Below are positions 1-64,000 of a stretch of DNA of 64,000 bases, in pieces (the first letter of the stretch is position 1; every line of letters begins with the position of its first letter). The notes under the pieces are model-generated. The model was not told where the DNA came from and did not search any database. It was given only the letters and a program-made list of their open reading frames with translations. The translations under genes and the position numbers were made by a program. Source of the DNA: Rhizobiaceae bacterium CPCC 101076 (GTDB taxonomy: Bacteria > Pseudomonadota > Alphaproteobacteria > Rhizobiales > Methylopilaceae); NCBI GenBank assembly GCA_003347645.1, contig QDFX01000004.1, forward strand, positions 1 to 64,000, in the 5' to 3' direction.

Positions 1-669
1 CGTCATCTCCCCGATCGGCTTCACGACACCCTTCAACGCAATCAGCACCAGCAATCCAACGCCAAGAAGAAGGCCGGCGATACCCGACGCGATCAATATG
101 GTCGACGCAGTCGAGGCGAGCGCCGCAGCGTCCTCACGCGCGGTCTCCATGTCCTTCGCCATGATGTCGACGCGCTTGCCGATGGCATCGGCCGCCTTGG
201 CGCGGGCGATGCGCCCTTCGCCGGTGGACACTTTCTCAGCGGAAGCGATATCGCCCTTCATGCTGAAGTCGATGCTCTTGTCGGCGGCGTCGAAATATTT
301 CTCGACGAGATTCTTAAGGTCCCTGTTCGCTGCGATCCGCTCGGGCGTCGAGGCCAGCTCGATCAGCCGGTCGGCGTTTTTCAGGGCCTCCTCCTTCGCC
401 TCTTCGTAGCGCTCCTTATAGGTCTCGATCTCCCTCGGATCGTCCGCGAGCATCATGTTCTTTTCCTGGATCGTCGCGTCGTTGACGGAGGCTTCCATCT
501 GCTGCGCCGCCGACCGGCGGGCCGCCGTATCGTTGACGATCGACTGGGTGTTGTCCGCGAGCTGGTCCAGCTCGATGCTGGCGAGACAGATGAGACCGAT
601 GACCACCGCGACGACGATCCCTGTCGGGACGAGGAGTTTCGTCAGCACTTTCAAATTCTTGAACGACAT
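1..669 (-). CDS. Methyl-accepting chemotaxis protein, N-terminal part (truncated by window edge)
   Basis: The first 223 codons of a chemoreceptor that continues beyond position 1. Residues about 10-30 form a membrane segment after a basic start (MSFKNLKVLTKLLVP). A helical periplasmic region resembling a four-helix-bundle sensor domain follows, then a second membrane segment near residues 196-216 and the start of a HAMP linker (KPIGEMT) at the edge. The signalling domain is not in the window. Chemoreceptors of this layout sense small ligands and pass the signal to CheA/CheW. It stands alone here and faces away from the TerC gene. The start at 669 is the ATG directly before the first membrane segment; the Shine-Dalgarno is weak. 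The ligand cannot be inferred. Confidence 0.85.
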   Translation of the reverse strand, partial: MSFKNLKVLTKLLVPTGIVVAVVIGLICLASIELDQLADNTQSIVNDTAARRSAAQQMEASVNDATIQEKNMMLADDPREIETYKERYEEAKEEALKNADRLIELASTPERIAANRDLKNLVEKYFDAADKSIDFSMKGDIASAEKVSTGEGRIARAKAADAIGKRVDIMAKDMETAREDAAALASTASTILIASGIAGLLLGVGLLVLIALKGVVKPIGEMT

Positions 670-911
670 GGTCGGCCCCCAAGCAAGTTGGGCGGCCGCC
701 ACTGGCCAGCCCATGGGAGCAGATTGGTCAACCTATGGTTAACACGAGGTTACTACTAAGGTCCTGGTCGCAATGATCGGGAGGTAAAACCAAAGCCTGA
801 TCACAACATCGGTGGTTAATGGCCGTCCGCGCAACGGGGCCATCGCCGTACACCAAAGCATTCGTAGAAATGCCGCAGCGATGACACGTGAATTCATCGC
901 CTCAATTATCA
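670..911. other. Non-coding stretch between chemoreceptor and TerC gene
   Basis: No convincing gene on either strand between the chemoreceptor start and the terminator at 912-946. It must hold the chemoreceptor promoter (minus strand). I did not find a convincing -35/-10 pair or a copy of the flagellar-promoter element seen elsewhere in the window. Confidence 0.5.
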
Positions 912-946
912 ACAAAAAAGCCCGTGCCGAACGACCGGCACGGGCT
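912..946 (-). terminator. Rho-independent terminator after the TerC gene
   Basis: A perfect 11-bp inverted repeat (arms 919-929 and 936-946, 6-nt loop) followed on the minus strand by a run of T. It lies 23 bp past the stop codon of the TerC-family gene and serves the minus strand. Confidence 0.9.
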
Positions 947-969
947 GTTCACGCGCTATAAGCTCGTGA

Positions 970-1659
970 TCACGACAGATACGGCAACACTTCCAGCGCT
1001 CCGCGATACATCATGTCCAGCGCGACGTAGAGGATGACCGCGAGACCGACATAAGCGATCCAGCGGTGCTTCTGCAGGATGTTCGCGACCAAAGTCGCCG
1101 CGAAGCCCATCAGCGCGATCGACAGAGCAAGGCCGAACACCAGGATGATCGGATGCTCGCGCGCCGCGCCGGCGACGGCCAGGACGTTGTCGAGCGACAT
1201 CGAGACGTCGGCCACGATGATCTGCGTCACGGCCTGGCGGAAAGTCTTCGTCGGAGCGGCGGTTGCACTGACAGACGCCGCGATCGTTCCGTCGGCATTC
1301 ACCTGGACATTGCCGAGATCGTCGACAGCGGCCACTTCGTGGTGGTGAGGCGTCCGGAGCTCGCGCCACATCTTCCAGCTGACCCACAGCAGCAATAGGC
1401 CACCCGCAAGAAGCAGGCCGACGACCTGGAGAAGCTGCGTGGTCATCAGCGCGAAGATGATGCGTAGCGCGGTTGCGGCGCCAATACCGACAAGGATGAC
1501 CTTGCCGCGCTGTTCAAGCGGCAGGCCCGCTGCCGCGAGACCGATGACGATCGCGTTGTCGCCCGCCAGCACCAGGTCGATCATGATGACCTGCAGCAGA
1601 GCGGACATGCCCTCCGCCGAGAACACCTCGGCGAAAGCGTGTGCGGAGAACATTTCCAT
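970..1659 (-). CDS. TerC family integral membrane protein (YjbE type, putative metal exporter)
   Basis: A 229-residue polytopic inner-membrane protein. It has both family hallmarks: an early helix with the acidic motif LAGDNAIVIG (D28, D34, N35) and a second acidic helix with SLDNVLAVAG around residue 150. Between them is a soluble loop rich in His and acidic residues (HHHE near residue 105). TerC-family proteins are implicated in manganese or other metal efflux and in metal loading of exported proteins. The reading frame opens with a TTG at 1662 directly before ATG 1659. GGGAG lies 10 nt before the ATG and 7 nt before the TTG, so either could be used; I chose the ATG. It is monocistronic, with its own terminator at 912-946. 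The metal is not determinable. Confidence 0.85.
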   Translation of the reverse strand: MEMFSAHAFAEVFSAEGMSALLQVIMIDLVLAGDNAIVIGLAAAGLPLEQRGKVILVGIGAATALRIIFALMTTQLLQVVGLLLAGGLLLLWVSWKMWRELRTPHHHEVAAVDDLGNVQVNADGTIAASVSATAAPTKTFRQAVTQIIVADVSMSLDNVLAVAGAAREHPIILVFGLALSIALMGFAATLVANILQKHRWIAYVGLAVILYVALDMMYRGALEVLPYLS

Positions 1660-1810
1660 CAAACCCAGACTCCCTTCACCTCAAAAATGGTGACGAGACG
1701 GGTCCGCCGATCGGGCCGGCCGGCACGAGCCTCACGCAGCACTTCCCGAGGAATCGGGGGAGGCTGCGCGAGCGGCGGACTATCGTCCGTCGATGCTCCA
1801 GTCCGACATC

Positions 1811-1828
1811 GCAGCTCGGTTGAGCTGC
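1811..1828. other. Perfect 7-bp hairpin between TerC gene and upstream gene
   Basis: Arms 1811-1817 and 1822-1828 with a 4-nt loop. It lies 30-46 bp past the stop of the upstream minus-strand gene and within the 200-bp leader of the TerC gene. It has no T-run, so it may be a weak terminator or part of a structured TerC leader. Confidence 0.35.
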
Positions 1829-1856
1829 CAGCGGGGCCCGGTCTGGCGTTAAGTCC

Positions 1857-2198
1857 TCACTGCCCGGAGGCAGCGAGGGTGTGCGTAAGATCCAATACGT
1901 ACTGGTGGTCACCCAGCACGCCGGCCGCGAAGCCGAGGAAAACGCAGGTGCTTGCCACGTCCCATACGGTGACCCGGCCTGACATCTGCCTGTCGCCGTG
2001 AAGCCATGCGTAGAGGGCGATGCCCGCGCCGGCCATCAGGGACACGATCGCAAAGGTCGGAACGACGAGTCCGGCCGGCAGAAGCACGGCGAGCATGAGA
2101 AAGACCGCCAATGCACTGGCGATCATCACTGCTGCGAGCGTTTCCCAATTGGCGGGCTTGTCGCCCGTCTGCGGCCATTGGCCGTCATGGTAAGCCAT
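1857..2198 (-). CDS. Small membrane protein of unknown function
   Basis: A 113-residue protein with a short hydrophilic N-terminus (MAYHDGQWPQTG) and three predicted membrane helices, at about residues 19-42, 45-64 and 80-98. I do not recognise the family. The start at 2198 is preceded by AAGGA at a good distance. The frame stays open further upstream, but that segment reads as unconstrained sequence with no ribosome-binding site. The neighbours are the TerC gene downstream and the FixJ-like regulator upstream, both on the same strand with gaps of about 170-200 bp, so it is probably transcribed on its own. Function unknown. Confidence 0.6.
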   Translation of the reverse strand: MAYHDGQWPQTGDKPANWETLAAVMIASALAVFLMLAVLLPAGLVVPTFAIVSLMAGAGIALYAWLHGDRQMSGRVTVWDVASTCVFLGFAAGVLGDHQYVLDLTHTLAASGQ

Positions 2199-2371
2199 TG
2201 AACATCCTTGACGTAGAGCGACCGCCCCACCTCCGTGGACCTCACGGAAAAAGGACGTTCGACGCGCCATGCGTTCGATGGTGTGATTTTACGGTGGGGT
2301 CTGCCCGGGCGATATTCGCAACAATTCTGCGGAATATTTTCAGCAGTGCTGGTACCGCAGTATTATTACGG

Positions 2372-2986
2372 TTACGGTTCCAGGCGGCCCAGCCGGATTG
2401 CCTGCCGGACCAGGACCGCCACGCTTTCCGCCTGCATCTTTTCCATGATCGCGGCGCGATAGCTTTCGACCGTACGGGCGCTGATCTCCAGCTTCGCGCC
2501 GATCGCCTGGCTCGTATAGCCGGCCGCCACGAGGTCAAAGATCTCGGTCTGCCGCGGTGTCAGGCGCGCGAAGCGCGCGGCGAGGCCTTCATGCGCGGTC
2601 TGGGTCAACTTGGACTCCGAGGCGCGGGTCAGGCTGCGGTTGATCGCGCCGACGAGTTCCGCGTCATCGACCGGCTTCTCGATGAAATCCTCCGCCCCGG
2701 CCTTGATACCCTCGACGGCCATCGGCACGTCGGCGTGACCCGAGATCAGGATGACCGGCAGGCCGAAGCCGCGCCGCGCCTGCTCGCGCACGAACTGAAT
2801 GCCGTCCGTACCCGGCATGCGCACGTCGCAGACGACGCAGCCCGGTCGGATCGGATCATATCCGGCGAGGAAGCGATCAGCGGAATCGAAGGTCTCCACG
2901 GTGAAGCCGAACACGCTCAGCATCTCGCCGAGCGCCTTGCGCACCGTTTCCTGGTCGTCGATGACGAAGATTGTTGGTGTGGTCAT
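2372..2986 (-). CDS. FixJ/NarL-type response regulator
   Basis: A 204-residue two-domain regulator. The receiver domain (about residues 5-120) carries the acidic pocket D10-D11, the phospho-acceptor D54 (CDVRMPG), S82 (SGH) and K104 (EKP). After a linker, a LuxR-type helix-turn-helix spans residues about 140-200 (LTPRQTEIFDLVAAG ... ISARTVESYRA). The proline after K104 and the SGHADVPMAV segment are typical of FixJ. Its ATG overlaps the stop of the histidine kinase gene by 4 bp, so the two form a coupled two-component pair. Its targets are not evident; no FixK or nitrogen-fixation genes are nearby. Confidence 0.93.
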   Translation of the reverse strand: MTTPTIFVIDDQETVRKALGEMLSVFGFTVETFDSADRFLAGYDPIRPGCVVCDVRMPGTDGIQFVREQARRGFGLPVILISGHADVPMAVEGIKAGAEDFIEKPVDDAELVGAINRSLTRASESKLTQTAHEGLAARFARLTPRQTEIFDLVAAGYTSQAIGAKLEISARTVESYRAAIMEKMQAESVAVLVRQAIRLGRLEP

Positions 2987-4644
2987 GGGTCCGTTCGCGG
3001 AGGAGTAAGCGGAACTGTGAAGCGGAACTCGGTACTGCCAGCTTCATGAGAATGAAGCCAGACCCGGCCGCCATGCACCTCGGTGATCGAGACGCAGATC
3101 GGCAGGCCGAGGCCAAGCCCGTGAGTTTTCGAACTGACGAGCGGATCGAATAGCCGCTCGGCCTCGTCATCGGTCATTCCCGGGCCGTTGTCGTGCACGG
3201 AAAATTCGATGCGAGCGGGGTCGCCGATCAGGCGCGCGCTGACGCGCACCTTGCCCTTGCGACCCCGCTCGCCCGAAATCGAATCGACGGCGTTGCGTAC
3301 CAAGTTGAGCAGAACCTGCTGCAATTGCACACGGTCTCCCATCACCGGCGGCAGGTCGGCGGGAGCCTCGAAGGAGAGGCTGACATGCTTTTGCGTGGCA
3401 TCGGCGCGGATCAGTGTCAGCGCATCCTCGACCATGGGCCGGACCTGCACCGTGTTGAATTGCAGGCGGCCGCGGCGGAGGAAGTCGCGCATCCGGCGGA
3501 CGATTTCGCCGGCATGGTCGATCTGCGCCACGACCTTCGAAATGTTGTCTCGGACGCGCCCGAGATCCGGTTCGTCGCGGCTGACCAGATGACTGGCTGA
3601 CCGGGCGAAGGCGCGCGCCGCGGTCATAGGCTGGTTGATCTCGTGCGCCAGCGCCGTGGTCATGCCGCTGACGAGATGGAAGCGCGCGGCCTGTGCGGCC
3701 TCGACCTCCAGGTCGCGAAGCCGAGCCTCGGCCCTGCGGGCGCGAACATTGGCGTTGTGGCGTTCGGAAACCACCGCGCCGACCGTGAGACCGGTCGTCG
3801 TCAGCACGCCCATCAGGAGTTGGAATTCGGTGAAGGCCGAAGCGGGAATGCCGGCGCCGTGAAGCAGGCCGACCAGTGCGAACTGCGTGAACGCCAGCGC
3901 CGCCGATGCGCCGTCCAGCCCGAAACGGATGGCAGTGACCACGACCGGCAGGAAGAGAATGTAGAAGAACCGCGCCCCCTGGTCGAAGCCTATGACGTGA
4001 ACGACCGCAAGGCTGCCGCCGAGAAGCAATGCATGCAATGCGATTTCCGGACGCGGCGTGGCCGGATGGAACGGGACGTCGCCAAGGTGGATCAGCCGCA
4101 TGGTCAAAGGCGCGAGAACGGCTATGCCGATCAGATCGCCGAGAACGAGCGGTATCGTCGCGACGTTGACGTCTGCCCAGTCGAGCTTGGCGTCCATAAC
4201 GAGTAGCGTCGGCAGCAGCAGCGCGATGAAGACGACGGCCGTCATGCCGGCGAAGAGGACGATGGCAAGGTCGCGAAGACGCGAGATCGCCGGATCGAAT
4301 GTCAGGTTGCGGCGGCAAAGGTCGGCAACACCGCCGTATGCGAGCGCAATGATCGCTGCAATCCCGAACACCACCGGCCAGGCGAGTCTCGTCTGCAGGA
4401 CGAGGACTTCGGAGACGATGACGCCGACGAACAGGACCGAGGCGTAGAAGGCGCCGCGCGCCATGATCAGGCCGAAGACGACGCCGAGCCCGGGGTTCCA
4501 GGGGGTAACCGGCAGCCCCTTATATTCGTGGATGAAGCTGATCCATTCGAGCGCGACATAGGCCGTGAGGCTTCCAACCCACAGCGCCACCTTTCTCGAA
4601 CCGTTCTGCAACGCCGGCAACGTCACTCCCTGACTTTGCCACAC
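2983..4644 (-). CDS. MASE1-domain sensor histidine kinase
   Basis: A 553-residue membrane kinase, partner of the FixJ-like regulator that follows. Residues about 20-295 hold some eight hydrophobic helices resembling a MASE1 sensor domain. A short coiled linker (300-320) leads to a HisKA domain with the phospho-acceptor H334 (ALAHEINQP). The ATPase domain shows the N box (LLNLVRNAVDS), G1 (DNGPGM) and G2 (GLGLGLPI). No PAS or haem domain is present, which separates it from FixL itself despite a FixL-like kinase core. The signal is unknown; MASE1 domains are integral-membrane sensors. It is the first gene of a two-gene operon, with a 4-bp overlap to the regulator. Confidence 0.9.
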   Translation of the reverse strand: MWQSQGVTLPALQNGSRKVALWVGSLTAYVALEWISFIHEYKGLPVTPWNPGLGVVFGLIMARGAFYASVLFVGVIVSEVLVLQTRLAWPVVFGIAAIIALAYGGVADLCRRNLTFDPAISRLRDLAIVLFAGMTAVVFIALLLPTLLVMDAKLDWADVNVATIPLVLGDLIGIAVLAPLTMRLIHLGDVPFHPATPRPEIALHALLLGGSLAVVHVIGFDQGARFFYILFLPVVVTAIRFGLDGASAALAFTQFALVGLLHGAGIPASAFTEFQLLMGVLTTTGLTVGAVVSERHNANVRARRAEARLRDLEVEAAQAARFHLVSGMTTALAHEINQPMTAARAFARSASHLVSRDEPDLGRVRDNISKVVAQIDHAGEIVRRMRDFLRRGRLQFNTVQVRPMVEDALTLIRADATQKHVSLSFEAPADLPPVMGDRVQLQQVLLNLVRNAVDSISGERGRKGKVRVSARLIGDPARIEFSVHDNGPGMTDDEAERLFDPLVSSKTHGLGLGLPICVSITEVHGGRVWLHSHEAGSTEFRFTVPLTPPRTDP

Positions 4645-4691
4645 GCATAGCAGGTGTTTCCCGGAAAGCAGAAGCGTTTCCGGATAACCCG

Positions 4692-5159
4692 TTAATCGCG
4701 CTGGCTGACGGAGGCGGAGCGCTCGGACTTCTTCTTTTTGTTGTCGCCAAAGCGCTGGAGCCTGATTCCCACCTGATTGTCGGAGCCGTCGAAGACGGGG
4801 GTCAGCGTGTCCTTGAAGCTCGGAATGGTCTTTTCGGCGGCGATGCCGCTGAGCGCATAGGGCTCCTGCGGGATACCGATCATGTTCCGGTCGAAGTCCT
4901 GATTGGAATTCATGTCCTGATAGCCGTTGAAGCCGTAGGAGCCTTCGGGCAGGCCCTCGAAGATGAATGTCTGGCTTTCGGCGAGCGCGTCGGCCTCGCC
5001 GGTCAGCGGGCAGCCCTTCCGGGAGAGTTCGGTGTTGCAGACACCCACCTTGACCTGGCCCTTGCCCGGCTCGATTCCGCTGATGGTGACGACGACGTCC
5101 GCGGCGTGCGCGGATGAGAAGAGCGAAACGGCAAGGATTGCGGCGAGCGGCAACTTCAT
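4692..5159 (-). CDS. DUF2141-family exported protein
   Basis: A 155-residue protein with a clear signal peptide (MKLPLAAILAVSLFSSAHA, cleavage near residue 19). It is followed by a domain matching DUF2141: an Ile-rich strand region, GQVKVGVC, and GSYGFNGYQDMNSNQDFDRN near residues 80-100, whose acidic and Asn-rich loop could bind calcium. The C-terminus is strongly basic (KKKK). Proteins of this family are small periplasmic or outer-membrane beta-sandwich proteins of unknown function. The start at 5159 has GGAGG 6 nt upstream, so the further in-frame upstream codons are rejected. It lies 47 bp from the histidine kinase start and may be cotranscribed with it. Confidence 0.75.
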   Translation of the reverse strand: MKLPLAAILAVSLFSSAHAADVVVTISGIEPGKGQVKVGVCNTELSRKGCPLTGEADALAESQTFIFEGLPEGSYGFNGYQDMNSNQDFDRNMIGIPQEPYALSGIAAEKTIPSFKDTLTPVFDGSDNQVGIRLQRFGDNKKKKSERSASVSQRD

Positions 5160-5258
5160 GTTGGCCTCCGGACTACGAAACCGTCCCATCAAACAGGATG
5201 TCGCTTGCCCGAGGCTGTCGCCGAAACAGCGGGCGGACCGTTCCGCCCGCGTCGAAAA

Positions 5259-5933
5259 TCAATTGCTGATCAGCATGTAGCCCATATAGCGCTTGCTATC
5301 GATCGGATCGAAACCGAGCCGGCCGCGAAGCTTCTTGCGGAGCTTGGAGATGTGGCTCTCGACCACGCTCTCCTCGACCTCGTCGTTGCAGAAGCCATAG
5401 ACGAAGTTGAAGATTTTTTCCTTGGTCAGCCGCTTGTTCTGGTTCTTGACCATGTATTCGAGGATACGGCGTTCGCGGCGCGGCAGGACGAAGACCTCGC
5501 CATTCACCTCCGGGTCACGACCGTCGAAATAGACACGCATGTCGCCGATCATGCTGCACTCGTCCGAGACCGGCGTGGCGCGGCGCTGGATCGCTCCTGC
5601 CCGGGCGATGATCTCCCGGACATGGACCGGCTGACGGACCACGTCATCCACGCCGACAGCAAACAGGCCGAGCGTCATTTCCAGGTTCGGCATGTCGTTG
5701 AGCGCGATCAATGGCGCATCGCATCTGTCGCGGATCAACCGCGGGAAGCTCTGGCGGTCTTCGCAATTGCCGAGGAGAAAACCCTCGACCGCGCCGATGT
5801 CCGTATCGGGAGCGGCTCCCATCCAGTCCTTGAACTCCGGAGCGCGGAAGCCGATGGAAGAAATACCTTCGCGCTCAAAACCGGATGTGTATCCAGCAGT
5901 AACGATCTCACGATCATCTATGATGATAAACAT
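5259..5933 (-). CDS. ftcR: Flagellar transcriptional regulator FtcR (Rem-type), atypical response regulator
   Basis: A 224-residue OmpR-like regulator. The C-terminal winged helix (about 125-224; LPRRERRILEYMVKN, EESVVESHISKLRKKLRG, IDSKRYMGY) matches FtcR of Brucella and Rem of Sinorhizobium, activators of flagellar genes. The N-terminal receiver is degenerate: D6-D7 remain, but the usual phospho-Asp position reads AVEGF (E50) and the usual KP is QP (Q101-P102). It probably acts without phosphorylation, as the family does. It stands alone next to the flagellar cluster. The leader contains two competing hairpins (5942-5972), listed separately. The start is supported by homology with the family N-terminus (MxIIIDDREIVTxGY). 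Confidence 0.92.
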   Translation of the reverse strand: MFIIIDDREIVTAGYTSGFEREGISSIGFRAPEFKDWMGAAPDTDIGAVEGFLLGNCEDRQSFPRLIRDRCDAPLIALNDMPNLEMTLGLFAVGVDDVVRQPVHVREIIARAGAIQRRATPVSDECSMIGDMRVYFDGRDPEVNGEVFVLPRRERRILEYMVKNQNKRLTKEKIFNFVYGFCNDEVEESVVESHISKLRKKLRGRLGFDPIDSKRYMGYMLISN

Positions 5934-6246
5934 TCCCAGTTCCCCAATGTTTGGGGTCCCGCGAAGGACCCCCAGCCCATGGAGAGACTATTGTGGCGAA
6001 CTGAGCACGGTCAACGATAGATCGTGTATTCGTTGCCCATAAGTGGAAGCTTGTTTATCTATCAGAAAATCTTGGAAGACCAATTTATTGGATAGGAGTC
6101 TAGCTTATACGACACAAATTTATTTAAAATGCCGATCTTTCTGAGATCGCATTCACAAAAGCTTCATAATTCTCGGGCGTACACCCGAAACATCTAAAGC
6201 CAGATTAGCGAAATCGATAAAAATCGAGATGTAGCGCAACCTATGA
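5934..6246. other. Low-GC non-coding region upstream of ftcR
   Basis: A 313-bp gap between the transglycosylase stop and the ftcR start. Positions about 6030-6240 are markedly AT-richer than the rest of the window. This should contain the ftcR promoter and possibly several regulatory inputs, as expected for a master regulator. I see no ORF worth calling. The ftcR-proximal 40 bp hold paired hairpins (5942-5972). Confidence 0.55.
5942..5972 (-). promoter_or_regulatory. Two overlapping hairpins in the ftcR leader
   Basis: Seen directly: inverted repeat A has arms 5953-5959 and 5966-5972 (7 bp, 6-nt loop). Inverted repeat B has arms 5942-5947 and 5951-5956 (6 bp, 3-nt loop). They share positions 5953-5956, so only one can form. 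Hairpin B contains the GGGG that lies 8 nt before the ftcR ATG and would hide it, while hairpin A would free it. Inference: a translational switch for ftcR. Confidence 0.45.
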
Positions 6247-6822
6247 TCAGCTCGCCTTCTGACCGCAGAAAGCCGAGGAATTCGCCGTCCAGGAGCCGAA
6301 GCCGCTTTTGACCATGTTGCTGATGACCAGGCAGACATAGCGCTTCTGCGCCGGGTTGTTGTTCGGACCGGCGTGATAGCGGGCGACCGCCATGGTCCAG
6401 GTGTCCTGACGCGCATGCAGCTCGGTCAGGAAGCGGGCGGCGTACTGGACGTTCTTGTGCGGATCGAACATCTCGTCGACCGAGGCGAACCGCTCACCGT
6501 GATAGTGGTGATTGATCTGCATGCAGCCGAGATCGATCAGCTTCACGCCGCGCGCCTTTTCGGCCTTGAACCGGGCCATCGCCTCTTCCTTGCTCGCGGC
6601 AATGAAAGGCTTGCCGGCGATGTTCATCGCGAAGGGCTGGAGCCCTTTCTTGCCGCCGCTCTCGGTCATGCCGACTGCGTAAAGCACGCCGAGCGGCATA
6701 TTGTACTGCTTCGCGGCCGCGTGCATTTCGCGCTCGCAGATCGACATCTCCTCGGCGCGAACGGGCGCCGCGAAATTAGAGATAAAGATCGCCGCGAGGA
6801 CGGTTCGCGCCAGCTTCGTCAT
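6247..6822 (-). CDS. Lytic transglycosylase domain protein of the motility operon
   Basis: A 191-residue exported protein. The signal peptide is MTKLARTVLAAIFISNFAAPVRA. A Slt-type lysozyme-like domain follows, with the catalytic Glu in GMTESG, the conserved GCMQIN, and the AVARYHAGPNN segment near the end. It would cleave peptidoglycan glycan strands in the periplasm. It ends the fliF-fliH-motB-motC-motD operon, so its likely job is to open the wall for the rod or motor, as FlgJ's muramidase half does in enteric bacteria; the FlgJ-like protein in this window (37507-38115) has no such half. The start at 6822 lies inside the 3' end of motD (47-bp overlap) and has AGGA 9 nt upstream. Confidence 0.85.
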   Translation of the reverse strand: MTKLARTVLAAIFISNFAAPVRAEEMSICEREMHAAAKQYNMPLGVLYAVGMTESGGKKGLQPFAMNIAGKPFIAASKEEAMARFKAEKARGVKLIDLGCMQINHHYHGERFASVDEMFDPHKNVQYAARFLTELHARQDTWTMAVARYHAGPNNNPAQKRYVCLVISNMVKSGFGSWTANSSAFCGQKAS

Positions 6823-8005
6823 TGGACTGGTCCTTGTGCGGAACGGATTGACGGGCCTGCTGCTCGCGGCCGTCACCCGATTGGCTGTTTTGCGATGCCG
6901 ATCCCTGGGACGGGGAGCCGTTCGACGAACTGCCCTGCGAGCCCGATTGGCCGGTTTGCGACTGGGCGGAGTCAGGAGCGCCCGCGGCCTGGATGGTCAC
7001 GACATCCGGCGTGTACCCGGACGCCCGGAGCACCCGGATCAGCATCTCCTTGTCCTTTTCGAGGAGTTGCGCGGTCTCGGCGCGCGACGTCTCGAGATGC
7101 AGTTCAAGCGACTGGTTGACGAGGCGCATCTTCAGCACGACCGTGCCGAGATCGTCCGGCTCCAGCTTGATGTGAAGCACCCGAAGCGGGCCCGAGGACT
7201 CGGAACGCAGGGGCGTCTCGGACACCGGATCCGGGTGGCGGCCGAACTGCGCTTCGTCGAGCGCGGTCGCCTCGTCGGCAACCACGGTCGCGATCTGCTG
7301 GATCGGTGACAACCGCTGGACAGGCTCGAAATGAGTTTCCCGGACGACGACCGTCATCTTCGGCGCGGCCTTGGCCTCCGACTCGGACGCGATGTCGAGC
7401 TCCGACTCGTCATGCTTCAGCATCGAGTTGAGGACCGCGAAAGGATTCTTCGCATTGTCGGCTTCGGTCGGCATCTGCGCACCCGCCTGCGCGGACTTCG
7501 CCACGCCCGGTTCGGATTTGTGGGACGACGGCAGGGCCATCGAGACGGCGCGGCCGAGATCATGCGCAGCGGTCGATCTTTCATCCGCGGGTTCGCCGGA
7601 TCCCGCCGCCTTCGTCGCGGATCGCGGATCGGTCATGGACTGGGTCAGCGCCTCCGGCCAGACGATCGGAGCTTCCGGCGCGGTCTGGCCGGCGATCTCA
7701 GCCGACGCGGCCACGTCGGCGCCGACCTCGCCCACATGGTGAGCACCATGGCGGGTCTTCTTGTCGTCTGTACGTACGTCCGGCTTTTTCTGGACGAAAG
7801 CGCCGTCCCGGTCGACCGGTCGGGCCTTCGCTCCATCGGACTTCTCGCCCGTCTCAGGCTTCACCGGACCGTCCTTCACGGACATCTGGCGGAGCAGATT
7901 CTTGAATGCCGTGTTCTTTCCCTGTGCGGTCGCCGCGTCGTCGGGGATCGGCTGGCCCTTGCCCGGCGCTCCCTTGCTCGGCAGTGCGATTTCGATCCTG
8001 TTCAT
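6776..8005 (-). CDS. motD: Flagellar hook-length control protein MotD (FliK-like)
   Basis: A 409-residue hydrophilic protein. The first 250 residues are low in hydrophobic residues and poorly structured. A FliK C-terminal-like domain lies near 265-340 (LRVLHIKLEPDDLGTVVLKM ... LELHLETSRAETAQLL). The tail is very rich in Gln, Ser and Gly. In Sinorhizobium the gene first called motD is the hook-length regulator FliK, which signals FlhB to switch the export substrate. FlhB is at 28333-29430. Its start overlaps the motC stop (ATGA) and its 3' end overlaps the transglycosylase start. Confidence 0.85.
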   Translation of the reverse strand: MNRIEIALPSKGAPGKGQPIPDDAATAQGKNTAFKNLLRQMSVKDGPVKPETGEKSDGAKARPVDRDGAFVQKKPDVRTDDKKTRHGAHHVGEVGADVAASAEIAGQTAPEAPIVWPEALTQSMTDPRSATKAAGSGEPADERSTAAHDLGRAVSMALPSSHKSEPGVAKSAQAGAQMPTEADNAKNPFAVLNSMLKHDESELDIASESEAKAAPKMTVVVRETHFEPVQRLSPIQQIATVVADEATALDEAQFGRHPDPVSETPLRSESSGPLRVLHIKLEPDDLGTVVLKMRLVNQSLELHLETSRAETAQLLEKDKEMLIRVLRASGYTPDVVTIQAAGAPDSAQSQTGQSGSQGSSSNGSPSQGSASQNSQSGDGREQQARQSVPHKDQSNDEAGANRPRGDLYL

Positions 8006-9195
8006 CGGGCCGGGGCCTCCTTCAAGAGTTTCTGCGAGGCTTCGACGCCCGCCTCGGCACGGCGCATGACGTCCAGCACCCAGGCGTTTGAGCGCGCCGG
8101 ATCGATCGAGACCTGGTTCACGCTTTCGAGCGGCTCGGGCTCCGGCGTTTCCTCGCGAATGGCGGCGGCGACCGAGAGCGCCGCGTCGAGCAGGTCGTTG
8201 TCGCGACGGCCGATCTGCCGGCGGTTGATGCCGTCGAGATCGCGCTGATAATCCTCGAAATTCTCGGTCGTGATACCCGAGGACGCCTCATAGAGCTTCG
8301 CCCGCATCGAATCCGAAGAGCCGAGCGGTGCGACTTCCAGCGCGTCCCTGGCCGCGATCCGTGCGGTCTCGAGCTTGCCGTGTATCACCGCCGAACGCGC
8401 GACTTGCAGGAACAGCGAGCGCTGGCTCTCGGTGTCCGTCTCCTTCAGCATGGCTTCGAGCCGCTGGAAGCGGGCATCGCCGTCGACGATGCTGAGACGC
8501 GTAATCGCGGTCGCGAAACGCTGGCGGAAATCGGTCGCGTAGATCGAATTGCCGAAGCGTCGCAGATATTGCTGCGAGAGGAATTCAAAGCGGTCGAGAT
8601 CGCCGATCTGCGCCACGATGAAGACCTGGCGGCGAAGCGCGGCTTCCTCGACCAATGTGCCCGGCATCAAAAGACGTGCTTCGTCGAGGAGATACGCCGC
8701 GCGTTTCAGATCGTCACGGGCGATCAGGCCGGCCTGGATCAGGGCGACATGGCCGCCGAGGCTAACCGGAAGCGCGCGGACGTCGAGCGGCATCAGAAGG
8801 TCGCGGGCCTCGTCCTGCCGGTCCTCGACATAGGCGACGGCGCCCTTGGCGAGATTGGCGTCGACCGCAATCGGCGGATCGAGCGTCAGAAGCTGTTTCA
8901 GCACGTTCGGATTGCCGCCGGAGAGCGTGTAGCTCACCGCCGCGCGAGCGTTGCGGCCGTCTTCCCAGACCTTGGGATCGGCGGCCAGGAAACGGGTCCC
9001 CATCGCGTCCAGCAGCGTCCGCTGCGCGGTCACCGCGGCGGCATTACCATTGGCGACCTGCGACTGCAGCGTCTGCAACGTGCGCGCCATCTCGTAGGGC
9101 GCGACGGTCTGGATCGACTCCGGTTCCTGTGTCCGGCCGGCGCTGCAAAGGCCGAGGAGCATCAGGAGGATTGCCGGGAAGCGCAGCCAGATCAT
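8002..9195 (-). CDS. motC: Chemotaxis/motility protein MotC (periplasmic)
   Basis: A 397-residue protein with a cleavable signal peptide (MIWLRFPAILLMLLGLCSAG, then RTQEP). It is largely alpha-helical, and its length and sequence match rhizobial MotC. In Sinorhizobium MotC is a periplasmic protein that binds the periplasmic part of MotB and controls motor function, with MotE as its chaperone. motE is encoded here at about 23.6 kb. It starts within the motB stop (ATGA overlap) and is followed by motD in the same way, so the operon is tightly coupled. The last third contains a Pro/Glu-rich segment (REETPEPEPLE). Confidence 0.88.
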   Translation of the reverse strand: MIWLRFPAILLMLLGLCSAGRTQEPESIQTVAPYEMARTLQTLQSQVANGNAAAVTAQRTLLDAMGTRFLAADPKVWEDGRNARAAVSYTLSGGNPNVLKQLLTLDPPIAVDANLAKGAVAYVEDRQDEARDLLMPLDVRALPVSLGGHVALIQAGLIARDDLKRAAYLLDEARLLMPGTLVEEAALRRQVFIVAQIGDLDRFEFLSQQYLRRFGNSIYATDFRQRFATAITRLSIVDGDARFQRLEAMLKETDTESQRSLFLQVARSAVIHGKLETARIAARDALEVAPLGSSDSMRAKLYEASSGITTENFEDYQRDLDGINRRQIGRRDNDLLDAALSVAAAIREETPEPEPLESVNQVSIDPARSNAWVLDVMRRAEAGVEASQKLLKEAPAR

Positions 9196-10640
9196 GCCGA
9201 CGGCTCCCGAATCAGGATTTCGATGCGCCGGTTCTGCGGCGCTTCCGGATCCTCGGGCTTCTTCAGCTGCTGGTCGGCATAGCCCTCGATCTTCTCAAAC
9301 CGGTTCTCCGGAACGCCACCGCGGATCAGCATGTAATAGGCCATGTGGGCGCGAGCGGTCGAAAGCCGCCAGTTGTCGTAATCCTTCGAGCGGAACGGCC
9401 GGCCGTCGGTATGGCCGCGCACCACGATCTTGCCCTGGCGCTCCCCGAGCAGCTTGCCGATCGCGTCTACGGTGCGGATCAGTTCCGGCTGCGGCTCGGC
9501 CGAGCCGATGGCGAACATGCCGAAATCGGCGTCATCCATCAGGGTGACGAGAAGGCCTTCCGCGCTCTGCGTTACCTGCACGCCCGGTGCGGGTTTGATG
9601 CTCTCGATCGCCGCCTCGATCTTCTGCTTGAGTTCCTGCGCTTCCGGCCCCTGCCCGGCCTGCTGGTCCGCGGTCGGGCCGCCGGTCTCCGGCATTTCGT
9701 CGGCCTGCGGCTCGACGGGACCATCGACGCGTTTGGCGGCGAGTTGCTGCTCCGGCTTCTGCTCGGCGGCATGCTGGCCGGCCTTCATTGGCGGCTCGCT
9801 GTCACCCGGCGCGACGGGGATGTCGGTCGCAGTGCCACGGCGAAGCACTTCGTCGCCTTTCAACAGGGGTTGGGTCTCGTCAGGCGTCTCGCCGGGCTTC
9901 GCCGCGTCAGCCGCGAGATGCACCTCCGGCATCGCCGCGAGCGCGAGATTCTTGGCGTTTGGATCCGGCTTATCCGGCTTCGGACCCTCGACGGCGGCGG
10001 CATGCATTTCGGGCGCGGCTTCGGCGAGATTGACGCCGACCGTGTCCGCGCCGCCGGCTTCCGGACCGTCCTGCGGCAGCGGGGCACGCGACATCCGCCA
10101 ATAGACGGGATCAAACGGATCGCGTTGCGCGTCGCCGCCATTCAGGCCGGGCTCGCCCGACTGGCCGAGCGTCTCGAACGCGCCGACATTGTCCGCCGAC
10201 TGGTCGGGCTCGGAACCGGCGACAAGCGCCGCGAGCACCGCGTAGGGATCCTCGAACAAAGCGGCTTCGGCATAGCGCGGCTTCCGCTCGTGCTTCTCGT
10301 CCAAAGTCTTGCTGTAGCCCTTCAGGCTCTCGTCGACGCTTTCCTTGGACGACCGCTGATCGGTCGCTTCGGGCTTGCCGTCCTTCTCGGTATCGAGCGG
10401 ATCGCGCAGACCCTTCTTGTCGACCGTCGCCTCGGCGAGTTTCACCGGGTTGAAATAGCTCGCGACCGCCGTGCGCGTCTCTTCGTCGGTGACGTTGATC
10501 AGCCACATGACCAGGAAGAAGGCCATCATCGCGGTCATGAAGTCCGCGAACGCAATCTTCCACACACCGCCCTTCGGCGGTTCGATGCTAAGATCGGTCG
10601 AGCGTCGGACGATGAGGATTTCGGGTGTATCGGCGCTCAT
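9192..10640 (-). CDS. motB: Flagellar stator protein MotB
   Basis: A 482-residue stator subunit. The single membrane helix follows a basic and Trp-containing stretch (KGGVWKIAFADFMTAMM) and carries the essential proton-binding D33. A long linker (about 55-330) is rich in Pro, Glu, Asp and Ala. The OmpA-type peptidoglycan-binding domain follows at about 345-480 (GKIVVRGHTDGRPF, NWRLSTARAHMA, NRRIEILI). It forms proton-driven stators with MotA (32248-33153) and anchors them to the wall. The long linker is typical of rhizobial MotB, which contacts MotC. It starts 4 bp after the fliH-like stop and runs into motC with an ATGA overlap. Confidence 0.95.
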   Translation of the reverse strand: MSADTPEILIVRRSTDLSIEPPKGGVWKIAFADFMTAMMAFFLVMWLINVTDEETRTAVASYFNPVKLAEATVDKKGLRDPLDTEKDGKPEATDQRSSKESVDESLKGYSKTLDEKHERKPRYAEAALFEDPYAVLAALVAGSEPDQSADNVGAFETLGQSGEPGLNGGDAQRDPFDPVYWRMSRAPLPQDGPEAGGADTVGVNLAEAAPEMHAAAVEGPKPDKPDPNAKNLALAAMPEVHLAADAAKPGETPDETQPLLKGDEVLRRGTATDIPVAPGDSEPPMKAGQHAAEQKPEQQLAAKRVDGPVEPQADEMPETGGPTADQQAGQGPEAQELKQKIEAAIESIKPAPGVQVTQSAEGLLVTLMDDADFGMFAIGSAEPQPELIRTVDAIGKLLGERQGKIVVRGHTDGRPFRSKDYDNWRLSTARAHMAYYMLIRGGVPENRFEKIEGYADQQLKKPEDPEAPQNRRIEILIREPSA

Positions 10641-10644
10641 GATC

Positions 10645-11274
10645 TCACTCGCCGCTCCGGTCTAGCCGGGCGACCCATTCCTGGATTCGTGTTTCGAGGA
10701 TCGTCTCGCCGGCGATCACGCGGATATCGGCACTTGCGTTCGGCTCGAAGGCGACCGATCCGGCGTCCGTCCCGAGTGCGGTCGACAGGCTGTCGAGCAG
10801 GTCCTGGGGACCAGAAATCGCAAGGACCGGATGCGCCGGATCGGCGAGGATCCTGACGACGCAATCGGTCAGTTCGGCCAAGGCCTTCTCGCGCGAACGC
10901 TCCGCCAGAAACGGCTTCAGCACCTTGGCCGCCGTGTCGGCAATGCGGGTTTCGAGGCCGTCGATCGCCGCGACGAGAGTCGATGACAGAATCGTCGCCT
11001 GTTCTTCGACCCAGGCCTTTCGCTCCGCCTCGAGCTTTTCCGTGAACGCCACGGCCTGCTCCGAAAGCACGCGCTGCAACCTTTCGTCGGCCTCCGCCAG
11101 CGTGTCCTCGCGGATGCGGGCGCAAGCCTCGTCGATCTTCTTCGCCGTTTCTTCGGCCTGCGAGAAACCGAGCGGCTCGACCGGAATATCCGGCTCCACT
11201 TCCGGCGGGAGATTCTCGTTCAGCGGTTCCTCGACGTCGAAGTCGGCGAGGACGTGAGCGACGGAGCGCAGCAT
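10645..11274 (-). CDS. FliH-like flagellar export ATPase regulator
   Basis: A 209-residue protein with an acidic, Pro/Glu-rich N-terminus, a central helical region predicted as coiled coil (about 45-115), and a C-terminal domain with the FliH/YscL pattern (LADPAHPVLAISG, SADIRVIAGETILETRIQEWVARL). FliH binds and restrains the ATPase FliI, encoded here at 35155. The position between fliF and motB, coupled to both, supports a flagellar role. The start at 11274 overlaps the fliF stop (ATGA) and has AAGGAGAG at a good distance. The family is divergent in this order, so the assignment rests on pattern and context. Confidence 0.7.
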   Translation of the reverse strand: MLRSVAHVLADFDVEEPLNENLPPEVEPDIPVEPLGFSQAEETAKKIDEACARIREDTLAEADERLQRVLSEQAVAFTEKLEAERKAWVEEQATILSSTLVAAIDGLETRIADTAAKVLKPFLAERSREKALAELTDCVVRILADPAHPVLAISGPQDLLDSLSTALGTDAGSVAFEPNASADIRVIAGETILETRIQEWVARLDRSGE

Positions 11275-12905
11275 CACGCCGGCTCTCCTTCCTTCATCCA
11301 CTGACGAAGGATCGTCGCGGCCTGCTCCTCATCCATCTGGACGAGCTGTTCGAGGACCTTCATCGGCGAATTGTTCATCCGCTGGGTCATGTCTTCGAGG
11401 AGATGCGCCATGGTCTGCCCAGCGCCCGTGAGCTGCGGCGTCTGACCGCCCTCAAGCGCAGGCGTACCGTCGGCATTCAGCGCCTCGACCGACTTGTCCT
11501 CGATGCGCGGCAGGAGCGCCGCCATGGCCGGACGCAGGCCGAACCAGATCAGAAGCATCGCGACGACGAGAATCGCGAGCGCGTTGACCACCGTGCCGAG
11601 CTGGCGAAGCAGCGCATCGGTCAGCGTGAGCGGCGGCACCGGCTCCATATTGCGGAAGTTCTGGGCGAAATCGACGGCGGAGACCTGGATGTGGTCGCCG
11701 CGCTTGTCGTCGAGGCCTGCGGCGGAGGCGGCAAGATCGCGCATCTCGTTGACGCGGGCGGTGATCGCCTCGGGCGTCGGGTTCTCGCCGAGCGATTCCG
11801 CGATACGGGCACGGTTGACGATGAGCGCGACCGACAGGCGGTTGATCGAGTAGCCGTCGCTGACGGTCTCCTTCACCTTTGACGAAATCTCGTAGTTGGT
11901 CAGGTCCTCGCGGCGCGAATTCTCTTCACTCGACTTGTCTCCACCATCGGCCGTCACGTCCTCTTCGGGCAGGTTCTGCTCGACGGTGGTCGGCGATTGC
12001 TGGCTGGTATTCTGCGAGGCGCCGTTTTCGCGGATGACGCGGACAGATCGCTCGACGCGCGATTCTGGATCGAAGGTCGTCTCGGCAACCTTGCTGCGAT
12101 CGGTGTTGAGCGTGGTCGCCACGCTGATCTGGAAATTGTCCGGGCCGAGATAGGGCGTCAGGGCGCGGCGGATATTGTCCTGGATGCCGGTCGAAACCGT
12201 GCGCTCCAGCCGGTTGGATTTCGAGCCCGGGATGCTGGAGGCGTCCTCGCCCGAGGCGAGCACGGTGCCGTCGGTGTCGAGGACCGTCACGCGGTCGACG
12301 CCGAGCGCCGGGACCGCGCCCGCAACCAGCTGGCGGATCGCCTCGGCCATATGGGTGTCGCCGGACGTATCGGTGCGCAGGATGACGGAGGCGGACGGCG
12401 GCTGCTGGTCGCGGCGGAACGAGCCGCGGTCCGGCAGCACGATGTGGACGCGCGCGGCCTTCACGCCCTTCATCGTCTGGATCGTGCGGGCGAGCTCGCC
12501 CTCCATCGCGCGGACGCGGGTCACCTCCTGCATGAACGAGGTCAGGCCGAGCGATCCGAGTTCGTTGAAGAGTTCGTAACCGGCGCTGGCGCTGTGCGGC
12601 AGACCCTTTTCGGCAAGCAGCATGCGCGCCTGCGAGGCCTGGTTGTGCGCGACATAGACCGTCGCGTTATCGGCGCTGACGTCGAACGAAATCCCGGCGT
12701 CTTTCAGCGCCGCGCCGACGCGGGAGGCGTCGTCCTTCTCGAGTCCGCTATACAGGACGCCGAGCTGAGGCTGGCTGAGATAATAAGCGGCTCCGCCGAC
12801 CAATCCGAGCACCGTCACCGCGATCATCGCCAGCGCGGCGAGTCTGCGGGGGCCAAGCCCGAGAAGATTGATCCAGAGCCTTTCAGCGTGCTCGCGAGCG
12901 GTCAT
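11274..12905 (-). CDS. fliF: Flagellar MS-ring protein FliF
   Basis: A 543-residue protein. It has a first membrane helix at about 23-45, a large periplasmic YscJ/FliF domain with ring-building motifs, a variable region with charged repeats (about 290-330), a second membrane helix near 435-460, and a cytoplasmic tail ending in MKVLEQLVQMDEEQAATILRQW (FliG-binding). FliF builds the MS ring, the base for the export gate and the rotor. It is the first gene of an operon running to the lytic transglycosylase at 6247. A copy of the shared flagellar-promoter element lies at 12965-12984, 60-79 bp upstream of the start. Confidence 0.96.
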   Translation of the reverse strand: MTAREHAERLWINLLGLGPRRLAALAMIAVTVLGLVGGAAYYLSQPQLGVLYSGLEKDDASRVGAALKDAGISFDVSADNATVYVAHNQASQARMLLAEKGLPHSASAGYELFNELGSLGLTSFMQEVTRVRAMEGELARTIQTMKGVKAARVHIVLPDRGSFRRDQQPPSASVILRTDTSGDTHMAEAIRQLVAGAVPALGVDRVTVLDTDGTVLASGEDASSIPGSKSNRLERTVSTGIQDNIRRALTPYLGPDNFQISVATTLNTDRSKVAETTFDPESRVERSVRVIRENGASQNTSQQSPTTVEQNLPEEDVTADGGDKSSEENSRREDLTNYEISSKVKETVSDGYSINRLSVALIVNRARIAESLGENPTPEAITARVNEMRDLAASAAGLDDKRGDHIQVSAVDFAQNFRNMEPVPPLTLTDALLRQLGTVVNALAILVVAMLLIWFGLRPAMAALLPRIEDKSVEALNADGTPALEGGQTPQLTGAGQTMAHLLEDMTQRMNNSPMKVLEQLVQMDEEQAATILRQWMKEGEPA

Positions 12906-12964
12906 AAACGGCCTCGTTTGGTCCGGATGGGATTCCGGCTGGATGAGGCGTCACTTTCGTTGGG

Positions 12965-12984
12965 CAAGCTTGCGCGAGCATTGA
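12965..12984 (-). promoter_or_regulatory. Flagellar-promoter element, fliF copy
   Basis: On the plus strand it reads CAAGCTTGCGCGAGCATTGA. It matches the core CTTGCGCGAG shared with sites before flagellin, motA, flgE and flgB. It lies 60-79 bp upstream of fliF. Inference: a binding site for FtcR or another common flagellar activator. Confidence 0.65.
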
Positions 12985-12991
12985 GCCAAAG

Positions 12992-13021
12992 AAAAAAGCC
13001 ACGCCCCCGTGGGGGCGTGGC
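12992..13021 (-). terminator. Rho-independent terminator after the flagellin gene
   Basis: A perfect 11-bp GC-rich inverted repeat (12998-13008 and 13011-13021). The two central bases plus a closing pair form the loop. A run of six T follows on the minus strand. It lies 30 bp past the flagellin stop and insulates fliF from flagellin transcription. Confidence 0.92.
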
Positions 13022-13051
13022 CGGTAAAGCGGCGGGGATAGGGGGAGCCGC

Positions 13052-14086
13052 TTAGCCGCGGAACAGCGAGAGGATGTTCTGGCTGTTCGAGTTCGCGATC
13101 GACAGCGCCTGGATACCGAGCTGCTGCTGAACCTGCAGAGCCTGGAGGCGGGTCGATTCCGCGTTCATGTCGGCGTCGACAAGCTGACCGATACCGCGGG
13201 TAACGGCGTCCGTCAGAGCCTTGACGAAGTCCTTCTGCGTATCGACGCGGTTCTTCACCGCACCGAGGTTCGCAGCAGCATCCGTCAGCTGGCCGAGGGC
13301 GGCGTCGACGATCTCGATATAGGCCGTCAGCTTCGCCTGGTCGGCAGCCGAGTCGGTCAGTTCAGAGATGTCGAGGTCTTCGATCGAAAGCGTGATGGCA
13401 GTATACGTCGGCGCAGCAGTACCGACCGGAGCGTTCTCAACCGTGACGCTATACTCAGCGTCGAAGAGGCCTTCGCCGCCAACCTTGACAACGCCTGCGG
13501 CAGCGCCTGTGGCGTCCGCGGCCGGAGCCGTGCCAACGGCGGTCGCCGTCGTGCTGCCGTCGTAGAGCTTGATCTCGGCAACGCTGACGTCGATCGTCTC
13601 GATCGTGATCGAGTCGCCGACACGCGTGAACGAGGCCACGATCTGCTTGGTGTCGTTGTAGCCGGTGGCGCTGGAGTCGACCGAGAGCCAGTTCTCGCTG
13701 TTGAACACAGCGGAGCTCGCGATGCTCTCCATCTGGCCGAGGCGGGCGTCGATGTCGGCCTGGATCTGGCCGCGGTTGACACCCGGGGTCTTGGCGCTGG
13801 TGAGGAGCTTCTTGATCTCGGAGAGCTGGTCGACGGTGCCGTCGAGAGCCGTGTACTGCACGTCCACCGTCGCGGCGCCGAGGCCGAGAGCGTCCTGAAC
13901 GGCCGAGAGAGCCTTGTTGTCGGAACGCATGGTGGTCGCGATCGACCAGTAAGCAGCACCCTCGGAAGCCGTCGCGATGCGCAGGCCCGTCGAGATGCGG
14001 TTCTGGGTCGTGTCCATCGACCGGTTGGTCGAGTTCAGGGTCTGGAGAGCGGTCATCGCCGCTGCATTGGTCAGAAGGCTGGCCAT
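13052..14086 (-). CDS. Flagellin
   Basis: A 344-residue filament subunit. The N-terminal D0/D1 region (MASLLTNAAAMTALQTLNST ... TGLRIATASEGAAYWSIATTMRSD) and the C-terminal helix (ADMNAESTRLQALQVQQQLGIQALSIANSN) are typical of rhizobial flagellins. The central domain (about 150-250) is short and rich in Thr, Ser, Ala and Val, giving many possible O-glycosylation sites. It is the only flagellin in the window. The start at 14086 has AAGGGA upstream; the longer frame to 14137 is leader RNA. The leader folds into two exclusive hairpins that cover or free this site. The divergent neighbour is a TPR-GT41 glycosyltransferase likely to modify it. Confidence 0.95.
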   Translation of the reverse strand: MASLLTNAAAMTALQTLNSTNRSMDTTQNRISTGLRIATASEGAAYWSIATTMRSDNKALSAVQDALGLGAATVDVQYTALDGTVDQLSEIKKLLTSAKTPGVNRGQIQADIDARLGQMESIASSAVFNSENWLSVDSSATGYNDTKQIVASFTRVGDSITIETIDVSVAEIKLYDGSTTATAVGTAPAADATGAAAGVVKVGGEGLFDAEYSVTVENAPVGTAAPTYTAITLSIEDLDISELTDSAADQAKLTAYIEIVDAALGQLTDAAANLGAVKNRVDTQKDFVKALTDAVTRGIGQLVDADMNAESTRLQALQVQQQLGIQALSIANSNSQNILSLFRG

Positions 14087-14090
14087 TTTC

Positions 14091-14143
14091 GTATGTCCCT
14101 TGTGTAAGTGTTGATCGGGGACATACCGGGCTTTCACCGGTAT
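14091..14143 (-). promoter_or_regulatory. Alternative hairpins in the flagellin mRNA leader
   Basis: Seen directly: pair 1 has arms 14123-14129 and 14137-14143 (7 bp, 7-nt loop). Pair 2 has arms 14091-14099 and 14118-14126 (9 bp, 18-nt loop). They share 14123-14126, so they exclude each other. Pair 2 contains the flagellin Shine-Dalgarno (AAGGGA). Known: FlbT of Caulobacter binds the flagellin leader RNA and controls its translation and stability. flbT and flaF are encoded at 42.1-42.9 kb. Inference: this is the FlbT/FlaF-responsive switch. Confidence 0.6.
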
Positions 14144-14220
14144 AGCAGGAGCGGCTTCATGCCCTTGGATGCGTCGTTTGGTTTGCGATCCAACCTGCTA
14201 TGCGACCCACTATTCCGGCT

Positions 14221-14240
14221 GAAGCTTGCGCGAAGCTTAA
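14221..14240 (-). promoter_or_regulatory. Flagellar-promoter element, flagellin copy
   Basis: The plus strand reads GAAGCTTGCGCGAAGCTTAA. It contains a perfect AAGCTT inverted repeat with a 5-bp spacer (14222-14227 and 14233-14238). It is the most symmetric of the five copies. It lies 135 bp upstream of the flagellin start and 115 bp upstream of the divergent glycosyltransferase start, so it could serve both. Confidence 0.65.
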
Positions 14241-14354
14241 TCCGACGCCGCAAGTCGTAGACATCTCGAAAATAACTTCGGACAGCCCTGCACAAGATTG
14301 GTGTCGAGAATGCCCGCGTACGCCTTGTGCGTGCATGGACGTTCGGAGACAGGT

Positions 14355-16520
14355 ATGAATCGCAAGCAGAGACGGGCCGCCGCAAAGCAGGAGCAGCCGC
14401 TACAAGGAGCGCGCAACGCGCCGAACGTGTTGTTCGTCCACGCCACGTCGCTGCAGAACGCCGGCAAGCATGAGGAAGCCGAGCAGCTATACCGCTCGAT
14501 CCTTGCCGCCTACCCAGATCATCCAGGTTGTTTGAACCATCTCGGCGTTCTCACACGAGCGCAGGGGAATCTTGAGGAGGCCGCGGCCCTTCTCCGTCGC
14601 GCCGTTGCGGTCAAGCCGGACTACGCGCAGGCCTTCGTCAATCTCGGCGGCGTGCTGCGCATGCTCGGGCATCTCGACGAGGCGATGTCGGCCTGCCGCA
14701 AGGCGATCACGCTGAAGCCCGATCTCGCCGATGCCTTCACCAATCTCGGCAATCTGCTGATGGATGCAAAGCGGCCCGGGGAGGCCGTTCTGGCTTTCCA
14801 GCGCACCGTCGAACTCGAACCGAACAATGCCCGCGGCTTCGCCCGGCTCGGCGTCGCACTCGCCGAGGACATGCGCATTGGTGAAGCCTCGCTCGCCTAC
14901 GAACGTGCGCTCGAGATCGAACCGAACTCCAAGCATCTGCACTTCCATCTCGGAAATGCGTTGGCCAGCCTCGGTCGCGACGCACCGGCGCTGGAGGCGT
15001 TCAAGCGCGCGGTCGCCCTCGATCCCTCCTATGCGCCCGCGTATCACAATATGGTCGCTATCCTTCAGCGCTGGGGCATGCTCGCCGAAGCGATGATGAT
15101 CACGCGCAAGCTGATCGACTTGAGGCCGGACCACGCGCTCCACCGCTTCAATTACTGCCACCAGCGGCACCATATCTGCTCCTGGGACGGGCTGGCGGAG
15201 GACGAGGCCGATCTCCTCACTGCTGAGGAGGACTTCGTTCCGTTCATCGTGCTGACGATGGACTCCACGCCCGCGCAGCAGCTGCATTACGCAAATCGCT
15301 GGGCCAACGCTCTCGGCGCCGAGGGCGCCGCGCGCCTCTGGACGCCGGCGACGGCCCGCGCGCGTGATAACGACCGTATCCGCATCGGCTATCTCTCGAA
15401 CGATTACCAGAAGCACGCGACCGCGTTCCTGATCGCCGAACTTCTGGAACGGCACGACCGCGATCGCTTCGAGGTCATCGGCTATTCGTACAGCCCGGAC
15501 GACGGTAGCGATATTCGCCGCCGCCTCACCTCGGCCTTCGACCGGTTCGTCGACATCCGCGAGACGCCCGACGCCGTTGCCGCCCGACAGATCCACGCCG
15601 ACGGCGTCGACATCCTCATCGATCTCAAGGGCTACACGCTCGGCGGTCGCAACCAGATCCTGATGTGGCGCCCGGCTCCGGTCCAGGTGAACTATCTCGG
15701 CTATCCGGGAACGATGGGCGGCAACTTCGTCGACTACATCGTCGCCGATCCGTTCATCGCGCCGTTCGACCATCAGCCGTTCTACGCGGAGCGGATCGTT
15801 CACCTTCCGAACTCGTACCAGCCGAACGACACGCGGCGCGAAATCGCGACGCCGCCATCACGCGAGGAGTGCGGCCTGCCGCCATCTGGCTTCGTGTTCT
15901 GCTCGTTCAATAACACCTACAAGATCACGCCGCCGGTTTTCGACATCTGGATGCGGCTCCTGAAAGCCGTGCCGGGCTCGGTCCTCTGGCTTCTCGAAGC
16001 CAACAGACTCGTGAAAGACAATCTGATGCAGGAAGCGGCGAAGCGGGGCGTCGATCCCTATCGCCTGGTCTTCGCGCCCAAGCTTCAGATTGCCGAACAT
16101 CTCGGCCGTCACGCACATGCCGACCTCTTCCTCGACACGCTGCCGGTCAACGCCCATACCACCGCGAGCGATGCGCTCTGGGCCGGCTTGCCTGTACTGA
16201 CCTGCGCCGGCGACACCTTCATCGGCCGCGTCGCCGGCAGCCTGCTGCACGCAATAGGGCTACCGGAACTCGTAACCCATTCGCTCGAGGAGTACGAAAC
16301 CCTGGCGCTTCGCCTGGCGACCGATCCGGACCTTCTCTCAGGCCTCCGTGAACGCCTGGTGGCGAACCGTCTCAGCGCGCCCCTCTTCGACATCGGACGC
16401 TATTCGCGCGATCTCGAAGCCGCCTACCTCCGGATGTGGGAGATCCATCAGGCTGGCGGCGCGCCGGCGGCATTTGCCGTCGAGGACGGAGCCGGACAAC
16501 CGAGCCTCCTGAGCGCCTGA
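14355..16520 (+). CDS. TPR-GT41 (OGT/SPINDLY-like) glycosyltransferase, likely flagellin glycosyltransferase
   Basis: A 721-residue protein. After a basic start (MNRKQRRAAAKQ), about seven tetratricopeptide repeats occupy residues about 24-265. A GT41 catalytic region follows at about 335-700, with the OGT-type motifs GYLSNDYQKHATAFL, DILIDLKGYTLGGRN, PVQVNYLGYPGTMG, FCSFNNTYKI and DALWAGLPVLT. The His of QKHATAF and the Lys of NTYKI match catalytic/UDP-contacting positions of OGT. Known: FlmG of Caulobacter, a TPR-glycosyltransferase, glycosylates flagellin. Being divergent from flagellin and leading a sugar-modifying cassette, this is probably its functional counterpart. GGAG lies 8 nt before the start. 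The donor sugar is unknown. Confidence 0.85.
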   Translation: MNRKQRRAAAKQEQPLQGARNAPNVLFVHATSLQNAGKHEEAEQLYRSILAAYPDHPGCLNHLGVLTRAQGNLEEAAALLRRAVAVKPDYAQAFVNLGGVLRMLGHLDEAMSACRKAITLKPDLADAFTNLGNLLMDAKRPGEAVLAFQRTVELEPNNARGFARLGVALAEDMRIGEASLAYERALEIEPNSKHLHFHLGNALASLGRDAPALEAFKRAVALDPSYAPAYHNMVAILQRWGMLAEAMMITRKLIDLRPDHALHRFNYCHQRHHICSWDGLAEDEADLLTAEEDFVPFIVLTMDSTPAQQLHYANRWANALGAEGAARLWTPATARARDNDRIRIGYLSNDYQKHATAFLIAELLERHDRDRFEVIGYSYSPDDGSDIRRRLTSAFDRFVDIRETPDAVAARQIHADGVDILIDLKGYTLGGRNQILMWRPAPVQVNYLGYPGTMGGNFVDYIVADPFIAPFDHQPFYAERIVHLPNSYQPNDTRREIATPPSREECGLPPSGFVFCSFNNTYKITPPVFDIWMRLLKAVPGSVLWLLEANRLVKDNLMQEAAKRGVDPYRLVFAPKLQIAEHLGRHAHADLFLDTLPVNAHTTASDALWAGLPVLTCAGDTFIGRVAGSLLHAIGLPELVTHSLEEYETLALRLATDPDLLSGLRERLVANRLSAPLFDIGRYSRDLEAAYLRMWEIHQAGGAPAAFAVEDGAGQPSLLSA

Positions 16521-16650
16521 CATATTGGGCTCCGGGGCGAACCGCCCTGGAGCCGCAAGCGCACCGCAAGGTTGGGGCCAGTCTCGAAGACTACCCTCCA
16601 TCGCAGCGTGGGCATCAAGGCCCCTCATTCCACAATCGAAGGCATTCCGA

Positions 16651-18165
16651 ATGTCGATGACCGAAAACGCCAGCATCTCGAAGGCGCTGATCTTCATGAC
16701 AGCGCGCAATTGCGAGAAGTATGTGCCCGACTCCCTCGCGAGCCTGGCGCGGCAGACGTTGAGGGACGTCCACGTCCTGTTCATCGATGATTGCTCGGAA
16801 GACAAGACCGGAGCCGTAGCGCAGCAATTGCTGGGCGACCTCTTTCCGGCGCGGCACACGTTCATCCGCAACGAGACGCGCCTGGGCAAGGCCCGCAACG
16901 CCTGGGAGCATCTGCGCCCGCTGACGGGAATTGCCGAATTTGTCGCGGTGCTGGACGGTGACGACCAGCTCGTCGAAACGACCATCCTCGACCAGATGTC
17001 GACCGCATACCGGAACGGCAAGGACGTCGTCTGGACGAACTACATCACCGACAAGGGACTGATTGGCAGCAACGGACCGCTCAATCCCGATCTGCCGCTG
17101 CGCCCGCAGGGCTGGAAGACCAGCCACTTCTTCAGCTTTCGCGCATCGCTGTTCGACACCGTGCCCGAGCACTGCTTCAAGGATCGCGACGGCGAATGGC
17201 TGCAGGCGGCCTGCGATATCGCGCTCGCAATGCCGATGATCGACCAGACCCGCGAGTACGAATACATCCCGGTCAACGCCTATCGCTACACGTCCGCCAA
17301 TCCGAACTCGCATCACAACCTCGATGCGACGTCGAGCGGGCTGAACTCGACCGTTCAGGCCAAGAACTTCCGCGAGCTGTTCACCAGGGCGCCTCTGCCC
17401 CTGCTGAAGCAGGTTCAGGCTGAAGCCGCTGCTCCAGCTCCTTCCCAGGCTCCGGCTGCCGCTCCGACGCCTTTGCCGGGTCCGGCCCAGACCCTGCCTC
17501 CGGCCGATCGGATCGCCATTGCGTCGGCGCTCAACCATGTCGGTACGTGGCAGGACCTGGCCGGCGGCATGCTGATGGTCGAATGCCCGCATCTGATGAA
17601 CGCACTGGCGTTCGGCGGTCAGAGTCAGATGACGCCGATCCAGGCATGGGCCCTGCGCGGCCTTCTCCAGAACCGAGGCGCCGACGCCCGTATCCTGCAT
17701 ATCGGCGCGACCCGCTCCGCCCTCGTCCTGGCGGCGCTCTCCTCGCTCACCGACGGCCGCATCACCAGCCTGTGCGCGTCCGCGCCGGAGGCCGAGGAAC
17801 TTCGCGTGCGTATCGCGGCATCCGGCCTTGCCGACAGGGTCGAGATCGTCGAGACCAATGTGGTGCAGGCGATCTTCGACGAGTTCTCGGGTCCGTTCCC
17901 GGACATCCGCGTCATCGAGGAAGGCACGAAATTCGACTTCGTGATGATCGATCTGCCGCCGACCCTTCCGCAGGCCAGCGCGCTGGTCTCGCTCTCGGTG
18001 GTCGCCAATTACCTGTCACCGGAAGGCTTCGCGCTCTGCCTGCTCGCCCGCGACCGCGCGACCGAGGCGCTCGCGGAAGAACGCTGGCGGCCGATCAGCA
18101 ACGGATTGAGCTTCTGCCCGAACGCGCTGGGCGGTTCCGGTCTGATGATCGCCGGCGGACGCTAG
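16651..18165 (+). CDS. Bifunctional GT2 glycosyltransferase / methyltransferase-like protein
   Basis: 504 residues in two modules. Residues 10 to about 240 form a GT2 fold: ALIFMTARNCEKYVPDSLAS, VLFIDDCSED, and the metal-binding DGDD at 102-105. A linker of about 35 residues made mainly of Ala and Pro (near 254-290) joins it to a Rossmann-like module (about 330-500; ARILHIGATRSALVLAAL, FDFVMIDLP) resembling SAM-dependent methyltransferases. A usual GxGxG is not intact in that module, so methyl-transfer activity is uncertain. GAAGG lies 8 nt before ATG 16651. It lies 130 bp after the GT41 gene on the same strand. Probable role: extension and modification of the flagellin glycan. Confidence 0.75.
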   Translation: MSMTENASISKALIFMTARNCEKYVPDSLASLARQTLRDVHVLFIDDCSEDKTGAVAQQLLGDLFPARHTFIRNETRLGKARNAWEHLRPLTGIAEFVAVLDGDDQLVETTILDQMSTAYRNGKDVVWTNYITDKGLIGSNGPLNPDLPLRPQGWKTSHFFSFRASLFDTVPEHCFKDRDGEWLQAACDIALAMPMIDQTREYEYIPVNAYRYTSANPNSHHNLDATSSGLNSTVQAKNFRELFTRAPLPLLKQVQAEAAAPAPSQAPAAAPTPLPGPAQTLPPADRIAIASALNHVGTWQDLAGGMLMVECPHLMNALAFGGQSQMTPIQAWALRGLLQNRGADARILHIGATRSALVLAALSSLTDGRITSLCASAPEAEELRVRIAASGLADRVEIVETNVVQAIFDEFSGPFPDIRVIEEGTKFDFVMIDLPPTLPQASALVSLSVVANYLSPEGFALCLLARDRATEALAEERWRPISNGLSFCPNALGGSGLMIAGGR

Positions 18166-18202
18166 TCCGCGCAAACCAATCACTCGCAGGAGGGCTTGCC
18201 AG

Positions 18203-19171
18203 ATGACCGAAGCCGTACCCACGATCCGGTTCGACCGTGCTTACCCGGCCCCCGGCGTGGGCGATTTCGGCACGCCGCACGATGCCGGTCATCGGCCCGG
18301 CCCGCTGGCGACGATTTCCCGGTTCGGCGCGGACGTTCGGTTGGAGCATGCCCGGATTTCGCTCGGCACCAGGCATTTCGATGTTTTTCACACCGATCCT
18401 CAGGACCACATCTTCAAGATCGTGAAGAACTCGAGAAGCTTCTACGAAGCGGGCTTTCTCTACGCGATCGCCAAGCACCTGAAGCCCGGCGATCTCGTGG
18501 TCGATGCGGGCGCCAATATCGGCAATCACACCCTGTTCTTCGCCGGCGCGCTCGGATGCCGCGTCACCTGCTTTGAACCCGGCCCTCTCACCGTTCAATT
18601 GCTGCAGCATAACGTAGCCGCGAACAATCTCGCCTCCCGGGTCGAGATATGGCCGTTCGCGCTTGCGGAAACATCGGCCCAGTTCGCGTCGAAGGACGCC
18701 GCCGCCGTGCAGCAACTGGGTCTCGGCGCCCTGACGCTGCGGCCGGACGCAGGCGGCGAGATGCGGGGCATCCCGCTCGACAGCGTCCCGTTCGATCAGC
18801 GGATCAAACTGCTCAAGATCGACGTCGAGGGCATGGAACTCGAGCTTCTGCGCGGCGCAAGGGAAACACTTCTGCGCGACCGCCCCGTGATCTGCGTCGA
18901 ATGCGACGACCTGAATCGCTTCGATCAGCTTTTCGACTATCTGTGCGGGCTCGGATTCCTCGCGATCGACAGCCACAACTACACGGCCACCCACGTCTTC
19001 GTCCCCGTCGACAATCCTTCGGTGATCGAGGCCTCGCTCTCGCGGCAGATGGCCTCGCGCTATATCTCGCACGCGCGCCAGATCCACGCGCTCGAAGGCC
19101 GCCTGGCCAATGTCGAGAACCTGCTGCGCCGCATCCAGTTCGTCAGCCGGCCGGAAGGCTCGCCGCAATAA
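18203..19171 (+). CDS. FkbM family methyltransferase
   Basis: A 322-residue SAM-dependent enzyme. The FkbM domain spans about 75-245: motif I is LVVDAGANIGNHTLFFAG, followed by VTCFEPGP, and the characteristic KLLKIDVEGMELELLRGA near residue 205. FkbM-type enzymes O-methylate sugars or other hydroxyls. The C-terminal 60 residues are helical (LEGRLANVENLLRRIQF), possibly for dimerisation or binding partners. AGGAGGG lies shortly upstream of the start. As the third gene of the cassette beside flagellin, it probably O-methylates the flagellin glycan, as known for methylated flagellin sugars in other bacteria. Confidence 0.85.
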   Translation: MTEAVPTIRFDRAYPAPGVGDFGTPHDAGHRPGPLATISRFGADVRLEHARISLGTRHFDVFHTDPQDHIFKIVKNSRSFYEAGFLYAIAKHLKPGDLVVDAGANIGNHTLFFAGALGCRVTCFEPGPLTVQLLQHNVAANNLASRVEIWPFALAETSAQFASKDAAAVQQLGLGALTLRPDAGGEMRGIPLDSVPFDQRIKLLKIDVEGMELELLRGARETLLRDRPVICVECDDLNRFDQLFDYLCGLGFLAIDSHNYTATHVFVPVDNPSVIEASLSRQMASRYISHARQIHALEGRLANVENLLRRIQFVSRPEGSPQ

Positions 19172-19201
19172 CGACCCGGCGACGAAGAGAAAGATCGTCA
19201 G

Positions 19202-20725
19202 ATGACTGAAGCCAGAGGATCCACATTGTTCCGATTCGATCGCCCTAGTGGTTTCATCGAGACGAGCGGGTTCGACGGTGACGTCGCCGCGCTGGTCGCC
19301 GCGGACCTGAACGCGAAAATTCGCGACGATCGCGGACCGCACACGCCTCCGCCTCCACGCGAAGCTTCACCCCGCCCCACCGAAACACCGGGCAAGGGCT
19401 TCGACAGCGCCGCCTACTGGTCGCAGCGCTACCGCACGGGAGGCAATTCCGGCGCCGGTTCCTACGGCAGGCTCGCCGCCTTCAAGGCGGAAGTCATCAA
19501 CGCGTTCGTCAAGGAACGCGGCATCAATTCCGTGATCGAATTCGGATGCGGTGACGGCGCGCAGCTCAAGCGCGCGGAATACCCGATCTATCTCGGCTTC
19601 GACGTGGCGGACAAAAGCATCGAGATGTGCCGTGCGGCGATGGCCGGCGACACGACAAAGGCCTTCCGGAACGCGCAGGACTACAAGCACGAGCGCGCCG
19701 ATCTCACGATGTCGCTCGACGTCATCTATCACCTCATCGAGGATGAGGTGTTCCACGAATATATGCGCCGGCTGTTCTACTCGGCCGAGCGCTACGTCAT
19801 CGTCTATTCGTCGAACCGCAACGCTTCCTGGCCTGCCGCACATGTGAAGCACCGCAAGTTCACCGATTGGGTCGAAAAGCACCACGCGGACTTCAAGCTG
19901 GTTCAGCACATCCCGAACCGCTATCCGCCAGCCGGCGATCCAGAGAACGAGAGCTTCGCGGATTTCTACATCTTCGAAAGGCTGCCCTCGCAGAGGCACA
20001 CGCTGCCCGGACACCTCGTCGTCTCGGTCACGTCCTGGGTGAAGCGTTTCCCGACGCTAGAGCTGACGCTGCGTCGTATCCTGCAGCAGAGCATGACGCC
20101 CGACGAAACCGTCCTCTGGGTGTCGCCGCAGGACGTCGAACATCTGCCGAAAGGCGTGATCGAGCTGCAGCGCAGCGGCCTGTCCATCCAGGTGACCAAG
20201 GACATCCGCTCCTACAAGAAGATCATTCCGGCGCTGAAGCGATATCCCGACAGCTTCATCATCACGCTCGACGACGACCAGATCTATCCGCGCGACGTGA
20301 TCGAGCCGCTGGTGAGTAATTATCGTTCGCCGACGGAAATCCTCTGCCGCCGCGCGAACCAGATGAAGTTCGACGACAAGGGCAAGCTGCTGCCCTACCT
20401 GAAATGGCGGTTCGACTATCCGGACGAGGGCGACGGCTTCGACCTGTTCCCGACCGGCTGCAACGGCGTGCTCTACCCGCCGAAATCGCTGTCGCCGGAG
20501 GTGCTTAACGAAGAGCAGTTCATGAGCCTCGCACCGCATGCGGACGATATCTGGCTGTTCTGGATGGGCCGCCTCGCCGGCAGCACGATCCGCCGCGTCG
20601 GCCGTCCCTGGCACAATGTCGTCTGGCCGGGAACGGAAGAATCCTCGCTGATGCATCACAACTGGAACGGCGGCAACGATCAGCAGATCGCCGCGATGAC
20701 GGAGCGCTACGGCTCCCCGTTCTGA
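19202..20725 (+). CDS. Methyltransferase-glycosyltransferase fusion protein
   Basis: 507 residues. A variable N-terminus (1-65, Pro-rich near 45-60) precedes a class I methyltransferase-like domain (about 70-250; VIEFGCGDGAQL, LTMSLDVIYHLIEDEVF). A second domain follows (about 270-505; LVVSVTSWVKRFPTLELTLRRI, IITLDDDQIYPRDVI) that resembles GT-A glycosyltransferases with a DDD motif. The domain order is the reverse of the 16651-18165 protein. Its start (MTEA) resembles that of the FkbM gene. It is the last gene of the cassette, 30 bp after FkbM. Inferred role: another step of flagellin glycan assembly. Confidence 0.75.
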   Translation: MTEARGSTLFRFDRPSGFIETSGFDGDVAALVAADLNAKIRDDRGPHTPPPPREASPRPTETPGKGFDSAAYWSQRYRTGGNSGAGSYGRLAAFKAEVINAFVKERGINSVIEFGCGDGAQLKRAEYPIYLGFDVADKSIEMCRAAMAGDTTKAFRNAQDYKHERADLTMSLDVIYHLIEDEVFHEYMRRLFYSAERYVIVYSSNRNASWPAAHVKHRKFTDWVEKHHADFKLVQHIPNRYPPAGDPENESFADFYIFERLPSQRHTLPGHLVVSVTSWVKRFPTLELTLRRILQQSMTPDETVLWVSPQDVEHLPKGVIELQRSGLSIQVTKDIRSYKKIIPALKRYPDSFIITLDDDQIYPRDVIEPLVSNYRSPTEILCRRANQMKFDDKGKLLPYLKWRFDYPDEGDGFDLFPTGCNGVLYPPKSLSPEVLNEEQFMSLAPHADDIWLFWMGRLAGSTIRRVGRPWHNVVWPGTEESSLMHHNWNGGNDQQIAAMTERYGSPF

Positions 20726-20951
20726 ACGGAAGCCCTCCTTCCTGATGCTTCGATCAGAGGCGTCAGGGCGAGCGGCGATCGACTTGGCCCCATAACGCCG
20801 GCCACTACACCTCGCATCTGCCGGGGTGACTTCTCCGCCACCTCCCCTGGCCTTCACGGTTAGTTCAGCGCCATCCGTCGCCAGGACGGGCCTAGACATC
20901 GCGGATGCCTCGGCATTCGACATCGTCACAGTCGCTCACCGCCAAACGAAA

Positions 20952-20976
20952 AAGGGAGGCTCGATGGGCCTCCCTT
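20952..20976 (-). terminator. Rho-independent terminator after fliP
   Basis: A perfect 9-bp inverted repeat (20952-20960 and 20968-20976, 7-nt loop). On the minus strand it ends in a T-run (TTTTT). It lies 21 bp past the fliP stop. A weaker imperfect repeat at 20741-20767, without a T-run, could end the plus-strand cassette. Confidence 0.88.
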
Positions 20977-20997
20977 GTCGAACCGCAGTCCGGGTCG

Positions 20998-21735
20998 TCA
21001 GAAGAACGAGCGCACCAGCCCGCCGACCAGCATGTTCCAGCCGTCGATCAGGACGAAGAACAGCACCTTGAACGGCAGCGAGAGCACGGTCGGCGGCAGC
21101 ATCATCATGCCCATAGACATGGTGAGCGTCGCGACGATCATGTCGATGACGAGGAACGGCAGCGCGATCAGGAAGCCGATCTCGAAGCCGCGCCTGAGTT
21201 CCGAAATCATGAAGGCCGGGATCAGGACGCGCAGCGAGACCTCGCCGTTCTCGCTCTTGAGCTGCATGTGCTCGACCGCGAGGTCGTCGAGGAGCTTCAG
21301 GTCCTTGTCGCGGACATGCGCCTGCATGAACTCCTTGAACGGGTCGGTGATCTTCGTGAACGCCTCTTCCTCGGAGATTTCGTTGCGGGTCAGCGGCTGC
21401 ACGCCATCCTTCCAGGCGCGATCGAAGGTCGGCGCCATGACGTAGAAGGTCATGAATAGCGCCAGGCTGATCATGATCAGGTTCGCCGGCGTACTCTGCA
21501 GGCCAATGCCCGAGCGCAGGAACGACAGCGCGACGACGATGCGGGTGAAGCTTGTCACCATGACGAGCAGGCCCGGCGCGAGCGACAGCACGGTCAGCAT
21601 CGCGACGAGCTGGATGATGCGGCCAGCGGCGCTGCCTTCGCCGGCGGGGATAAGCGAGTTCAGGTCCGGCACCTGCGCCATCGCGGCGGTGGTGCCGGCG
21701 GCCAGGATCAACCCGGCAAGGAGGAGACGCTTCAC
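20998..21735 (-). CDS. fliP: Flagellar type III export gate protein FliP
   Basis: A 245-residue membrane protein with a cleavable signal peptide (ends TTAAMAQ), as is usual for FliP, and four hydrophobic helices. Conserved segments: TSFTRIVVALSFLRSGIGLQSTPAN, then near the end LIPAFMISELRRGFEIGFLIALPFLVIDMIVA. FliP forms the core of the export gate with FliQ (41431) and FliR (38570). It is the last gene of the flgB operon, starting within the fliL stop (ATGA). No fliO is recognisable, as is common in rhizobia. Confidence 0.96.
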   Translation of the reverse strand: MKRLLLAGLILAAGTTAAMAQVPDLNSLIPAGEGSAAGRIIQLVAMLTVLSLAPGLLVMVTSFTRIVVALSFLRSGIGLQSTPANLIMISLALFMTFYVMAPTFDRAWKDGVQPLTRNEISEEEAFTKITDPFKEFMQAHVRDKDLKLLDDLAVEHMQLKSENGEVSLRVLIPAFMISELRRGFEIGFLIALPFLVIDMIVATLTMSMGMMMLPPTVLSLPFKVLFFVLIDGWNMLVGGLVRSFF

Positions 21736-22232
21736 TGGACGACGAAGCTCTCGATGATGAGATCACGAACCTCGCCGCCGGAGCGGATCTGGACGCGGTC
21801 CTTCAGGTCCTCGCGCAGATGCGCGAAATGGCTCGCGCCCTCGATCTGCGTCAGCTTCAGCGTCTTCATGTAGCCGAGCAGGTCCTGGCTGATCTGGGCC
21901 GACAATTCCTCGGAATTCGGCATCTCGTCCTCGAATACGATCGAGGCTTCGAGACGCGCCCAGACGTCGTCCGGCTCGCCGATATTGGTGACGATCGGCT
22001 TCAGCTTCTTCAGGCGCGATTTAAGCGGATCGCCGGAATCCGCGACGATGGCCTTCGGCGGCGCCTTCTCGTCGCTCTCCTGAACTGCATGGACGAGATG
22101 GACGCCGAAGCCGACACCGGCGCCGATCGACAGCATGGTGAGGAGCACGGCGGGGCCCATCCAGGCGCCGCGTTCCTCGGAGCTCTCGCTCTTTGCGCGG
22201 CGAAAAAGTCCGGTCTTGAGTGGCTGTTTCAT
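21732..22232 (-). CDS. fliL: Flagellar basal-body protein FliL
   Basis: A 166-residue single-pass membrane protein: a basic cytosolic N-terminus, one membrane helix near 27-48, a charged linker (about 50-70), and a periplasmic FliL domain ending in VRDLIIESFVVQ. FliL associates with stators and supports torque. It lies in the flgH-fliL-fliP segment of the flgB operon and overlaps the fliP start by 4 bp. Confidence 0.92.
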   Translation of the reverse strand: MKQPLKTGLFRRAKSESSEERGAWMGPAVLLTMLSIGAGVGFGVHLVHAVQESDEKAPPKAIVADSGDPLKSRLKKLKPIVTNIGEPDDVWARLEASIVFEDEMPNSEELSAQISQDLLGYMKTLKLTQIEGASHFAHLREDLKDRVQIRSGGEVRDLIIESFVVQ

Positions 22233-22244
22233 CCCGGACGATCC

Positions 22245-22919
22245 TCAGAACGGCGCGATACGGTCGTAGAGCTGATGCACGACGCCGGGCTGCTGCACCT
22301 CGGTGATGCGGCCGCGACCGCCATAGGAGATGCGGGCCTCGGCGATCTTCTCGTAAGGGATCGTGTTGCGGCCGGAGATGTCGCGTGGGCGGACGATGCC
22401 CTGGATGTTGACGATGCGCATCTCGAAGTTGACGCGCATTTCCTGCGAACCGCTGATGACGAGATTTCCGTTCGTCATGACCTGCGTGACGACGGCGGCG
22501 AGCTTGACCTCGATCTCCTCGGAGCGATCGATATTGCCCTCGCCCTTGGTGCCCGTGCGCGAGCTGATATCCGCGCTGAAATCGCCGGACGAACCGCCGC
22601 CGATGCCGAAACCGCCGCCGATACCGGCGCTGGATTCGCGCGAGCGCTCGGACGAATTGTCGATCTCCGCCTTGTCGTCCATGCGGATGATAACCGTCAG
22701 GACATCGCCGACCTTGGCTGCGCGGCTATCCCGGAACAGGTCCTCGCCGCCATGCACGTAGGTCGAATTCGCTTCCTGGTAGGTCGCGGGGATGGGCGTC
22801 AATGCCGAGGACGGCAGTGCCGCGCCGACCGGACTCATCCTCGGCTCCTTGTTGAGATCATCGAGCGAGCTGCAGCCCGACAGCGCAAGTCCAATGGCGA
22901 GAAGCGACAAATGCCTCAC
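22245..22919 (-). CDS. flgH: Flagellar L-ring lipoprotein FlgH
   Basis: A 224-residue lipoprotein with lipobox LALSGC (lipidated Cys at about residue 16). The mature part carries the L-ring segments DLFRDSRAAKVGDVLTVIIRMDDKAEIDN, a Gly-rich stretch near 100-112, and LVISGSQEMRVNFE plus IRPRDIS-like motifs. It forms the outer-membrane ring round the rod. It starts in the motE stop (ATGA). Confidence 0.95.
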   Translation of the reverse strand: MRHLSLLAIGLALSGCSSLDDLNKEPRMSPVGAALPSSALTPIPATYQEANSTYVHGGEDLFRDSRAAKVGDVLTVIIRMDDKAEIDNSSERSRESSAGIGGGFGIGGGSSGDFSADISSRTGTKGEGNIDRSEEIEVKLAAVVTQVMTNGNLVISGSQEMRVNFEMRIVNIQGIVRPRDISGRNTIPYEKIAEARISYGGRGRITEVQQPGVVHQLYDRIAPF

Positions 22920-23623
22920 AGCTGTTCTCCCTTCGTGGGCATGCCGGAGGCACCCGCGAGCATGTTGGCGAGCTGCGCCGCGCGTATCGGCTCCATCTCG
23001 TTGAGGATCGCGCTGGAATTGCGCGCATTGAGTTTGGCGAGCACGGCGGCGGCGGTTTCGTCGTCCATCGCCGCGAGCTGGCCGGCGGCGGCATCAGGAC
23101 GCATTCGCGAATAGATCGCGACCATGTCCTCGCGCGCCTGCTTGAGGAATTCCTCGCGCTTGGTGAGCCATTCCTCGTATTCGGCGCGCTTCTTCTCGAG
23201 CGCGGCTACCTGTTCGGCGACCTGCTTCTCGAGCGTTTCGAGCGTTGCCGTCTGCCAGGCCACGCGGGCGTCTGCGGCGGCATCGCGGATATTGACGCAG
23301 TACTGGCGGGCCTCCTCGGTCAAGGCGCGCATCTCGACGCCGGAATGGCTCGTCGACAGCTTCTCGACAGGCGAGACGTCAAGCGCGCCGAGCGGCTTTG
23401 ACTTGTCGTCCTTCTTCGGCGCGGTCTTGTCGGCCGGAACGAGTTTCTCCGGACGCGAGAGCGGCATCGGCACCGTCTGCGCCTTGGCGGCCTGCATGTT
23501 CGTGCTGGCCATCATCATGAAGAGAACGAGCTCGCCCGCGGAGAACAGGCGCAGCACCTTTCGGGAGCGCTTGGGCATGGATCCGTGTCCCGTGCTGGTG
23601 GAAATATCCGTCATGACCGCCAT
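22916..23623 (-). CDS. motE: MotE family protein (MotC chaperone)
   Basis: A protein of about 235 residues with an N-terminal hydrophobic segment, a Pro/Lys-rich stretch, a long coiled-coil region (LEKQVAEQVAALEKKRAEYEEWLTKREEFL) and a C-terminal MgtE-N-like helical part (RPDAAAGQLAAMDDETAAAVLAKL). Known: MotE of Sinorhizobium is a periplasmic chaperone that stabilises MotC (8002-9195). The start is uncertain: a GTG at 23674 overlaps the flgI stop (GTGA), ATGs occur at 23623 and 23614, and MPKRSRK at 23578 would place the signal segment closest to the N-terminus. None has a strong ribosome-binding site. Confidence 0.85.
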   Translation of the reverse strand: MAVMTDISTSTGHGSMPKRSRKVLRLFSAGELVLFMMMASTNMQAAKAQTVPMPLSRPEKLVPADKTAPKKDDKSKPLGALDVSPVEKLSTSHSGVEMRALTEEARQYCVNIRDAAADARVAWQTATLETLEKQVAEQVAALEKKRAEYEEWLTKREEFLKQAREDMVAIYSRMRPDAAAGQLAAMDDETAAAVLAKLNARNSSAILNEMEPIRAAQLANMLAGASGMPTKGEQL

Positions 23624-23670
23624 CGTGGCGCGACGAACTTGCGCGGGGCTGGAACGCCCCGCGCCCGGCG

Positions 23671-25395
23671 TCACTGGATGACGAGATCCGCCTGCAACGC
23701 TCCGGCCGTCTTCATGGCCTGGACGATGGCGATGATGCCGGCAGGCTTGAGGCCGATCTGGTTCAGACCGCGAACGAGCGTCTGCAGATCGGTGCCGCCG
23801 ACGATGGCGAGCTTGCCGCCGCTTTCGGTGGCGTCGACCATGGTGCGCGGCAGCACAACCGTCTCTCCGTCGGAGAACGGCGCAGGCTGCGATGCGACCG
23901 GGGTTTCGGTCACCCGGATCGTCAGATTGCCGTGGGTCACGGCGACCGTCGAAATCCTGACATCGGCGCCCATCACGACAGTGCCCGTGCGCTCGTCGAC
24001 GACGACGCGGGCCGGCGTGTCCGGACGGACCGCCAGGCCTTCGATCTCGGCGATGAAGCGGGCGACGCTCATGCCGCGCGGCTTGGTCAGGCCGACCGAG
24101 CGGAAATCGCGCTCCAGCGCGACCGGCGCGCCATAGCGCTGCTGGGCGAAGCCGTTGATCGCGTCGGTGATGCGGACGGCCGTGCGGAAGTCCGGATTGC
24201 GGAGCTTCAGCGTCAGCCGCGATATCTCGTCGAGCTTGGTCGGCAGTTCCTGCTCGATCACCGCGCCGTTCGGAATGCGGCCGGCGGTCGGCGTTCCCTT
24301 GACCACGCTCTCGGCCTGGCCGGACGCGTTATAGCCAGTAACCGCGACCGGTCCCTGTGCCACCGCATAGACCTCGCCATTGGCGCCCGCGAGCGGGGTG
24401 ATGACGAGCGTACCGCCCTGCAGCGACACCGCATCGCCAAGCGAGGCGACGCTGACGTCGATGCGCGAACCAGTCCCCGCGAAGGCTGGCAATTCGGCGG
24501 TGACGATGACGGCCGCGACATTGCGTGTTCGGAGATTGGCTTCACGGACATTGACGCCCAGGCGCTCGAGCATCGACTGCAGCGATTGTTCGGAGAACGC
24601 GGCGTTGCGCAACGTATCGCCGGTGCCTTGCAGGCCGACCACGAGGCCGTAGCCGATGAGCTGGTTCTCGCGGACGCCTTCGAGCGAGGCGATGTCCTTG
24701 ATGCGGACCTGGCCGGGCGTGACGATGTGGCTGAGCGGATCCGGTCGGACCGGGATCTCCGGTTCGGCGCTCGCCAACACCTGCGGCGGCGGAGCGGGCT
24801 CCGGCTCGGACATGGGTTCGGGCACGACCTCCACGACCGGCGGCTCCGGCGGAGGGACCGGCAGCGGTGGATCGGCGGCAAGCTTGATTTGTTCGTCAAC
24901 GACCGCAGGTGCTGCCGCCGGGGCCGGAGGCACCAGTGGTGCGGGCTGAGTTTCGGCCTGCGCCTGCGCGGTCACGGGGGCGGTGCCCTCGGGCAGCGCT
25001 CCGGTTTCCAATGCTGCCTGCTGCTTTGTTTCAGGCGGAAGCGGGAGCGGCTCCGGAGGCGGCGCCTTCGGTTGCGGCGACAACTGGACCGAACGCAAAA
25101 GCTCCTCCGGCGAAATCCCGTTCCTGGGCGTCGGCTGAGCCTGTGGCTGCTCCGCCGGACGAGGTTCGTTCACCGGCATCACGCGCGGGCCGATATCGCG
25201 AGGCCGGATATCCGGTTCGAGCTGCGGCGGCTCCGGCGGCATGATCGCCTGCTGCGGCGGCGGACGGCGAGCGCCCGCCGGAATCGGGAACGCCGCGGTT
25301 ATCTTCCCTGCGGCCTGGATGCGCACAGGCTCTTGCGCCTGCGCAGAGGTCAGGGTGGCAATCGAAAGAACAAGGCCGGCGAACAGAAAACGCAT
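23671..25395 (-). CDS. flgI: Flagellar P-ring protein FlgI with a long proline-rich N-terminal insertion
   Basis: 574 residues against roughly 370 for the family. Signal peptide residues 1-20 (ends TSAQAQ). Residues about 21-226 are an insertion dominated by Pro, Glu, Ala and Gln (for example PPPEPLPLPPET, PVPPPEPPVVEVVPEP). The normal P-ring domain starts near 227 (RIKDIASLEGVRENQLIGYGLVVGLQGTGD) and runs to the end (AIVQAMKTAGALQADLVIQ). FlgI forms the periplasmic ring at the peptidoglycan layer. The insertion is in frame, without stops, and has the same high GC as its surroundings, so it is not an assembly accident I can see. It starts with a 1-bp overlap of the flgA stop. Confidence 0.93.
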   Translation of the reverse strand: MRFLFAGLVLSIATLTSAQAQEPVRIQAAGKITAAFPIPAGARRPPPQQAIMPPEPPQLEPDIRPRDIGPRVMPVNEPRPAEQPQAQPTPRNGISPEELLRSVQLSPQPKAPPPEPLPLPPETKQQAALETGALPEGTAPVTAQAQAETQPAPLVPPAPAAAPAVVDEQIKLAADPPLPVPPPEPPVVEVVPEPMSEPEPAPPPQVLASAEPEIPVRPDPLSHIVTPGQVRIKDIASLEGVRENQLIGYGLVVGLQGTGDTLRNAAFSEQSLQSMLERLGVNVREANLRTRNVAAVIVTAELPAFAGTGSRIDVSVASLGDAVSLQGGTLVITPLAGANGEVYAVAQGPVAVTGYNASGQAESVVKGTPTAGRIPNGAVIEQELPTKLDEISRLTLKLRNPDFRTAVRITDAINGFAQQRYGAPVALERDFRSVGLTKPRGMSVARFIAEIEGLAVRPDTPARVVVDERTGTVVMGADVRISTVAVTHGNLTIRVTETPVASQPAPFSDGETVVLPRTMVDATESGGKLAIVGGTDLQTLVRGLNQIGLKPAGIIAIVQAMKTAGALQADLVIQ

Positions 25396-25859
25396 CAGCT
25401 CTTGCCCACGATAATGCTGCCGTCCTTCTGGACGACGCCGGTGATGACCGTGCCGGATTCAGTGTTGCGCACGCGGATGATCTCTCCGACGCTGCCGGTC
25501 TGAAGCGGCTCGGCATAGGTAATGATCGTCAGGCTGCCCTCGATGAAGATGAGCCGCACAGGCACGCCGCGGCGCACAAGTTTCGGTTCCTCGATGGCGT
25601 TGAACGTCACCGGCTGGCCAGGCAGAAGCGTACGGCGGGCGATCTTGCCGACCATGATCTCGCGCGAGGCGACGACAGCTTCGAGATTGCGGCGCGACAG
25701 CCGGAATCTGCGGTCGGTCAGCACCTCGTCGGTGATCGGATCGCCGGGATAGATCGTGATGCCCGGCACGGGCACCGTCGTCACGGCTTGCGCCTTCGCC
25801 TCGTACGTACACGCCAGGACGGCGACACATACCGCGGCTGCGGCCGGCAGGAACCTCAT
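25395..25859 (-). CDS. flgA: P-ring assembly chaperone FlgA
   Basis: A 154-residue periplasmic protein with signal peptide (ends TYEAKAQA). It has a SAF-like domain: DPITDEVLTDRRFRLSRRNLEAVVASREIMVGKIARRTLLPGQPVTFNAIEEP, then the C-terminal LTIITYAEPLQTGSVGEIIRVRN and TVITGVV. It is shorter than enterobacterial FlgA, which is normal for this order. It helps FlgI form the P ring, and is placed directly before flgI with a 1-bp TGATG overlap. Confidence 0.93.
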   Translation of the reverse strand: MRFLPAAAAVCVAVLACTYEAKAQAVTTVPVPGITIYPGDPITDEVLTDRRFRLSRRNLEAVVASREIMVGKIARRTLLPGQPVTFNAIEEPKLVRRGVPVRLIFIEGSLTIITYAEPLQTGSVGEIIRVRNTESGTVITGVVQKDGSIIVGKS

Positions 25860-25879
25860 GGCTTATGCCTTTCGCTAGA

Positions 25880-26668
25880 TCAGCGGATTCCGGTCGAAAT
25901 CGTGCCCGCCATCGAGTCGGCGGCCTGGATCACCTTCGAATTCATCTCGTAGGCGCGCTGCGCCGAGATCAGCTCGGTGATCTCGGTCACCGGATCGACG
26001 TTCGATGCCTCGAGATATTTGTGGCGGATCTTGCCGAAGCCCGGATCAGTCGGCACGCCGACCACCGGTGCGCCGGAGGCGAGCGTCTCGCGATAGAGAT
26101 TGCCGCCGAGCGGTTCGAGACCGACATCGTTGGCGAAGTTCGCGATAGTCAGCTGACCGAGCGCCTGCGGCGCGACCTGGCCGTCGACACGGGCAAACAC
26201 CTCGCCGGATTCGTTGACGGTGATGCCGATGGCATCGTCCGGGACTAGGATCGCCGGCTGGACGGTGTAGCCGTCGAGCGTGACGATCTGGCCGTCCTGG
26301 TTCTTGTTGAGGGCGCCCGAGCGCGTATAGAGCGTCTCGCCGTTCGGACCGTCGATCTGGAACCAGCCACGGCCGTCGATCGCCATGTCGAACTCGTTGC
26401 CGGTCATGGTCAGACCGCCCTGCATATGCAGGTTGCGGATCGCCGCGGCACGGACGCCGAGGCCGAGGCGCACGCCTTCCGGAATGACCTCCTGCCCGCC
26501 CTGGTTCGGCACGCCCTGCATGCGCTGGGTCTGGTAGAGAAGGTCGGTGAATTCGGCGCGCGAGCGCTTGAACGCCGTCGTGTTGATGTTCGCGATATTG
26601 TTGGCGATCACTTCGACGTTGAGCTGCTGGGCGTTCATGCCCGTGGCGGCAATGGCAAGAGCTTTCAT
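25880..26668 (-). CDS. flgG: Flagellar distal rod protein FlgG
   Basis: A 262-residue rod protein. The N-terminal motif is [40 protein letters not shown], with the FlgG-type insertion [14 protein letters not shown]. The C-terminal motif is [34 protein letters not shown]. FlgG forms the distal rod between the MS ring and the hook. A GAGG ribosome-binding site precedes the start. It lies in the flgB operon between fliE and flgA. Confidence 0.97.
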
Positions 26669-26677
26669 CGTTCTACC

Positions 26678-27013
26678 TCAGATCGCCATACGGCTGATTT
26701 CCTGGTAGGCGGAGACGACCTTGTCCCGCACTGCCAGCGCGGTCTGCAGCGTCTTCTCGGCGGACATCACCGCCTCGACGACCTGCTGGACCGACATTTT
26801 TCCTTCGATGCCCTGGATCGACGCGGCTTCGCCGGCCTTCAGAGTGTTCACGGCCTTGGACGAGACCTGCGAGAGGACGTCCATGAAGTCGACGGTCGGC
26901 GTGCCGCCCCCGCCGGAAATCGCAACCGGAGCGGATGCGCGGACGGAGGACGTGCCGGCCGCGGGTGCGAGCTTGTCGAGCGACAGGTCGATCGATGAGA
27001 CGGCATTCATCAT
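26678..27013 (-). CDS. fliE: Flagellar hook-basal body junction protein FliE
   Basis: A 111-residue protein with the family pattern (VDFMDVLSQVSSKAVNTLKAGEAAS ... QQVVEAVMSAEKTLQTALAVRDKVVSAYQEISRM). FliE joins the rod to the MS ring/export gate and is the first rod-type substrate. The ATG at 27013 overlaps the flgC stop (ATGA) and has GAGGAA 8 nt upstream. A GTG one codon earlier is also in frame. Confidence 0.94.
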   Translation of the reverse strand: MMNAVSSIDLSLDKLAPAAGTSSVRASAPVAISGGGGTPTVDFMDVLSQVSSKAVNTLKAGEAASIQGIEGKMSVQQVVEAVMSAEKTLQTALAVRDKVVSAYQEISRMAI

Positions 27014-27432
27014 CACGAGTTCCTCAGAAGATCGATGTTCATCGAGATCATCGAGCGGGCCTGGGTGATGGCCTGCAGGTTGGCGGTGTAGGACCGGTTG
27101 GCCTGCCGCATGTCCGACATCTCGATCAGCGGATTGACGTTCGGCACCTTGACATAGCCGTTGGCGTCCGCGGCCGGATTGCCCGGCTCGTGGCGGACGT
27201 CGAACGGTGCCTTGTCGACACCGACGCCCTTGATCTTGACGAGCGACGCGCCCATCGCGCGGTCCATCTCGCCCTCGAAGGTCACGGTCTTGCGGCGATA
27301 GGGATCGGCGCCTGGCGCGCGGCCGGTCGACTGCGCGTTCGCCAGGTTTTCCGAAACGATGCGCATGCGTGTGGACTGCGCCTGCATGCCCGAGCCGGCG
27401 ATCTTCAGTGCGGCGGTGAGTTGGTCGATCAT
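27013..27432 (-). CDS. flgC: Flagellar proximal rod protein FlgC
   Basis: A 139-residue rod protein. The N-terminal motif is [26 protein letters not shown], with the FlgC-type [13 protein letters not shown] and the C-terminal [23 protein letters not shown]. It lies 4 bp after flgB and overlaps fliE. Standard size. Confidence 0.96.
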
Positions 27433-27436
27433 TGCC

Positions 27437-27817
27437 TTAGCCCTTCACGGCCGAGGACAGCATCCGGCCGAAAGCGGCGACGATGCTGCGGTTGAGGTTG
27501 AAGCTTCCGTTGATCTCGCCGGCCTTCATCATCTCCTGCTCGAGGCTGACGGAATTGCCGGAATGAGTGATTTCCCAGGCGCCGCTCTTGCGGACCTTGG
27601 CGGCCTTCAGATCGAGATCCGGAACTTCCAGATGGTTCGAATTCGTCGAGGCGAGTTCGAGCGACGTCTTGTCGAGCACGTCGTTGAACGGCTGGACATC
27701 GACGGCGCGATATTTCGGCGTGTCGGCATTGGCGACGTTCTGCGAGATCGCGGTCTGTCGGAGAGACAGCCAGCTCGCTTGCTGCGACGCCAAGGAAAAC
27801 AGGTGCACAGGCCCCAT
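27437..27817 (-). CDS. flgB: Flagellar proximal rod protein FlgB
   Basis: A 126-residue rod protein with [33 protein letters not shown] at the N-terminus and [28 protein letters not shown] at the C-terminus. It is the first gene of the ten-gene flgB-to-fliP operon. A strong AGAGGGAG ribosome-binding site precedes the ATG. The shared flagellar-promoter element lies 43-62 bp upstream (27860-27879). Confidence 0.95.
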
Positions 27818-27859
27818 GAACAGAGCTCCCTCTGGGCTTTCATGGAGATCGTGACGCTG

Positions 27860-27879
27860 TAAACTTGCCCGAGGCTGGC
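27860..27879 (-). promoter_or_regulatory. Flagellar-promoter element, flgB copy
   Basis: The plus strand reads TAAACTTGCCCGAGGCTGGC, aligning with the CTTGCG(C/T)GA(A/G)GCT core of the other four sites. It lies 43-62 bp upstream of flgB. It is the most divergent copy (C for G at one core position). Confidence 0.55.
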
Positions 27880-27901
27880 GTGCCGTTCGGGGTGTCTTAT
27901 T

Positions 27902-28333
27902 TTACTGGAGAGGCTTGATCCTGGCGTCTGCGATGGCCGCGACGAGACGGGCGGTGTTCTCTCCGGGATCGTTCGAAGAGCCGTCGAAGGCGATGTAGTG
28001 GATGTCGACGCTCGCATGCAGCGCTCCGAGCGCCAGCGTGAAGAATACGGTCACGCCCTGGTGGCGGAATTCCATGTCGAGGCAAACCGTCGTCGGCCCG
28101 CCCCAGGTGATGTCCACCTTGGAGCGCCAGCCGTACCGCAGGGTATCGGGCTTGAAGTAGAGCTCGACCGAGGAGGAGACGATGTCCTCCAGGTTTCCGT
28201 GCTTTTCGAGGTGTATGTACACAACGAGATTGACGACGTCGATCAGGCGCAGTTCGGCGGCGACGTCCTTGACACCGTCGGCGAGCGCCTTCTCCCTTGC
28301 GAGAGAGCGATGGTCGTTACGTATCTTCGTCAT
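27902..28333 (-). CDS. Conserved protein of unknown function at the end of the motA-flhB operon
   Basis: A 143-residue soluble protein with no signal peptide or membrane helix. It begins MTKIRNDHRSLAREKALADG and has mixed alpha/beta content: VYIHLEKHGNLEDIVSSSVELYF, VTVFFTLALGALHASVDIHYIAFDG. I do not recognise a domain. Its ATG overlaps the flhB stop (TGATG), so it is translated together with flhB, which points to a role in export or assembly. The next gene, flgB, starts its own operon. Function unknown. Confidence 0.7.
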   Translation of the reverse strand: MTKIRNDHRSLAREKALADGVKDVAAELRLIDVVNLVVYIHLEKHGNLEDIVSSSVELYFKPDTLRYGWRSKVDITWGGPTTVCLDMEFRHQGVTVFFTLALGALHASVDIHYIAFDGSSNDPGENTARLVAAIADARIKPLQ

Positions 28334-29430
28334 CAGCGATTATTAACAACTACCGGCAACTTTGAATTATGTTCGCGCTGTTGGATGAAGTATATCACTT
28401 CAGCAACTGCTTTATAGAAGTCGACAGGGATCATTCTGTCGACGTCTACTTTATCGTACATGGCGCGGGTCAGCAATTTATCCTCGATCACAGGAATGTT
28501 ATTTTCTTCTGCGATCTCCCTGATCTTCAGCGCGATCAGATCCTGACCTTTGGCGATAACGAGCGGTGCACCGCCTTCTTCGTACACGTAGCGAAGCGCG
28601 ATGGCGTAATGCGTCGGGTTGGCGAGGACGAGCGTCGCCTTCGGGACGTTGCCCATCATCCGGTTGCGGATGCGGTCGCGGGCGAGTGAGCGCATGCGGG
28701 ATTTGACCAGCGGATCGCCCTCGGTCTGCTTGTGCTCGTCCTTCACCTCCTGCTTCGTCATTCGCAGGTTGCGACGCCATTGCATGCGCGCCCAGACTAG
28801 GTCGGCCGCAACCAGCAGAATCGTCGCGATGCAGACGGCCGAAAGCAGCCGGATCGCGACGAAGACGGTGTTGTCGACAATCGTGCCGGGATCGGAAAAC
28901 ATCGCGTTCACGACCCGGAACTGTTCGGATTTGAGGATGATCCAGACGACGATCGCCAGGCCGAGAAACTTGAACAGGGCCTTGGCGAATTCGATCGCGC
29001 CCTGCATGCCGAACGTGCGCTCCCAGCCCTTGCGGATCGATAGCCGGTTGAGTTCCGGCTGGATGCGGTCGAAGACGAGATTCGGAGCGTTCTGAACCAT
29101 CGAGCCGGCAAGGCCGGCGACGGTGAACACGACGATGATCGGCACGAGGAAGCGACCGATTTCGAGGCCGACCGCGTGAAGCAACTGTACGGCATCCCGT
29201 CCCTGGTCAAGTCGCACTCCTCCCGGATTATCGAGGAAGCCCCGAAGCATGAGGACGAGGCGAGCGGTTCCATTTCCGATCACCCAGACCAGCACGATCA
29301 GCATCGCTCCCAATGAGAACAGTATCGGAAGCTCGCGCGACGACGGGATATTGCCCTTGTCGATCGCATCCTGCGTTTTCTTCGGCGTGGCTTCTTCTGT
29401 TTTGCTCTCCTGGTCCGTGTCGTCGCTCAT
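28333..29430 (-). CDS. flhB: Flagellar export switch protein FlhB
   Basis: A 365-residue export-gate component. The N-terminus DQESKTEEATPKKTQDAIDKG is typical. Four membrane helices occupy about 35-210. A long helical linker leads to the cytosolic domain with the autocleavage site N271-P272-T273-H274 (LANPTHYAIALRY). Cleavage between Asn and Pro allows the switch from rod/hook to filament export, triggered by the FliK-like MotD. It lies 8 bp after fliG and is coupled to the following small gene. Confidence 0.97.
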   Translation of the reverse strand: MSDDTDQESKTEEATPKKTQDAIDKGNIPSSRELPILFSLGAMLIVLVWVIGNGTARLVLMLRGFLDNPGGVRLDQGRDAVQLLHAVGLEIGRFLVPIIVVFTVAGLAGSMVQNAPNLVFDRIQPELNRLSIRKGWERTFGMQGAIEFAKALFKFLGLAIVVWIILKSEQFRVVNAMFSDPGTIVDNTVFVAIRLLSAVCIATILLVAADLVWARMQWRRNLRMTKQEVKDEHKQTEGDPLVKSRMRSLARDRIRNRMMGNVPKATLVLANPTHYAIALRYVYEEGGAPLVIAKGQDLIALKIREIAEENNIPVIEDKLLTRAMYDKVDVDRMIPVDFYKAVAEVIYFIQQREHNSKLPVVVNNR

Positions 29431-29438
29431 GTCCGACC

Positions 29439-30470
29439 TCAGCGAACGTAGGTGTCGTCATCCTGACCGGAATTCAGCTCGATCTCGCCGCGGCCCGCCA
29501 TGTCGAGAGCAAGGTCGGTGATCATGCGGCGAGCCTCCACGACATCGCGCTGCGAGATCGGCTCGCCCGAATCGAGCTCGTGCTCGACGATGCGGCGCGC
29601 GCGGGTCGCGAGCGAGGACAGGATGATGTCGCGGAAGTCCATGTCGGTGCCCTTGAGGGCCAACACCACGCGCTCGGTCGGGATCTGGTCGAAGATCGAC
29701 TGACGCGCACGCGGCGTGAGGTTGATGATGTCGTCGAAAGTGAAGAGAAGGCCTTTCAGCATCTCCGCCGATTCCGGCTTCACCTTCTGGATGCCCTCGA
29801 GCGCGTCTTCCATGTCGTTGCGCTCCATCTTGTTGAGGATGTCGGCCATGCGGGCATGCGTGTCCGCGCCCATATTGCGGGCGAAGTTCAGCATGAAGTC
29901 CTCGTGCAGCGTCTTCTCGACGATGCCGGCGGTGTCCTCGACGATGGGCTTCAGATTGAGCATCCGGCGCATCAGCTCGTGCCGCGTCGGCGGCGGCAGA
30001 TGGCCCATGGTGCGGGCGGCGAAAGCAGGCCGGACCTTCGACAGTATCAGCGCCGCGGTCTGCGGATGTTCCTTCAGCAGGTAGTTCGCGAAGATGTTTT
30101 CGGAGACGCCGGAGATGCGATCCCAGATCGATCGGTTCGCATAGCCCAGCACGTCCGACATGATGTCGGAGACCTCGTCGGCCGGCAGGATGCCGGTCAG
30201 AAGCTTCTCGACGTCGCTCGCGCTGCCGAGCAGGTTGCCACCCGAGAACTTTGAGGCGAACTCCTCGACCAGCTGCTCGATCTGCTTCGCGGTGATCGAG
30301 CCGAGATCGGCAATCGAACGCGTGACCTGCTTGATCTCGGTCGTATCGAAATGCGCCAGCAGACGACCGGACAGCGGCTGACCCATCGCCAGAAGCAATG
30401 CCGCCGCCTTCTCGGGTCCCTGCAGCGTGCGTTCCGCCACCTGATTCTTTGCCGCCGCCGTGGCTGCCAT
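29439..30470 (-). CDS. fliG: Flagellar motor switch protein FliG
   Basis: A 343-residue rotor protein. The N-terminal domain is LQGPEKAAALLLAMGQPLSGRLLAHFD. The middle domain carries the EHPQ motif (KEHPQTAALILSKV) that binds FliM. The C-terminal torque domain includes the charged helix MDFRDIILSSLATRARRIVEHELD. It sits between MS ring and C ring and contacts MotA. It lies 21 bp after fliN. Confidence 0.96.
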   Translation of the reverse strand: MAATAAAKNQVAERTLQGPEKAAALLLAMGQPLSGRLLAHFDTTEIKQVTRSIADLGSITAKQIEQLVEEFASKFSGGNLLGSASDVEKLLTGILPADEVSDIMSDVLGYANRSIWDRISGVSENIFANYLLKEHPQTAALILSKVRPAFAARTMGHLPPPTRHELMRRMLNLKPIVEDTAGIVEKTLHEDFMLNFARNMGADTHARMADILNKMERNDMEDALEGIQKVKPESAEMLKGLLFTFDDIINLTPRARQSIFDQIPTERVVLALKGTDMDFRDIILSSLATRARRIVEHELDSGEPISQRDVVEARRMITDLALDMAGRGEIELNSGQDDDTYVR

Positions 30471-30491
30471 GGCTAACTACCCCGGACCCGT

Positions 30492-30944
30492 TCAGGCGTT
30501 GGCGGTCGAGCCGCCGCCGATGATCTCGGTCAGCGAAATGCCGAAGCGCGAAGTGTCGTCCTCGACGACCACGACCTCGCCGCGTGCGACGGTGCGGCCG
30601 TTGACGACGACGTCGACCGGCTCACCCACACGGTGATCGAGCGGGATCGCCGCACCGCGGCGGAGCTTCATCAGATTCGCGACCGGCATGACCGCCGAGC
30701 CGAGCACGACCTGGATCGTCACCGGGATGCGCATGACCGCATCGAGATTGCCGATCGAGCCGAGGCTCTCCTCCAGAGTCGGACCCGGGTTCGCCTCCGG
30801 AGCGGCGGTCGAGGCGGTCGCGGACGCGCTCACCTTCGCGGTCGCCTCGACGGCAACAGCCTCGAGCACGTCGGTCGGGGTGTCCGATTCCACTTCAGCC
30901 ATGATCTCGTCGATCGAGCGCTGGGCCTTCGAGCTTCTCGCCAT
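30492..30944 (-). CDS. fliN: Flagellar motor switch protein FliN
   Basis: 150 residues. The N-terminal 70 residues are Ala/Ser/Thr-rich and likely disordered. A SpoA domain follows (LDAVMRIPVTIQVVLGSAVMPVANLMKLRRG ... PVDVVVNGRTVARGEVVVVEDD), which forms the lower C ring with FliM. AAGGAAC and GGGAC precede the start. It lies in the motA-fliM-fliN-fliG-flhB operon. Confidence 0.95.
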   Translation of the reverse strand: MARSSKAQRSIDEIMAEVESDTPTDVLEAVAVEATAKVSASATASTAAPEANPGPTLEESLGSIGNLDAVMRIPVTIQVVLGSAVMPVANLMKLRRGAAIPLDHRVGEPVDVVVNGRTVARGEVVVVEDDTSRFGISLTEIIGGGSTANA

Positions 30945-31017
30945 GGTCCCTGTTCCTTTTCAGTCGGGTGCGCGCATTAAGGGCTGCGACCCTTGCGTGT
31001 GTCTGGATTGGTTGAGC

Positions 31018-31335
31018 TCAGCCCCGCGCGATGGCGCGAAGCTCGGTTTTCTTGGCGGCGCCTGCCTCGGCATTGGCGCGCTCGAGTTCGTCGAGCACGG
31101 ACCGGGCGGCGTCGATCTGGGCGACCAGGCGCTGCAGCGTGGTCAGACCCTGCATGTTGATGTCGCGGATCGCGCTGCCGACCGTGATCAGGGCCGCGCC
31201 GGTCTCATCGAGAGCATGGGCGTAGCCGGCCTGGTCGGCCTTCAGCTGCTTGAGTTCGCGGCGCATGATGATCAGACCCGCGATGGTCGCGACGAGCGCG
31301 ACCAGAAGGGCGCCTTCAACGAGATAGGATGTCAT
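31018..31335 (-). CDS. Small membrane-anchored coiled-coil protein between fliM and fliN
   Basis: A 105-residue protein: an N-terminal membrane helix (SYLVEGALLVALVATIAGLIIMRRELKQL), then an almost wholly helical cytosolic part (about 30-100), probably a coiled coil, ending in a basic tail. The start at 31335 lies inside the 3' end of fliM (20-bp overlap) with AGGAG 8 nt upstream. The location between the two C-ring genes implies a motor or basal-body role, perhaps anchoring or positioning. I do not recognise a named family with certainty; similar small proteins occur in alphaproteobacterial flagellar clusters. Confidence 0.7.
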   Translation of the reverse strand: MTSYLVEGALLVALVATIAGLIIMRRELKQLKADQAGYAHALDETGAALITVGSAIRDINMQGLTTLQRLVAQIDAARSVLDELERANAEAGAAKKTELRAIARG

Positions 31336-32248
31336 CGATAAACTCCTGGTCCTCATCGATGTAATCGTCGACCTTGACGGTGTAGGAGCCGTCGCTCTGT
31401 CCGAGCTGGCACCAGAACAGCGGCTGGCCGCGGCATTCGAGCTTCACGCGGCTGCGCGGCGTGGCCTGCAGTTCCAGCACCTGGCCGACTTTGAATTCGG
31501 TCACGTCGCGGAGATCGATCAGACGCTCTTCGAGGATCGCGCGGACCTGCATCTCGGTACGCTGGATCTCGCTCTGGATCTGGCGTGCCCAGCGCGGATC
31601 GCGTGGCGAGGCATCGCCCGACATTGCGTGCGAGAGCGTCTCGCGAACCGGGCTGAGCGCCGATTGCGGGATGATGATGAACATCTCGCCGCCGCGGTTC
31701 AGTGCCTGCAGCAGGAACTTGGCGACGACCGAAAGGTTGTTGCGGCGGCCGATGATCGCGAAGTCCATGCGCGTCTCGATGCGCTCAAACTTGAACGCGC
31801 TTTCGGACTGCGAGCCGAACGACACCTGCAGAACCTTGGCGATGCGTTCGAAGATCGCCTGAGCGATGTTGATTTCGATGTTCGAGAACGGCCGTTCCTC
31901 GTCGATCGGCGGCTCGGCGCCGTCGGCACCGAACAGGACCTCGACCATGCTGAAGATGAAGTCGCGGTCGAAGCCGACGAGGATACGCGAATCCCATTCC
32001 GGCGCGTGGAACACCGCCGCGATCGCGTTCGCCTCATAGTCTTCCAGGACGTCGCCGATACGGGCGCTTTCGATGTTCGAGAGCGAGAAGTAGGCGGGCG
32101 AAGCGGACATCTGGCGCAGGCTGTCGGCGCAATGCGTGGCCATACGGTCGAAAGCCACGTGCAGCATCGGCAGGCGGTCGACGGAAATGCCGCCGGCGTC
32201 GAGAAGCTTGTCGGAGATCGTCCGGCTGTCGGTATGCGTCGCGACCAT
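31316..32248 (-). CDS. fliM: Flagellar motor switch protein FliM
   Basis: A 310-residue C-ring protein. The middle CheC-like domain is at about 45-230 (ILVGFDRDFIFSMVEVLFGADG, FSNIEINIAQAIFERIAKVL), and the C-terminal SpoA domain at about 240-300 (LRDVTEFKVGQVLELQATPRSRVKLECRGQPLFW). The usual N-terminal CheY-binding peptide (LSQxEIDALL) is not recognisable. ATG 32248 overlaps the motA stop (ATGA); a GTG one codon earlier is also possible. Confidence 0.93.
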   Translation of the reverse strand: MVATHTDSRTISDKLLDAGGISVDRLPMLHVAFDRMATHCADSLRQMSASPAYFSLSNIESARIGDVLEDYEANAIAAVFHAPEWDSRILVGFDRDFIFSMVEVLFGADGAEPPIDEERPFSNIEINIAQAIFERIAKVLQVSFGSQSESAFKFERIETRMDFAIIGRRNNLSVVAKFLLQALNRGGEMFIIIPQSALSPVRETLSHAMSGDASPRDPRWARQIQSEIQRTEMQVRAILEERLIDLRDVTEFKVGQVLELQATPRSRVKLECRGQPLFWCQLGQSDGSYTVKVDDYIDEDQEFIDDILSR

Positions 32249-33153
32249 CACGCGGCACCCCGCACGCGTTCAGCTGCCGGCTTGGCCGACGAGGAGGACG
32301 TGGCCATCGAGATGACCTCGTTCTCGACCTCGTCGATCGTCGGACGCTCGGACGATGGAATGGTCTTGCGGCCGTATTCCAGCGCGATCTGCGGAACGGC
32401 GCCGTTCATGAACGCAAGCAGCGACTGCTTGATGATGACGTAGGGGGCGAGCTGGCGCTCGCGGACTGATTTGATCTTCTGAGCCATCGGATTGACGATG
32501 CCGTAGGAGATGAAGATGCCGGCGAAGGTACCGACGAGAGCGGCGCCGATCAGGCCGCCGAGAATCTGCGGCGACTGGTCGATCGCTCCCATCGCCTTGA
32601 TGACGCCGAGGACCGCCGCGACGATGCCGAGCGCCGGGAACGCCTCGGCGATCGAGTAGAGCGCGAGGTAGGGCTTGAGCCGCTCGCGGGCGATGGTCTG
32701 GATTTCCTCGTCCATCAGCGCCTCGACCTCATGGGTGCGGGCGTTGCCGACGATGATCAGGCGGAAATAGTCGCAGATGAACGCGCGCATTTCCGGGTTG
32801 TTGGCGACCTTCGGCACGCGCTGGAAGATCTCGGAGGATTCCGGATCCTCGATATGCTTCTCGACGTCGTTGCGGCCCTTGCTGCGCAGTTCGCGCATCA
32901 GCGCGTAGAGCACTTCGAGCACGCTCAGATAGTCGGCGCGCTTGGGGATCGCGCCGGTGATGGCCTCGACCAGCGCCTTGCCGGTATCCTTCACCGTCTT
33001 CAGCGAATTGCCGACGAGATAGATGCCGATCGCGGCACCACAGATGATGACGAGTTCCCAGGGCTGCCAGAGAACGCTGATATGTCCGCCGAGCGCGGCG
33101 TAACCGCCGAGCATCGAGCCGAACGTAATCACAAAACCGATCAAACTGCCCAA
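32248..33153 (-). CDS. motA: Flagellar stator protein MotA
   Basis: A 301-residue proton-channel subunit with four membrane helices: [42 protein letters not shown], and a pair near 170-220 ([40 protein letters not shown]). The cytosolic loop between has the charged residues that face FliG. The start is TTG at 33153: AAGGGAG lies 8 nt upstream, and the family N-terminus begins there. It is the first gene of the operon through flhB. The shared flagellar element lies at 33202-33221. Confidence 0.95.
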
Positions 33154-33201
33154 GGTCCCGGCTCCCTTTTGCCCCGATGGAACGAGAGCAGGCTAGAAAC
33201 C

Positions 33202-33221
33202 GAGGCTTGCGTGAGGCTTGG
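33202..33221. promoter_or_regulatory. Flagellar-promoter element between motA and the DUF1217-flgF-fliI operon
   Basis: The plus strand reads GAGGCTTGCGTGAGGCTTGG. It lies 49-68 bp upstream of motA and 68-87 bp upstream of the divergent DUF1217 gene. The element is partly symmetric, so it could serve both directions. Confidence 0.6.
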
Positions 33222-33288
33222 CCGGTTCGAAACAGCCCCGTGCAAGGTTCAGGGATCACTCTTCCCGCGTGAAGCAGGAGAGCAAGAA

Positions 33289-34413
33289 ATGCTGTCGACG
33301 CCAGTCAGCTTTCAGATGATCACGCGGGACATGAACGCCACGCTGAACAGGACGGCCAACCAGCCCGACGTGAAGCGCGCGACCGAATATTACCGCGAGA
33401 ACATCACCAAGGTGTCGAGCCTCGACGAGTTCTTCGCCGATCCCCAGCTCTACAATTACGCAATGAAGGCCTATGGCCTCGACGACATGATCTACGCCAA
33501 GGCGTTCATGCGGAAGGTTCTGGAGAGCGATCTCGCCGACCCGAACAGCTTCGCGAACAAGTTGGTCGACACCCGCTACCAGGAGTTCGCCAAGGCGTAC
33601 GGGTTCGCGAAACCCGTTCCCCAGAGCGATGCGTCGTTCATCGATATCGAGACCAGATATGCCGAAGTATCGAAGGAAGAATTCGACTTCGGCGACGCCC
33701 TGATCCGGCTCGAAACAGCAGCCTACGAGCAGGGTATGGACCGGGTGACTTCGGTCGACGACTTCCTGAAGAACGACCATCTCGTCGATTACGCGCTGAC
33801 CGCGTTCAAGCTGGATGCCCCGGGCCGCACCATCGTGGCCGAAAAGAACTTCCTTCGGCAGATCCTGACCAGCGATCCAAGTGACGAGGACAGCTTCGCC
33901 GCCCGTCAGACCAACCCGAATTGGGCCGAATTCGCAAAGGCGTTCAACTTCGGCGCCGAGGGCAACGTCACCGTCCAGCAGTCGGCGACCGTCGACAAGA
34001 CGGTGCAGAACTATCTGCGCCAGACCGTCGAGGTGAACGCCGGCCGGGACAATGAAGGCGTCCGACTCGCGCTCTATTTCGAACGCAAGGCGCCGACGAT
34101 CGTGAGCGCCTATTCGATCCTCGCCGACAAAGCGTTGATGCAGGTTGTCCAAACCACGCTCGGCCTATCCGAACAGGCCGGCTCGGCCGACATCGACGTG
34201 CAGGCGAATTACATCGCCAGCAGGATCGACATCGAAAATCTCGCCGAGCCAGATGAACTCAAGAAGTTCCTCACTCGCTTCACCGCGATGTGGGAAGTCG
34301 CCCATCCATCCGCTCCGCAATCCGTTCCAAATCTTTTGTCCGGCCAGCCAGGCCAGCTCATGAGCGTCGACACGCTGATGAGCCTTCAGGGCCTCAGGCT
34401 CGGAGGAAACTGA
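33289..34413 (+). CDS. DUF1217 domain flagellar-locus protein
   Basis: A 374-residue soluble protein of the DUF1217 family, found in rhizobial flagellar clusters before flgF. It contains repeated helical units: DEFFADPQLYNYAMKAYGLDDMIYAKAFMRKVLESD and DDFLKNDHLVDYALTAFKLDAPGRTIVAEKNFLRQILTSD are clear copies, and a third starts near VVQTTLGLSEQAGS. It has no signal peptide. The start at 33289 has AGGAG 8 nt upstream; the frame is open further upstream but lies antisense to motA. It is the first gene of the operon with flgF (3-bp gap) and fliI. Function is not established; the repeats suggest binding of a rod or export partner. Confidence 0.82.
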   Translation: MLSTPVSFQMITRDMNATLNRTANQPDVKRATEYYRENITKVSSLDEFFADPQLYNYAMKAYGLDDMIYAKAFMRKVLESDLADPNSFANKLVDTRYQEFAKAYGFAKPVPQSDASFIDIETRYAEVSKEEFDFGDALIRLETAAYEQGMDRVTSVDDFLKNDHLVDYALTAFKLDAPGRTIVAEKNFLRQILTSDPSDEDSFAARQTNPNWAEFAKAFNFGAEGNVTVQQSATVDKTVQNYLRQTVEVNAGRDNEGVRLALYFERKAPTIVSAYSILADKALMQVVQTTLGLSEQAGSADIDVQANYIASRIDIENLAEPDELKKFLTRFTAMWEVAHPSAPQSVPNLLSGQPGQLMSVDTLMSLQGLRLGGN

Positions 34414-34416
34414 TCC

Positions 34417-35142
34417 ATGCAAAGCGCACTTTACGTCTCGCTCTCCGCGCAGGTCGCGCTCGAGAACCGGCTGACCACTCTGGCCGGCAACGTCGCCAAT
34501 GCCGGCACCGCCGGCTATCGCGCCGACGAGATCAAATTCGACACCTTCCTGTCGCGCGCGGCCAACGATCCGGTGAACTTCGCGTCGACCGGCAAGACCT
34601 ACATCTCCCGCGACAAGGGCGCCCTGAAGCAGACCGGCAACGACCTTGACGTCGCGGTCGACGGCGAGGGCTGGCTCGCGGTGCAGACCCCGGCGGGCCT
34701 CGCCTATACCCGCGACGGCCGCATGCAGGTTTCGGCCGACGGCGTGCTGCAGAGCGTGACCGGCAATGCGATCCTGGATCCCGGAGGCGCCGCGATCATC
34801 GTCGATCCCGACGCGGGTCGCATCTCGATCGCCCGCGACGGCATGATCAGCCAGGGCGGCAATGTGGTCGGAGCGATCGGCCTCTTCCATATCGGCGACA
34901 ACGCCAATCTTGCCCGCCGCGACAATTCCGGCGTCGTGCCCGATCGTCCGGCCACGGCGGTGATCGACTTCGTCGGCGAAGGCATCAAGCAAGGCTATGT
35001 CGAGGAATCGAACGTCAATCCGATCATGGAGATGACGCGACTGATCGAGGTGACGCGCTCGTTCGAGCAGGTCACGCAGTCGATCGAGAATTCGGAGAAG
35101 TCGCTTCAGGACGCGATCCAGAAGCTCGGCCAGGTCTCGTAA
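34417..35142 (+). CDS. flgF: Flagellar proximal rod protein FlgF
   Basis: A 241-residue rod protein. The N-terminal motif is ALYVSLSAQVALENRLTTLAGNVANAGTAGYRADEIKF and the C-terminal motif VEESNVNPIMEMTRLIEVTRSFEQVTQSIE. The middle segment GNDLDVAVDGEGWLAVQTPAGLAYTRDGRM is typical of FlgF/FlgG. GGAGGAAAC precedes the start. Its presence with flgB, flgC and flgG completes the rod set. Confidence 0.94.
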   Translation: MQSALYVSLSAQVALENRLTTLAGNVANAGTAGYRADEIKFDTFLSRAANDPVNFASTGKTYISRDKGALKQTGNDLDVAVDGEGWLAVQTPAGLAYTRDGRMQVSADGVLQSVTGNAILDPGGAAIIVDPDAGRISIARDGMISQGGNVVGAIGLFHIGDNANLARRDNSGVVPDRPATAVIDFVGEGIKQGYVEESNVNPIMEMTRLIEVTRSFEQVTQSIENSEKSLQDAIQKLGQVS

Positions 35143-35154
35143 CCCGACCCTTCG

Positions 35155-36495
35155 ATGAACAACCTCCACAAGCTCGCGAACACCGTCGGCCTCGCCGCGC
35201 AGGAAGTTCCACGCGTTCGTTTCGGCGGCACCGTTTCGCAGGTCTCGCCCGAGGCCTATCGCATCACCGGCCTATCACAGCACGTGAAGCTCGGTGATCG
35301 CATCGAACTCGATGCCGCGCACGGCTCGCAGACCGGCGAGGTGCTCCGCATCGACGGCATGGGCGTCACGGTGAAGCCGTTCGGCACCCGCATCGAAGCG
35401 GGCCTCGGCGCCTTCGCCTATCGCGCCGGCGCGGTCGCGCTCTGTCCGCATCCGAGCTGGAAGGGCCGTGTCATCGACTCGATGGCGAAACCCATCGACG
35501 GCCTCGGCGATCTCGTTCCGGGCGACATCCCGGTGCCGATCGACGGCCGCCCGCCGAACCCGCTGAAGCGCGCCCGCGTGAAGCAGCCGCTCAAGACCGG
35601 CGTCCGATCGTTCGACCTCTTCACCCCGATTTGCGCCGGCCAGCGCATCGGCATCTTCGCGGGCTCGGGCGTCGGCAAGTCGACGACGCTTTCGATGATC
35701 GCCCGCTCGCAGGATTTCGACACCGTCGTCATCGCTCTTGTCGGCGAGCGCGGCCGCGAGGTCCGCGAATTTCTCGACGACGCGCTCGGCGACAACCGTG
35801 CCCGCTCCGTCACCGTGGTCTCCACCGGCGACGAAAGCCCGATGATGCGCCGCATGGCGCCGAAGACCGCAATGGCGATCGCCGAATATTTCCGCGACCG
35901 CGGCGAGTCGGTCCTGCTGATCGTCGATTCCGTCACCCGCTTCGCCCATGCCGCGCGCGACGTCGCGCTGGCGGCCGGCGAACCGGCCGTCGCGCGTGGC
36001 TATGCGCCGAGCGTCTTCACCAGCCTGCCCGAACTTCTCGAACGCGCCGGCCCCGGCGAGGAAGAAGGCGGCGGCACGATCACCGGCATCTTCGCCGTCC
36101 TCGTCGACGGCGACGACCACAACGACCCCGTCGCCGATAATATCCGCGGCACGCTCGACGGCCATATCGTGCTCGACCGCACGATCGCCGATCAGGGCCG
36201 CTATCCGGCGGTGAACGTCCTGTCCTCGATCTCGCGTCTCGCCCAGCACGTCTGGAGCGACGAGGAACGCGCTTTGATCCTGCGTCTCCGCAACCTGATC
36301 TCGCGCTTCGAGGACACGCGCGACCTGCGCCTGATGGGCGGCTACCAGCCCGGCCATGACGGAGAGCTCGACCAGGCCGTCACCATCGTGCCGAAGATCT
36401 ACGACGCGCTCCGCCAGAGCCCGTCGGATCCGACGAGCCGCGACGCCTTCCGCGAACTCGCGGAAATGCTGCAGGGACCACCGCAGGCAGCCTGA
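35155..36495 (+). CDS. fliI: Flagellar export ATPase FliI
   Basis: A 446-residue hexameric ATPase. Walker A is GSGVGKST (residues 170-177), and Walker B is within VLLIVDSVTRFAHAARD. It has type-III-ATPase features such as LLERAGPGEEEGGGTITGIFAVLVDGDDHNDPVADNIRGTLDGHIVLDR. It couples ATP hydrolysis to delivery of substrates to FlhA/FlhB. The likely regulator FliH-like is at 10645. It ends the plus-strand operon before a bidirectional terminator. Confidence 0.97.
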   Translation: MNNLHKLANTVGLAAQEVPRVRFGGTVSQVSPEAYRITGLSQHVKLGDRIELDAAHGSQTGEVLRIDGMGVTVKPFGTRIEAGLGAFAYRAGAVALCPHPSWKGRVIDSMAKPIDGLGDLVPGDIPVPIDGRPPNPLKRARVKQPLKTGVRSFDLFTPICAGQRIGIFAGSGVGKSTTLSMIARSQDFDTVVIALVGERGREVREFLDDALGDNRARSVTVVSTGDESPMMRRMAPKTAMAIAEYFRDRGESVLLIVDSVTRFAHAARDVALAAGEPAVARGYAPSVFTSLPELLERAGPGEEEGGGTITGIFAVLVDGDDHNDPVADNIRGTLDGHIVLDRTIADQGRYPAVNVLSSISRLAQHVWSDEERALILRLRNLISRFEDTRDLRLMGGYQPGHDGELDQAVTIVPKIYDALRQSPSDPTSRDAFRELAEMLQGPPQAA

Positions 36496-36505
36496 TCGGG
36501 GCAAC

Positions 36506-36535
36506 AAAAAAGGCCGCGCTATGCGCGGCCTTCTT
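36506..36535. terminator. Bidirectional terminator between fliI and the flgE operon end
   Basis: A 9-bp perfect inverted repeat (36511-36519 and 36523-36531, 3-nt loop) flanked by A-run on the left and TTCTT on the right. It can end fliI on the plus strand and the 36554-37006 gene on the minus strand. Confidence 0.88.
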
Positions 36536-36553
36536 GCCAATTCGGCGACGCTC

Positions 36554-37006
36554 TTACTGGCGCAGCGCCTCACGTGAGAAATAGTTGATCTGCTCGACCA
36601 GGACGTCCTGCACGATATCCGCGTTCAGCCGCACATTGACCTTCTCGCGAACCGACTTCGTCAGCTCCTTGAGGTCGTAGCGCTCGATGTGGTCGAGATC
36701 GATGTTGTCGTCGCCATAAAGCGCCCGGAACGTCTCGTCGGTGACGAGGAGGCCCGGCGGCACTATCGCCTCCTTCAGGCGCGCGCTGTCGGCGGTGTAG
36801 ACGAGCTGCACGACGGTATAGCCGTTCAGCTTGCCTTCGCGGATCATCGGCACGTTGATCGGCTGCGTCTTCTCGTACTGGAGACCCTCCCATTCGGAAG
36901 TCTCCATCATCTCCTTGCCGCCACCAATCAGCCAATAGGCCGTCAGATAACCGGACAGGAGCGTCACGGCGCAGACCCAGATTCCGGTGATGACGATCCG
37001 GCTCAT
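36554..37006 (-). CDS. FliL-like single-pass membrane protein of unknown function
   Basis: A 150-residue protein: an N-terminal membrane helix (IVITGIWVCAVTLLSGYLTAYWLIG), then a periplasmic domain with strands (INVPMIREGKLNGYTVVQLVYTADSARLKEAI) and a C-terminal part (LKELTKSVREKVNVRLNADIVQDVLVEQINYFS). The architecture and the closing pattern (VRLxxDIVxDVLVEQINYF) recall FliL (VRDLIIESFVVQ), so it may be a FliL paralogue acting near stators. This is pattern-based inference; no named family is recognised. It is the last gene of the flgE operon, and its start overlaps the FlgN-like gene by 4 bp. Confidence 0.65.
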   Translation of the reverse strand: MSRIVITGIWVCAVTLLSGYLTAYWLIGGGKEMMETSEWEGLQYEKTQPINVPMIREGKLNGYTVVQLVYTADSARLKEAIVPPGLLVTDETFRALYGDDNIDLDHIERYDLKELTKSVREKVNVRLNADIVQDVLVEQINYFSREALRQ

Positions 37007-37476
37007 TGCGACGCACCATGATGCCCGGCCGGCGCCGAATAGGTGCCGTCGGACTCAGCCGCGCGGATCGCCTCGGTCAGAATGGAAGAGATCTCGCGCG
37101 TCGCATCGAGATGCGTCTTCAGCATGGTGCGGTTGCGCTCCAGCCGGTCGCGCAAATCCTCGAGGCGGTTGCGGACCTCTTCGCCGATATTCGTCGGATC
37201 GATCGAGCGCACGGCGCGGGTCAGTTCGAGCAGGCCGTGGCTCTTGCGATAGTTGAAATCATCGAACGACGCCGTCTTGCCGGTGCGAAGCGCGTCGGTC
37301 TCCTGATCGACGACCTCTTCCAGCCGGCCGATCGCCTTGAACAGCGCAAGCACCTCGATCGGGGTCGCCTCTTCCGTACCCTCCCAGTCGACATCGGGAG
37401 CAGTCAGCACCGGCATCGCATCCGAGCCGGAGGCCGCATCATTGGAAACTGCCAAGGTGAGGCGCGGTTCGTTCAT
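37003..37476 (-). CDS. FlgN-like export chaperone for hook-associated proteins
   Basis: A 157-residue mostly helical protein. The pattern LFKAIGRLEEVVDQETDALRTGKTASFDDFNYRKSHGLLEL, then a second long helix LRDRLERNRTMLKTHLDATREISSIL and the final SDGTYSAPAGH, matches the FlgN scheme (two helices, closing dGxY segment). FlgN chaperones FlgK and FlgL, both encoded in the same operon (42962-45489). The N-terminal 30 residues are disordered. Assigned by pattern and context. Confidence 0.65.
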   Translation of the reverse strand: MNEPRLTLAVSNDAASGSDAMPVLTAPDVDWEGTEEATPIEVLALFKAIGRLEEVVDQETDALRTGKTASFDDFNYRKSHGLLELTRAVRSIDPTNIGEEVRNRLEDLRDRLERNRTMLKTHLDATREISSILTEAIRAAESDGTYSAPAGHHGASQ

Positions 37477-37506
37477 GTCATGTTACTCCGAAGCTCGAAC
37501 GGGAAA

Positions 37507-38115
37507 TCAGAAACGGGAAATGTTGGCGTGCATCGCGGCCAGCTGTGCCGGCTGGGAAACGGGCGGCTGGCGATCCGGCATCTGCGCGTCCTTGTTCAGC
37601 AGCCGATCGGCGATGCCGATGCCGCCGGAGCGCGCCATCTGCTTGCCGAGCTGCTCGGCCAGCATGGATTTCCAGATGTCGCCGGCGGTGCCCTCGCCGT
37701 AAACCTGCTCGGCGTTCTGCGGCAGCATCGAGCCGATGAAGCTCTGCAGAACCATCGCCTCGAAATCCTGCATCGCCTTGGTACGGCGATCGGCGCCGGA
37801 CGGACCGGCGTCGGCGACGCGCGTGGTCGTGGCGGTGTCGTTGCGCATCTTCAGCCGGGCGCGGTTGACGTCGAACGGCATGGACGGCTCGTAGCTGTAG
37901 GGAACCTGCTTGGCCGAGGCGAGGTGCGTCTTCGCCTGATCGAGAGCCTTCTCGATCTTCGGCTTCGCTCCTTCGACCTTTTCCATCACATCGGCGAACT
38001 GCGTGTTCGCGGTCTCGCCGAGCTTCTGCAGCTTGGCGGTCGCGACCCTCAGCTTTTCGGGGTTCGCGGCTTGCGAGACCTCGAGGATGATGTCCGACGG
38101 GGGTTTGATCGCCAT
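37507..38115 (-). CDS. FlgJ N-terminal-like rod-binding protein
   Basis: 202 residues. The rod-binding domain is at about 110-170: AMQDFEAMVLQSFIGSMLPQ, then GTAGDIWKSMLAEQLGKQMARSGGIGIADRLL, matching the N-terminal (rod-capping) half of FlgJ. The muramidase half is absent; the window's transglycosylase (6247-6822) is a candidate for that task. The N-terminal 100 residues are an extension with helices. It lies between the FliJ-like and FlgN-like genes in the flgE operon. Confidence 0.8.
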   Translation of the reverse strand: MAIKPPSDIILEVSQAANPEKLRVATAKLQKLGETANTQFADVMEKVEGAKPKIEKALDQAKTHLASAKQVPYSYEPSMPFDVNRARLKMRNDTATTTRVADAGPSGADRRTKAMQDFEAMVLQSFIGSMLPQNAEQVYGEGTAGDIWKSMLAEQLGKQMARSGGIGIADRLLNKDAQMPDRQPPVSQPAQLAAMHANISRF

Positions 38116-38162
38116 CAGCGAACTCCGGGAACCTGATATCCGGAGAGCGTAGAGGCTCTAGC

Positions 38163-38573
38163 TTACGGCAGGCTGGTGTCGGGCTTCCGGGCGAGGAATT
38201 GTTCGATCAACCCTTCGAGCTCGCGCTTGCCCTGGACCGCGTCGACTTCTCTCGAGACCTTGTCGATCATGGTCTCCGCGAATTTCGCGTGACGCGCCTG
38301 CACCAGTACGCGCTGGGTCTGGAACGCCTTGATCGGCTGCAATGCCTGTTGTCGTTCATTGACGCGTTTGAGCCGCCCGGCCATGTCATCAACGAACAGG
38401 CCGTGCAGCGCGTCGTCGTCGTTCAGCGCGGTGATGAGCACCTGGCGCTTGTTGTTGAGCTCGGCTTCCTCGGCGTGCAGGTGCGCCAGCCTGATCTCCT
38501 CGATGCGTTTCAGCTGATGACGGAGGTCAGCGATCCGGCGGATCGAGCGGAGGCGTTTCGCGTCGGCCGTCAT
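38163..38573 (-). CDS. FliJ-like coiled-coil export protein
   Basis: A 136-residue, strongly helical, charged protein without signal or membrane segments (RIADLRHQLKRIEEIRLAHLHAEEAELNNKRQVL ... ERQQALQPIKAFQTQRVLVQARHAKFAETMIDKVSREVD). Length, coiled-coil nature and position in a type III export operon fit FliJ, which escorts chaperones to the FlhA/FliI gate. FliJ is poorly conserved, so this is context-based. Its ATG overlaps the fliR stop (ATGA). Confidence 0.6.
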   Translation of the reverse strand: MTADAKRLRSIRRIADLRHQLKRIEEIRLAHLHAEEAELNNKRQVLITALNDDDALHGLFVDDMAGRLKRVNERQQALQPIKAFQTQRVLVQARHAKFAETMIDKVSREVDAVQGKRELEGLIEQFLARKPDTSLP

Positions 38574-39322
38574 TCGTTGGCCAGCCAGTCCGCGAAACCC
38601 ATCACGAAGAGCTGCTGGAATTCGCCCGCCGTGAAGTAGAACAGCAGCAGCCCGCCCATCAGCACGAACGGCATCGAGACGAAATAGACCGGGATGGTCG
38701 GCGTCATCTTGTTCAGGAGGCCGAGCGCGAAATTGACGATCAGGCCATATATGATGAACGGGCTCGCGAGGCGGAGCGCCAGCATGAAAGCGGTGCCGAG
38801 CGTGTCGGTGATCTGGATCAGGCCCGATTGCGGATCGAAGCCGCCATTGATCGGCAGCGCCGAATAGGAATTCATCGTCGCCCGCAGCACCATCAGATGC
38901 TGGTCGGTCATGAAGAACAGCAATGTGGCTGTCATCATGACGAGCGTCGTCATCGTCGGCACGCCTTCAAAATCCTCGATCGGCGTGCCCGGCATGGAAT
39001 AGCCGATCGTCGTGGCCATTGCATGAGCGAGCGTCTGCAGAGCGAGGAAGAAGATGCGGCCGAGAAAGCCGATCATCACGCCGATCAGGGTCTCGGTGCC
39101 GATGACCTGGACGAGCGTCAGCGGCTCGTCGTTCGGGATCGAGGCCTTCACCGAATCCACCATCAGCGGCGCCACGGCGAGGGTGATCGCGACCGCCAGG
39201 AAAAGCCGGATCTGCATCGGAACACGCGGGCTTGAAACACCCGCCATCAGCATCAGGCAGCCGCCGATGCGGCAGAAGATGACGAAGACGGCCAGGATCG
39301 TGTCCGAGCCGATCCCGATCAT
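38570..39322 (-). CDS. fliR: Flagellar export gate protein FliR
   Basis: A 250-residue membrane protein with about six hydrophobic helices and the family segments ([87 protein letters not shown]). It forms the gate with FliP and FliQ. It starts in the flhA stop (ATGA). Confidence 0.96.
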
Positions 39323-41412
39323 GAAATCGTACCCAACGCCTCGACCTCGACGCCGCGCGCGATCTCGACGTGCGAGAGCACCGGCATTGCCGGGAACAGA
39401 CGTTCGATGATCAGGCGCACATACGGGCGAGCTTCCGGCGCCGTGACCACTGTAAACGTGTGGCCCTGGGCGATCCGCGCACGCACCGCTTCCGTCGCCT
39501 CGTTGCCGAACTGCTCGATCAGGCGCGGATCGATGTCGAACTCGACGACTTCGCCCTTGTTGTCGCGCTTCAGGCCCTGGTGGAAGGCGAGGTCCCAGCG
39601 ATTGCCGAGACGCAGCACCTTCAGCACGCCGCCCTCGGCGAGGTCGCCGCAGATCTGCTGGGCGATGCGCATGCGCACGTGCTCGACGATCTGCTCGGAG
39701 CGGCGGACATGCGGGGCGATCTCGGCGACCGCTTCGAGGATGAGATGCAGGTTGCGGATCGAGACGCGCTCGGCGAGCAGGAGCTTCAACACCGCCTGGA
39801 GGCCGGAATAAGAAATCTGCGACGGGCAGATATCCTCGACCAAGCGCTTGTATTCGGGGTCGAGCCGGTCGATCAGCGTACGCATGTCCTTATAGGACAG
39901 GAGCTGCGGGAGGTTGTTGCGGATCACCTCGCTGAGGTGGGTCAGCATCACCGACATGTTGTCGATGGGCGTGAAGCCGTCGCGGGTGATCTCGTTCACA
40001 TAGTTCTGCGAGATCCACATCGCCTTCATCCCGAAGGCGGGCTCGCGTGTATCGTCGCCGGGCACGTCGGGGGCGCCGGCATCGCCGGTGATGACCATGA
40101 CCTCGCCGATGCGCAATTCCTGCGCCGCGATGACGGTGCCGTGGATCTTGATGCGGTATTCCTTTTGGGGCACCGCGACGCTGTCGGCCAGTTTGATATC
40201 CGGCACGACGAAGCCGTATTGCTGCGCGAACTTGCGACGCATCTTGCTGACGCGGTGCGCCAGTTCGCCATGCGCGTTCATCATCTGCGTCGAGAGCTGT
40301 TTGCCGAGGCAGAGTTCGATCTCGTTGGTCTTCAGCGATTCCTTGACCGAGTCCTTGGTGTCGACCTTGGTCGCGAGTTCCTTCTCGATCTTCTCGGCTT
40401 CCGCGAACGCCAGCCGCTCTGCCCGCTTGCGCGGGATCGAATGCGCGATGAAGCCCATCAGACCGGCTGGAATGGCGAACGGCAGGAACGGCAGGCCCGG
40501 CACGAGCGACAGCGCCAGCAGCAGGAACGCCGCGACGGACAGTGCCTTCGGATAACCGCCGAGCTGACCCATGACGGCCTGCTCGGCCGAGCCGCGCGTG
40601 CCGCCCTTCGACACGAGGAGACCCGCGGCGAGCGAAACGACGAGCGCCGGGATCTGGGTGACGAGACCGTCGCCGACGGCGAGCTTCACGAACACGTCGG
40701 CCGCGTCGCCGAGTTCCATGCCATGGCGCGTCGCGCCGATGACGATGCCGCCGAAGATGTTGACGGCGGTGATGATCAGACCAGCGATCGCGTCGCCGCG
40801 GACGAATTTCGATGCGCCGTCCATCGAACCGAAGAACGCGCTCTCCTCCTCCAGCTCGCGGCGCCGTTCCTGGGCCTGCTTGTCGCTGATCAGGCCGGCG
40901 GACAGATCGGCGTCGATCGCCATCTGCTTGCCGGGGATCGCGTCGAGGGTGAAGCGCGCCCCGACTTCGGCGATACGCGTCGCGCCCTTGGTGATGACGA
41001 CGAAATTGACGGTGATGAGGATGCCGAAGATGACGAGACCGATGACGAAGTCGCCGCTCATCACGAATTTCGCGAAGCCCTGGATGATGTGACCTGCCGC
41101 GCCATCGCCGGCATGGCCGCCGGCCAGGATCTGGCGCGTCGTCGCGACGTTCAGCGCCAGTCGCAAGAGCGTCGCGATCAGCAGGATCGTCGGGAATGAC
41201 GAGAATTCGAGCGGCCGCTGAATCCATAGCGCGACCATCAGGATCAGCACAGAAAGCGCGATCGAAATCGCCAGTCCCGCATCGATCATGATCGGGGGGA
41301 TCGGCAGGAACAGGATCGTCAGGATGATGACGATGCCGACGGCAAAGCCGATATCGCGTGCGCCGCCTCCGGTCGCGGGGCTTTGCGTCGCGCTAATCGT
41401 TGCGTCGGCCAT
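39319..41412 (-). CDS. flhA: Flagellar export gate protein FlhA
   Basis: A 697-residue protein. Eight membrane helices occupy about 20-320, with the FHIPEP signature region ([41 protein letters not shown]). A charged linker (330-370) leads to the large cytosolic ring domain that docks chaperone-substrate complexes. It lies 18 bp after fliQ and overlaps fliR by 4 bp. Full length. Confidence 0.97.
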
Positions 41413-41430
41413 GATCGCGTTCTCTGTCCC

Positions 41431-41697
41431 TTAGAAGCCGGTTTCGATCCGGCCGTAGACCATCTGGGTGAATGTCAGCATCTGCGCGCCGATGAACGGC
41501 CCGGTGGCGATGATGACGAGCAGGATCGCGACGATCTTCGGGATGAAGGTCAGCGTCATTTCCTGCACCTGGGTCAGCGCCTGGAGCAGCGCGATGCTGA
41601 TGCCGACGAACATCGCGACCAGGACCGCGGGGCCCGAGCCGACGATGACCGTCCAGATCGCATCGCGGACGATGTCGAGTGCATCAACCTCGTTCAT
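41431..41697 (-). CDS. fliQ: Flagellar export gate protein FliQ
   Basis: An 88-residue protein with two membrane helices and the family pattern (DAIWTVIVGSGPAVLVAMFVGISIALLQALTQVQEMTLTFIPKI). It starts with a 1-bp TGATG overlap of the flgD stop. Confidence 0.96.
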   Translation of the reverse strand: MNEVDALDIVRDAIWTVIVGSGPAVLVAMFVGISIALLQALTQVQEMTLTFIPKIVAILLVIIATGPFIGAQMLTFTQMVYGRIETGF

Positions 41698-42098
41698 CAG
41701 GTGATGACGACGCCGGGTCCGAGGATGATCGACTTGCCGTTGTCGAGCTCGGCCACCGCACCGTTGTTGACGATGCGAACCGCCTTCACCTCGCCGGTGA
41801 TCGTGCCGTCTTCCGACGTCAGCGTGCGGCCGATGATGCCGTCGGCCTGCGATAGCGCGATCGATGACAGCATGCTGTCGAGCTTCGCGTTCGTCTGCAT
41901 CGCCTGCTCGACCTGCGAGAACGTGGCGAACTGGGCGACATATTGCGACGCGTCGGTCGGCGCGGTCGGATCCTGGTTCTTCATCTCCGCCATCAGGAGC
42001 TTGAGGAACGAGTCGTAGTCCATAGACGCACCGGTTTCGGTCGAAGTGGACTGGCTTTGCGTTTGCGCCGTTGAGGCGCTGTTGGTCGAGACCTGCAT
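41697..42098 (-). CDS. flgD: Flagellar hook-capping protein FlgD (short rhizobial type)
   Basis: 133 residues. The conserved N-terminal hook-cap motif is MDYDSFLKLLMAEMKNQDPTAPTDASQYVAQFATFSQVEQAMQTNAKL, followed by a short beta-rich part (IIGRTLTSEDGTITGEVKAVRIVNNGAVAELDNGKSIILG). The Ig-like domain of enterobacterial FlgD is missing, as usual in this order. AGGAG precedes the start. It scaffolds FlgE assembly. Confidence 0.93.
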   Translation of the reverse strand: MQVSTNSASTAQTQSQSTSTETGASMDYDSFLKLLMAEMKNQDPTAPTDASQYVAQFATFSQVEQAMQTNAKLDSMLSSIALSQADGIIGRTLTSEDGTITGEVKAVRIVNNGAVAELDNGKSIILGPGVVIT

Positions 42099-42114
42099 GA
42101 TCGTCGTCTCCTAG

Positions 42115-42561
42115 TCAGGCGGCCGCCGTCGGCGCCGCTGCGTGGGTTTCTGCGCGGGGAAAGCTGCGCTCGCCTGCGAGCACCCGTTCTTCGACGGGAA
42201 ACATCGCGCGGATCGTCTTCAGCGCGTCGAACAGGCGGTCGTTGCCGATCTGCGTTTCGACGGTGCCGAGACCCGCGATGATGTCCTCGTTGTCCAGGGT
42301 GCGGTTGAGCGAGGCGAGCAGTCCCTCGACGATCCGGCCCGCATTCTCCGAGTTCGGCTTGTCGATCAGCATCAGCTGGATCGCGAAGTAGAGCTGGCGA
42401 AGCGGCGTCGTCGTTTCCTCGGGCTGCATCACATGCGCCTCGAGCAGGAAACTGACGTCGTTCAGGAGTTCGATCGACACCTTGCGGTCGACGCGGAGGA
42501 CCGCGCCGTTGACGTAGAGGCGTTCGCCGGCGCGCAGGCCGAGATGCATGGAGCGGTTCAT
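42115..42561 (-). CDS. flbT: Flagellin translation repressor FlbT
   Basis: A 148-residue protein. Conserved start: MHLGLRAGERLYVNGAVLRVDRKVSIELLNDVSFLLEAHVMQPEETTTPLRQLYFAIQLMLID. Known: FlbT of Caulobacter binds flagellin mRNA leaders and controls their translation or decay until hooks are complete; in Brucella it acts in the opposite, activating sense. A likely target here is the hairpin pair at 14091-14143. It starts in the flaF stop (ATGA). Confidence 0.95.
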   Translation of the reverse strand: MNRSMHLGLRAGERLYVNGAVLRVDRKVSIELLNDVSFLLEAHVMQPEETTTPLRQLYFAIQLMLIDKPNSENAGRIVEGLLASLNRTLDNEDIIAGLGTVETQIGNDRLFDALKTIRAMFPVEERVLAGERSFPRAETHAAAPTAAA

Positions 42562-42905
42562 GCCAGACCTGCCCGGATGATTCCGTTGATCTCGATGAGC
42601 CCGTCGAAGTTCTCCGATTCGTGGCGGCGGATCTGTTCGGCTTCCTTGATGATCCAGAGGCCGATCGAGATCAGGTCGGCGCGGAGCGCTTCCGGAAGGT
42701 CGTTCTCAGGCTGCGCCAGGTCCTCGATCAGGTAGCTCCACAACCGGCGCAGATAGAGAACGGCGTCGATCGCCTCGCGCGACTTGGAACCCTTGGTCTT
42801 GGCCAGTTCGAGAAGCTCGACGGCACGGTCCATGGCCATCGCCTCGTGCTGGCGGGAGAGGCTTACTGCGTCTCCGACGATGTCGGCATACGAAAACTGA
42901 TGCAT
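42558..42905 (-). CDS. flaF: Flagellin expression regulator FlaF
   Basis: A 115-residue helical protein with the FlaF pattern (RQHEAMAMDRAVELLELAKTKGSKSREAIDAVLYLRRLWSYLIEDLAQPENDLPEALRADLISIGLWIIKEAE). FlaF acts with FlbT on flagellin synthesis and secretion. It lies directly downstream of flgL (56-bp gap) and overlaps flbT by 4 bp. Confidence 0.94.
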   Translation of the reverse strand: MHQFSYADIVGDAVSLSRQHEAMAMDRAVELLELAKTKGSKSREAIDAVLYLRRLWSYLIEDLAQPENDLPEALRADLISIGLWIIKEAEQIRRHESENFDGLIEINGIIRAGLA

Positions 42906-42961
42906 GAAACACCACTCGGTTAAGGTCGGGACGAGCCGGTCATCCGGCTCGCGGGTTCGCG

Positions 42962-44029
42962 TCAGAGGTAATTCAGAAGGCTCAGCTGCTGCGCACGCGC
43001 GGTCAGCGCGTAGGCCATGTCGAGCTGCGTCTCGAGTGCGGTCACCCGAGTCTGCGCCTCGTAGGGGTCGACCAGTTCGAGATCGTTGATGTGCGTGTTC
43101 AGGATCTTCATCTGAACATCCATCCGGTCATTGGCGTTCTTGACCCGCTCCTGCGCAGTGCCGAGACGGGCCATGACGACCGTCGTGCTGGAGATCGCCT
43201 CGCCGACGATTTCCGCCGCCTTGTCGATGACAGTCTGATAGGCGCCCTCGGACAGGTTCGACGAGGCGAATTCGGTCACCATCGTGTAGGCCATGGCAAT
43301 CTTGCGAAACGCCGCCTCGTTGGCATTGGCCGAGGTGTCGACCAGTTCTGAGGTCGAGATACGGCTGCGGACGTTCTGGTCTGATGCCGAGGACCAGCCA
43401 GTGGTCGGGTCGGTCCAGGCGGCCGGATCGAACATCGCCGCGAAGGCGCCGTTGAGGAACGCATCCATTGCCGCCGGGGTGATGTTGATCACCGCCGGAT
43501 CGTTCTGCGCCATGCCGAACGCGGTGAGGAAGGCGTCGTCGACCGCGGCCTTCGGGCCGGTGCCCGGAACGACCGGCGTCGCGTAGTAATCGGTCACAGG
43601 GCGAACGTCGGTGTCGATGCCGGCGAAGAGATATTCGCCGTCGATCGATGTGTTCAGCGAGGCGATCAGCGCCTGGAGATTGTTCTTGGCGTCGTCCTGG
43701 ATAACGTCCGCGCCGGTGTCGCCGGTGCGAACGCCGATCAGCGAGGCGGAGAAGTCCTGCGCCATTTTCAGCATGCCTTCGAGCGCCGCCTGGCTGCCGT
43801 CGAGGCGAGACATCACGAGGCCGTTCGTATCCTTGATGCTATCGAGCCGCGCGAAGTCCTGGCGGAGCGAGACCGTGCGACCCGTCTTGTTGCCGAGTTC
43901 GAGGCCGACATCGGCCCAGCGGCCGGAGCCGAGCTCCTTGCTGTTCTTCGCAAGCTCGGCCTGCATCTTCATGATCGAGAGCCTTGTCGCGCTCGAAACG
44001 GCCTGGGTGGAGATGAATGTGGTCTTCAT
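42962..44029 (-). CDS. flgL: Hook-filament junction protein FlgL
   Basis: A 355-residue flagellin-like protein. Its N-terminus (MKTTFISTQAVSSATRLSIMKMQAELAKNSKELGSGR) and C-terminus (LVDPYEAQTRVTALETQLDMAYALTARAQQLSLLNYL) are typical for rhizobial FlgL. The ATG at 44029 has AGGTGA 7 nt upstream; a GTG three codons earlier is less likely. It lies 14 bp after flgK. No fliD is in the window. Confidence 0.93.
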   Translation of the reverse strand: MKTTFISTQAVSSATRLSIMKMQAELAKNSKELGSGRWADVGLELGNKTGRTVSLRQDFARLDSIKDTNGLVMSRLDGSQAALEGMLKMAQDFSASLIGVRTGDTGADVIQDDAKNNLQALIASLNTSIDGEYLFAGIDTDVRPVTDYYATPVVPGTGPKAAVDDAFLTAFGMAQNDPAVINITPAAMDAFLNGAFAAMFDPAAWTDPTTGWSSASDQNVRSRISTSELVDTSANANEAAFRKIAMAYTMVTEFASSNLSEGAYQTVIDKAAEIVGEAISSTTVVMARLGTAQERVKNANDRMDVQMKILNTHINDLELVDPYEAQTRVTALETQLDMAYALTARAQQLSLLNYL

Positions 44030-44043
44030 GGCTGTCACCTGGT

Positions 44044-45489
44044 TCAGGCTGCGTCGAGAAGGGCTTGCAGCATCTCGTCCACCGCGGCGATCAATTTGGC
44101 CGAGGCGGCGTAGGTCCGTTCGATTTGAAGCTGCTGCGCGAGCTCGTCGTCGAGGTTGACGCCCGTCGCGTTCGACAGCGCCTCGGAGGCGCGTTCGAGC
44201 TTGGTCGTCTGGAACGTGGATTCGTTGTCGACCTGCTGGCGGTTGAATTCGAGCCAGCTGACCGAGGATGCCGCGTAGTCCGCGAGCGTATTCGACGGAT
44301 CGGCGCCGGAGGCCGGATCGAAGCCGCGCGACTGACCGAGTTCGCCAACGATGTCGTTGAGGCGGTCGGCGAAGCCGGCGACGGCTTCGGTATTGTAATT
44401 GTAGGTGATGCCGTCGCGGATCGCGTCGAGGTCGCCGCCCTGCTCCGGATCGATCGCCGGATTGACGAAGATCGTGCCTGCAAGGCCGGGTTCGATGACG
44501 CCGGTCGTGAGCGTGCCGCCGGTCGGCCAGTCGAATATGCCAGGCACATCCGGGCCCACGCCAAGTGGATCGCTTTCCGCGAACACCTCAATCAAGCCGC
44601 GCGCGACCTCGTCGAGTTGGCTCTGATAGGTGACTGTCGTCTCGTCGCGAAGCGTCGCAAGGCCGTAAAGTCGGCCGGTCTGGCTCGCCATGGTCGATGA
44701 ACCGCCGACGACCGGAACGCCGTCGACATAAACCGCATTGCCGACCGTCGTCGCACCATAGACGTTGGTCGGCTGGAAGCTGACCTCGCGCGGCGACTTC
44801 TCGAACAGGGTGACGCCACCATCGGTATAGAGCGCGATGTCGTTGTTCTCGCGTACCACGACCGAAATCCCGATCTCTTCCGAGAGCTGCGCCAGGATAT
44901 GGTCGCGGGTGTCGAGATTGTCGGTGACGTCGGCGCCCAACACCGTACCTTTGACGACGGCGGTGTTGGCGGCCTCGAACTGGGCGAGCAGACCGTTGAT
45001 CCGGTCCACGGAAGCCGCCATGTCCGCATCGGCGAGCGCTCGCGTCGCCTGAACGGTCGTGGTGGCATCGTTCAGCGCGACGGCCATCTCGCGAGCCGCC
45101 CCGAGCACCGCCTGCGCCAGGATCGAATTGTCCGGAGCGGCGGCATACTGCTGCAGCTTGTTGGTCAGGCTGCCAAGCTTCGCCGCGACGCTCTGGTCGA
45201 GTTCGGGATCGCCGACCGTTTCGGAAAGCTTGGTCAACCCGTCTAGGAGAGCCTGCTGCCCGGCGGCGGCAGACGTCGATTTCAGCATGGTCTTGTACAG
45301 GGCCGCATCGGTCGCGCGCTGGATCGAGACGACCTGTACGGTGCCGCCCTCGCCGGTGATGACCACCGCCGATTTGCGCGAATAATAACTCTCGCTCCCG
45401 TTCGCGATGTTGCGCGAGGAGGTCGCCGTCTGCACGCCCGTCGCCTGGAGCGAGGATTTTGCGACGTTGAGTGCGAGAGAGAGAGACAT
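44044..45489 (-). CDS. flgK: Hook-associated protein FlgK
   Basis: 481 residues. The N-terminal motif is LSLALNVAKSSLQATGVQTATSSRNIANGSESYYSRKSAVV and the C-terminal motif VNLDDELAQQLQIERTYAASAKLIAAVDEMLQALLDAA. It forms the first hook-filament junction zone. It lies 29 bp after flgE. Length is usual for the order. Confidence 0.94.
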   Translation of the reverse strand: MSLSLALNVAKSSLQATGVQTATSSRNIANGSESYYSRKSAVVITGEGGTVQVVSIQRATDAALYKTMLKSTSAAAGQQALLDGLTKLSETVGDPELDQSVAAKLGSLTNKLQQYAAAPDNSILAQAVLGAAREMAVALNDATTTVQATRALADADMAASVDRINGLLAQFEAANTAVVKGTVLGADVTDNLDTRDHILAQLSEEIGISVVVRENNDIALYTDGGVTLFEKSPREVSFQPTNVYGATTVGNAVYVDGVPVVGGSSTMASQTGRLYGLATLRDETTVTYQSQLDEVARGLIEVFAESDPLGVGPDVPGIFDWPTGGTLTTGVIEPGLAGTIFVNPAIDPEQGGDLDAIRDGITYNYNTEAVAGFADRLNDIVGELGQSRGFDPASGADPSNTLADYAASSVSWLEFNRQQVDNESTFQTTKLERASEALSNATGVNLDDELAQQLQIERTYAASAKLIAAVDEMLQALLDAA

Positions 45490-45518
45490 GACCTGTTACC
45501 CGGTTTTGGAAGGCCCGA

Positions 45519-46796
45519 TCAGCGCTTCAGGTTGACGAGAACGTCGAGAAGATCGGAGCCGGTCTGGAAGACCTTGGAGTTGGCGGTGTAGCCGCGCTGC
45601 GCCTCGATCATCGCGGTCAGCTCGGCCGCCATGTCGACGTTCGACTGTTCGAGCGCGCCCGACTTGATGACGCCGAAGCCGGCCGAGTTCGGGAAGCCGA
45701 TGGACGGATCGCCCGATTCCAGCGAGATCGCATAGGCGTTGCCGGCGACCGGGGTGAGGTTGTCCGGGCTCGGCACGTCGGCCATCGCGAGCTGGTAGGT
45801 CGCGAGACGCGTGCCGTCCTCGAACACAGCGAAGACCACGCCGTCATTGCTGATCTCGATGGCCTCGACCGACTGCGGCTTGTTGCCGTTGACGTCCGGA
45901 TCCGGAACGAAGTCAGCGCTGGCGAGCTGGGTCATCTCGGTGAAGTCCATGGTCATCACCTGACCGTTCGGAACGGTAAGGCTGACCGGCACCGGGAGAA
46001 TGCCGGTGAACTGTCCGTCCGTGCCCGAGAAGGTGATCGCACCCTCGTACAGGGCGGCGGAACCGGCCGCGCCGTAGGGGAAGCCGCCGGCGGTCGCCGT
46101 CGCGCGGTCGTAGACCGAGACTTCCCAGGTGTTCGCCGCCGTCTTCGTGAAGTAGACGTCGAGCAGCACCTCGTTGCCGAGATTGTCGTAGACGCTCAAC
46201 GAGGTCTTGTTGGTGTACTGCGAGGCGGCGGTGTTTTCGCCCGCCGTGTCCGCCGTTGCCGGATCGACGATCGCGGCGTTCGAATTCAGGTTGGCGGCGC
46301 CGAGCGCGCCTTCCGTCGTCGGCGTCGCGGTCATGCCCGCGGCGTAGATGTTCACCGGAACGAGACCGGCGAGGCTGTTGGCCACCGGGGTCGGCGGGCC
46401 GTTCGCCAGGTCGTAGCCCATCAGCTGATAGCCGCCGGCATTGAGCAGCGAGCCATCCGGCTGCGGGCGGAACGAACCGGCGCGGGTCAGATAAGGCGTG
46501 CCGGCCGCGTTCTGGACGATGAAGAAGCCCGAGCCGCCGATCGCAAGGTCGTAGCCGTTGCTCGTCGGCATGATCTGGCCGGATTCGCTGATCGCGTAGC
46601 GGGTCTGGGTCGACACGCCGCTCGGCATGTAATTGCCGACCTTGCTGTTGCCGATCACCAGGGTCGAGAACTCGGTCGACGCCCTTTTATAGCCGGGGGT
46701 GTTGGTGTTCGCGATGTTGTCGGCCGTCGTCGCGAGCTTGTTGCCCTGCGCATTCATGCCCGAAACACCCGTCCGCAGTACGCCGTAAAGACTCAT
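45519..46796 (-). CDS. flgE: Flagellar hook protein FlgE
   Basis: A 425-residue hook subunit. The N-terminal motif is SLYGVLRTGVSGMNAQGNKLATTADNIANTNTPGYKRASTEF, the beta-rich middle domain has the sequence NLGNEVLLDVYFTKTAANTWEVSVYD, and the C-terminal motif is SNVDMAAELTAMIEAQRGYTANSKVFQTGSDLLDVLVNLKR. The ATG at 46796 has AGGAGA 8 nt upstream. It leads a 13-gene operon down to 36554. The shared flagellar element lies 47-66 bp upstream. Confidence 0.96.
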   Translation of the reverse strand: MSLYGVLRTGVSGMNAQGNKLATTADNIANTNTPGYKRASTEFSTLVIGNSKVGNYMPSGVSTQTRYAISESGQIMPTSNGYDLAIGGSGFFIVQNAAGTPYLTRAGSFRPQPDGSLLNAGGYQLMGYDLANGPPTPVANSLAGLVPVNIYAAGMTATPTTEGALGAANLNSNAAIVDPATADTAGENTAASQYTNKTSLSVYDNLGNEVLLDVYFTKTAANTWEVSVYDRATATAGGFPYGAAGSAALYEGAITFSGTDGQFTGILPVPVSLTVPNGQVMTMDFTEMTQLASADFVPDPDVNGNKPQSVEAIEISNDGVVFAVFEDGTRLATYQLAMADVPSPDNLTPVAGNAYAISLESGDPSIGFPNSAGFGVIKSGALEQSNVDMAAELTAMIEAQRGYTANSKVFQTGSDLLDVLVNLKR

Positions 46797-46842
46797 TGCC
46801 GCTTCTCCTGAAGCCACCTGTGTTGGCTACAAGAAACCCGGC

Positions 46843-46862
46843 CACCCTTGCGTGAAGCTGAT
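46843..46862 (-). promoter_or_regulatory. Flagellar-promoter element, flgE copy
   Basis: The plus strand reads CACCCTTGCGTGAAGCTGAT. The core CTTGCGTGAAGCT fits the other four copies. It lies 47-66 bp upstream of flgE, close to the spacing at flgB and motA. Confidence 0.6.
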
Positions 46863-47035
46863 CAGCGGGAACCGTATCCCGGTCCGTGAGTGCGCAGCGC
46901 GTCACGAGAACCGGGATCCAGCGTTCATTGGCGGCGACGCCGCACTGTCTCTCCAAAGAGCGCCTGCGGCGCGCTCATGCGCTGGGCCCCGGATCGGCGC
47001 GCGATATGCACATTTGTCCGGGGAACAGTAAAAGT

Positions 47036-47764
47036 TCAGGCGCAGCAGGACTGCGCCTTCGGCGCCTCTTCGTATTCATCGTGCCTGCGCATCCAGTCCA
47101 TGACCTCTTCCTCGTTCCGGCCCTTCGGAGCGCGATCGAGCACCATGTACGTACCGATCAATTCCTCCGGCCCGCGCGCATAGCTGGAATAGGTGTGGAA
47201 CACTTGTCCTTTCTCGTCGCGGTAGAAGGAACTCAGGCCCGGCAGCTCCGGAGCGGCGTCCTTCACCGGGATCCTCGTGAAATTGTATGAGACCTGATCG
47301 CCTTTCATCTCGTCGTCGCTGAACGAGACGTGGAAATCGTGGTTGAAGTCGGAGCCGACCGACGACACCCACGGGAAGTGCCAGTCCATACGCTTCTTGT
47401 AGGCTTCGATTTTCGGCAACGGCGCGCGCGAGACCGCGACCAAAGTCACGTCGTGATGGTTCAGATGCGGCAACGTGCCGTCGAGATGGTCGGCCAGGAA
47501 CGAGCAGCCGGGGCAGCCCGCCTCCCAATCCGGTCCGTACATGAAGTGGTAGACGACGAGCTGGCTACGCCCGTCGAACAGCTCGGCCAGGCTTTTCCGG
47601 CCGGCCGGCGTTTCGAACGAATAGTTCTTGTCGACCTTGACCCATGGCAACGCCAGCCGCTCGGCATTGATCGCATCACGCAGATGCGTCGCTTCCTTCT
47701 CGCGGGCGAGGAGCGCCCTACGTGCCGTGAGCCAGTCTTCGCGGGAAACGATCTGATGGTTCAT
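47036..47764 (-). CDS. DUF899 family thioredoxin-like protein
   Basis: 242 residues, DUF899 (dithiol-disulfide-like) family. A thioredoxin-like fold with the segment FMYGPDWEAGCPGCSFLADHLDGTLPHLNHHDVTLVAVSRAP contains a CxxC (CPGC) that could be redox active. The C-terminal half has YNFTRIPVKDAAPELPGLSSFYRDEKGQVFHTYSSYARGPEELIGTYMVLDRAPKGR, and the protein ends in CCA. Physiological role unknown. GGGAGG precedes the ATG. It lies 28 bp after the VOC gene (47793), so the two form an operon controlled by the divergent MarR gene. Confidence 0.85.
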   Translation of the reverse strand: MNHQIVSREDWLTARRALLAREKEATHLRDAINAERLALPWVKVDKNYSFETPAGRKSLAELFDGRSQLVVYHFMYGPDWEAGCPGCSFLADHLDGTLPHLNHHDVTLVAVSRAPLPKIEAYKKRMDWHFPWVSSVGSDFNHDFHVSFSDDEMKGDQVSYNFTRIPVKDAAPELPGLSSFYRDEKGQVFHTYSSYARGPEELIGTYMVLDRAPKGRNEEEVMDWMRRHDEYEEAPKAQSCCA

Positions 47765-47792
47765 CACGGTCCTCCCTGTCGAATTGTCTTCC

Positions 47793-48602
47793 TCAGCGCT
47801 TTGTCGAAACGAGCGCGAACATCGCGCCCTGGGGATCGCGACCCTGGATGATCCAGGCGCCGCCGGGCACTTCGTGCGGACCCATCAGGACCTCACCGCC
47901 GCCCGCCTTGACCCGGTCGATCGCGGCGTCGATCGCATCGACATTGAAGTAGAAAAGCCAGCCCGGCATCGGGATTTCCGGCATCTTGGTCATCATGCCG
48001 CCCACGGCCCGGGCGTCGTCGCCGGTTTTGCCGTCGGTCGCAAACAGCTGGTAGGTGCCCATCGGGCCCATATCCATCGCCGTGCTTTTCGTCCAGCCGA
48101 ACATCTTCTGGAAAAAGCCGAACGACTTCTCCCAATCGGTGGAATGCAGCTCGTTCCAGCCGGTATGGCCGATCGCCATCTGGCCGTTCGGGTCCGGATC
48201 CTTGTCAGGCATGCCATCGATCTTGAGCAGGCAGATCGTGCCGCCGCCGGGATCGCCGGCGATCGCGAACCGGCCGACACCAGGAATGTCGGTCGGCTCG
48301 TAATAGATCATGCCACCGAGGTCCTTCACCTTCGCGGCGGTCGCATCGACATCATCGACCTTTACCGAGCCGAGCCAGCCGGGCTTGGCCTCGCCACCGC
48401 CGCAGGTGTCGGACTGGGCCATCATCCCGCCCACGTCCTGACCGTTTGTCGAGATGAGCGTATAGGGAACGTCTGGCATGCCCATTCCGGGCGGCGGACT
48501 CTTGAACGTCCAGCCGACGACATCGCCATAAAACTTCTGCGCTGCCGCGGTATCGGTCGTCATCAGCTCGTGCCAGATGAAGGTGCCGTCTTTGATCGCC
48601 AT
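47793..48602 (-). CDS. Two-domain VOC (glyoxalase/dioxygenase superfamily) protein
   Basis: 269 residues with two similar halves: FIWHELMTTDTAAAQKFYGDVVGWTF near the N-terminus and GHTGWNELHSTDWEKSFGFFQKMFGWT near residue 140. Each is a paired beta-alpha VOC module. The metal-ligand pattern is not fully clear, so the activity is unknown. AGGAGAGG lies upstream of the ATG at 48602. It is the first gene of the VOC-DUF899 operon. The promoter has a perfect TTGACA -35 (48684-48689 on the minus strand) and a TATCAA -10 (48661-48666) at 17-bp spacing, inside an inverted repeat. Confidence 0.85.
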   Translation of the reverse strand: MAIKDGTFIWHELMTTDTAAAQKFYGDVVGWTFKSPPPGMGMPDVPYTLISTNGQDVGGMMAQSDTCGGGEAKPGWLGSVKVDDVDATAAKVKDLGGMIYYEPTDIPGVGRFAIAGDPGGGTICLLKIDGMPDKDPDPNGQMAIGHTGWNELHSTDWEKSFGFFQKMFGWTKSTAMDMGPMGTYQLFATDGKTGDDARAVGGMMTKMPEIPMPGWLFYFNVDAIDAAIDRVKAGGGEVLMGPHEVPGGAWIIQGRDPQGAMFALVSTKR

Positions 48603-48647
48603 CACGCCCTCTCCTGTGATTAAGGCGCCGCTTCGATGCGGTGCTGC

Positions 48648-48689
48648 TTGACTAAATAGGTTGATACCAACATATTTATGGTATGTCAA
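48648..48689. promoter_or_regulatory. Face-to-face promoters and operator between the VOC operon and marR
   Basis: Minus strand: -35 TTGACA (48684-48689), 17-bp spacer, -10 TATCAA (48661-48666). Plus strand: -35 TTGACT (48648-48653), 17-bp spacer, -10 CATATT (48671-48676). An inverted repeat ATACCA-N9-TGGTAT (48664-48684) overlaps both. Inference: the MarR protein binds here and represses both genes. Confidence 0.6.
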
Positions 48690-49159
48690 AACACACCCGT
48701 CCGGCCGAGGCATCCGGACACGCGGGCACGGTTCCGTTCGAAACAACGCTCCTCGTAAGAGATTGTTGCCTGTGCCTGCACGTCCAGCGGGCGGCGCGGG
48801 CGCTGGGCAGGCGGTTCGACGTCGCGCTCAAGCCGGTCGGACTCACCAACGGCCAGTTCTCGCTGCTGATGTCCTTGAACCGCCCTCATCCGCCCTCCAT
48901 GGCGCCGGTCGCGGAGTTGCTCGCAATGGACCGCACCACGCTGACGGCGGCGCTCAAGCCGCTGGAGCGCCGAGGGCTTCTTACGATTTCGGTCGATCCC
49001 AAGGACAAGCGCGGCCGGCTTCTCAGGCTGACCGAGGCCGGCCAAGCGCTGCTCGCGCGCGCGGTGCCGATCTGGCAAGCGACCCATGCGGCCGTTGAAT
49101 CGGAGCTTCCGGGTGGTGACCCTGAATTGCTTCGCGATGATCTCCGCGCGCTGTCCTAG
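48683..49159 (+). CDS. MarR family transcriptional regulator
   Basis: A 158-residue winged-helix regulator (LTNGQFSLLMSL ... PVAELLAMDRTTLTAALKPLERRGLLTISVDPKDKRGRLLRLTEAG). The N-terminal CxxC-like segment RDCCLCLHVQRAAR (Cys near 28-31) could sense oxidants or thiol-reactive compounds; this is inference. The ATG lies 7 nt past a predicted -10 box with no ribosome-binding site, so the mRNA may be leaderless. The VOC gene at 49210 follows on the same strand. Confidence 0.88.
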   Translation: MSKHTRPAEASGHAGTVPFETTLLVRDCCLCLHVQRAARALGRRFDVALKPVGLTNGQFSLLMSLNRPHPPSMAPVAELLAMDRTTLTAALKPLERRGLLTISVDPKDKRGRLLRLTEAGQALLARAVPIWQATHAAVESELPGGDPELLRDDLRALS

Positions 49160-49209
49160 CCGCGCCATTTCCCTCAGCTATCCAACCGCAGTCAGACCAG
49201 GAGAAACGC

Positions 49210-49617
49210 ATGCCGATGAAGATTTTCGTGAACCTGCCGGTGAAGGACCTCTCGAAGTCGATGGACTTCTTCAAGGCGCTGGGCTGGTCGTTCAACCTCC
49301 AGTTCACCGACGAGACCGCAGCGTGCCTCGTCATCTCGGACGATATCTACGCGATGCTCCTCACCCACGAGAAGTTCAAGCAGTTCACGCCGAAGGAGAT
49401 CTGCGACACGTCGAAAGCAACCGAGGTGCTGACCGCGCTATCGTTCGACAGCCGGGAGCAGGTCGACGAGATCGTGAAGAAGGCCGTCGCGGCCGGCGGC
49501 TCGCTTTATGCGGAGCCCAAGGATTACGGCTTCATGTACCAGCACTCGTTCCAGGATCTCGACGGTCATTCCTGGGAGGTCTTCTACATGGACGAGAGCG
49601 CGATCCCGGCGGGCTGA
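49210..49617 (+). CDS. Single-domain VOC (glyoxalase-like) protein
   Basis: 135 residues: KIFVNLPVKDLSKSMDFFKALGWSFNLQFTDETAACLVISDDIYAMLL, then a second half ending in YQHSFQDLDGHSWEVFYMD, where the Asp-Gly-His and Glu of the last strand fit VOC metal ligands. This type resembles lactoylglutathione-lyase-like family members of unknown substrate. AGGAG lies upstream of the start. It is probably cotranscribed with marR (50-bp gap) and is followed by a strong terminator. Confidence 0.85.
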   Translation: MPMKIFVNLPVKDLSKSMDFFKALGWSFNLQFTDETAACLVISDDIYAMLLTHEKFKQFTPKEICDTSKATEVLTALSFDSREQVDEIVKKAVAAGGSLYAEPKDYGFMYQHSFQDLDGHSWEVFYMDESAIPAG

Positions 49618-49630
49618 ACCAGCCTCGCAA

Positions 49631-49668
49631 TAGCAAGCGCGCGGCTTCGGCCACGCGCTTGCTATTTT
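49631..49668 (+). terminator. Rho-independent terminator after the VOC gene
   Basis: A perfect 11-bp inverted repeat (49631-49641 and 49654-49664) followed by TTTT. The right arm contains the stop codon of the convergent Nudix gene. Confidence 0.88.
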
Positions 49669-50096
49669 CCCGACAGGCCGAGGATCAGGCTCGAAAGCTC
49701 GGGCTCGACGAGAAGCGCGGCCTCCTCGATCTCGAACCAGCGCTTCTCCCGCTCGTCCTGCTCCCGATAATTGTTGAGGTCCTTCTCGACCTTCATCAGA
49801 TACACGGTGACCTGACAGAGATCGAAATGCGTCTCGCGCCTCTTCCAGTAGAGGTAGGTACCGAGCGCATCCTTCTCGATCCTGCCCTCGATGCCGGCCT
49901 CTTCCAGCGCTTCCTGCGCGGCCGCCTCGTGATCCTTGAGCCCCTTCATCGGCCAGCCCTTCGGGATGGTCCACCGCCGGGTCGTCCGCGTCGTGACGAG
50001 GAGCACGCGAATGCGCCCGCCCTCCTTCTGGATGGGCAGCGCACCGATCTGGTGCAGCGGTTCGGGGGTAGGCTCAGGCATCAATTGGCGGGTCAC
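49662..50096 (-). CDS. Nudix hydrolase (DIPP-like)
   Basis: 144 residues. The core RRWTIPKGWPMKGLKDHEAAAQEALEEAGIEG is a variant Nudix box: the closing EALEEAGI fits, but the Arg of REUxEE is Gln and the first Glu is not in the usual place. The PKGW context recalls diphosphoinositol polyphosphate/Ap4A-type hydrolases of alphaproteobacteria. The substrate is unknown. It stands between convergent VOC and pit genes. Confidence 0.82.
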   Translation of the reverse strand: MTRQLMPEPTPEPLHQIGALPIQKEGGRIRVLLVTTRTTRRWTIPKGWPMKGLKDHEAAAQEALEEAGIEGRIEKDALGTYLYWKRRETHFDLCQVTVYLMKVEKDLNNYREQDEREKRWFEIEEAALLVEPELSSLILGLSGK

Positions 50097-50135
50097 CTCA
50101 AAAACATGGCACGCAGACGAATCGCCGAGAGCGGT

Positions 50136-51143
50136 TCAACTCAATTTGTCTACTATAATATACGACCCGGCAGCGATCACAGCCGCCGCCGGTAGTGTCA
50201 GCACCCAAGCCACAACAATATGGCGCGCCACGCCCCAGCGGACCGCAGTCATTCGCCTGGCGGCGCCCACACCGATGATAGCGCCGGTAATCGTATGGGT
50301 TGTCGATACGGGAATACCGAGTCCCGTAGCCATGAACAAAGTGATCGCGCCGCCGGTTTCGGCGCAGAACCCCTGCATCGGCGTCAGCCGGGTGATCTTC
50401 GATCCCATCGTATGAACGATGCGCCAGCCGCCGCAGAGCGTGCCGAGCGCCATCGCCGCCTGGCAAGTCAGGACGACCCACAGTGGCACATGGAACTCCG
50501 AGCCGAGTTGCCCCTGCGAATAGAGCAGCACGGCGATGATGCCCATCGTCTTCTGGGCGTCGTTGCCACCGTGCCCCAGCGAATAGAGCGAGGCCGAGAC
50601 GAATTGCAGGACGCGGAACGTACTGTCGACCGCATATGGGGTTTGCCGGACGAATATCCAGGAAACGATCAGGACCAGCGCCAGTGCAAGCACGAAGCCC
50701 GTCATCGGCGACAGCACGATGGCGAAGCTCGTCTTCAGGAGCCCGGCGGCGACGACGGCCCCACCACCCGCTTTCGCCACGCCCGCGCCGACCAATCCTC
50801 CGATCAGCGCATGCGAGCTCGACGAGGGAATGCCGAGCAGCCAGGTCACGACATTCCAGACGATCGCACCGACCAACGCCGCGAAGATCACCGCCGGATC
50901 GACGATGCCGGGATCGATGATGCCGGTGCCGAGCGTCTGCGCGACATGCAGGCCGAAGAACAGGAAGGCAATGAAGTTGAAGAACGCCGCCCAGAACACC
51001 GCGTATCGGGGCCGCAGCACCCGGGTGGAGACGATCGTCGCGATCGAGTTCGCGGCGTCGTGCAGGCCGTTCAGGAAGTCGAAGAGAAGCGCGACGCCGA
51101 TCAGCGCGAAAAGCACCGGCGTGGCGAGAATGATATCGCCCAT
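50136..51143 (-). CDS. pit: Low-affinity inorganic phosphate transporter (PiT family)
   Basis: A 335-residue permease with about ten membrane helices. Both PiT signatures are present: DFLNGLHDAANSIATIV near residue 22-38 and SLGHGGNDAQKTMGII near 195-210, with GIPSSSSHALIGGLVGA and PVSTTHTITGAIIGVGA as matched repeats. It imports metal-phosphate with protons. It lies 3 bp after the DUF47/PhoU-like gene, matching the orfA-pit operon of Sinorhizobium, which PhoB represses under phosphate limitation. A PHO-box-like repeat lies upstream of the operon. Confidence 0.94.
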   Translation of the reverse strand: MGDIILATPVLFALIGVALLFDFLNGLHDAANSIATIVSTRVLRPRYAVFWAAFFNFIAFLFFGLHVAQTLGTGIIDPGIVDPAVIFAALVGAIVWNVVTWLLGIPSSSSHALIGGLVGAGVAKAGGGAVVAAGLLKTSFAIVLSPMTGFVLALALVLIVSWIFVRQTPYAVDSTFRVLQFVSASLYSLGHGGNDAQKTMGIIAVLLYSQGQLGSEFHVPLWVVLTCQAAMALGTLCGGWRIVHTMGSKITRLTPMQGFCAETGGAITLFMATGLGIPVSTTHTITGAIIGVGAARRMTAVRWGVARHIVVAWVLTLPAAAVIAAGSYIIVDKLS

Positions 51144-51146
51144 CCG

Positions 51147-51791
51147 CTAGACGTTCTCGATGACGATGGCGCTGATCTCGTTGGCCACGTCCTCGAACCG
51201 GTCCATTACCCGTTCGAGATTGCCGTAGATCTCGGAACCTATGACGTAGGGCATCGCATTGCCGTCGCGATGGGCGAGGAAGAGCGCCTTCAGCCCCTCC
51301 TCATGCAGATCGTCGGCGCGGCCCTCGATGATCGTCACCTGCTCAGCGAGGTGGTTCAATTGGGCGGCATTGGCGCCGACATGGTTCAGCAACGGAACGG
51401 CCTTGGCCGTCAACCGGGCTGCTTCGGCGATCGTATCGCCCATCGCTGCCATCATCGGGTCGAACTCGGTGACCTCGAAGAGCTGCGTCGCCTTCACGGT
51501 CTTCTTCATCTGGTCGATCGCGTCATCCATCGACTGGATCAGACTCTGGATATCGCTGCGGTCGAATGGAGTGATGAAGCTCCGGCGAACGGCAATCATC
51601 ACCTCCCGGGTGATCTCGTCGGCCTCGTCCTCGCGCTCGATGATGATCCGCGAATAGTGCGGCACCTTTTCGCCGCCGAGCAGCATGCCCTGCAGGGCCT
51701 CGGCGCCCGAAACAAGGATCAGCGAATGCTGTGTGAACAGCTCGAAGAAGCGATCCTCCTTCGGCATCAGCTTTCGGAACCAGCCCAGCAT
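51147..51791 (-). CDS. PhoU-like (DUF47) phosphate transport accessory protein
   Basis: 214 residues, helical (LPKEDRFFELFTQHSLILVSGAEALQGMLLGG ... REDEADEITREVMIAVRRSFITPFDRSDIQSLIQSMDDAIDQMKKTV). The E(D)xxADEI and DxxD patterns fit PhoU-type metal-binding helices. It is the first gene of an operon with pit and probably modulates Pit activity, as in orfA-pit of Sinorhizobium. Confidence 0.9.
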   Translation of the reverse strand: MLGWFRKLMPKEDRFFELFTQHSLILVSGAEALQGMLLGGEKVPHYSRIIIEREDEADEITREVMIAVRRSFITPFDRSDIQSLIQSMDDAIDQMKKTVKATQLFEVTEFDPMMAAMGDTIAEAARLTAKAVPLLNHVGANAAQLNHLAEQVTIIEGRADDLHEEGLKALFLAHRDGNAMPYVIGSEIYGNLERVMDRFEDVANEISAIVIENV

Positions 51792-51839
51792 GTACGGAAA
51801 TCCAGATCGGCCAACAGGGAGGCGCTGGCTATAAGTTGG

Positions 51840-51857
51840 CTGTCATAAAACTGCAAT
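51840..51857. promoter_or_regulatory. PHO-box-like direct repeat
   Basis: The plus strand reads CTGTCATAAAACTGCAAT: two 7-bp half-sites separated by 4 bp, differing from the PhoB consensus (CTGTCAT-N4-CTGTCAT) only at two adjacent bases. It lies 49-66 bp upstream of the phoU-like/pit operon and 165 bp upstream of the CorA gene. Inference: a PhoB site acting on pit. Confidence 0.6.
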
Positions 51858-52021
51858 AAACATGTTTCTAGACGTTGATTTTCCAACGATTTTTGTACTT
51901 ACGTTTTGGGCACCCTGCACGAATGCGGAATCGCTTCCGCTCTCCTCCTGCCGGCGTCCATGGCGCGCGCGGCAGTTCTCCATTATGTGTTCTCGATCTT
52001 TCGGAGTGCGGGTGGGCACAA

Positions 52022-53014
52022 GTGGACCAAGTCACGACCGACATCTGGTCTGGCCTGATCTGGGGTATCGACGTCGTCGATGGGCGGGTCTCGCACATCA
52101 GCGGCGTCGCCTCGATTGAAATTCCGCCGGGCGGCTTCCGCTGGCTCCATGTCTCGCTCGCCGACGAGCGCGCCCGCCGCCTGATCGCCGCGATGCCGCT
52201 GCCTGACACCGCTCGCGACATCCTGCTCTCCCGCGACGACGACCAGCGCGCATGGGCCGACCAGGGTGCCATCGCCTGCGTCATCCACGATTTCACCCGC
52301 GAGTTCGAAGATCCCGAGACCGCCCACACCGGCGCGATCCATTTCGCGCTGACCCCGTCCCTGATGATCACCGCGCGCACCCACCCGGTCCGCTGCGCCG
52401 ACGTCATCAAGGCCCGCATCGATGCCGGCGACGCGCCGAAATCTGCCTCTTCCGCCCTCAATCTCATGGCATCGGCGGTATTCGAGATCGTCTCCGGCGT
52501 CATCCGAGACCTCGTCCGGCAGCATCAGGCGATCGAGGACGCGCTGCTTGAGGAGGACCGCGAGCCCGCCGCGCGCACGCTGCCGCTGATGCGCCGCCGC
52601 GCCGTCCAGGCCGGCCGCCACCTGCATGGCCTGCACAGCGTCTTCACCCGTCTGGACGAGGACGAGGACCTGCCCGAACCGTTGCAGCCGATCATCGGCC
52701 GTCTCGTCCAGCGCGCCGCCTCGCTCGAAGCCGACGTGATGCAGGTGAAGGGTCAGACACAGCTATTGCGCGACGAACTGGATCTCCGCGCCAACCAGCG
52801 CACCAATCAGAACCTCTACGTCCTGTCGATCATGACGACCTTGCTGCTGCCGGCGACGCTCGTCACCGGCATTTTCGGCATGAACACCGGCGGCCTGCCG
52901 TTCGCGAATTCCATCGAAGGCACGATGGCCGCGTGCTTTGTCGCGATCGGGGCCTCGGCGCTGACCTATATGTTCCTTCGCATGCTGGGCTTCTTCAGGG
53001 GGCCGGACAAATAG
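52022..53014 (+). CDS. CorA/ZntB family metal ion transporter
   Basis: About 330 residues from a GTG start. A cytosolic funnel domain occupies about 1-260 (GFRWLHVSLADERARRLI, DFTREFEDPETAHTGAIHFALTPSLMITARTHPVR). Two membrane helices at the C-terminus follow (VLSIMTTLLLPATLVTGIFGMNTGG with the essential GMN loop; FVAIGASALTYMFLRMLGFF). It resembles ZntB-type zinc transporters more than CorA proper (for example VHDF and the short N-terminus). The frame is open from 51875, but the upstream part looks like non-coding sequence, so I chose GTG 52022; the ribosome-binding site is poor. Confidence 0.82.
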   Translation: MDQVTTDIWSGLIWGIDVVDGRVSHISGVASIEIPPGGFRWLHVSLADERARRLIAAMPLPDTARDILLSRDDDQRAWADQGAIACVIHDFTREFEDPETAHTGAIHFALTPSLMITARTHPVRCADVIKARIDAGDAPKSASSALNLMASAVFEIVSGVIRDLVRQHQAIEDALLEEDREPAARTLPLMRRRAVQAGRHLHGLHSVFTRLDEDEDLPEPLQPIIGRLVQRAASLEADVMQVKGQTQLLRDELDLRANQRTNQNLYVLSIMTTLLLPATLVTGIFGMNTGGLPFANSIEGTMAACFVAIGASALTYMFLRMLGFFRGPDK

Positions 53015-53017
53015 GCA

Positions 53018-53923
53018 TCATAGATCGAGCGTCCAGGTCTGCTCGGTCAGGAGCGTGCCGAAACGCGACCGTGTCTCCTCCGCCACCAGGCGGAAGCCCT
53101 TTGCCTCATAGATCCGTCGGGCCGAGGTCAAGAGGCTTACCGTCCAGAGCGTCAACGTCCGGTATCCAAGCTGCCGTGCCTCCTCCATGCAGGTCGCGAC
53201 CAGTCGCGAACCGACGCCGAGCCCGCGCGCCCACGGCTCGACATATAGAAGACGAAGCTTCGCCACCCCCGGTTCGTCGCCGCGCATTAGGAAGATGGAA
53301 CCGACGATCTCGCCTCGGCATTCGGCGATCCAGGCACGATCCGCCGAAGGGTCGAACCCGCCGATGATCCCGGCGACCAGCGTCTCGTAACTTCCGTCCC
53401 ATCCCTGCTCTCCAGCGTAAAGAAGGGTCTGGCGATGGATGATCCAGCCGAAATCGCCCGGCTCCGGAGGGTGCAGCGCGACCTCGCCTTTCGTCGGCGG
53501 CTCCGCGCCGAGCAGACCGCGCACTGTCCTCATCGAAGCCGTCAGCCGCTCGCGTCCCGCATCGTCGAGCGGCGCGAGCAATGCCTCGATCTGCGACACC
53601 GTTCTCCGTTCGAGCGATGCGAATGCGCTCCTTCCGGCACGGGTCAGCGAAAGCAGCTGGTGCTTGGCATGCCGCGGGCTCGTCTCGGTCTCGACCAACC
53701 CCGCCGCGCGCAAACGGCCAAGCAGCCGGCTGAGGTGCGCCTTGTCCACGCCGAGCTCGCGCGAAAGATCGGCCGCCGTCCGAGCATCCTGCCGGGCAAG
53801 CTCATAGAGAACGCGCGCCTCGGCCAGGGTGTATTCGCTCTCCACGAGATGCTCGTCGAGCAAACCGACCAGCTTGGTATAGAATCGGTTGAATTGCCGG
53901 ACTTCCTCGACCGCTTCCATCAT
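53018..53923 (-). CDS. MarR-GNAT fusion: helix-turn-helix regulator with N-acetyltransferase domain
   Basis: 301 residues. Residues about 10-140 form a MarR winged helix (TLAEARVLYELA ... DLSRELGVDKAHLSRLLGRLRAAGLVETE). Residues about 150-300 form a GNAT domain with the acetyl-CoA loop VEPWARGLGVGSRLVATCMEEARQLGYRTLTLWT. This fusion occurs widely in alpha- and actinobacteria; the acetylation substrate is unknown. Two adjacent ATGs (53923 and 53920) are possible, the second better spaced from GGAG. A perfect inverted repeat overlaps its promoter (53945-53977). Confidence 0.88.
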   Translation of the reverse strand: MMEAVEEVRQFNRFYTKLVGLLDEHLVESEYTLAEARVLYELARQDARTAADLSRELGVDKAHLSRLLGRLRAAGLVETETSPRHAKHQLLSLTRAGRSAFASLERRTVSQIEALLAPLDDAGRERLTASMRTVRGLLGAEPPTKGEVALHPPEPGDFGWIIHRQTLLYAGEQGWDGSYETLVAGIIGGFDPSADRAWIAECRGEIVGSIFLMRGDEPGVAKLRLLYVEPWARGLGVGSRLVATCMEEARQLGYRTLTLWTVSLLTSARRIYEAKGFRLVAEETRSRFGTLLTEQTWTLDL

Positions 53924-53944
53924 TCCACTCCGAAAAGCGGGCGG

Positions 53945-53977
53945 AGGATATGGTCTATGTTGCCGGAGTCAACATAG
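53945..53977 (-). promoter_or_regulatory. Promoter with overlapping operator for the MarR-GNAT gene
   Basis: A perfect 8-bp inverted repeat CTATGTTG-N7-CAACATAG (53955-53977). It contains the -35 TTGACT (53967-53972, minus strand), with a -10 TATCCT at 53945-53950 (16-bp spacing). Inference: autorepression by the MarR domain; the divergent antiporter may also be affected. Confidence 0.7.
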
Positions 53978-54043
53978 GAAGAGGCTCGCAATTCGGGTGA
54001 GGACCACTTTATACGTCTCTAACGACCGCTGGACCCCCGCCGC

Positions 54044-55585
54044 ATGGCTCTCTTCGAGAGCACCATCATCCTTCTTCTGATCGCCGTCGCGCTGCTCCAG
54101 GTCGCGCGCTGGATGAACGTTCCCTACGCGACCATGCTCGCGGTCACGGGCGCGGCGGTCGCGGCCGTTCCCGGCACGCCGCAGGTCACGATCGAGCCGC
54201 ATCTCGCGCTCGCCCTCTTCATCGCGCCCGCACTCCTCAGTGCTGCCTTCGATCAGTCGCCGCGCGATCTCGTCCGCAACTGGCGTCCCTTGTTCTCGCT
54301 GGCCTTCATCGCCGTGCTGCTGACCACGGCCGTCGTTGCGGTCATCGGCTGGAGCCTTGCCGGCCTGCCAATCGCCGCGGCCATCGCGCTCGGCGCCATC
54401 GTCTCGCCGCCCGATGCGGCAGCGGCCGCCGCGATCTTCGGCAAGCTAGATCTGCCGCACCGCGTCCTCACGATCCTGCGCGGCGAGAGCCTGCTGAACG
54501 ACGCCTCGGCGCTGCTGATCTTCAATGCCGCCCTCGCCTTTGCCGCCGCGACGCCGGAAAGCCCGGTCAGCCTGGTTCCGACGCTGCTGATCTCGGTGCC
54601 CGGCGGCGTCATCTTCGGCGTGCTCGTCGCCCGCATCTACCTGCGTCTCGCACCATTCACGGCAGGGACGCTCGGCGCGACGATCCTTCAATTCAGCACG
54701 ACCTTCGCCGTCTGGCTTATCGCCGAACGGCTGCACCTGTCAGCTATTCTCGCCGTCGTCGCATACGCGATGACGCTAGCCCATACCGCACCCCGGCTGG
54801 CACGGACGCGCGACCGCATCCTCGCCTATTCGGTCTGGGATGCGGCGGTCTTCATCCTCAACGTCCTGGCCTTCATGCTGATGGGCCTGCAGGCGCGCAC
54901 CATCTTCGAGCGCCTGCCGCATTCGGAATTCTGGAACGCCGTCGGCTTTGCGCTACTCATTCTGGCCGTCATCATTATCGTCCGCCTCGTCTGGGTGCTC
55001 ACCATCCGCTGGCTCGTCGCCCGGATCGACGACGGCGCCCAGGACTTCGCGGTCTCCTCCAAGCGCGAAAGCGTGCTCATCGGCTGGTGCGGCATGCGCG
55101 GCCTCGTCACACTCGCCACCGCCTTCGCGCTGCCCGACAATTTCCCCGGGCGCGACTTGATCGTGCTGACTGCCTTCACCGTCGTCATCGGGACCCTTGT
55201 CATCCAGGGCCTGACGGTCGACTTCCTGATCCGCAAACTGGGGCTCGCGGGCGACGACACTTCGGTCGATGTCTCGCGAGGCCGCGTCCTCATGCTCGAT
55301 GCGGCGCTGCGGGCTCTCGACGGGAAGGCCGGCCCTTCCGCCGAAGCGGTCCGCCACGAATATCAGGCCAAGCGCAAGATCGCCCAGGATCCGGACGACC
55401 CGCAGGGCGTCACCGAACAGGACCAGCTTCGGCTTCGCGCCATCGCCGCCCAGCGCAAAGTGCTCCTCGACATACGCCAGAAGGGCGAGATTTCCGACGA
55501 GGCGTTCTATCGTCTCGAAGAGGAGCTCGATTGGGCCGAGCTGGACGCTTCCGCCCAGGATCGGCTCAAGATCGTCGAGGGCTGA
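54044..55585 (+). CDS. Cation/proton antiporter (CPA1/NhaP type)
   Basis: A 513-residue membrane protein with 11-12 hydrophobic helices. The ion-site segment IVSPPDAAAAAAIFGKLDLPHRVLTILRGESLLNDASALLIFN contains the adjacent acidic/Asn positions typical of CPA1 (PPDA; GESLLNDA). The C-terminal tail (about 410-513) is cytosolic, charged and helical. It likely exchanges Na+ or K+ for protons. The ribosome-binding site is weak. It lies divergent from the MarR-GNAT gene and directly precedes the HAD gene. Confidence 0.9.
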   Translation: MALFESTIILLLIAVALLQVARWMNVPYATMLAVTGAAVAAVPGTPQVTIEPHLALALFIAPALLSAAFDQSPRDLVRNWRPLFSLAFIAVLLTTAVVAVIGWSLAGLPIAAAIALGAIVSPPDAAAAAAIFGKLDLPHRVLTILRGESLLNDASALLIFNAALAFAAATPESPVSLVPTLLISVPGGVIFGVLVARIYLRLAPFTAGTLGATILQFSTTFAVWLIAERLHLSAILAVVAYAMTLAHTAPRLARTRDRILAYSVWDAAVFILNVLAFMLMGLQARTIFERLPHSEFWNAVGFALLILAVIIIVRLVWVLTIRWLVARIDDGAQDFAVSSKRESVLIGWCGMRGLVTLATAFALPDNFPGRDLIVLTAFTVVIGTLVIQGLTVDFLIRKLGLAGDDTSVDVSRGRVLMLDAALRALDGKAGPSAEAVRHEYQAKRKIAQDPDDPQGVTEQDQLRLRAIAAQRKVLLDIRQKGEISDEAFYRLEEELDWAELDASAQDRLKIVEG

Positions 55586-55587
55586 GC

Positions 55588-56208
55588 GTGCGTTTTCGTC
55601 TTGCGATTTTCGACATCGACGGCACTCTCGTCGACAGTTTCGGCTGGTTCTGCTCGGTCCTGAACGAGGTCGCCGAACGCCACGACTTCCGCAAGATCGA
55701 GACCGCGGCCGACATCGAGCGGATGCGCGGCCTCGACACGCGAGGTATCCTCCGCGACCTCGAAGTGCCGATCTGGAAAGTGCCGGCGATTGCGCGCGAC
55801 ATGCGGGCGATGAAGCTGAATGCCGGGCTCGGCCTCTTCGACGGCGCGGCCGCCATGCTGGAGGTGCTGCACCGGCGTGACACTACGCTTGCGATCGTCA
55901 GTTCCGACAATGAGGACAGCATCCGCCGAGCGCTCGGCGAGACGGCACGATTCATCAGCCACTATCGCTGCGGCGCATCCCTGTTCGGTAAAGCAGGCAA
56001 ACTTCGCGAGGTGATCCGCGCAACGGAGATTCCCGCCAGCGAGGCAATCTATATCGGCGACGAGACCCGCGATGCCGCGGCGGCCCGGAAGGCCGGTCTC
56101 CGCTTCGCCGCCGTCAACTGGGGTTACGCCTCGCCGGCCGTCCTCGCCGCCTGCGCACCGGATGCGGTGCTCGACCGCATCTCCGACATCGAAACCCTAT
56201 TCGGCTAG
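55588..56208 (+). CDS. HAD family hydrolase (phosphoglycolate-phosphatase-like)
   Basis: 206 residues. Motif I is FDIDGTLVDS (nucleophile D9, acid D11), with motif II in AIVSSDNEDSI and motif IV YIGDETRDAAAARKAGLRFAAVNWG. A helical cap lies between residues 15 and 80. The start is a GTG at 55588, two bases past the antiporter stop, with GAGG upstream, so the two are coupled. The substrate is a small phosphate ester, not determinable. Confidence 0.86.
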   Translation: MRFRLAIFDIDGTLVDSFGWFCSVLNEVAERHDFRKIETAADIERMRGLDTRGILRDLEVPIWKVPAIARDMRAMKLNAGLGLFDGAAAMLEVLHRRDTTLAIVSSDNEDSIRRALGETARFISHYRCGASLFGKAGKLREVIRATEIPASEAIYIGDETRDAAAARKAGLRFAAVNWGYASPAVLAACAPDAVLDRISDIETLFG

Positions 56209-56230
56209 ATGGCTAAGCGAGAAATGGGGT

Positions 56231-56379
56231 GCCCTCCCTCCCCGGCACGGGGAGGGCCGAGTCGCGCGCCAGCGCGAACCGGGGTGGGGTCACAATCCTC
56301 GAAGTGCACTCACGCTTGGATGGGCTGAGACCCCACCCGGCTCGCTGCGCGAGTCCGCCCTCCCCATGCTGGGGAGGAG
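56231..56379. repeat. Intergenic inverted-repeat element
   Basis: Two GC-rich imperfect copies in opposite orientation, at about 56231-56291 and 56330-56379. Each has a CCCTCCCC...GGGGAGGG-type hairpin and a (G)GGGTGGGGT/ACCCCACCC end. Such elements are widely dispersed in Hyphomicrobiales genomes. Only this one is in the window. It is non-coding and may act as a transcript end structure for the HAD gene. Confidence 0.65.
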
Positions 56380-56384
56380 CCCCC

Positions 56385-56693
56385 TCAGAGCTCGTCGAAA
56401 CTGTCGCGTGGCCCCTTGGCCGGCTCCGCAGGCAATTCGGCGCCGATCATGGCGCGGTAGATGCCGGTGATGGGACTGCGATAGTGCTCGGAATCGTCCC
56501 AGGCCTGCAGCGCGCGGTTGCCCATGCTCAGCATTTCCGGCGTCGGATGCGAGATCGCCTCAAGCGCCGCCCTCGCATAGCCGGTGAAGCGCTCGTGCGT
56601 CGCGCCGTCGACCTCGTTCCATGGAGAAGCGGTTTGCCCGCTCTGCTTGGCGTGCTCGCTCCAGATCGCTTCAGCAATCGTGTCGATCAGCAT
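56385..56693 (-). CDS. Small hypothetical protein
   Basis: A 102-residue soluble acidic protein (MLIDTIAEAIWSEHAKQSGQTASPWNEVDGATHERFTGYARAALEAI ... SPITGIYRAMIGAELP). I do not recognise a named family. The start at 56693 has AGGGGGAAG upstream; an ATG six codons earlier lies closer to the upstream gene. It follows the FAD/Fe-S oxidoreductase by 17 bp on the same strand, so it is likely cotranscribed. Function unknown. Confidence 0.6.
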   Translation of the reverse strand: MLIDTIAEAIWSEHAKQSGQTASPWNEVDGATHERFTGYARAALEAISHPTPEMLSMGNRALQAWDDSEHYRSPITGIYRAMIGAELPAEPAKGPRDSFDEL

Positions 56694-56710
56694 TGTTCGC
56701 TTCCCCCTCA

Positions 56711-59689
56711 TTACTCTGCGGCTTCGCGCAGTGGACTAGACGTACCAGTTTGCGCCTTTGCGACGCTCGCGGCGAGGACCCGCATGACATGCATGGCCTC
56801 GCGGCTTGCGCCGTCGTGGATCTGATGACGGCAGGACGTGCCGTCGGCGACGATGATCGTATCCTGTTCCGCTGCGCGCACCGCAGGCAAGAGCGATAAT
56901 TCTCCCATCGCCTTAGACACTTGGATGGTGTCCGTCCCGTAGCCGAACGCGCCGGCCATGCCGCAGCAGCTCGATTCGACCACCGAGACTTCGAGGCCTG
57001 GCACGAGGCGTAGCGTCTTCTCGACCGCTCCCATCGCCGCGAAACTCTTCTGATGGCAATGACCATGCAGCAACGCCTTGCCGCCGACAGGCGCAAGCGG
57101 GAGATCGAGCCGCCCCGCGGCCGCTTCCTTGGCGATGAATTCCTCAATCATCATTGCGCTCTTTGCGAGTCTGGCCGCGCGCGGATCGCCGATCATCGCG
57201 GGAACCTCGTCGCGGAAGGAGAACAGACAGCTCGGCTCAAGGCCCAGCATCGGCACTTCGGCGTCGATATAGGGAGACAGCGCATCGAGCGCACGTTCGG
57301 CCTCGCGTTTCGCTTCGTCGACACGGCCCACCGACAGGAAGGTGCGGCCGCAGCAGAGGGGGCGGTCATCGCCGTCGTTCGGCACCGCGATATGGACGCG
57401 ATAGCCACCGGCAACCAGGACCTCGATCGCCGCATCGACCGTCTCGCGCTCGAAATAGCGGTTGAAGGTGTCGACGAAGAGGACGACCGGCGAGCCTTCT
57501 TTCGGCCCGAACGCCGGGACGTCGTCCGAGAACACGTCGCCGCGCCATTTCGGCAAAGTCCGCGCGGCGCTGAACCCGGTCACTCCCTCGGCGAGCTTGG
57601 CCGCTCCCGGCAGCTTGTCGCGCAGATTGAGCAGCCACGGCACCTTGGCGGCATAGGGCGCATAGCGCGGCAGCCAGCCGACCAGCCGGTCGCGCAGCGA
57701 ATGGCCGTACTTCTTCGCCCGCGCCGCCAGCACTTCGATCTTCATTCGCGCCATGTCGACGCCGGTCGGGCATTCGCGGCGACAGCCCTTGCAGGAAACG
57801 CAGAGCTTCAGCGTCTCCATCATCTCGTCGGAGGTCAGCGCATCCGGACCGAGCTGGCCTGAGATCGCGAGGCGCAGCGTGTTGGCGCGGCCGCGGGTGA
57901 CGTCCTTCTCCTCGCGGGTGACGCGGTAGGACGGGCACATCGTGCCGCCGGCCAGTTTCCGGCAGGCGCCGTTGTTGTTGCACATCTCGACCGCGCCCTG
58001 CAGGCCGCGGCCCTTCCCGGTGAAGGCCGACCAGTCGAGTTTCGCGTCGACCTCGATTGGCTGGTAATGCGGTCCGTAGCGGAACAGGTTCTTGTCGTCG
58101 AATTTCGGCGCGCGGACGATCTTGCCGGGATTGTAGGTGCCCTTCGGATCGAAGATGTCCTTCACCTCCTCGAAGGCACGGACGAGGCGGGTTCCGAACA
58201 TCTGTTCGTGGAATTCCGAGCGGACGATGCCGTCGCCGTGCTCGCCGGAATGCGAGCCCTTGTATTCGCGCACCATCGCGAACGCCTCCTCAGCGATCGC
58301 GCGCATCTTCCTGACATCGAGGTCCTGCCGAAGATTCAGCACCGGCCGGACATGGAGGCAGCCGACGGAGGCGTGCGCGTACCAGGTGCCGCGCGTGCCG
58401 TGCTTCTCAAACACCTGCGTCAGCCGCGCCGTGTAGTCGGCGAGGTGCTCCAACGGCACCGCACAGTCCTCGACGAAGGAGATCGGCTTACCTTGGTCCT
58501 TCATCGACATCATGATGTTGAGGCCAGAGGTCCGCACATCGGCGATCGCCGCCTGCAGGCCGGGCTCGTGGATGTCGACCACGCCGCCCCATTTGGCGCC
58601 GCTCTTGTCCCAGCCGAAGCCGAGCTCGCCCATCAGGTCGTGCAGCATCGCCATGCGGCGGACGTTCTCGTCCGGCTCCTCGGCGAATTCGACGAGCAGG
58701 ATCGCGTCCGGATCGCCCTGTACGAACTGGTCGAGCGTCGGCCGGAACATCGGGATTTCGCGAGCGAGCTTCAGCAATGTGGAATCGACCAGCTCGACCG
58801 CGATCGGACCAAGCTTCACCAGATGCTGCGAGGCATCCATCGCCTCGTAGAAGCTGCCGAAATGGCAGGCGCCGATCGCCTTCTTGCCGAGAAGCGGCCA
58901 GAGCTTGATCTCGACCTGGGTGGAAAAGCCGAGCGTGCCCTCCGAGCCGACGAGGATGTGAGCGAGGTTCAGATCGTTCGTCGCGCGCGGCACGAGCGCA
59001 TCGAGATTGTAGCCGCCGACGCGCCGCTGCACCTTCGGGAAACGCGCCTCGATCTCGTCCGCCTCGCGATCGCCGATGGCGAACAGCCGGCGTGCCAGCG
59101 GCTTCAGCGGCGAATCATTTGAGACATCGGAGAGATCGGCGGAGACGGGTCCGAAATGCGCCTTGTCGCCACTGGCCAGCACCGCATCGACCGAAAACAC
59201 ATTGTCCCGCATCGTGCCGTAGCGGAGCGAACGCCCGCCGCAGCTGTTGTTGCCGGTCATCCCGCCGATCGTGCAACGCGATGCCGTCGACACGTCGACC
59301 GGGAACCAGACGCCGTGCGGCTTGAGCTGCCGGTTCAGTTCGTCGAGCACGATGCCCGGTTCGACCAACGCCCGTCCGCCGGCGACATCGAGTTCGAGGA
59401 TTCTGTTCAGATGCCTTGAGCAGTCGACGATCAGCCCGGTATTGATGGTCTGGCCGCACTGCGACGTACCGCCGCCCCGAGCGGTGACCGGCACGCCTTC
59501 CTGGCGCGCGAGCGCGATCGCGCGCTCGGCCTCGTCGACCGTTTTCGGCACGACGACGGCCGCCGGCATCTGCTGGTAGACAGAGGCGTCGGTGGCATAA
59601 CGGCCGCGATTGAAGGCGTCGAACCACACATCGCCAGTAACCTCTGACCTCAGTCTGTCCTCGAAAGAACTACGCGCTGAACCCGCCAT
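56711..59689 (-). CDS. FAD-linked/Fe-S D-2-hydroxyacid dehydrogenase (GlcD-GlpC-like fusion, YdiJ type)
   Basis: 992 residues. The N-terminal FAD-binding domain (about 40-260) has VTARGGGTSQCGQTINTGLIVD, GGMTGNNSCGGRSLRYGTMRDNV and SEGTLGFSTQVEIKL. An FAD-linked oxidase C domain follows (to about 530). A 4Fe-4S region is near residues 570-650 (MCNNNGACRK, CVSCKGCRRECPTGVDM). The C-terminus has two CCG domains (PLCCGRTFLSVGR, ESSCCGMAGAFGY). Enzymes of this layout (YdiJ) oxidise D-2-hydroxyglutarate or D-lactate and pass electrons to the respiratory chain. It lies divergent from the aminotransferase gene, sharing a regulatory region with an 18-bp site (59725-59742). A 2-hydroxyacid product of the neighbouring pathway is a plausible substrate. 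Confidence 0.88.
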   Translation of the reverse strand: MAGSARSSFEDRLRSEVTGDVWFDAFNRGRYATDASVYQQMPAAVVVPKTVDEAERAIALARQEGVPVTARGGGTSQCGQTINTGLIVDCSRHLNRILELDVAGGRALVEPGIVLDELNRQLKPHGVWFPVDVSTASRCTIGGMTGNNSCGGRSLRYGTMRDNVFSVDAVLASGDKAHFGPVSADLSDVSNDSPLKPLARRLFAIGDREADEIEARFPKVQRRVGGYNLDALVPRATNDLNLAHILVGSEGTLGFSTQVEIKLWPLLGKKAIGACHFGSFYEAMDASQHLVKLGPIAVELVDSTLLKLAREIPMFRPTLDQFVQGDPDAILLVEFAEEPDENVRRMAMLHDLMGELGFGWDKSGAKWGGVVDIHEPGLQAAIADVRTSGLNIMMSMKDQGKPISFVEDCAVPLEHLADYTARLTQVFEKHGTRGTWYAHASVGCLHVRPVLNLRQDLDVRKMRAIAEEAFAMVREYKGSHSGEHGDGIVRSEFHEQMFGTRLVRAFEEVKDIFDPKGTYNPGKIVRAPKFDDKNLFRYGPHYQPIEVDAKLDWSAFTGKGRGLQGAVEMCNNNGACRKLAGGTMCPSYRVTREEKDVTRGRANTLRLAISGQLGPDALTSDEMMETLKLCVSCKGCRRECPTGVDMARMKIEVLAARAKKYGHSLRDRLVGWLPRYAPYAAKVPWLLNLRDKLPGAAKLAEGVTGFSAARTLPKWRGDVFSDDVPAFGPKEGSPVVLFVDTFNRYFERETVDAAIEVLVAGGYRVHIAVPNDGDDRPLCCGRTFLSVGRVDEAKREAERALDALSPYIDAEVPMLGLEPSCLFSFRDEVPAMIGDPRAARLAKSAMMIEEFIAKEAAAGRLDLPLAPVGGKALLHGHCHQKSFAAMGAVEKTLRLVPGLEVSVVESSCCGMAGAFGYGTDTIQVSKAMGELSLLPAVRAAEQDTIIVADGTSCRHQIHDGASREAMHVMRVLAASVAKAQTGTSSPLREAAE

Positions 59690-59724
59690 CCGACCTCAAA
59701 ATCCCGCCCGGTGCCTTGACTGGA

Positions 59725-59742
59725 TTTTGCATTCATAATTCA
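59725..59742. promoter_or_regulatory. GntR-type operator candidate, site A
   Basis: The minus strand reads TGAATTATGAATGCAAAA. It matches site B (62912-62929) at 16 of 18 positions. It lies 35-52 bp upstream of the oxidoreductase gene and 60-77 bp upstream of the aminotransferase gene, so it can control both directions. Confidence 0.65.
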
Positions 59743-59801
59743 GTTCTGCAACAAGGAAAGCAGATTTGGGGCATGTCGCCCCGGCAGCCCGGAGTTCATT
59801 G

Positions 59802-61010
59802 ATGCGCACTAACGCCGCCCGAGTCGCGGGCCGACACTTCCTTCAGATTCCAGGTCCGACCCCCGTTCCGGACCGGATTCTCCGCGCCATGGACATGCCG
59901 GTCCTCGACCATCGCGGTCCGGAATTCCAGCGTCTCGGCCGCCGCGTTCTCGAGAACATCAAGGGCGTGTTCAAGACCAAGAACCGCGTGTTCATCTATC
60001 CGGCGTCGGGTACCGGCGCCTGGGAAGCCGCGCTCGCCAATGTGCTCTCGCCGGGCGACAAGGTGCTGATGTTCGAGACGGGGCATTTTGCCACGCTCTG
60101 GAAGAACATGGCGATCAAGCTCGGCCTCGAGCCGGAATTCATCGCGTCCGACTGGCGCACGGGTGCCGAGCCGGAGGCCATCGGCGCGCGTCTGCGCGAG
60201 GACAAGAACCACGAGATCAAGGCGGTCTGCGTCGTCCATAACGAGACCTCGACCGGTTGCGTCTCGCCGATCGCCGCCGTCCGCAAGGCCATCGACGATG
60301 CCGGCCACCCGGCCCTCTTCCTCGTCGACACCATCTCCTCGCTTGCCTCGATCGACTTCCATCACGACGAGTGGGGCGTCGACGTCACGGTCTCGGGCTC
60401 GCAGAAGGGCCTGATGCTGCCGCCGGGCCTCTCGTTCAACGCCGTCAGCGACAAAGCGCTCGCCGCGTCGAAGAACGCGAAGACGCCGAAGCTGTTCTGG
60501 TCGTGGGAGGAGATGATCCCGCACAACGACAAGGGCTTCTTCCCCTATACGCCGGGCACGAACCTCCTTTACGGCCTCGACGCCGCGATCGACATGCTCA
60601 ACGAGGAAGGGCTCGATAACGTCTTCGCCCGCCACGACCGCCATGCCGAGGCGACCCGCCGTGCCGTCCGCGCCTGGGGCCTCGAAATCCTCTGCCGGGT
60701 TCCGGAGCACTATTCGTCGTCGCTGACGGCGGTCATGGTGCCCGAGGGCTTCAACGCCGACGACTTCCGCGCCAAGACGCTCGAAGCCTTTGATATGTCT
60801 CTCGGAACCGGCCTCACCAAGCTCACCGGCAAGGTGTTCCGCATCGGCCATCTTGGGGACACCAACGACCTGACGATCCTCGGCGCGCTCACGGGTGTTG
60901 AAATGGGCCTGGAATTGAGCGGTATTCCACATCGTAAGGGCGGCGTGCAGGCGGCGATGGACTTCCTCGTCGGCCAGGCACGTAATGAAGCGAGAATCGC
61001 GGCGGAGTAG
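59802..61010 (+). CDS. Alanine/serine/aspartate-glyoxylate aminotransferase family protein
   Basis: A 402-residue PLP enzyme, fold-type I class V. The N-terminus IPGPTPVPDRILRAMDMPVLDHRGPEF and the substrate segment FIYPASGTGAWEAALAN are typical. The PLP lysine is K202 (VSGSQKGLMLPPG). It resembles serine-glyoxylate aminotransferases and BhcA, the aspartate-glyoxylate aminotransferase of the beta-hydroxyaspartate cycle. I cannot separate the two by sight. GGAG lies upstream of ATG 59802. It leads an operon with the GntR and aldolase-like genes. Confidence 0.88.
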   Translation: MRTNAARVAGRHFLQIPGPTPVPDRILRAMDMPVLDHRGPEFQRLGRRVLENIKGVFKTKNRVFIYPASGTGAWEAALANVLSPGDKVLMFETGHFATLWKNMAIKLGLEPEFIASDWRTGAEPEAIGARLREDKNHEIKAVCVVHNETSTGCVSPIAAVRKAIDDAGHPALFLVDTISSLASIDFHHDEWGVDVTVSGSQKGLMLPPGLSFNAVSDKALAASKNAKTPKLFWSWEEMIPHNDKGFFPYTPGTNLLYGLDAAIDMLNEEGLDNVFARHDRHAEATRRAVRAWGLEILCRVPEHYSSSLTAVMVPEGFNADDFRAKTLEAFDMSLGTGLTKLTGKVFRIGHLGDTNDLTILGALTGVEMGLELSGIPHRKGGVQAAMDFLVGQARNEARIAAE

Positions 61011-61032
61011 CGCTCCGCTCAAGGAGAGCACC

Positions 61033-61710
61033 GTGTCGGAACAAGGCCTGATTTCGCGCAGAAGTCTTCACGGCGAACTCGTCGACCTGCTTCACGACAT
61101 GGTGCTCGAAGGCGAGCTCCGCCCCGGCGACAAGATCAACGAACAGGCGCTCTGCGCCCGGTTCGGCGTGTCCCGCACCCCGCTCCGCGAAGCGCTGAAA
61201 GTCCTCGCCTCGGGCGGTCTCGTCATCCTGTCGCCGAACAGGGGCGCGAGCGTCGCGCGCATCTCGCCGGAAGAGGTCAACGAGCTGTTCCCGATCATGG
61301 GAGCGCTTGAGGCGCTCGCAGGCGAACTCGCCTGCGCCCGCATCACCGACGCGTCCGTCGCCCAGATCCGCAAGCTCCACGAGGCGATGCTGCGCCATTA
61401 CGAGCGCAAGGAAGCCTCCAAATACCTCAAGCTCAACCGCGACATCCACGAGGCGATCTTCGCCGCCGCCGGCAATAACGAACTGACCCAGCTCTATCAC
61501 ACGCTGATGGTCCGCACTCACGCCGTGCGCTTCACCGCCAAGAAGTCGGAAGCGCGCTGGGACGAGGCCGTCGCCGACCATGTCGAGATGATGGACGCCC
61601 TCGAAAAGCGCGACGGCGCCAAGCTGTCAGGCCTGTTGAAGGTGCATCTCCGTCACAAGGCGGCGATGGTCCATGAATCGCTCGAGACCTCGGACAAGGC
61701 AGCCGAATAG
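61033..61710 (+). CDS. GntR family transcriptional regulator (FCD/FadR subfamily)
   Basis: 225 residues. The winged helix is near 20-75 (GDKINEQALCARFGVSRTPLREALKVLASGGLVILSPNRGASVARI). An all-helical FCD ligand domain is near 85-215 (LEALAGELACARITDAS, KLNRDIHEAIFAAAGNNELTQLYHTLMVRTHAVRF, VADHVEMMDAL), with His/Asp metal-ligand positions. The start is GTG at 61033 with AAGGAG 6 nt upstream. It lies within the catabolic operon and most likely senses a pathway intermediate; sites A and B are its probable operators. Confidence 0.9.
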   Translation: MSEQGLISRRSLHGELVDLLHDMVLEGELRPGDKINEQALCARFGVSRTPLREALKVLASGGLVILSPNRGASVARISPEEVNELFPIMGALEALAGELACARITDASVAQIRKLHEAMLRHYERKEASKYLKLNRDIHEAIFAAAGNNELTQLYHTLMVRTHAVRFTAKKSEARWDEAVADHVEMMDALEKRDGAKLSGLLKVHLRHKAAMVHESLETSDKAAE

Positions 61711-61712
61711 TC

Positions 61713-62828
61713 TTGACCGCGCCGAGGCCCGCATCTCCCGGCGACACGCTGGACCGTGTCGAGACGCCGGCGCTCGTCGTCGATCTCGATGCGCTGGAAG
61801 CGAACATTGCCGCCATGGCTTCGCGCGCCAAGGCGGGCGGCATGGCGCTCCGCCCACACGCCAAGACGCACAAATCGGCCGAGATCGCGAAGCTTCAACT
61901 CGCAGCCGGCGCGATCGGCATCTGCGCCCAGAAGGTCTCCGAGGCCGAAGCCCTGTTGGGCTCCGGTGTGAAGGACGTCCTCATCTCCAACCACATCCTT
62001 GGGGAAGCGAAGCTCGACCGCCTCTGCGGGATCGCGAAGCACGTTCGCGTCACCACGCTGACTTCCGACGCCGCGCATGTCGCCATGCTCTCCCAAGCCG
62101 CGGCGAGGAACGGCGCCGAGATCGAGATCCTGATCGAGATCGACGCCGGCGACGCCCGCATGGGCCTGCAGAACCTCAACCAGGTCGGCCCGCTGGCGCA
62201 GGCAATCGACAAGGCACCGGGGCTCAGGTTCCGCGGGCTACAGGCGTATACCGGCCCGTTCCAGCACATCCGCGACCCCGAAGAGCGCGCCGACGCGGCG
62301 CTCGCTTCCGCCGAGATCGCGCTGGAGGCGCGCGATGCTATCCTCGCGCTCGGGCTCTCCTGCGAGACGATCACCGGGGGCGGTACCGGCTCGTTCGACT
62401 ACGATCTCTCGGAGCAGGCCTTCACCGAGATCCAGCCCGGCTCCTACGTCTTCATGGACATGGATTACGGCCGCAACGAAGACGGCCCAAGCGAAGTTTT
62501 CCGGCAGAGCCTGTTCGTGCTGGCCTCGGTCATCCGTGTCCCCGAAAAGCGGGTCGTCTACGTCGATGCCGGCGTCAAATCGCTCAATCTCGACAGCGGC
62601 ATGCCCGGCGTCCACGAGCGGACGGACCTCGCTTTTACGAAGGCCAGCGACGAACAGGGCCGCGTTGAAATCGCGACCAAGGGGCAGGCTCCGAAGCTCG
62701 GCGAACGGCTCCTCCTCGTCCCCTCCCACTGCGATCCGACCGTCAACCAGTTCGACTGGATGGTCGCAGTCCGCAACGGCCGCGTCGAGCATGTCTGGCC
62801 TGTGGATGCGCGCGGCTGCGTGATCTGA
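61713..62828 (+). CDS. D-threonine aldolase-like / 3-hydroxyaspartate aldolase family PLP enzyme (DSD1 family)
   Basis: 371 residues, fold-type III (alanine-racemase-like). Lys51 in LRPHAKTHKS is the PLP lysine. C-terminal LLLVPSHCDPTVNQFD holds the metal-binding His and Asp. The N-terminal ETPALVVDLDALEANIAAMA is characteristic. Enzymes of this family cleave D-threonine or 3-hydroxyaspartate to glycine plus an aldehyde or glyoxylate; BhcC of the beta-hydroxyaspartate cycle is one. The start must be upstream of VETPAL; the only codon available is TTG 61713, two bases past the gntR stop. Confidence 0.86.
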   Translation: MTAPRPASPGDTLDRVETPALVVDLDALEANIAAMASRAKAGGMALRPHAKTHKSAEIAKLQLAAGAIGICAQKVSEAEALLGSGVKDVLISNHILGEAKLDRLCGIAKHVRVTTLTSDAAHVAMLSQAAARNGAEIEILIEIDAGDARMGLQNLNQVGPLAQAIDKAPGLRFRGLQAYTGPFQHIRDPEERADAALASAEIALEARDAILALGLSCETITGGGTGSFDYDLSEQAFTEIQPGSYVFMDMDYGRNEDGPSEVFRQSLFVLASVIRVPEKRVVYVDAGVKSLNLDSGMPGVHERTDLAFTKASDEQGRVEIATKGQAPKLGERLLLVPSHCDPTVNQFDWMVAVRNGRVEHVWPVDARGCVI

Positions 62829-62891
62829 CGTAATAGGTCTGTCGCAAGTCGCGACATATTGATTTTGCTCAAAAGAGGTTCAGTTCGCGTC

Positions 62892-62929
62892 TTGTCACCT
62901 TCGACGAAAAATGAATAATGAATGCAAAT
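62892..62929 (+). promoter_or_regulatory. Promoter of the binding-protein gene with GntR-type operator candidate, site B
   Basis: The plus strand holds TTGTCA (62892-62897), a 16-bp spacer and AATAAT (62914-62919) as -10 (5 of 6 positions). The operator candidate TGAATAATGAATGCAAAT (62912-62929) overlaps the -10 box and matches site A at 16 of 18 positions. Inference: repression by the local GntR regulator. Confidence 0.65.
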
Positions 62930-62977
62930 TGCCGATAGCAGCCATGCGGCAATAGCAGGGTTCAAGGGAGGTTTAGT

Positions 62978-63970
62978 ATGCCGAAGCAAGCCGCGGCTCT
63001 CGCCGGCGTCGCCATGATGTGCCTTGCCGGCGCCGCCAATGCCGCATGGGAGCCGACGCAGCCGGTCGAAATCGTGGTTCCGGCCGGTGCCGGCGGCGCG
63101 ACCGACCAGATGGCCCGCATGCTCCAGTCGGTCATTCAGAAACACAATCTGATGAAGCAGCCGACGGCAGTCCTCCTCAAGGGCGGCGCCTCGGGCGGCG
63201 AAGGCCTCATGGACATGAAGGCCAGCCCTGGCAACGCCAACAAGTTCATCATCGCGCAGTCGTCGATCTACACCCTGCCCTTCTCCACCAATCTGCCGTT
63301 CAACTGGAAGGACATGACCCCCGTCGCAATCATCGCGATGGACGAATTCGTCCTCTGGGTGAATTCGGAAGCGCCCTACAAGACGGCGAAGGACTTCATG
63401 ACCGCCGCAAAAGCGGCCGGCGAGCAGGGCTTCCGCATGGGCGGCACGGGCTCCAAGCGCGAAGACCACATCATCTCGGCCGCGGTCGAGAAGGTCGGCG
63501 GCACCAAATTCGCCTACATTCCATACAAGTCGGGCGGCGAGGCCGCGACCCAGCTCGTCGGCAAGCACACCGAGGCGAACGTCAACAACCCGTCCGAGAA
63601 CGTCGCCGTCTGGCGCGCCGGCCAGGTCCGTGCGCTCTGCATCTTCGACAAGGAGAAGAGCACCTACACGACCAAGGTCACGGCCGATCAGTCCTGGGCC
63701 GACATCCCGACCTGCCGCAGCGAAGGCATCGACTTCGACTACACCATGCTGCGCGGCATCTTCCTGCCGTCGGGTGTCACGCCGGACCAGGTCGCCTACT
63801 ACCAGGACCTGTTCAAGAAGATCACTGACACGCCGGAGTTCAAGGCCTATGCGGAATCGCAGGCCCTGAAGGCCGTGTTCATCTCGGGCGACGACATGAC
63901 CAAGTTCCTCACTGAAGATGAGGCGCTGCACAAGAAGTTGATGGGCGACGCCGGCTTCCTGGCCAAGTAA
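62978..63970 (+). CDS. Tripartite tricarboxylate transporter substrate-binding protein (TctC/Bug family)
   Basis: A 330-residue periplasmic receptor with a signal peptide (MPKQAAALAGVAMMCLAGAANA). The Bug-family pattern follows: PVEIVVPAGAGGATDQMARMLQ, MGGTGSKREDHIISAAV, FAYIPYKSGGEAATQLVGKHTEANVNNPSE, and LPSGVTPDQVAYYQDLFKKITDTPEF. Known substrates of the family are di- and tricarboxylates and related acids. GGGAGG lies upstream of the start. TctA/TctB permease genes are expected downstream, past the window. The shared operator links it to the oxidoreductase/aminotransferase genes. Confidence 0.92.
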   Translation: MPKQAAALAGVAMMCLAGAANAAWEPTQPVEIVVPAGAGGATDQMARMLQSVIQKHNLMKQPTAVLLKGGASGGEGLMDMKASPGNANKFIIAQSSIYTLPFSTNLPFNWKDMTPVAIIAMDEFVLWVNSEAPYKTAKDFMTAAKAAGEQGFRMGGTGSKREDHIISAAVEKVGGTKFAYIPYKSGGEAATQLVGKHTEANVNNPSENVAVWRAGQVRALCIFDKEKSTYTTKVTADQSWADIPTCRSEGIDFDYTMLRGIFLPSGVTPDQVAYYQDLFKKITDTPEFKAYAESQALKAVFISGDDMTKFLTEDEALHKKLMGDAGFLAK

Positions 63971-64000
63971 CCCATTTTTTGCCCCCCACTCCGCCCCGGT

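Follow-up and report, generated by a model that had tools for sequence, protein, structure and literature searches.

The flagellar operons of the window (the whole 64-kb stretch of DNA analysed) begin with a tandem element, CAAG-N7-CAAG. The element is genuine, many related bacteria have kept it, and, judged from sequence comparison, it is very probably the operator of the cluster's own FtcR/Rem/LafR-type regulator, a tandem dimer of which would lie over the −35 region and activate the cluster. Ten promoter sites were found. The first-pass annotation of this DNA had listed five units carrying the element, and while all five stand, the list was incomplete: the new sites are upstream of motE and DUF1217, of a GT41 gene that runs divergently, of flgJ, and of the DUF2141 gene that follows ftcR.

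Sequence and geometry of the element

All five 20-mers in the first-pass annotation are present where it had placed them. They had been taken as plus-strand sites; fliF, flagellin, flgB, motA and flgE all lie on the minus strand, so that the positions hold but the element has to be read as its reverse complement, which on the strand of the genes is CAAG-N7-CAAG, an 11-bp direct repeat. The core CTTGC[GC][CT]GA[AG] has six matches in the 64-kb window, all on the plus strand and none on the minus strand, the sixth (5204) lying between ftcR and the DUF2141 orf. Distances from element to gene agree with those annotated (fliF, 60 bp; flgB, 43; motA, 49; flgE, 47, from a likely ATG at 46796), and the flagellin copy is indeed farther upstream (135 bp from a likely ATG at 14086); the DUF1217 ATG (33289) is 68 bp from the site assigned to motA/DUF1217. 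No exact copy of the core lies inside the genes picked, with starts corrected, again as annotated. The perfect AAGCTT inverted repeat described in the flagellin copy is a by-product, because AAGCTT is its own palindrome, and an inverted-repeat reading was rejected, the direct repeat being the sole feature common to the sites.

Expectation maximization (EM) was run on fliF upstream regions of at most 240 bp, taken from the window and from 39 named loci whose names are mostly those of Hyphomicrobiales, and yielded the motif CAAn-N7-CAAG-N10-NANNNT, with CAAG in 39/40 sequences (CCAG in locus L068). Self-matching peaks at a shift of 11 bp (4.24 of 8; 0.75–3.07 at other shifts from 5 to 19) and within the window reaches 8/8 between the half-sites at motA and 7/8 at flagellin, with 2–4/8 at the remaining eight sites. 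The −10-like box NANNNT stands at a constant 14 bp from the second half-site. With the choice of sites based solely on the repeat columns (89 of 95 upstream regions), the −10 positions at this fixed offset had A at 100% and T at 75% (weighted). Direct repeats ~11 bp apart at a fixed offset to the −10 are the arrangement of OmpR/PhoB-type tandem operators, and the constant spacing predicts that the element lies over the −35 region.

Promoter sites within the window

The scoring matrix was built from promoters belonging to other genera, with no site from the own genus (92 sites in the later version). Eleven window matches reached at least 12.5 bits, against 0.5 expected per 64 kb (~20-fold excess), and comprise the ten promoter sites and one match inside a gene, probably due to chance; seven reached at least 20 bits, compared with none in 40 simulated windows. 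In G003 (same-genus cluster) the ten best matrix matches are the same ten promoters.

The candidate FtcR box and −10 of the fliF operon (12950–12985, minus strand; CAATGCTCGCG-CAAG...GAAAGT; 30.8 bits; site 1 of the first-pass annotation) is the best match in its own genome with profile model R1, has an orthologous site in G003, and precedes fliF (11274–12905, minus strand), the product of which is 72–74% identical to FliF of named Pleomorphomonas loci. That of flagellin (14206–14241, minus strand; TAAGCTTCGCG-CAAGCTTC...AATAGT; 27.9 bits; site 2), also with a G003 orthologue, precedes the flagellin gene (13052–14137, minus strand; NF009329, 3e-114). A new divergent box (14280–14315, plus strand; 14.2 bits; G003 orthologue 22.1 bits, C10:133578) points toward the TPR/GT41 gene (14298–16520, true start probably near 14356); such a site was absent upstream of the one other GT41 match tested among the loci. 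A new internal promoter follows flgI and precedes motE-flgH-fliL-fliP (23619–23654, minus strand; 24.5 bits; 27.5 in G003), and the box and −10 of the flgB operon are at 27845–27880 (minus strand; 27.6 bits; site 3).

The gap between motA and DUF1217 contains two back-to-back sites, one per direction: that of motA-fliM-fliN-fliG-flhB (33187–33222, minus strand; 22.7 bits; site 4) is a perfect repeat, CAAGCCTC-ACG-CAAGCCTC, and that of DUF1217-flgF-fliI (33230–33265, plus strand; 21.6 bits) is new; G003 has the pair with the same 7-bp gap. The box of flgE-flgK-flgL-flaF-flbT-flgD-fliQ-flhA-fliR (46828–46863, minus strand; 20.1 bits; 23.0 in G003) is site 5. The other two new boxes, both on the minus strand and found in the same place in G003, lie between the ftcR stop and the DUF2141 gene (5185–5220; 17.4 bits; 18.7 in G003), the latter gene (4692–5192) probably having a later real start, and, more weakly, before flgJ (38143–38178; 12.7 bits; 13.5 in G003), which encodes a Rod-binding protein (37507–38115). 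The box offers a precise candidate target, with predicted transcription starts at ten promoters.

The putative regulator, its co-occurrence with the element and other explanations

The proposed binder is encoded by an ftcR/rem/lafR-type gene (5259–5933, minus strand; 224 aa) with a degenerate receiver and a Trans_reg_C winged helix (Pfam PF00486, 8.8e-14; no Response_reg match), and from these features the protein is assigned to the OmpR/PhoB family, like FtcR/Rem/LafR. Its nearest NCBIfam model is CtrA (76 bits; cut-off 350). The AlphaFold model (mean pLDDT 87.8, pTM 0.56) matches OmpR/PhoB proteins in Foldseek, including PhoB (1gxp; TMt 0.85), with which it shares the winged-helix effector fold. 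In the alignment of FtcR-type proteins the C-terminal helix is strongly conserved and the column of the expected Asp holds E, Q or G in 15/15 proteins (read by eye); the window protein is 54% identical to that of Mesorhizobium xinjiangense (L066). The gene lies within 10 kb of fliF in the window, G003, Pleomorphomonas, Mesorhizobium and others; Roseibium, Pseudovibrio and others carry it away from the fliF locus, at another place in the genome. Upstream of ftcR itself no box was found (window best, −7.3 bits; 0/14 loci at 12.5 bits or above, several of these genes being incomplete); Brucella FtcR reportedly binds its own promoter (PMC9456535).

An FtcR-type protein was found in 23/23 searched genomes of the fliF loci (in one as a cut-off fragment only), and the other 16 loci contain an FtcR-type gene or fragment themselves. 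In the order sample FtcR is present in 19/19 genomes with rhizobial-type fliF, own genome included, and the fliF upstream region scores at least 17 bits in 14 of the 19 genomes that have FtcR and did not contribute to the training set, the five lacking a good site being G018 (4.4 bits), G142 (4.7), G103 (6.7), G138 (7.9) and G070 (9.8). All 33 fliF loci of FtcR-negative genomes score 5.8 bits or less, and a strong site precedes fliF in none. Five further genomes of the order sample (G034, G107, G112, G153 and G157) have FtcR and no rhizobial-type fliF match. Among other operons, 24/27 flgB upstream regions from the loci reach at least 14 bits with a fliF-only matrix, and 19/29 motE upstream regions from other genera, also outside the training set, reach at least 17 bits with the 92-site matrix, the fliF-only matrix giving no valid site at motE. 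For flgE 10/30 reach at least 17 bits, many probably as cross-hits to other rod genes. The site is retained in otherwise diverged upstream regions of Pleomorphomonas, Microvirga, Roseibium, Ancylobacter, Pseudovibrio and Mesorhizobium. The suggestion in the first-pass annotation that this may be the FtcR/Rem site thus gains comparative support from the adjacent FtcR-type gene, the tandem geometry and the co-occurrence of fliF site and FtcR.

Two regulator molecules would bind head-to-tail on the same face of the DNA, each to a CAAG-type half-site, with an 11-bp step between the two. Because the second half-site is 14 bp upstream of the −10 hexamer NANNNT, the bound dimer would replace the −35 element, covering this region and recruiting a sigma-70-type RNA polymerase. 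Since this box heads the cluster's flagellar operons, a single orphan regulator that lacks the customary phosphate-accepting Asp, and is presumably independent of phosphorylation, could jointly turn on the genes for basal body, export, motor, hook and filament.

Chance, or common ancestry of upstream DNA without function, would fit the shortness of the pattern first annotated and the general likeness of upstream regions in related species, but is scarcely credible given the excess of window matches over the null at both thresholds and retention of the site in diverged upstream regions of six genera and at ten promoters of one genome. The promoter-like position, with a −10-like box at a fixed distance, could instead mark the element as the promoter of a dedicated sigma factor (sigma-28 or sigma-54 type) and not as the site of an activator. 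The sigma-54 consensus has GG at −24 and GC at −12 with strict spacing, and that of sigma-28 is TAAA-N15-GCCGATAA. Best fits to these around the ten sites have 3–6 mismatches of 12 at scattered positions (4–6 for sigma-28), GG-N10-GC occurs in 4/10 sites at four different positions with no common register, and no sigma pattern consists of an 11-bp tandem repeat at −35, making this reading very unlikely.

The element could also serve a different regulator of the OmpR family, for example CtrA or a paralogue, whose presence simply coincides with that of FtcR. The CtrA box of Caulobacter-type flagellar promoters, TTAA-N7-TTAA, is similarly a pair of 11-bp tandem half-sites near −35 that serves flagellar activation (PMC6180460), and among NCBIfam models that of CtrA comes closest to the window protein. 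Its half-site is TTAA, however, rather than CAAG; TTAA-N7-TTAA is absent from the window, the best CtrA fits around the ten sites have 2–4 mismatches of 8, the box precedes fliF in 0/33 FtcR-negative loci with other flagella, and CtrA-like boxes precede the other fliF of this genome, that of its second flagellar system. We consider this explanation improbable, and an FtcR-type operator remains the preferred reading.

Known operators, the second flagellar system and the rest of the genome

The pho box is a tandem site upstream of the −10, with a half-site sequence different from that of the window element, and PhoB is under phosphorylation control, of which the proposed orphan regulator is presumably independent. 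HP1043/HsrA of Helicobacter pylori (PMC5253667, PMC8345958) is an orphan with a degenerate receiver that recognizes direct repeats of TTTAAG with a 5-bp spacer; the degenerate receiver, the 11-bp centre-to-centre repeat and the dimer proposed on one DNA face are alike, whereas the half-site differs and the protein is essential and regulates genes of diverse kinds instead of activating a flagellar cluster (PMC5253667).

The term master regulator has been applied to FtcR/Rem/LafR in rhizobial-type flagella. Rem (Sinorhizobium), FtcR (Brucella), LafR (Bradyrhizobium) and ActR (Azorhizobium) are likewise OmpR-type activators tied to a rhizobial-type flagellar cluster, with class II targets such as fliF and flgE, as proposed for the window regulator. 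Bradyrhizobium has a dual-flagella arrangement like that of this genome, and its LafR controls the lateral and not the polar flagellum, without need of phosphorylation (PMC8429497). The literature searched, which did not extend to the founding papers, contained neither a defined FtcR/Rem/LafR operator explaining the flagellar operons nor a matching operator for Rem, FtcR, LafR or ActR. The ChIP-seq/EMSA motif of Brucella FtcR, TGTGGGCA (PMC9456535), is unlike CAAG-N7-CAAG and absent from both strands of the window, and the box casts doubt on it as a flagellar operator.

The 60-kb stretch examined of this genome's second flagellar system (C1:95001-155000) contains nothing above 9.5 bits; with the earlier fliF-only matrix the best match there was 12.0 bits and lacked CAAG. 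A profile search of the genome (local mode, 150 of 1402 candidates scored) gave the promoters of fliF, flagellin, motE and flgB as its four best matches, with 6 of the 15 matches listed falling in the window. Genome-wide counts alone do not discriminate, since profile matches also occur in FtcR-negative genomes (zero to eight weak ones each, and a strong one of 20.4 bits at G005:C5:140458). The null predicts about three matches of 17 bits per genome, and gave none of 20 bits in 2.56 Mb simulated. Outside the window, matches between genes are C34:146888 (SBP_bac_3), C38:159195 (in front of a CtrA-type motAB; 23.3 bits) and C12:76340 (small orf), the first two having no good counterpart in G001–G003.

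On a more speculative and rather unlikely reading, CAAG-N7-CAAG would be the general FtcR/Rem/LafR operator throughout Hyphomicrobiales, derived from the CtrA-type geometry by a change of half-site that separates the two flagellar systems of a cell, and the motAB box at C38:159195 would be a gain in this genome, through which the lateral-type regulator could also increase the stators belonging to the other system. The existence of two boxes with equal geometry suggests a way for one cell to keep two flagellar systems apart, and the box allows regulons of other species to be read from sequence. A match at C1:89560, antisense inside a fliI gene, was set aside as chance. A 29-base pattern, fitted after the sites had been seen and missing that of fliF, gave 8 matches versus 0 for its control in the own genome, 4 versus 3 in G003, 3 versus 1 in G002 and 0 versus 2 in G001.

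Architecture and number of sites

The five 20-mers that the first-pass annotation had described before flagellar operons, at 12965–12984 (fliF), 14221–14240 (flagellin), 27860–27879 (flgB), 33202–33221 (motA/DUF1217) and 46843–46862 (flgE), are all present at these coordinates. The observation is confirmed, extended from five to ten promoter sites in the window (the original list thus being correct but incomplete) and re-read as a direct repeat. The matches do lie on the plus strand, as proposed, but each of the five operons is encoded on the minus strand, so the element is properly read as the reverse complement. The plus strand of the window has six exact matches to the core CTTGC[GC][CT]GA[AG] and the minus strand none, and the absence of copies within genes holds for exact cores with the present gene picks; the sixth copy (5204) falls between the DUF2141 gene and the regulator gene.

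EM motif search of up to 240 bp before fliF in the window and 39 named loci (with related FliF, mostly Hyphomicrobiales going by their names) yielded CAAn-N7-CAAG-nTT-N7-NANNNT, with CAAG in 39/40 upstream regions and CCAG in the exception, Pannonibacter (L068). The first half-site matches the motif itself best at an 11-bp shift (4.24 of 8 letters vs 0.75–3.07 at other shifts) and the element is a tandem direct repeat, the second half-site being stronger than the first. In the window the 8-letter repeat is perfect at the motA site, while half-sites agree at 7 of 8 letters at the flagellin site and at 2–4 of 8 in the remaining eight. When sites were picked by the repeat columns only (89/95 regions before fliF, flgB or flagellin genes, with an effective number of ~17), the A of the −10 hexamer was present in 100% and its T in 75% (weighted), with slight circularity, as the repeat columns derive from sites first located with the full matrix. 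The distance from CAAG to the hexamer is fixed (14 bp). Such a repeat with fixed −10 spacing is the layout of an activator that would cover the −35 region.

The scoring matrix was built from 92 sites in other genera (38 fliF, 24 flgB, 23 flagellin, 6 flgE and 1 motA; own genus excluded), the non-fliF sites having been selected at ≥14 bits by a fliF matrix. In the window it identified boxes for fliF (30.8 bits), flagellin (27.9), flgB (27.6), motE (24.5), motA (22.7), DUF1217 (21.6), flgE (20.1), DUF2141 (17.4), GT41 (14.2) and flgJ (12.7); a 13.1-bit match within the GT2 gene (16565) is probably due to chance. Simulated windows (third-order Markov, 40 runs) gave 0.5 matches at 12.5 bits, 0.05 at 17 and zero at 20. 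Given the ten sites, every flagellar gene identified in the cluster is downstream of some box. The motA/DUF1217 gap contains two back-to-back boxes, 7 bp apart, both here and in G003, a genome of the same genus.

The DUF2141 gene (4692–5192, minus strand), directly after the regulator gene ftcR, has its own FtcR-type box, also kept in G003. Divergent from flagellin, a set of genes at 14298–20725 (plus strand) encodes a TPR/GT41 glycosyltransferase, preceded by an FtcR-type box, a GT2 glycosyltransferase, an FkbM methyltransferase and a further methyltransferase-like protein, and is a candidate flagellin-glycosylation unit.

Conservation and co-occurrence with FtcR

In the G003 cluster (FliF 75% identical to that of the window) the ten best matrix matches are at the same ten promoters, the next match scoring 11.2 bits. 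Of 29 motE upstream regions in the named loci, 19 score ≥17 bits, although motE is absent from the training set. Exact matches to a 29-base pattern derived by fitting to the sites occur at eight places in the 3.7-Mb genome, five of them in the window, vs none for the reversed control; the pattern is less clean in other genomes.

FtcR-type proteins were identified in all 23 fliF-locus genomes searched (22 full length, 51–81% identity; one cut off), and in the other 16 of the 39 loci the retrieved stretch itself includes FtcR or, at its end, a fragment of it. Among 121 genomes sampled from the order, 24 carry FtcR and 19, own genome counted, have a rhizobial-type fliF (E below 1e-100), all 19 with FtcR. 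The region before fliF scores ≥17 bits in 14/19 FtcR-positive genomes (G003, G039, G040 and 11 of 15 further) and lower in G018, G142, G103, G138 and G070; these 19 are not all independent (same-genus pairs G068/G145, G103/G138 and G108/G143) and for some a close relationship to training genomes is possible (e.g. G115 and Ancylobacter). All 33 fliF loci from genomes without FtcR (no match at E 1e-25 or 1e-40) score ≤5.8 bits. The operator and promoter element is real and conserved, and is very probably of the FtcR/Rem/LafR type.

Five order-sample genomes have FtcR without a rhizobial-type fliF match. In G034, which has no fliF match, strong boxes of 24.3 and 23.0 bits lie ~4–5 kb from the FtcR gene (C5:438159–443149; L099), and a search of that 20-kb stretch for the other queried cluster genes of the window gave no match. 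One strong profile match (20.4 bits, C5:140458) comes from G005, an FtcR-negative genome.

The second flagellar system and boxes outside the window

A second fliF of the same genome (31% identical), on contig C1, belongs to a second flagellar system that provides a built-in control for the box. Across C1:95001–155000 no match exceeds 9.5 bits with the 92-site matrix; the best match with the earlier fliF-only matrix (12.0 bits) is without CAAG. Relaxed CtrA-like boxes lie ~50–130 bp upstream of this fliF (TTAA-N8-TTAA by search, TTAA-N7-TTTA by eye). In G001 and G002, members of the same genus, the C1 type of fliF is the only one and there is no FtcR. In Bradyrhizobium, the lateral flagella are reported to be under LafR, and the subpolar ones to have CtrA as master regulator (PMC8429497, PMC10888616), a split that parallels the box-led cluster and the second system with CtrA-like boxes here.

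Elsewhere in the genome, a 23.3-bit FtcR-type box precedes a second motA-motB pair (C38:159195; L113, L171), upstream of a CtrA-like TTAA..TTAG sequence visible in all four genus members; the box itself was not found in G001–G003. A 24.9-bit intergenic box (C34:146888; L110) precedes a gene for a family-3 solute-binding protein (amino-acid-binding type), with no good counterpart in G001–G003 (best 9.6 bits). Both boxes may be due to chance.

The proposed regulator

The ftcR product (5259–5933, minus strand), the putative binder of the element, is an OmpR/PhoB winged-helix protein (PF00486, 8.8e-14) with no Response_reg match in the domain search. Its structure model (mean pLDDT 87.8, pTM 0.56) resembles OmpR/PhoB response regulators, with whole-chain TM-scores of only 0.33–0.57, because domain arrangement differs, and single-domain scores of 0.81–0.87. 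Single-domain matches include the PhoB-pho box complex, and structure matches include 2hqr, an atypical phosphorylation-independent regulator. The column expected to hold the phosphate-accepting Asp is E, Q or G in 15 aligned proteins (that of the window and 14 relatives; alignment read by eye).

Brucella FtcR is reported to recognise TGTGGGCA, a pattern with zero occurrences in the window, and to bind the ftcR promoter (PMC9456535), whereas no box was seen upstream of ftcR here (best −7.3 bits in the matrix scan). No operator of CAAG-N7-CAAG form for Rem, FtcR or LafR was found in the partial literature searched, to which the founding papers do not belong, and an earlier description is possible. 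A MASE1 histidine kinase gene (2983–4644, minus strand) lies two genes downstream of ftcR.
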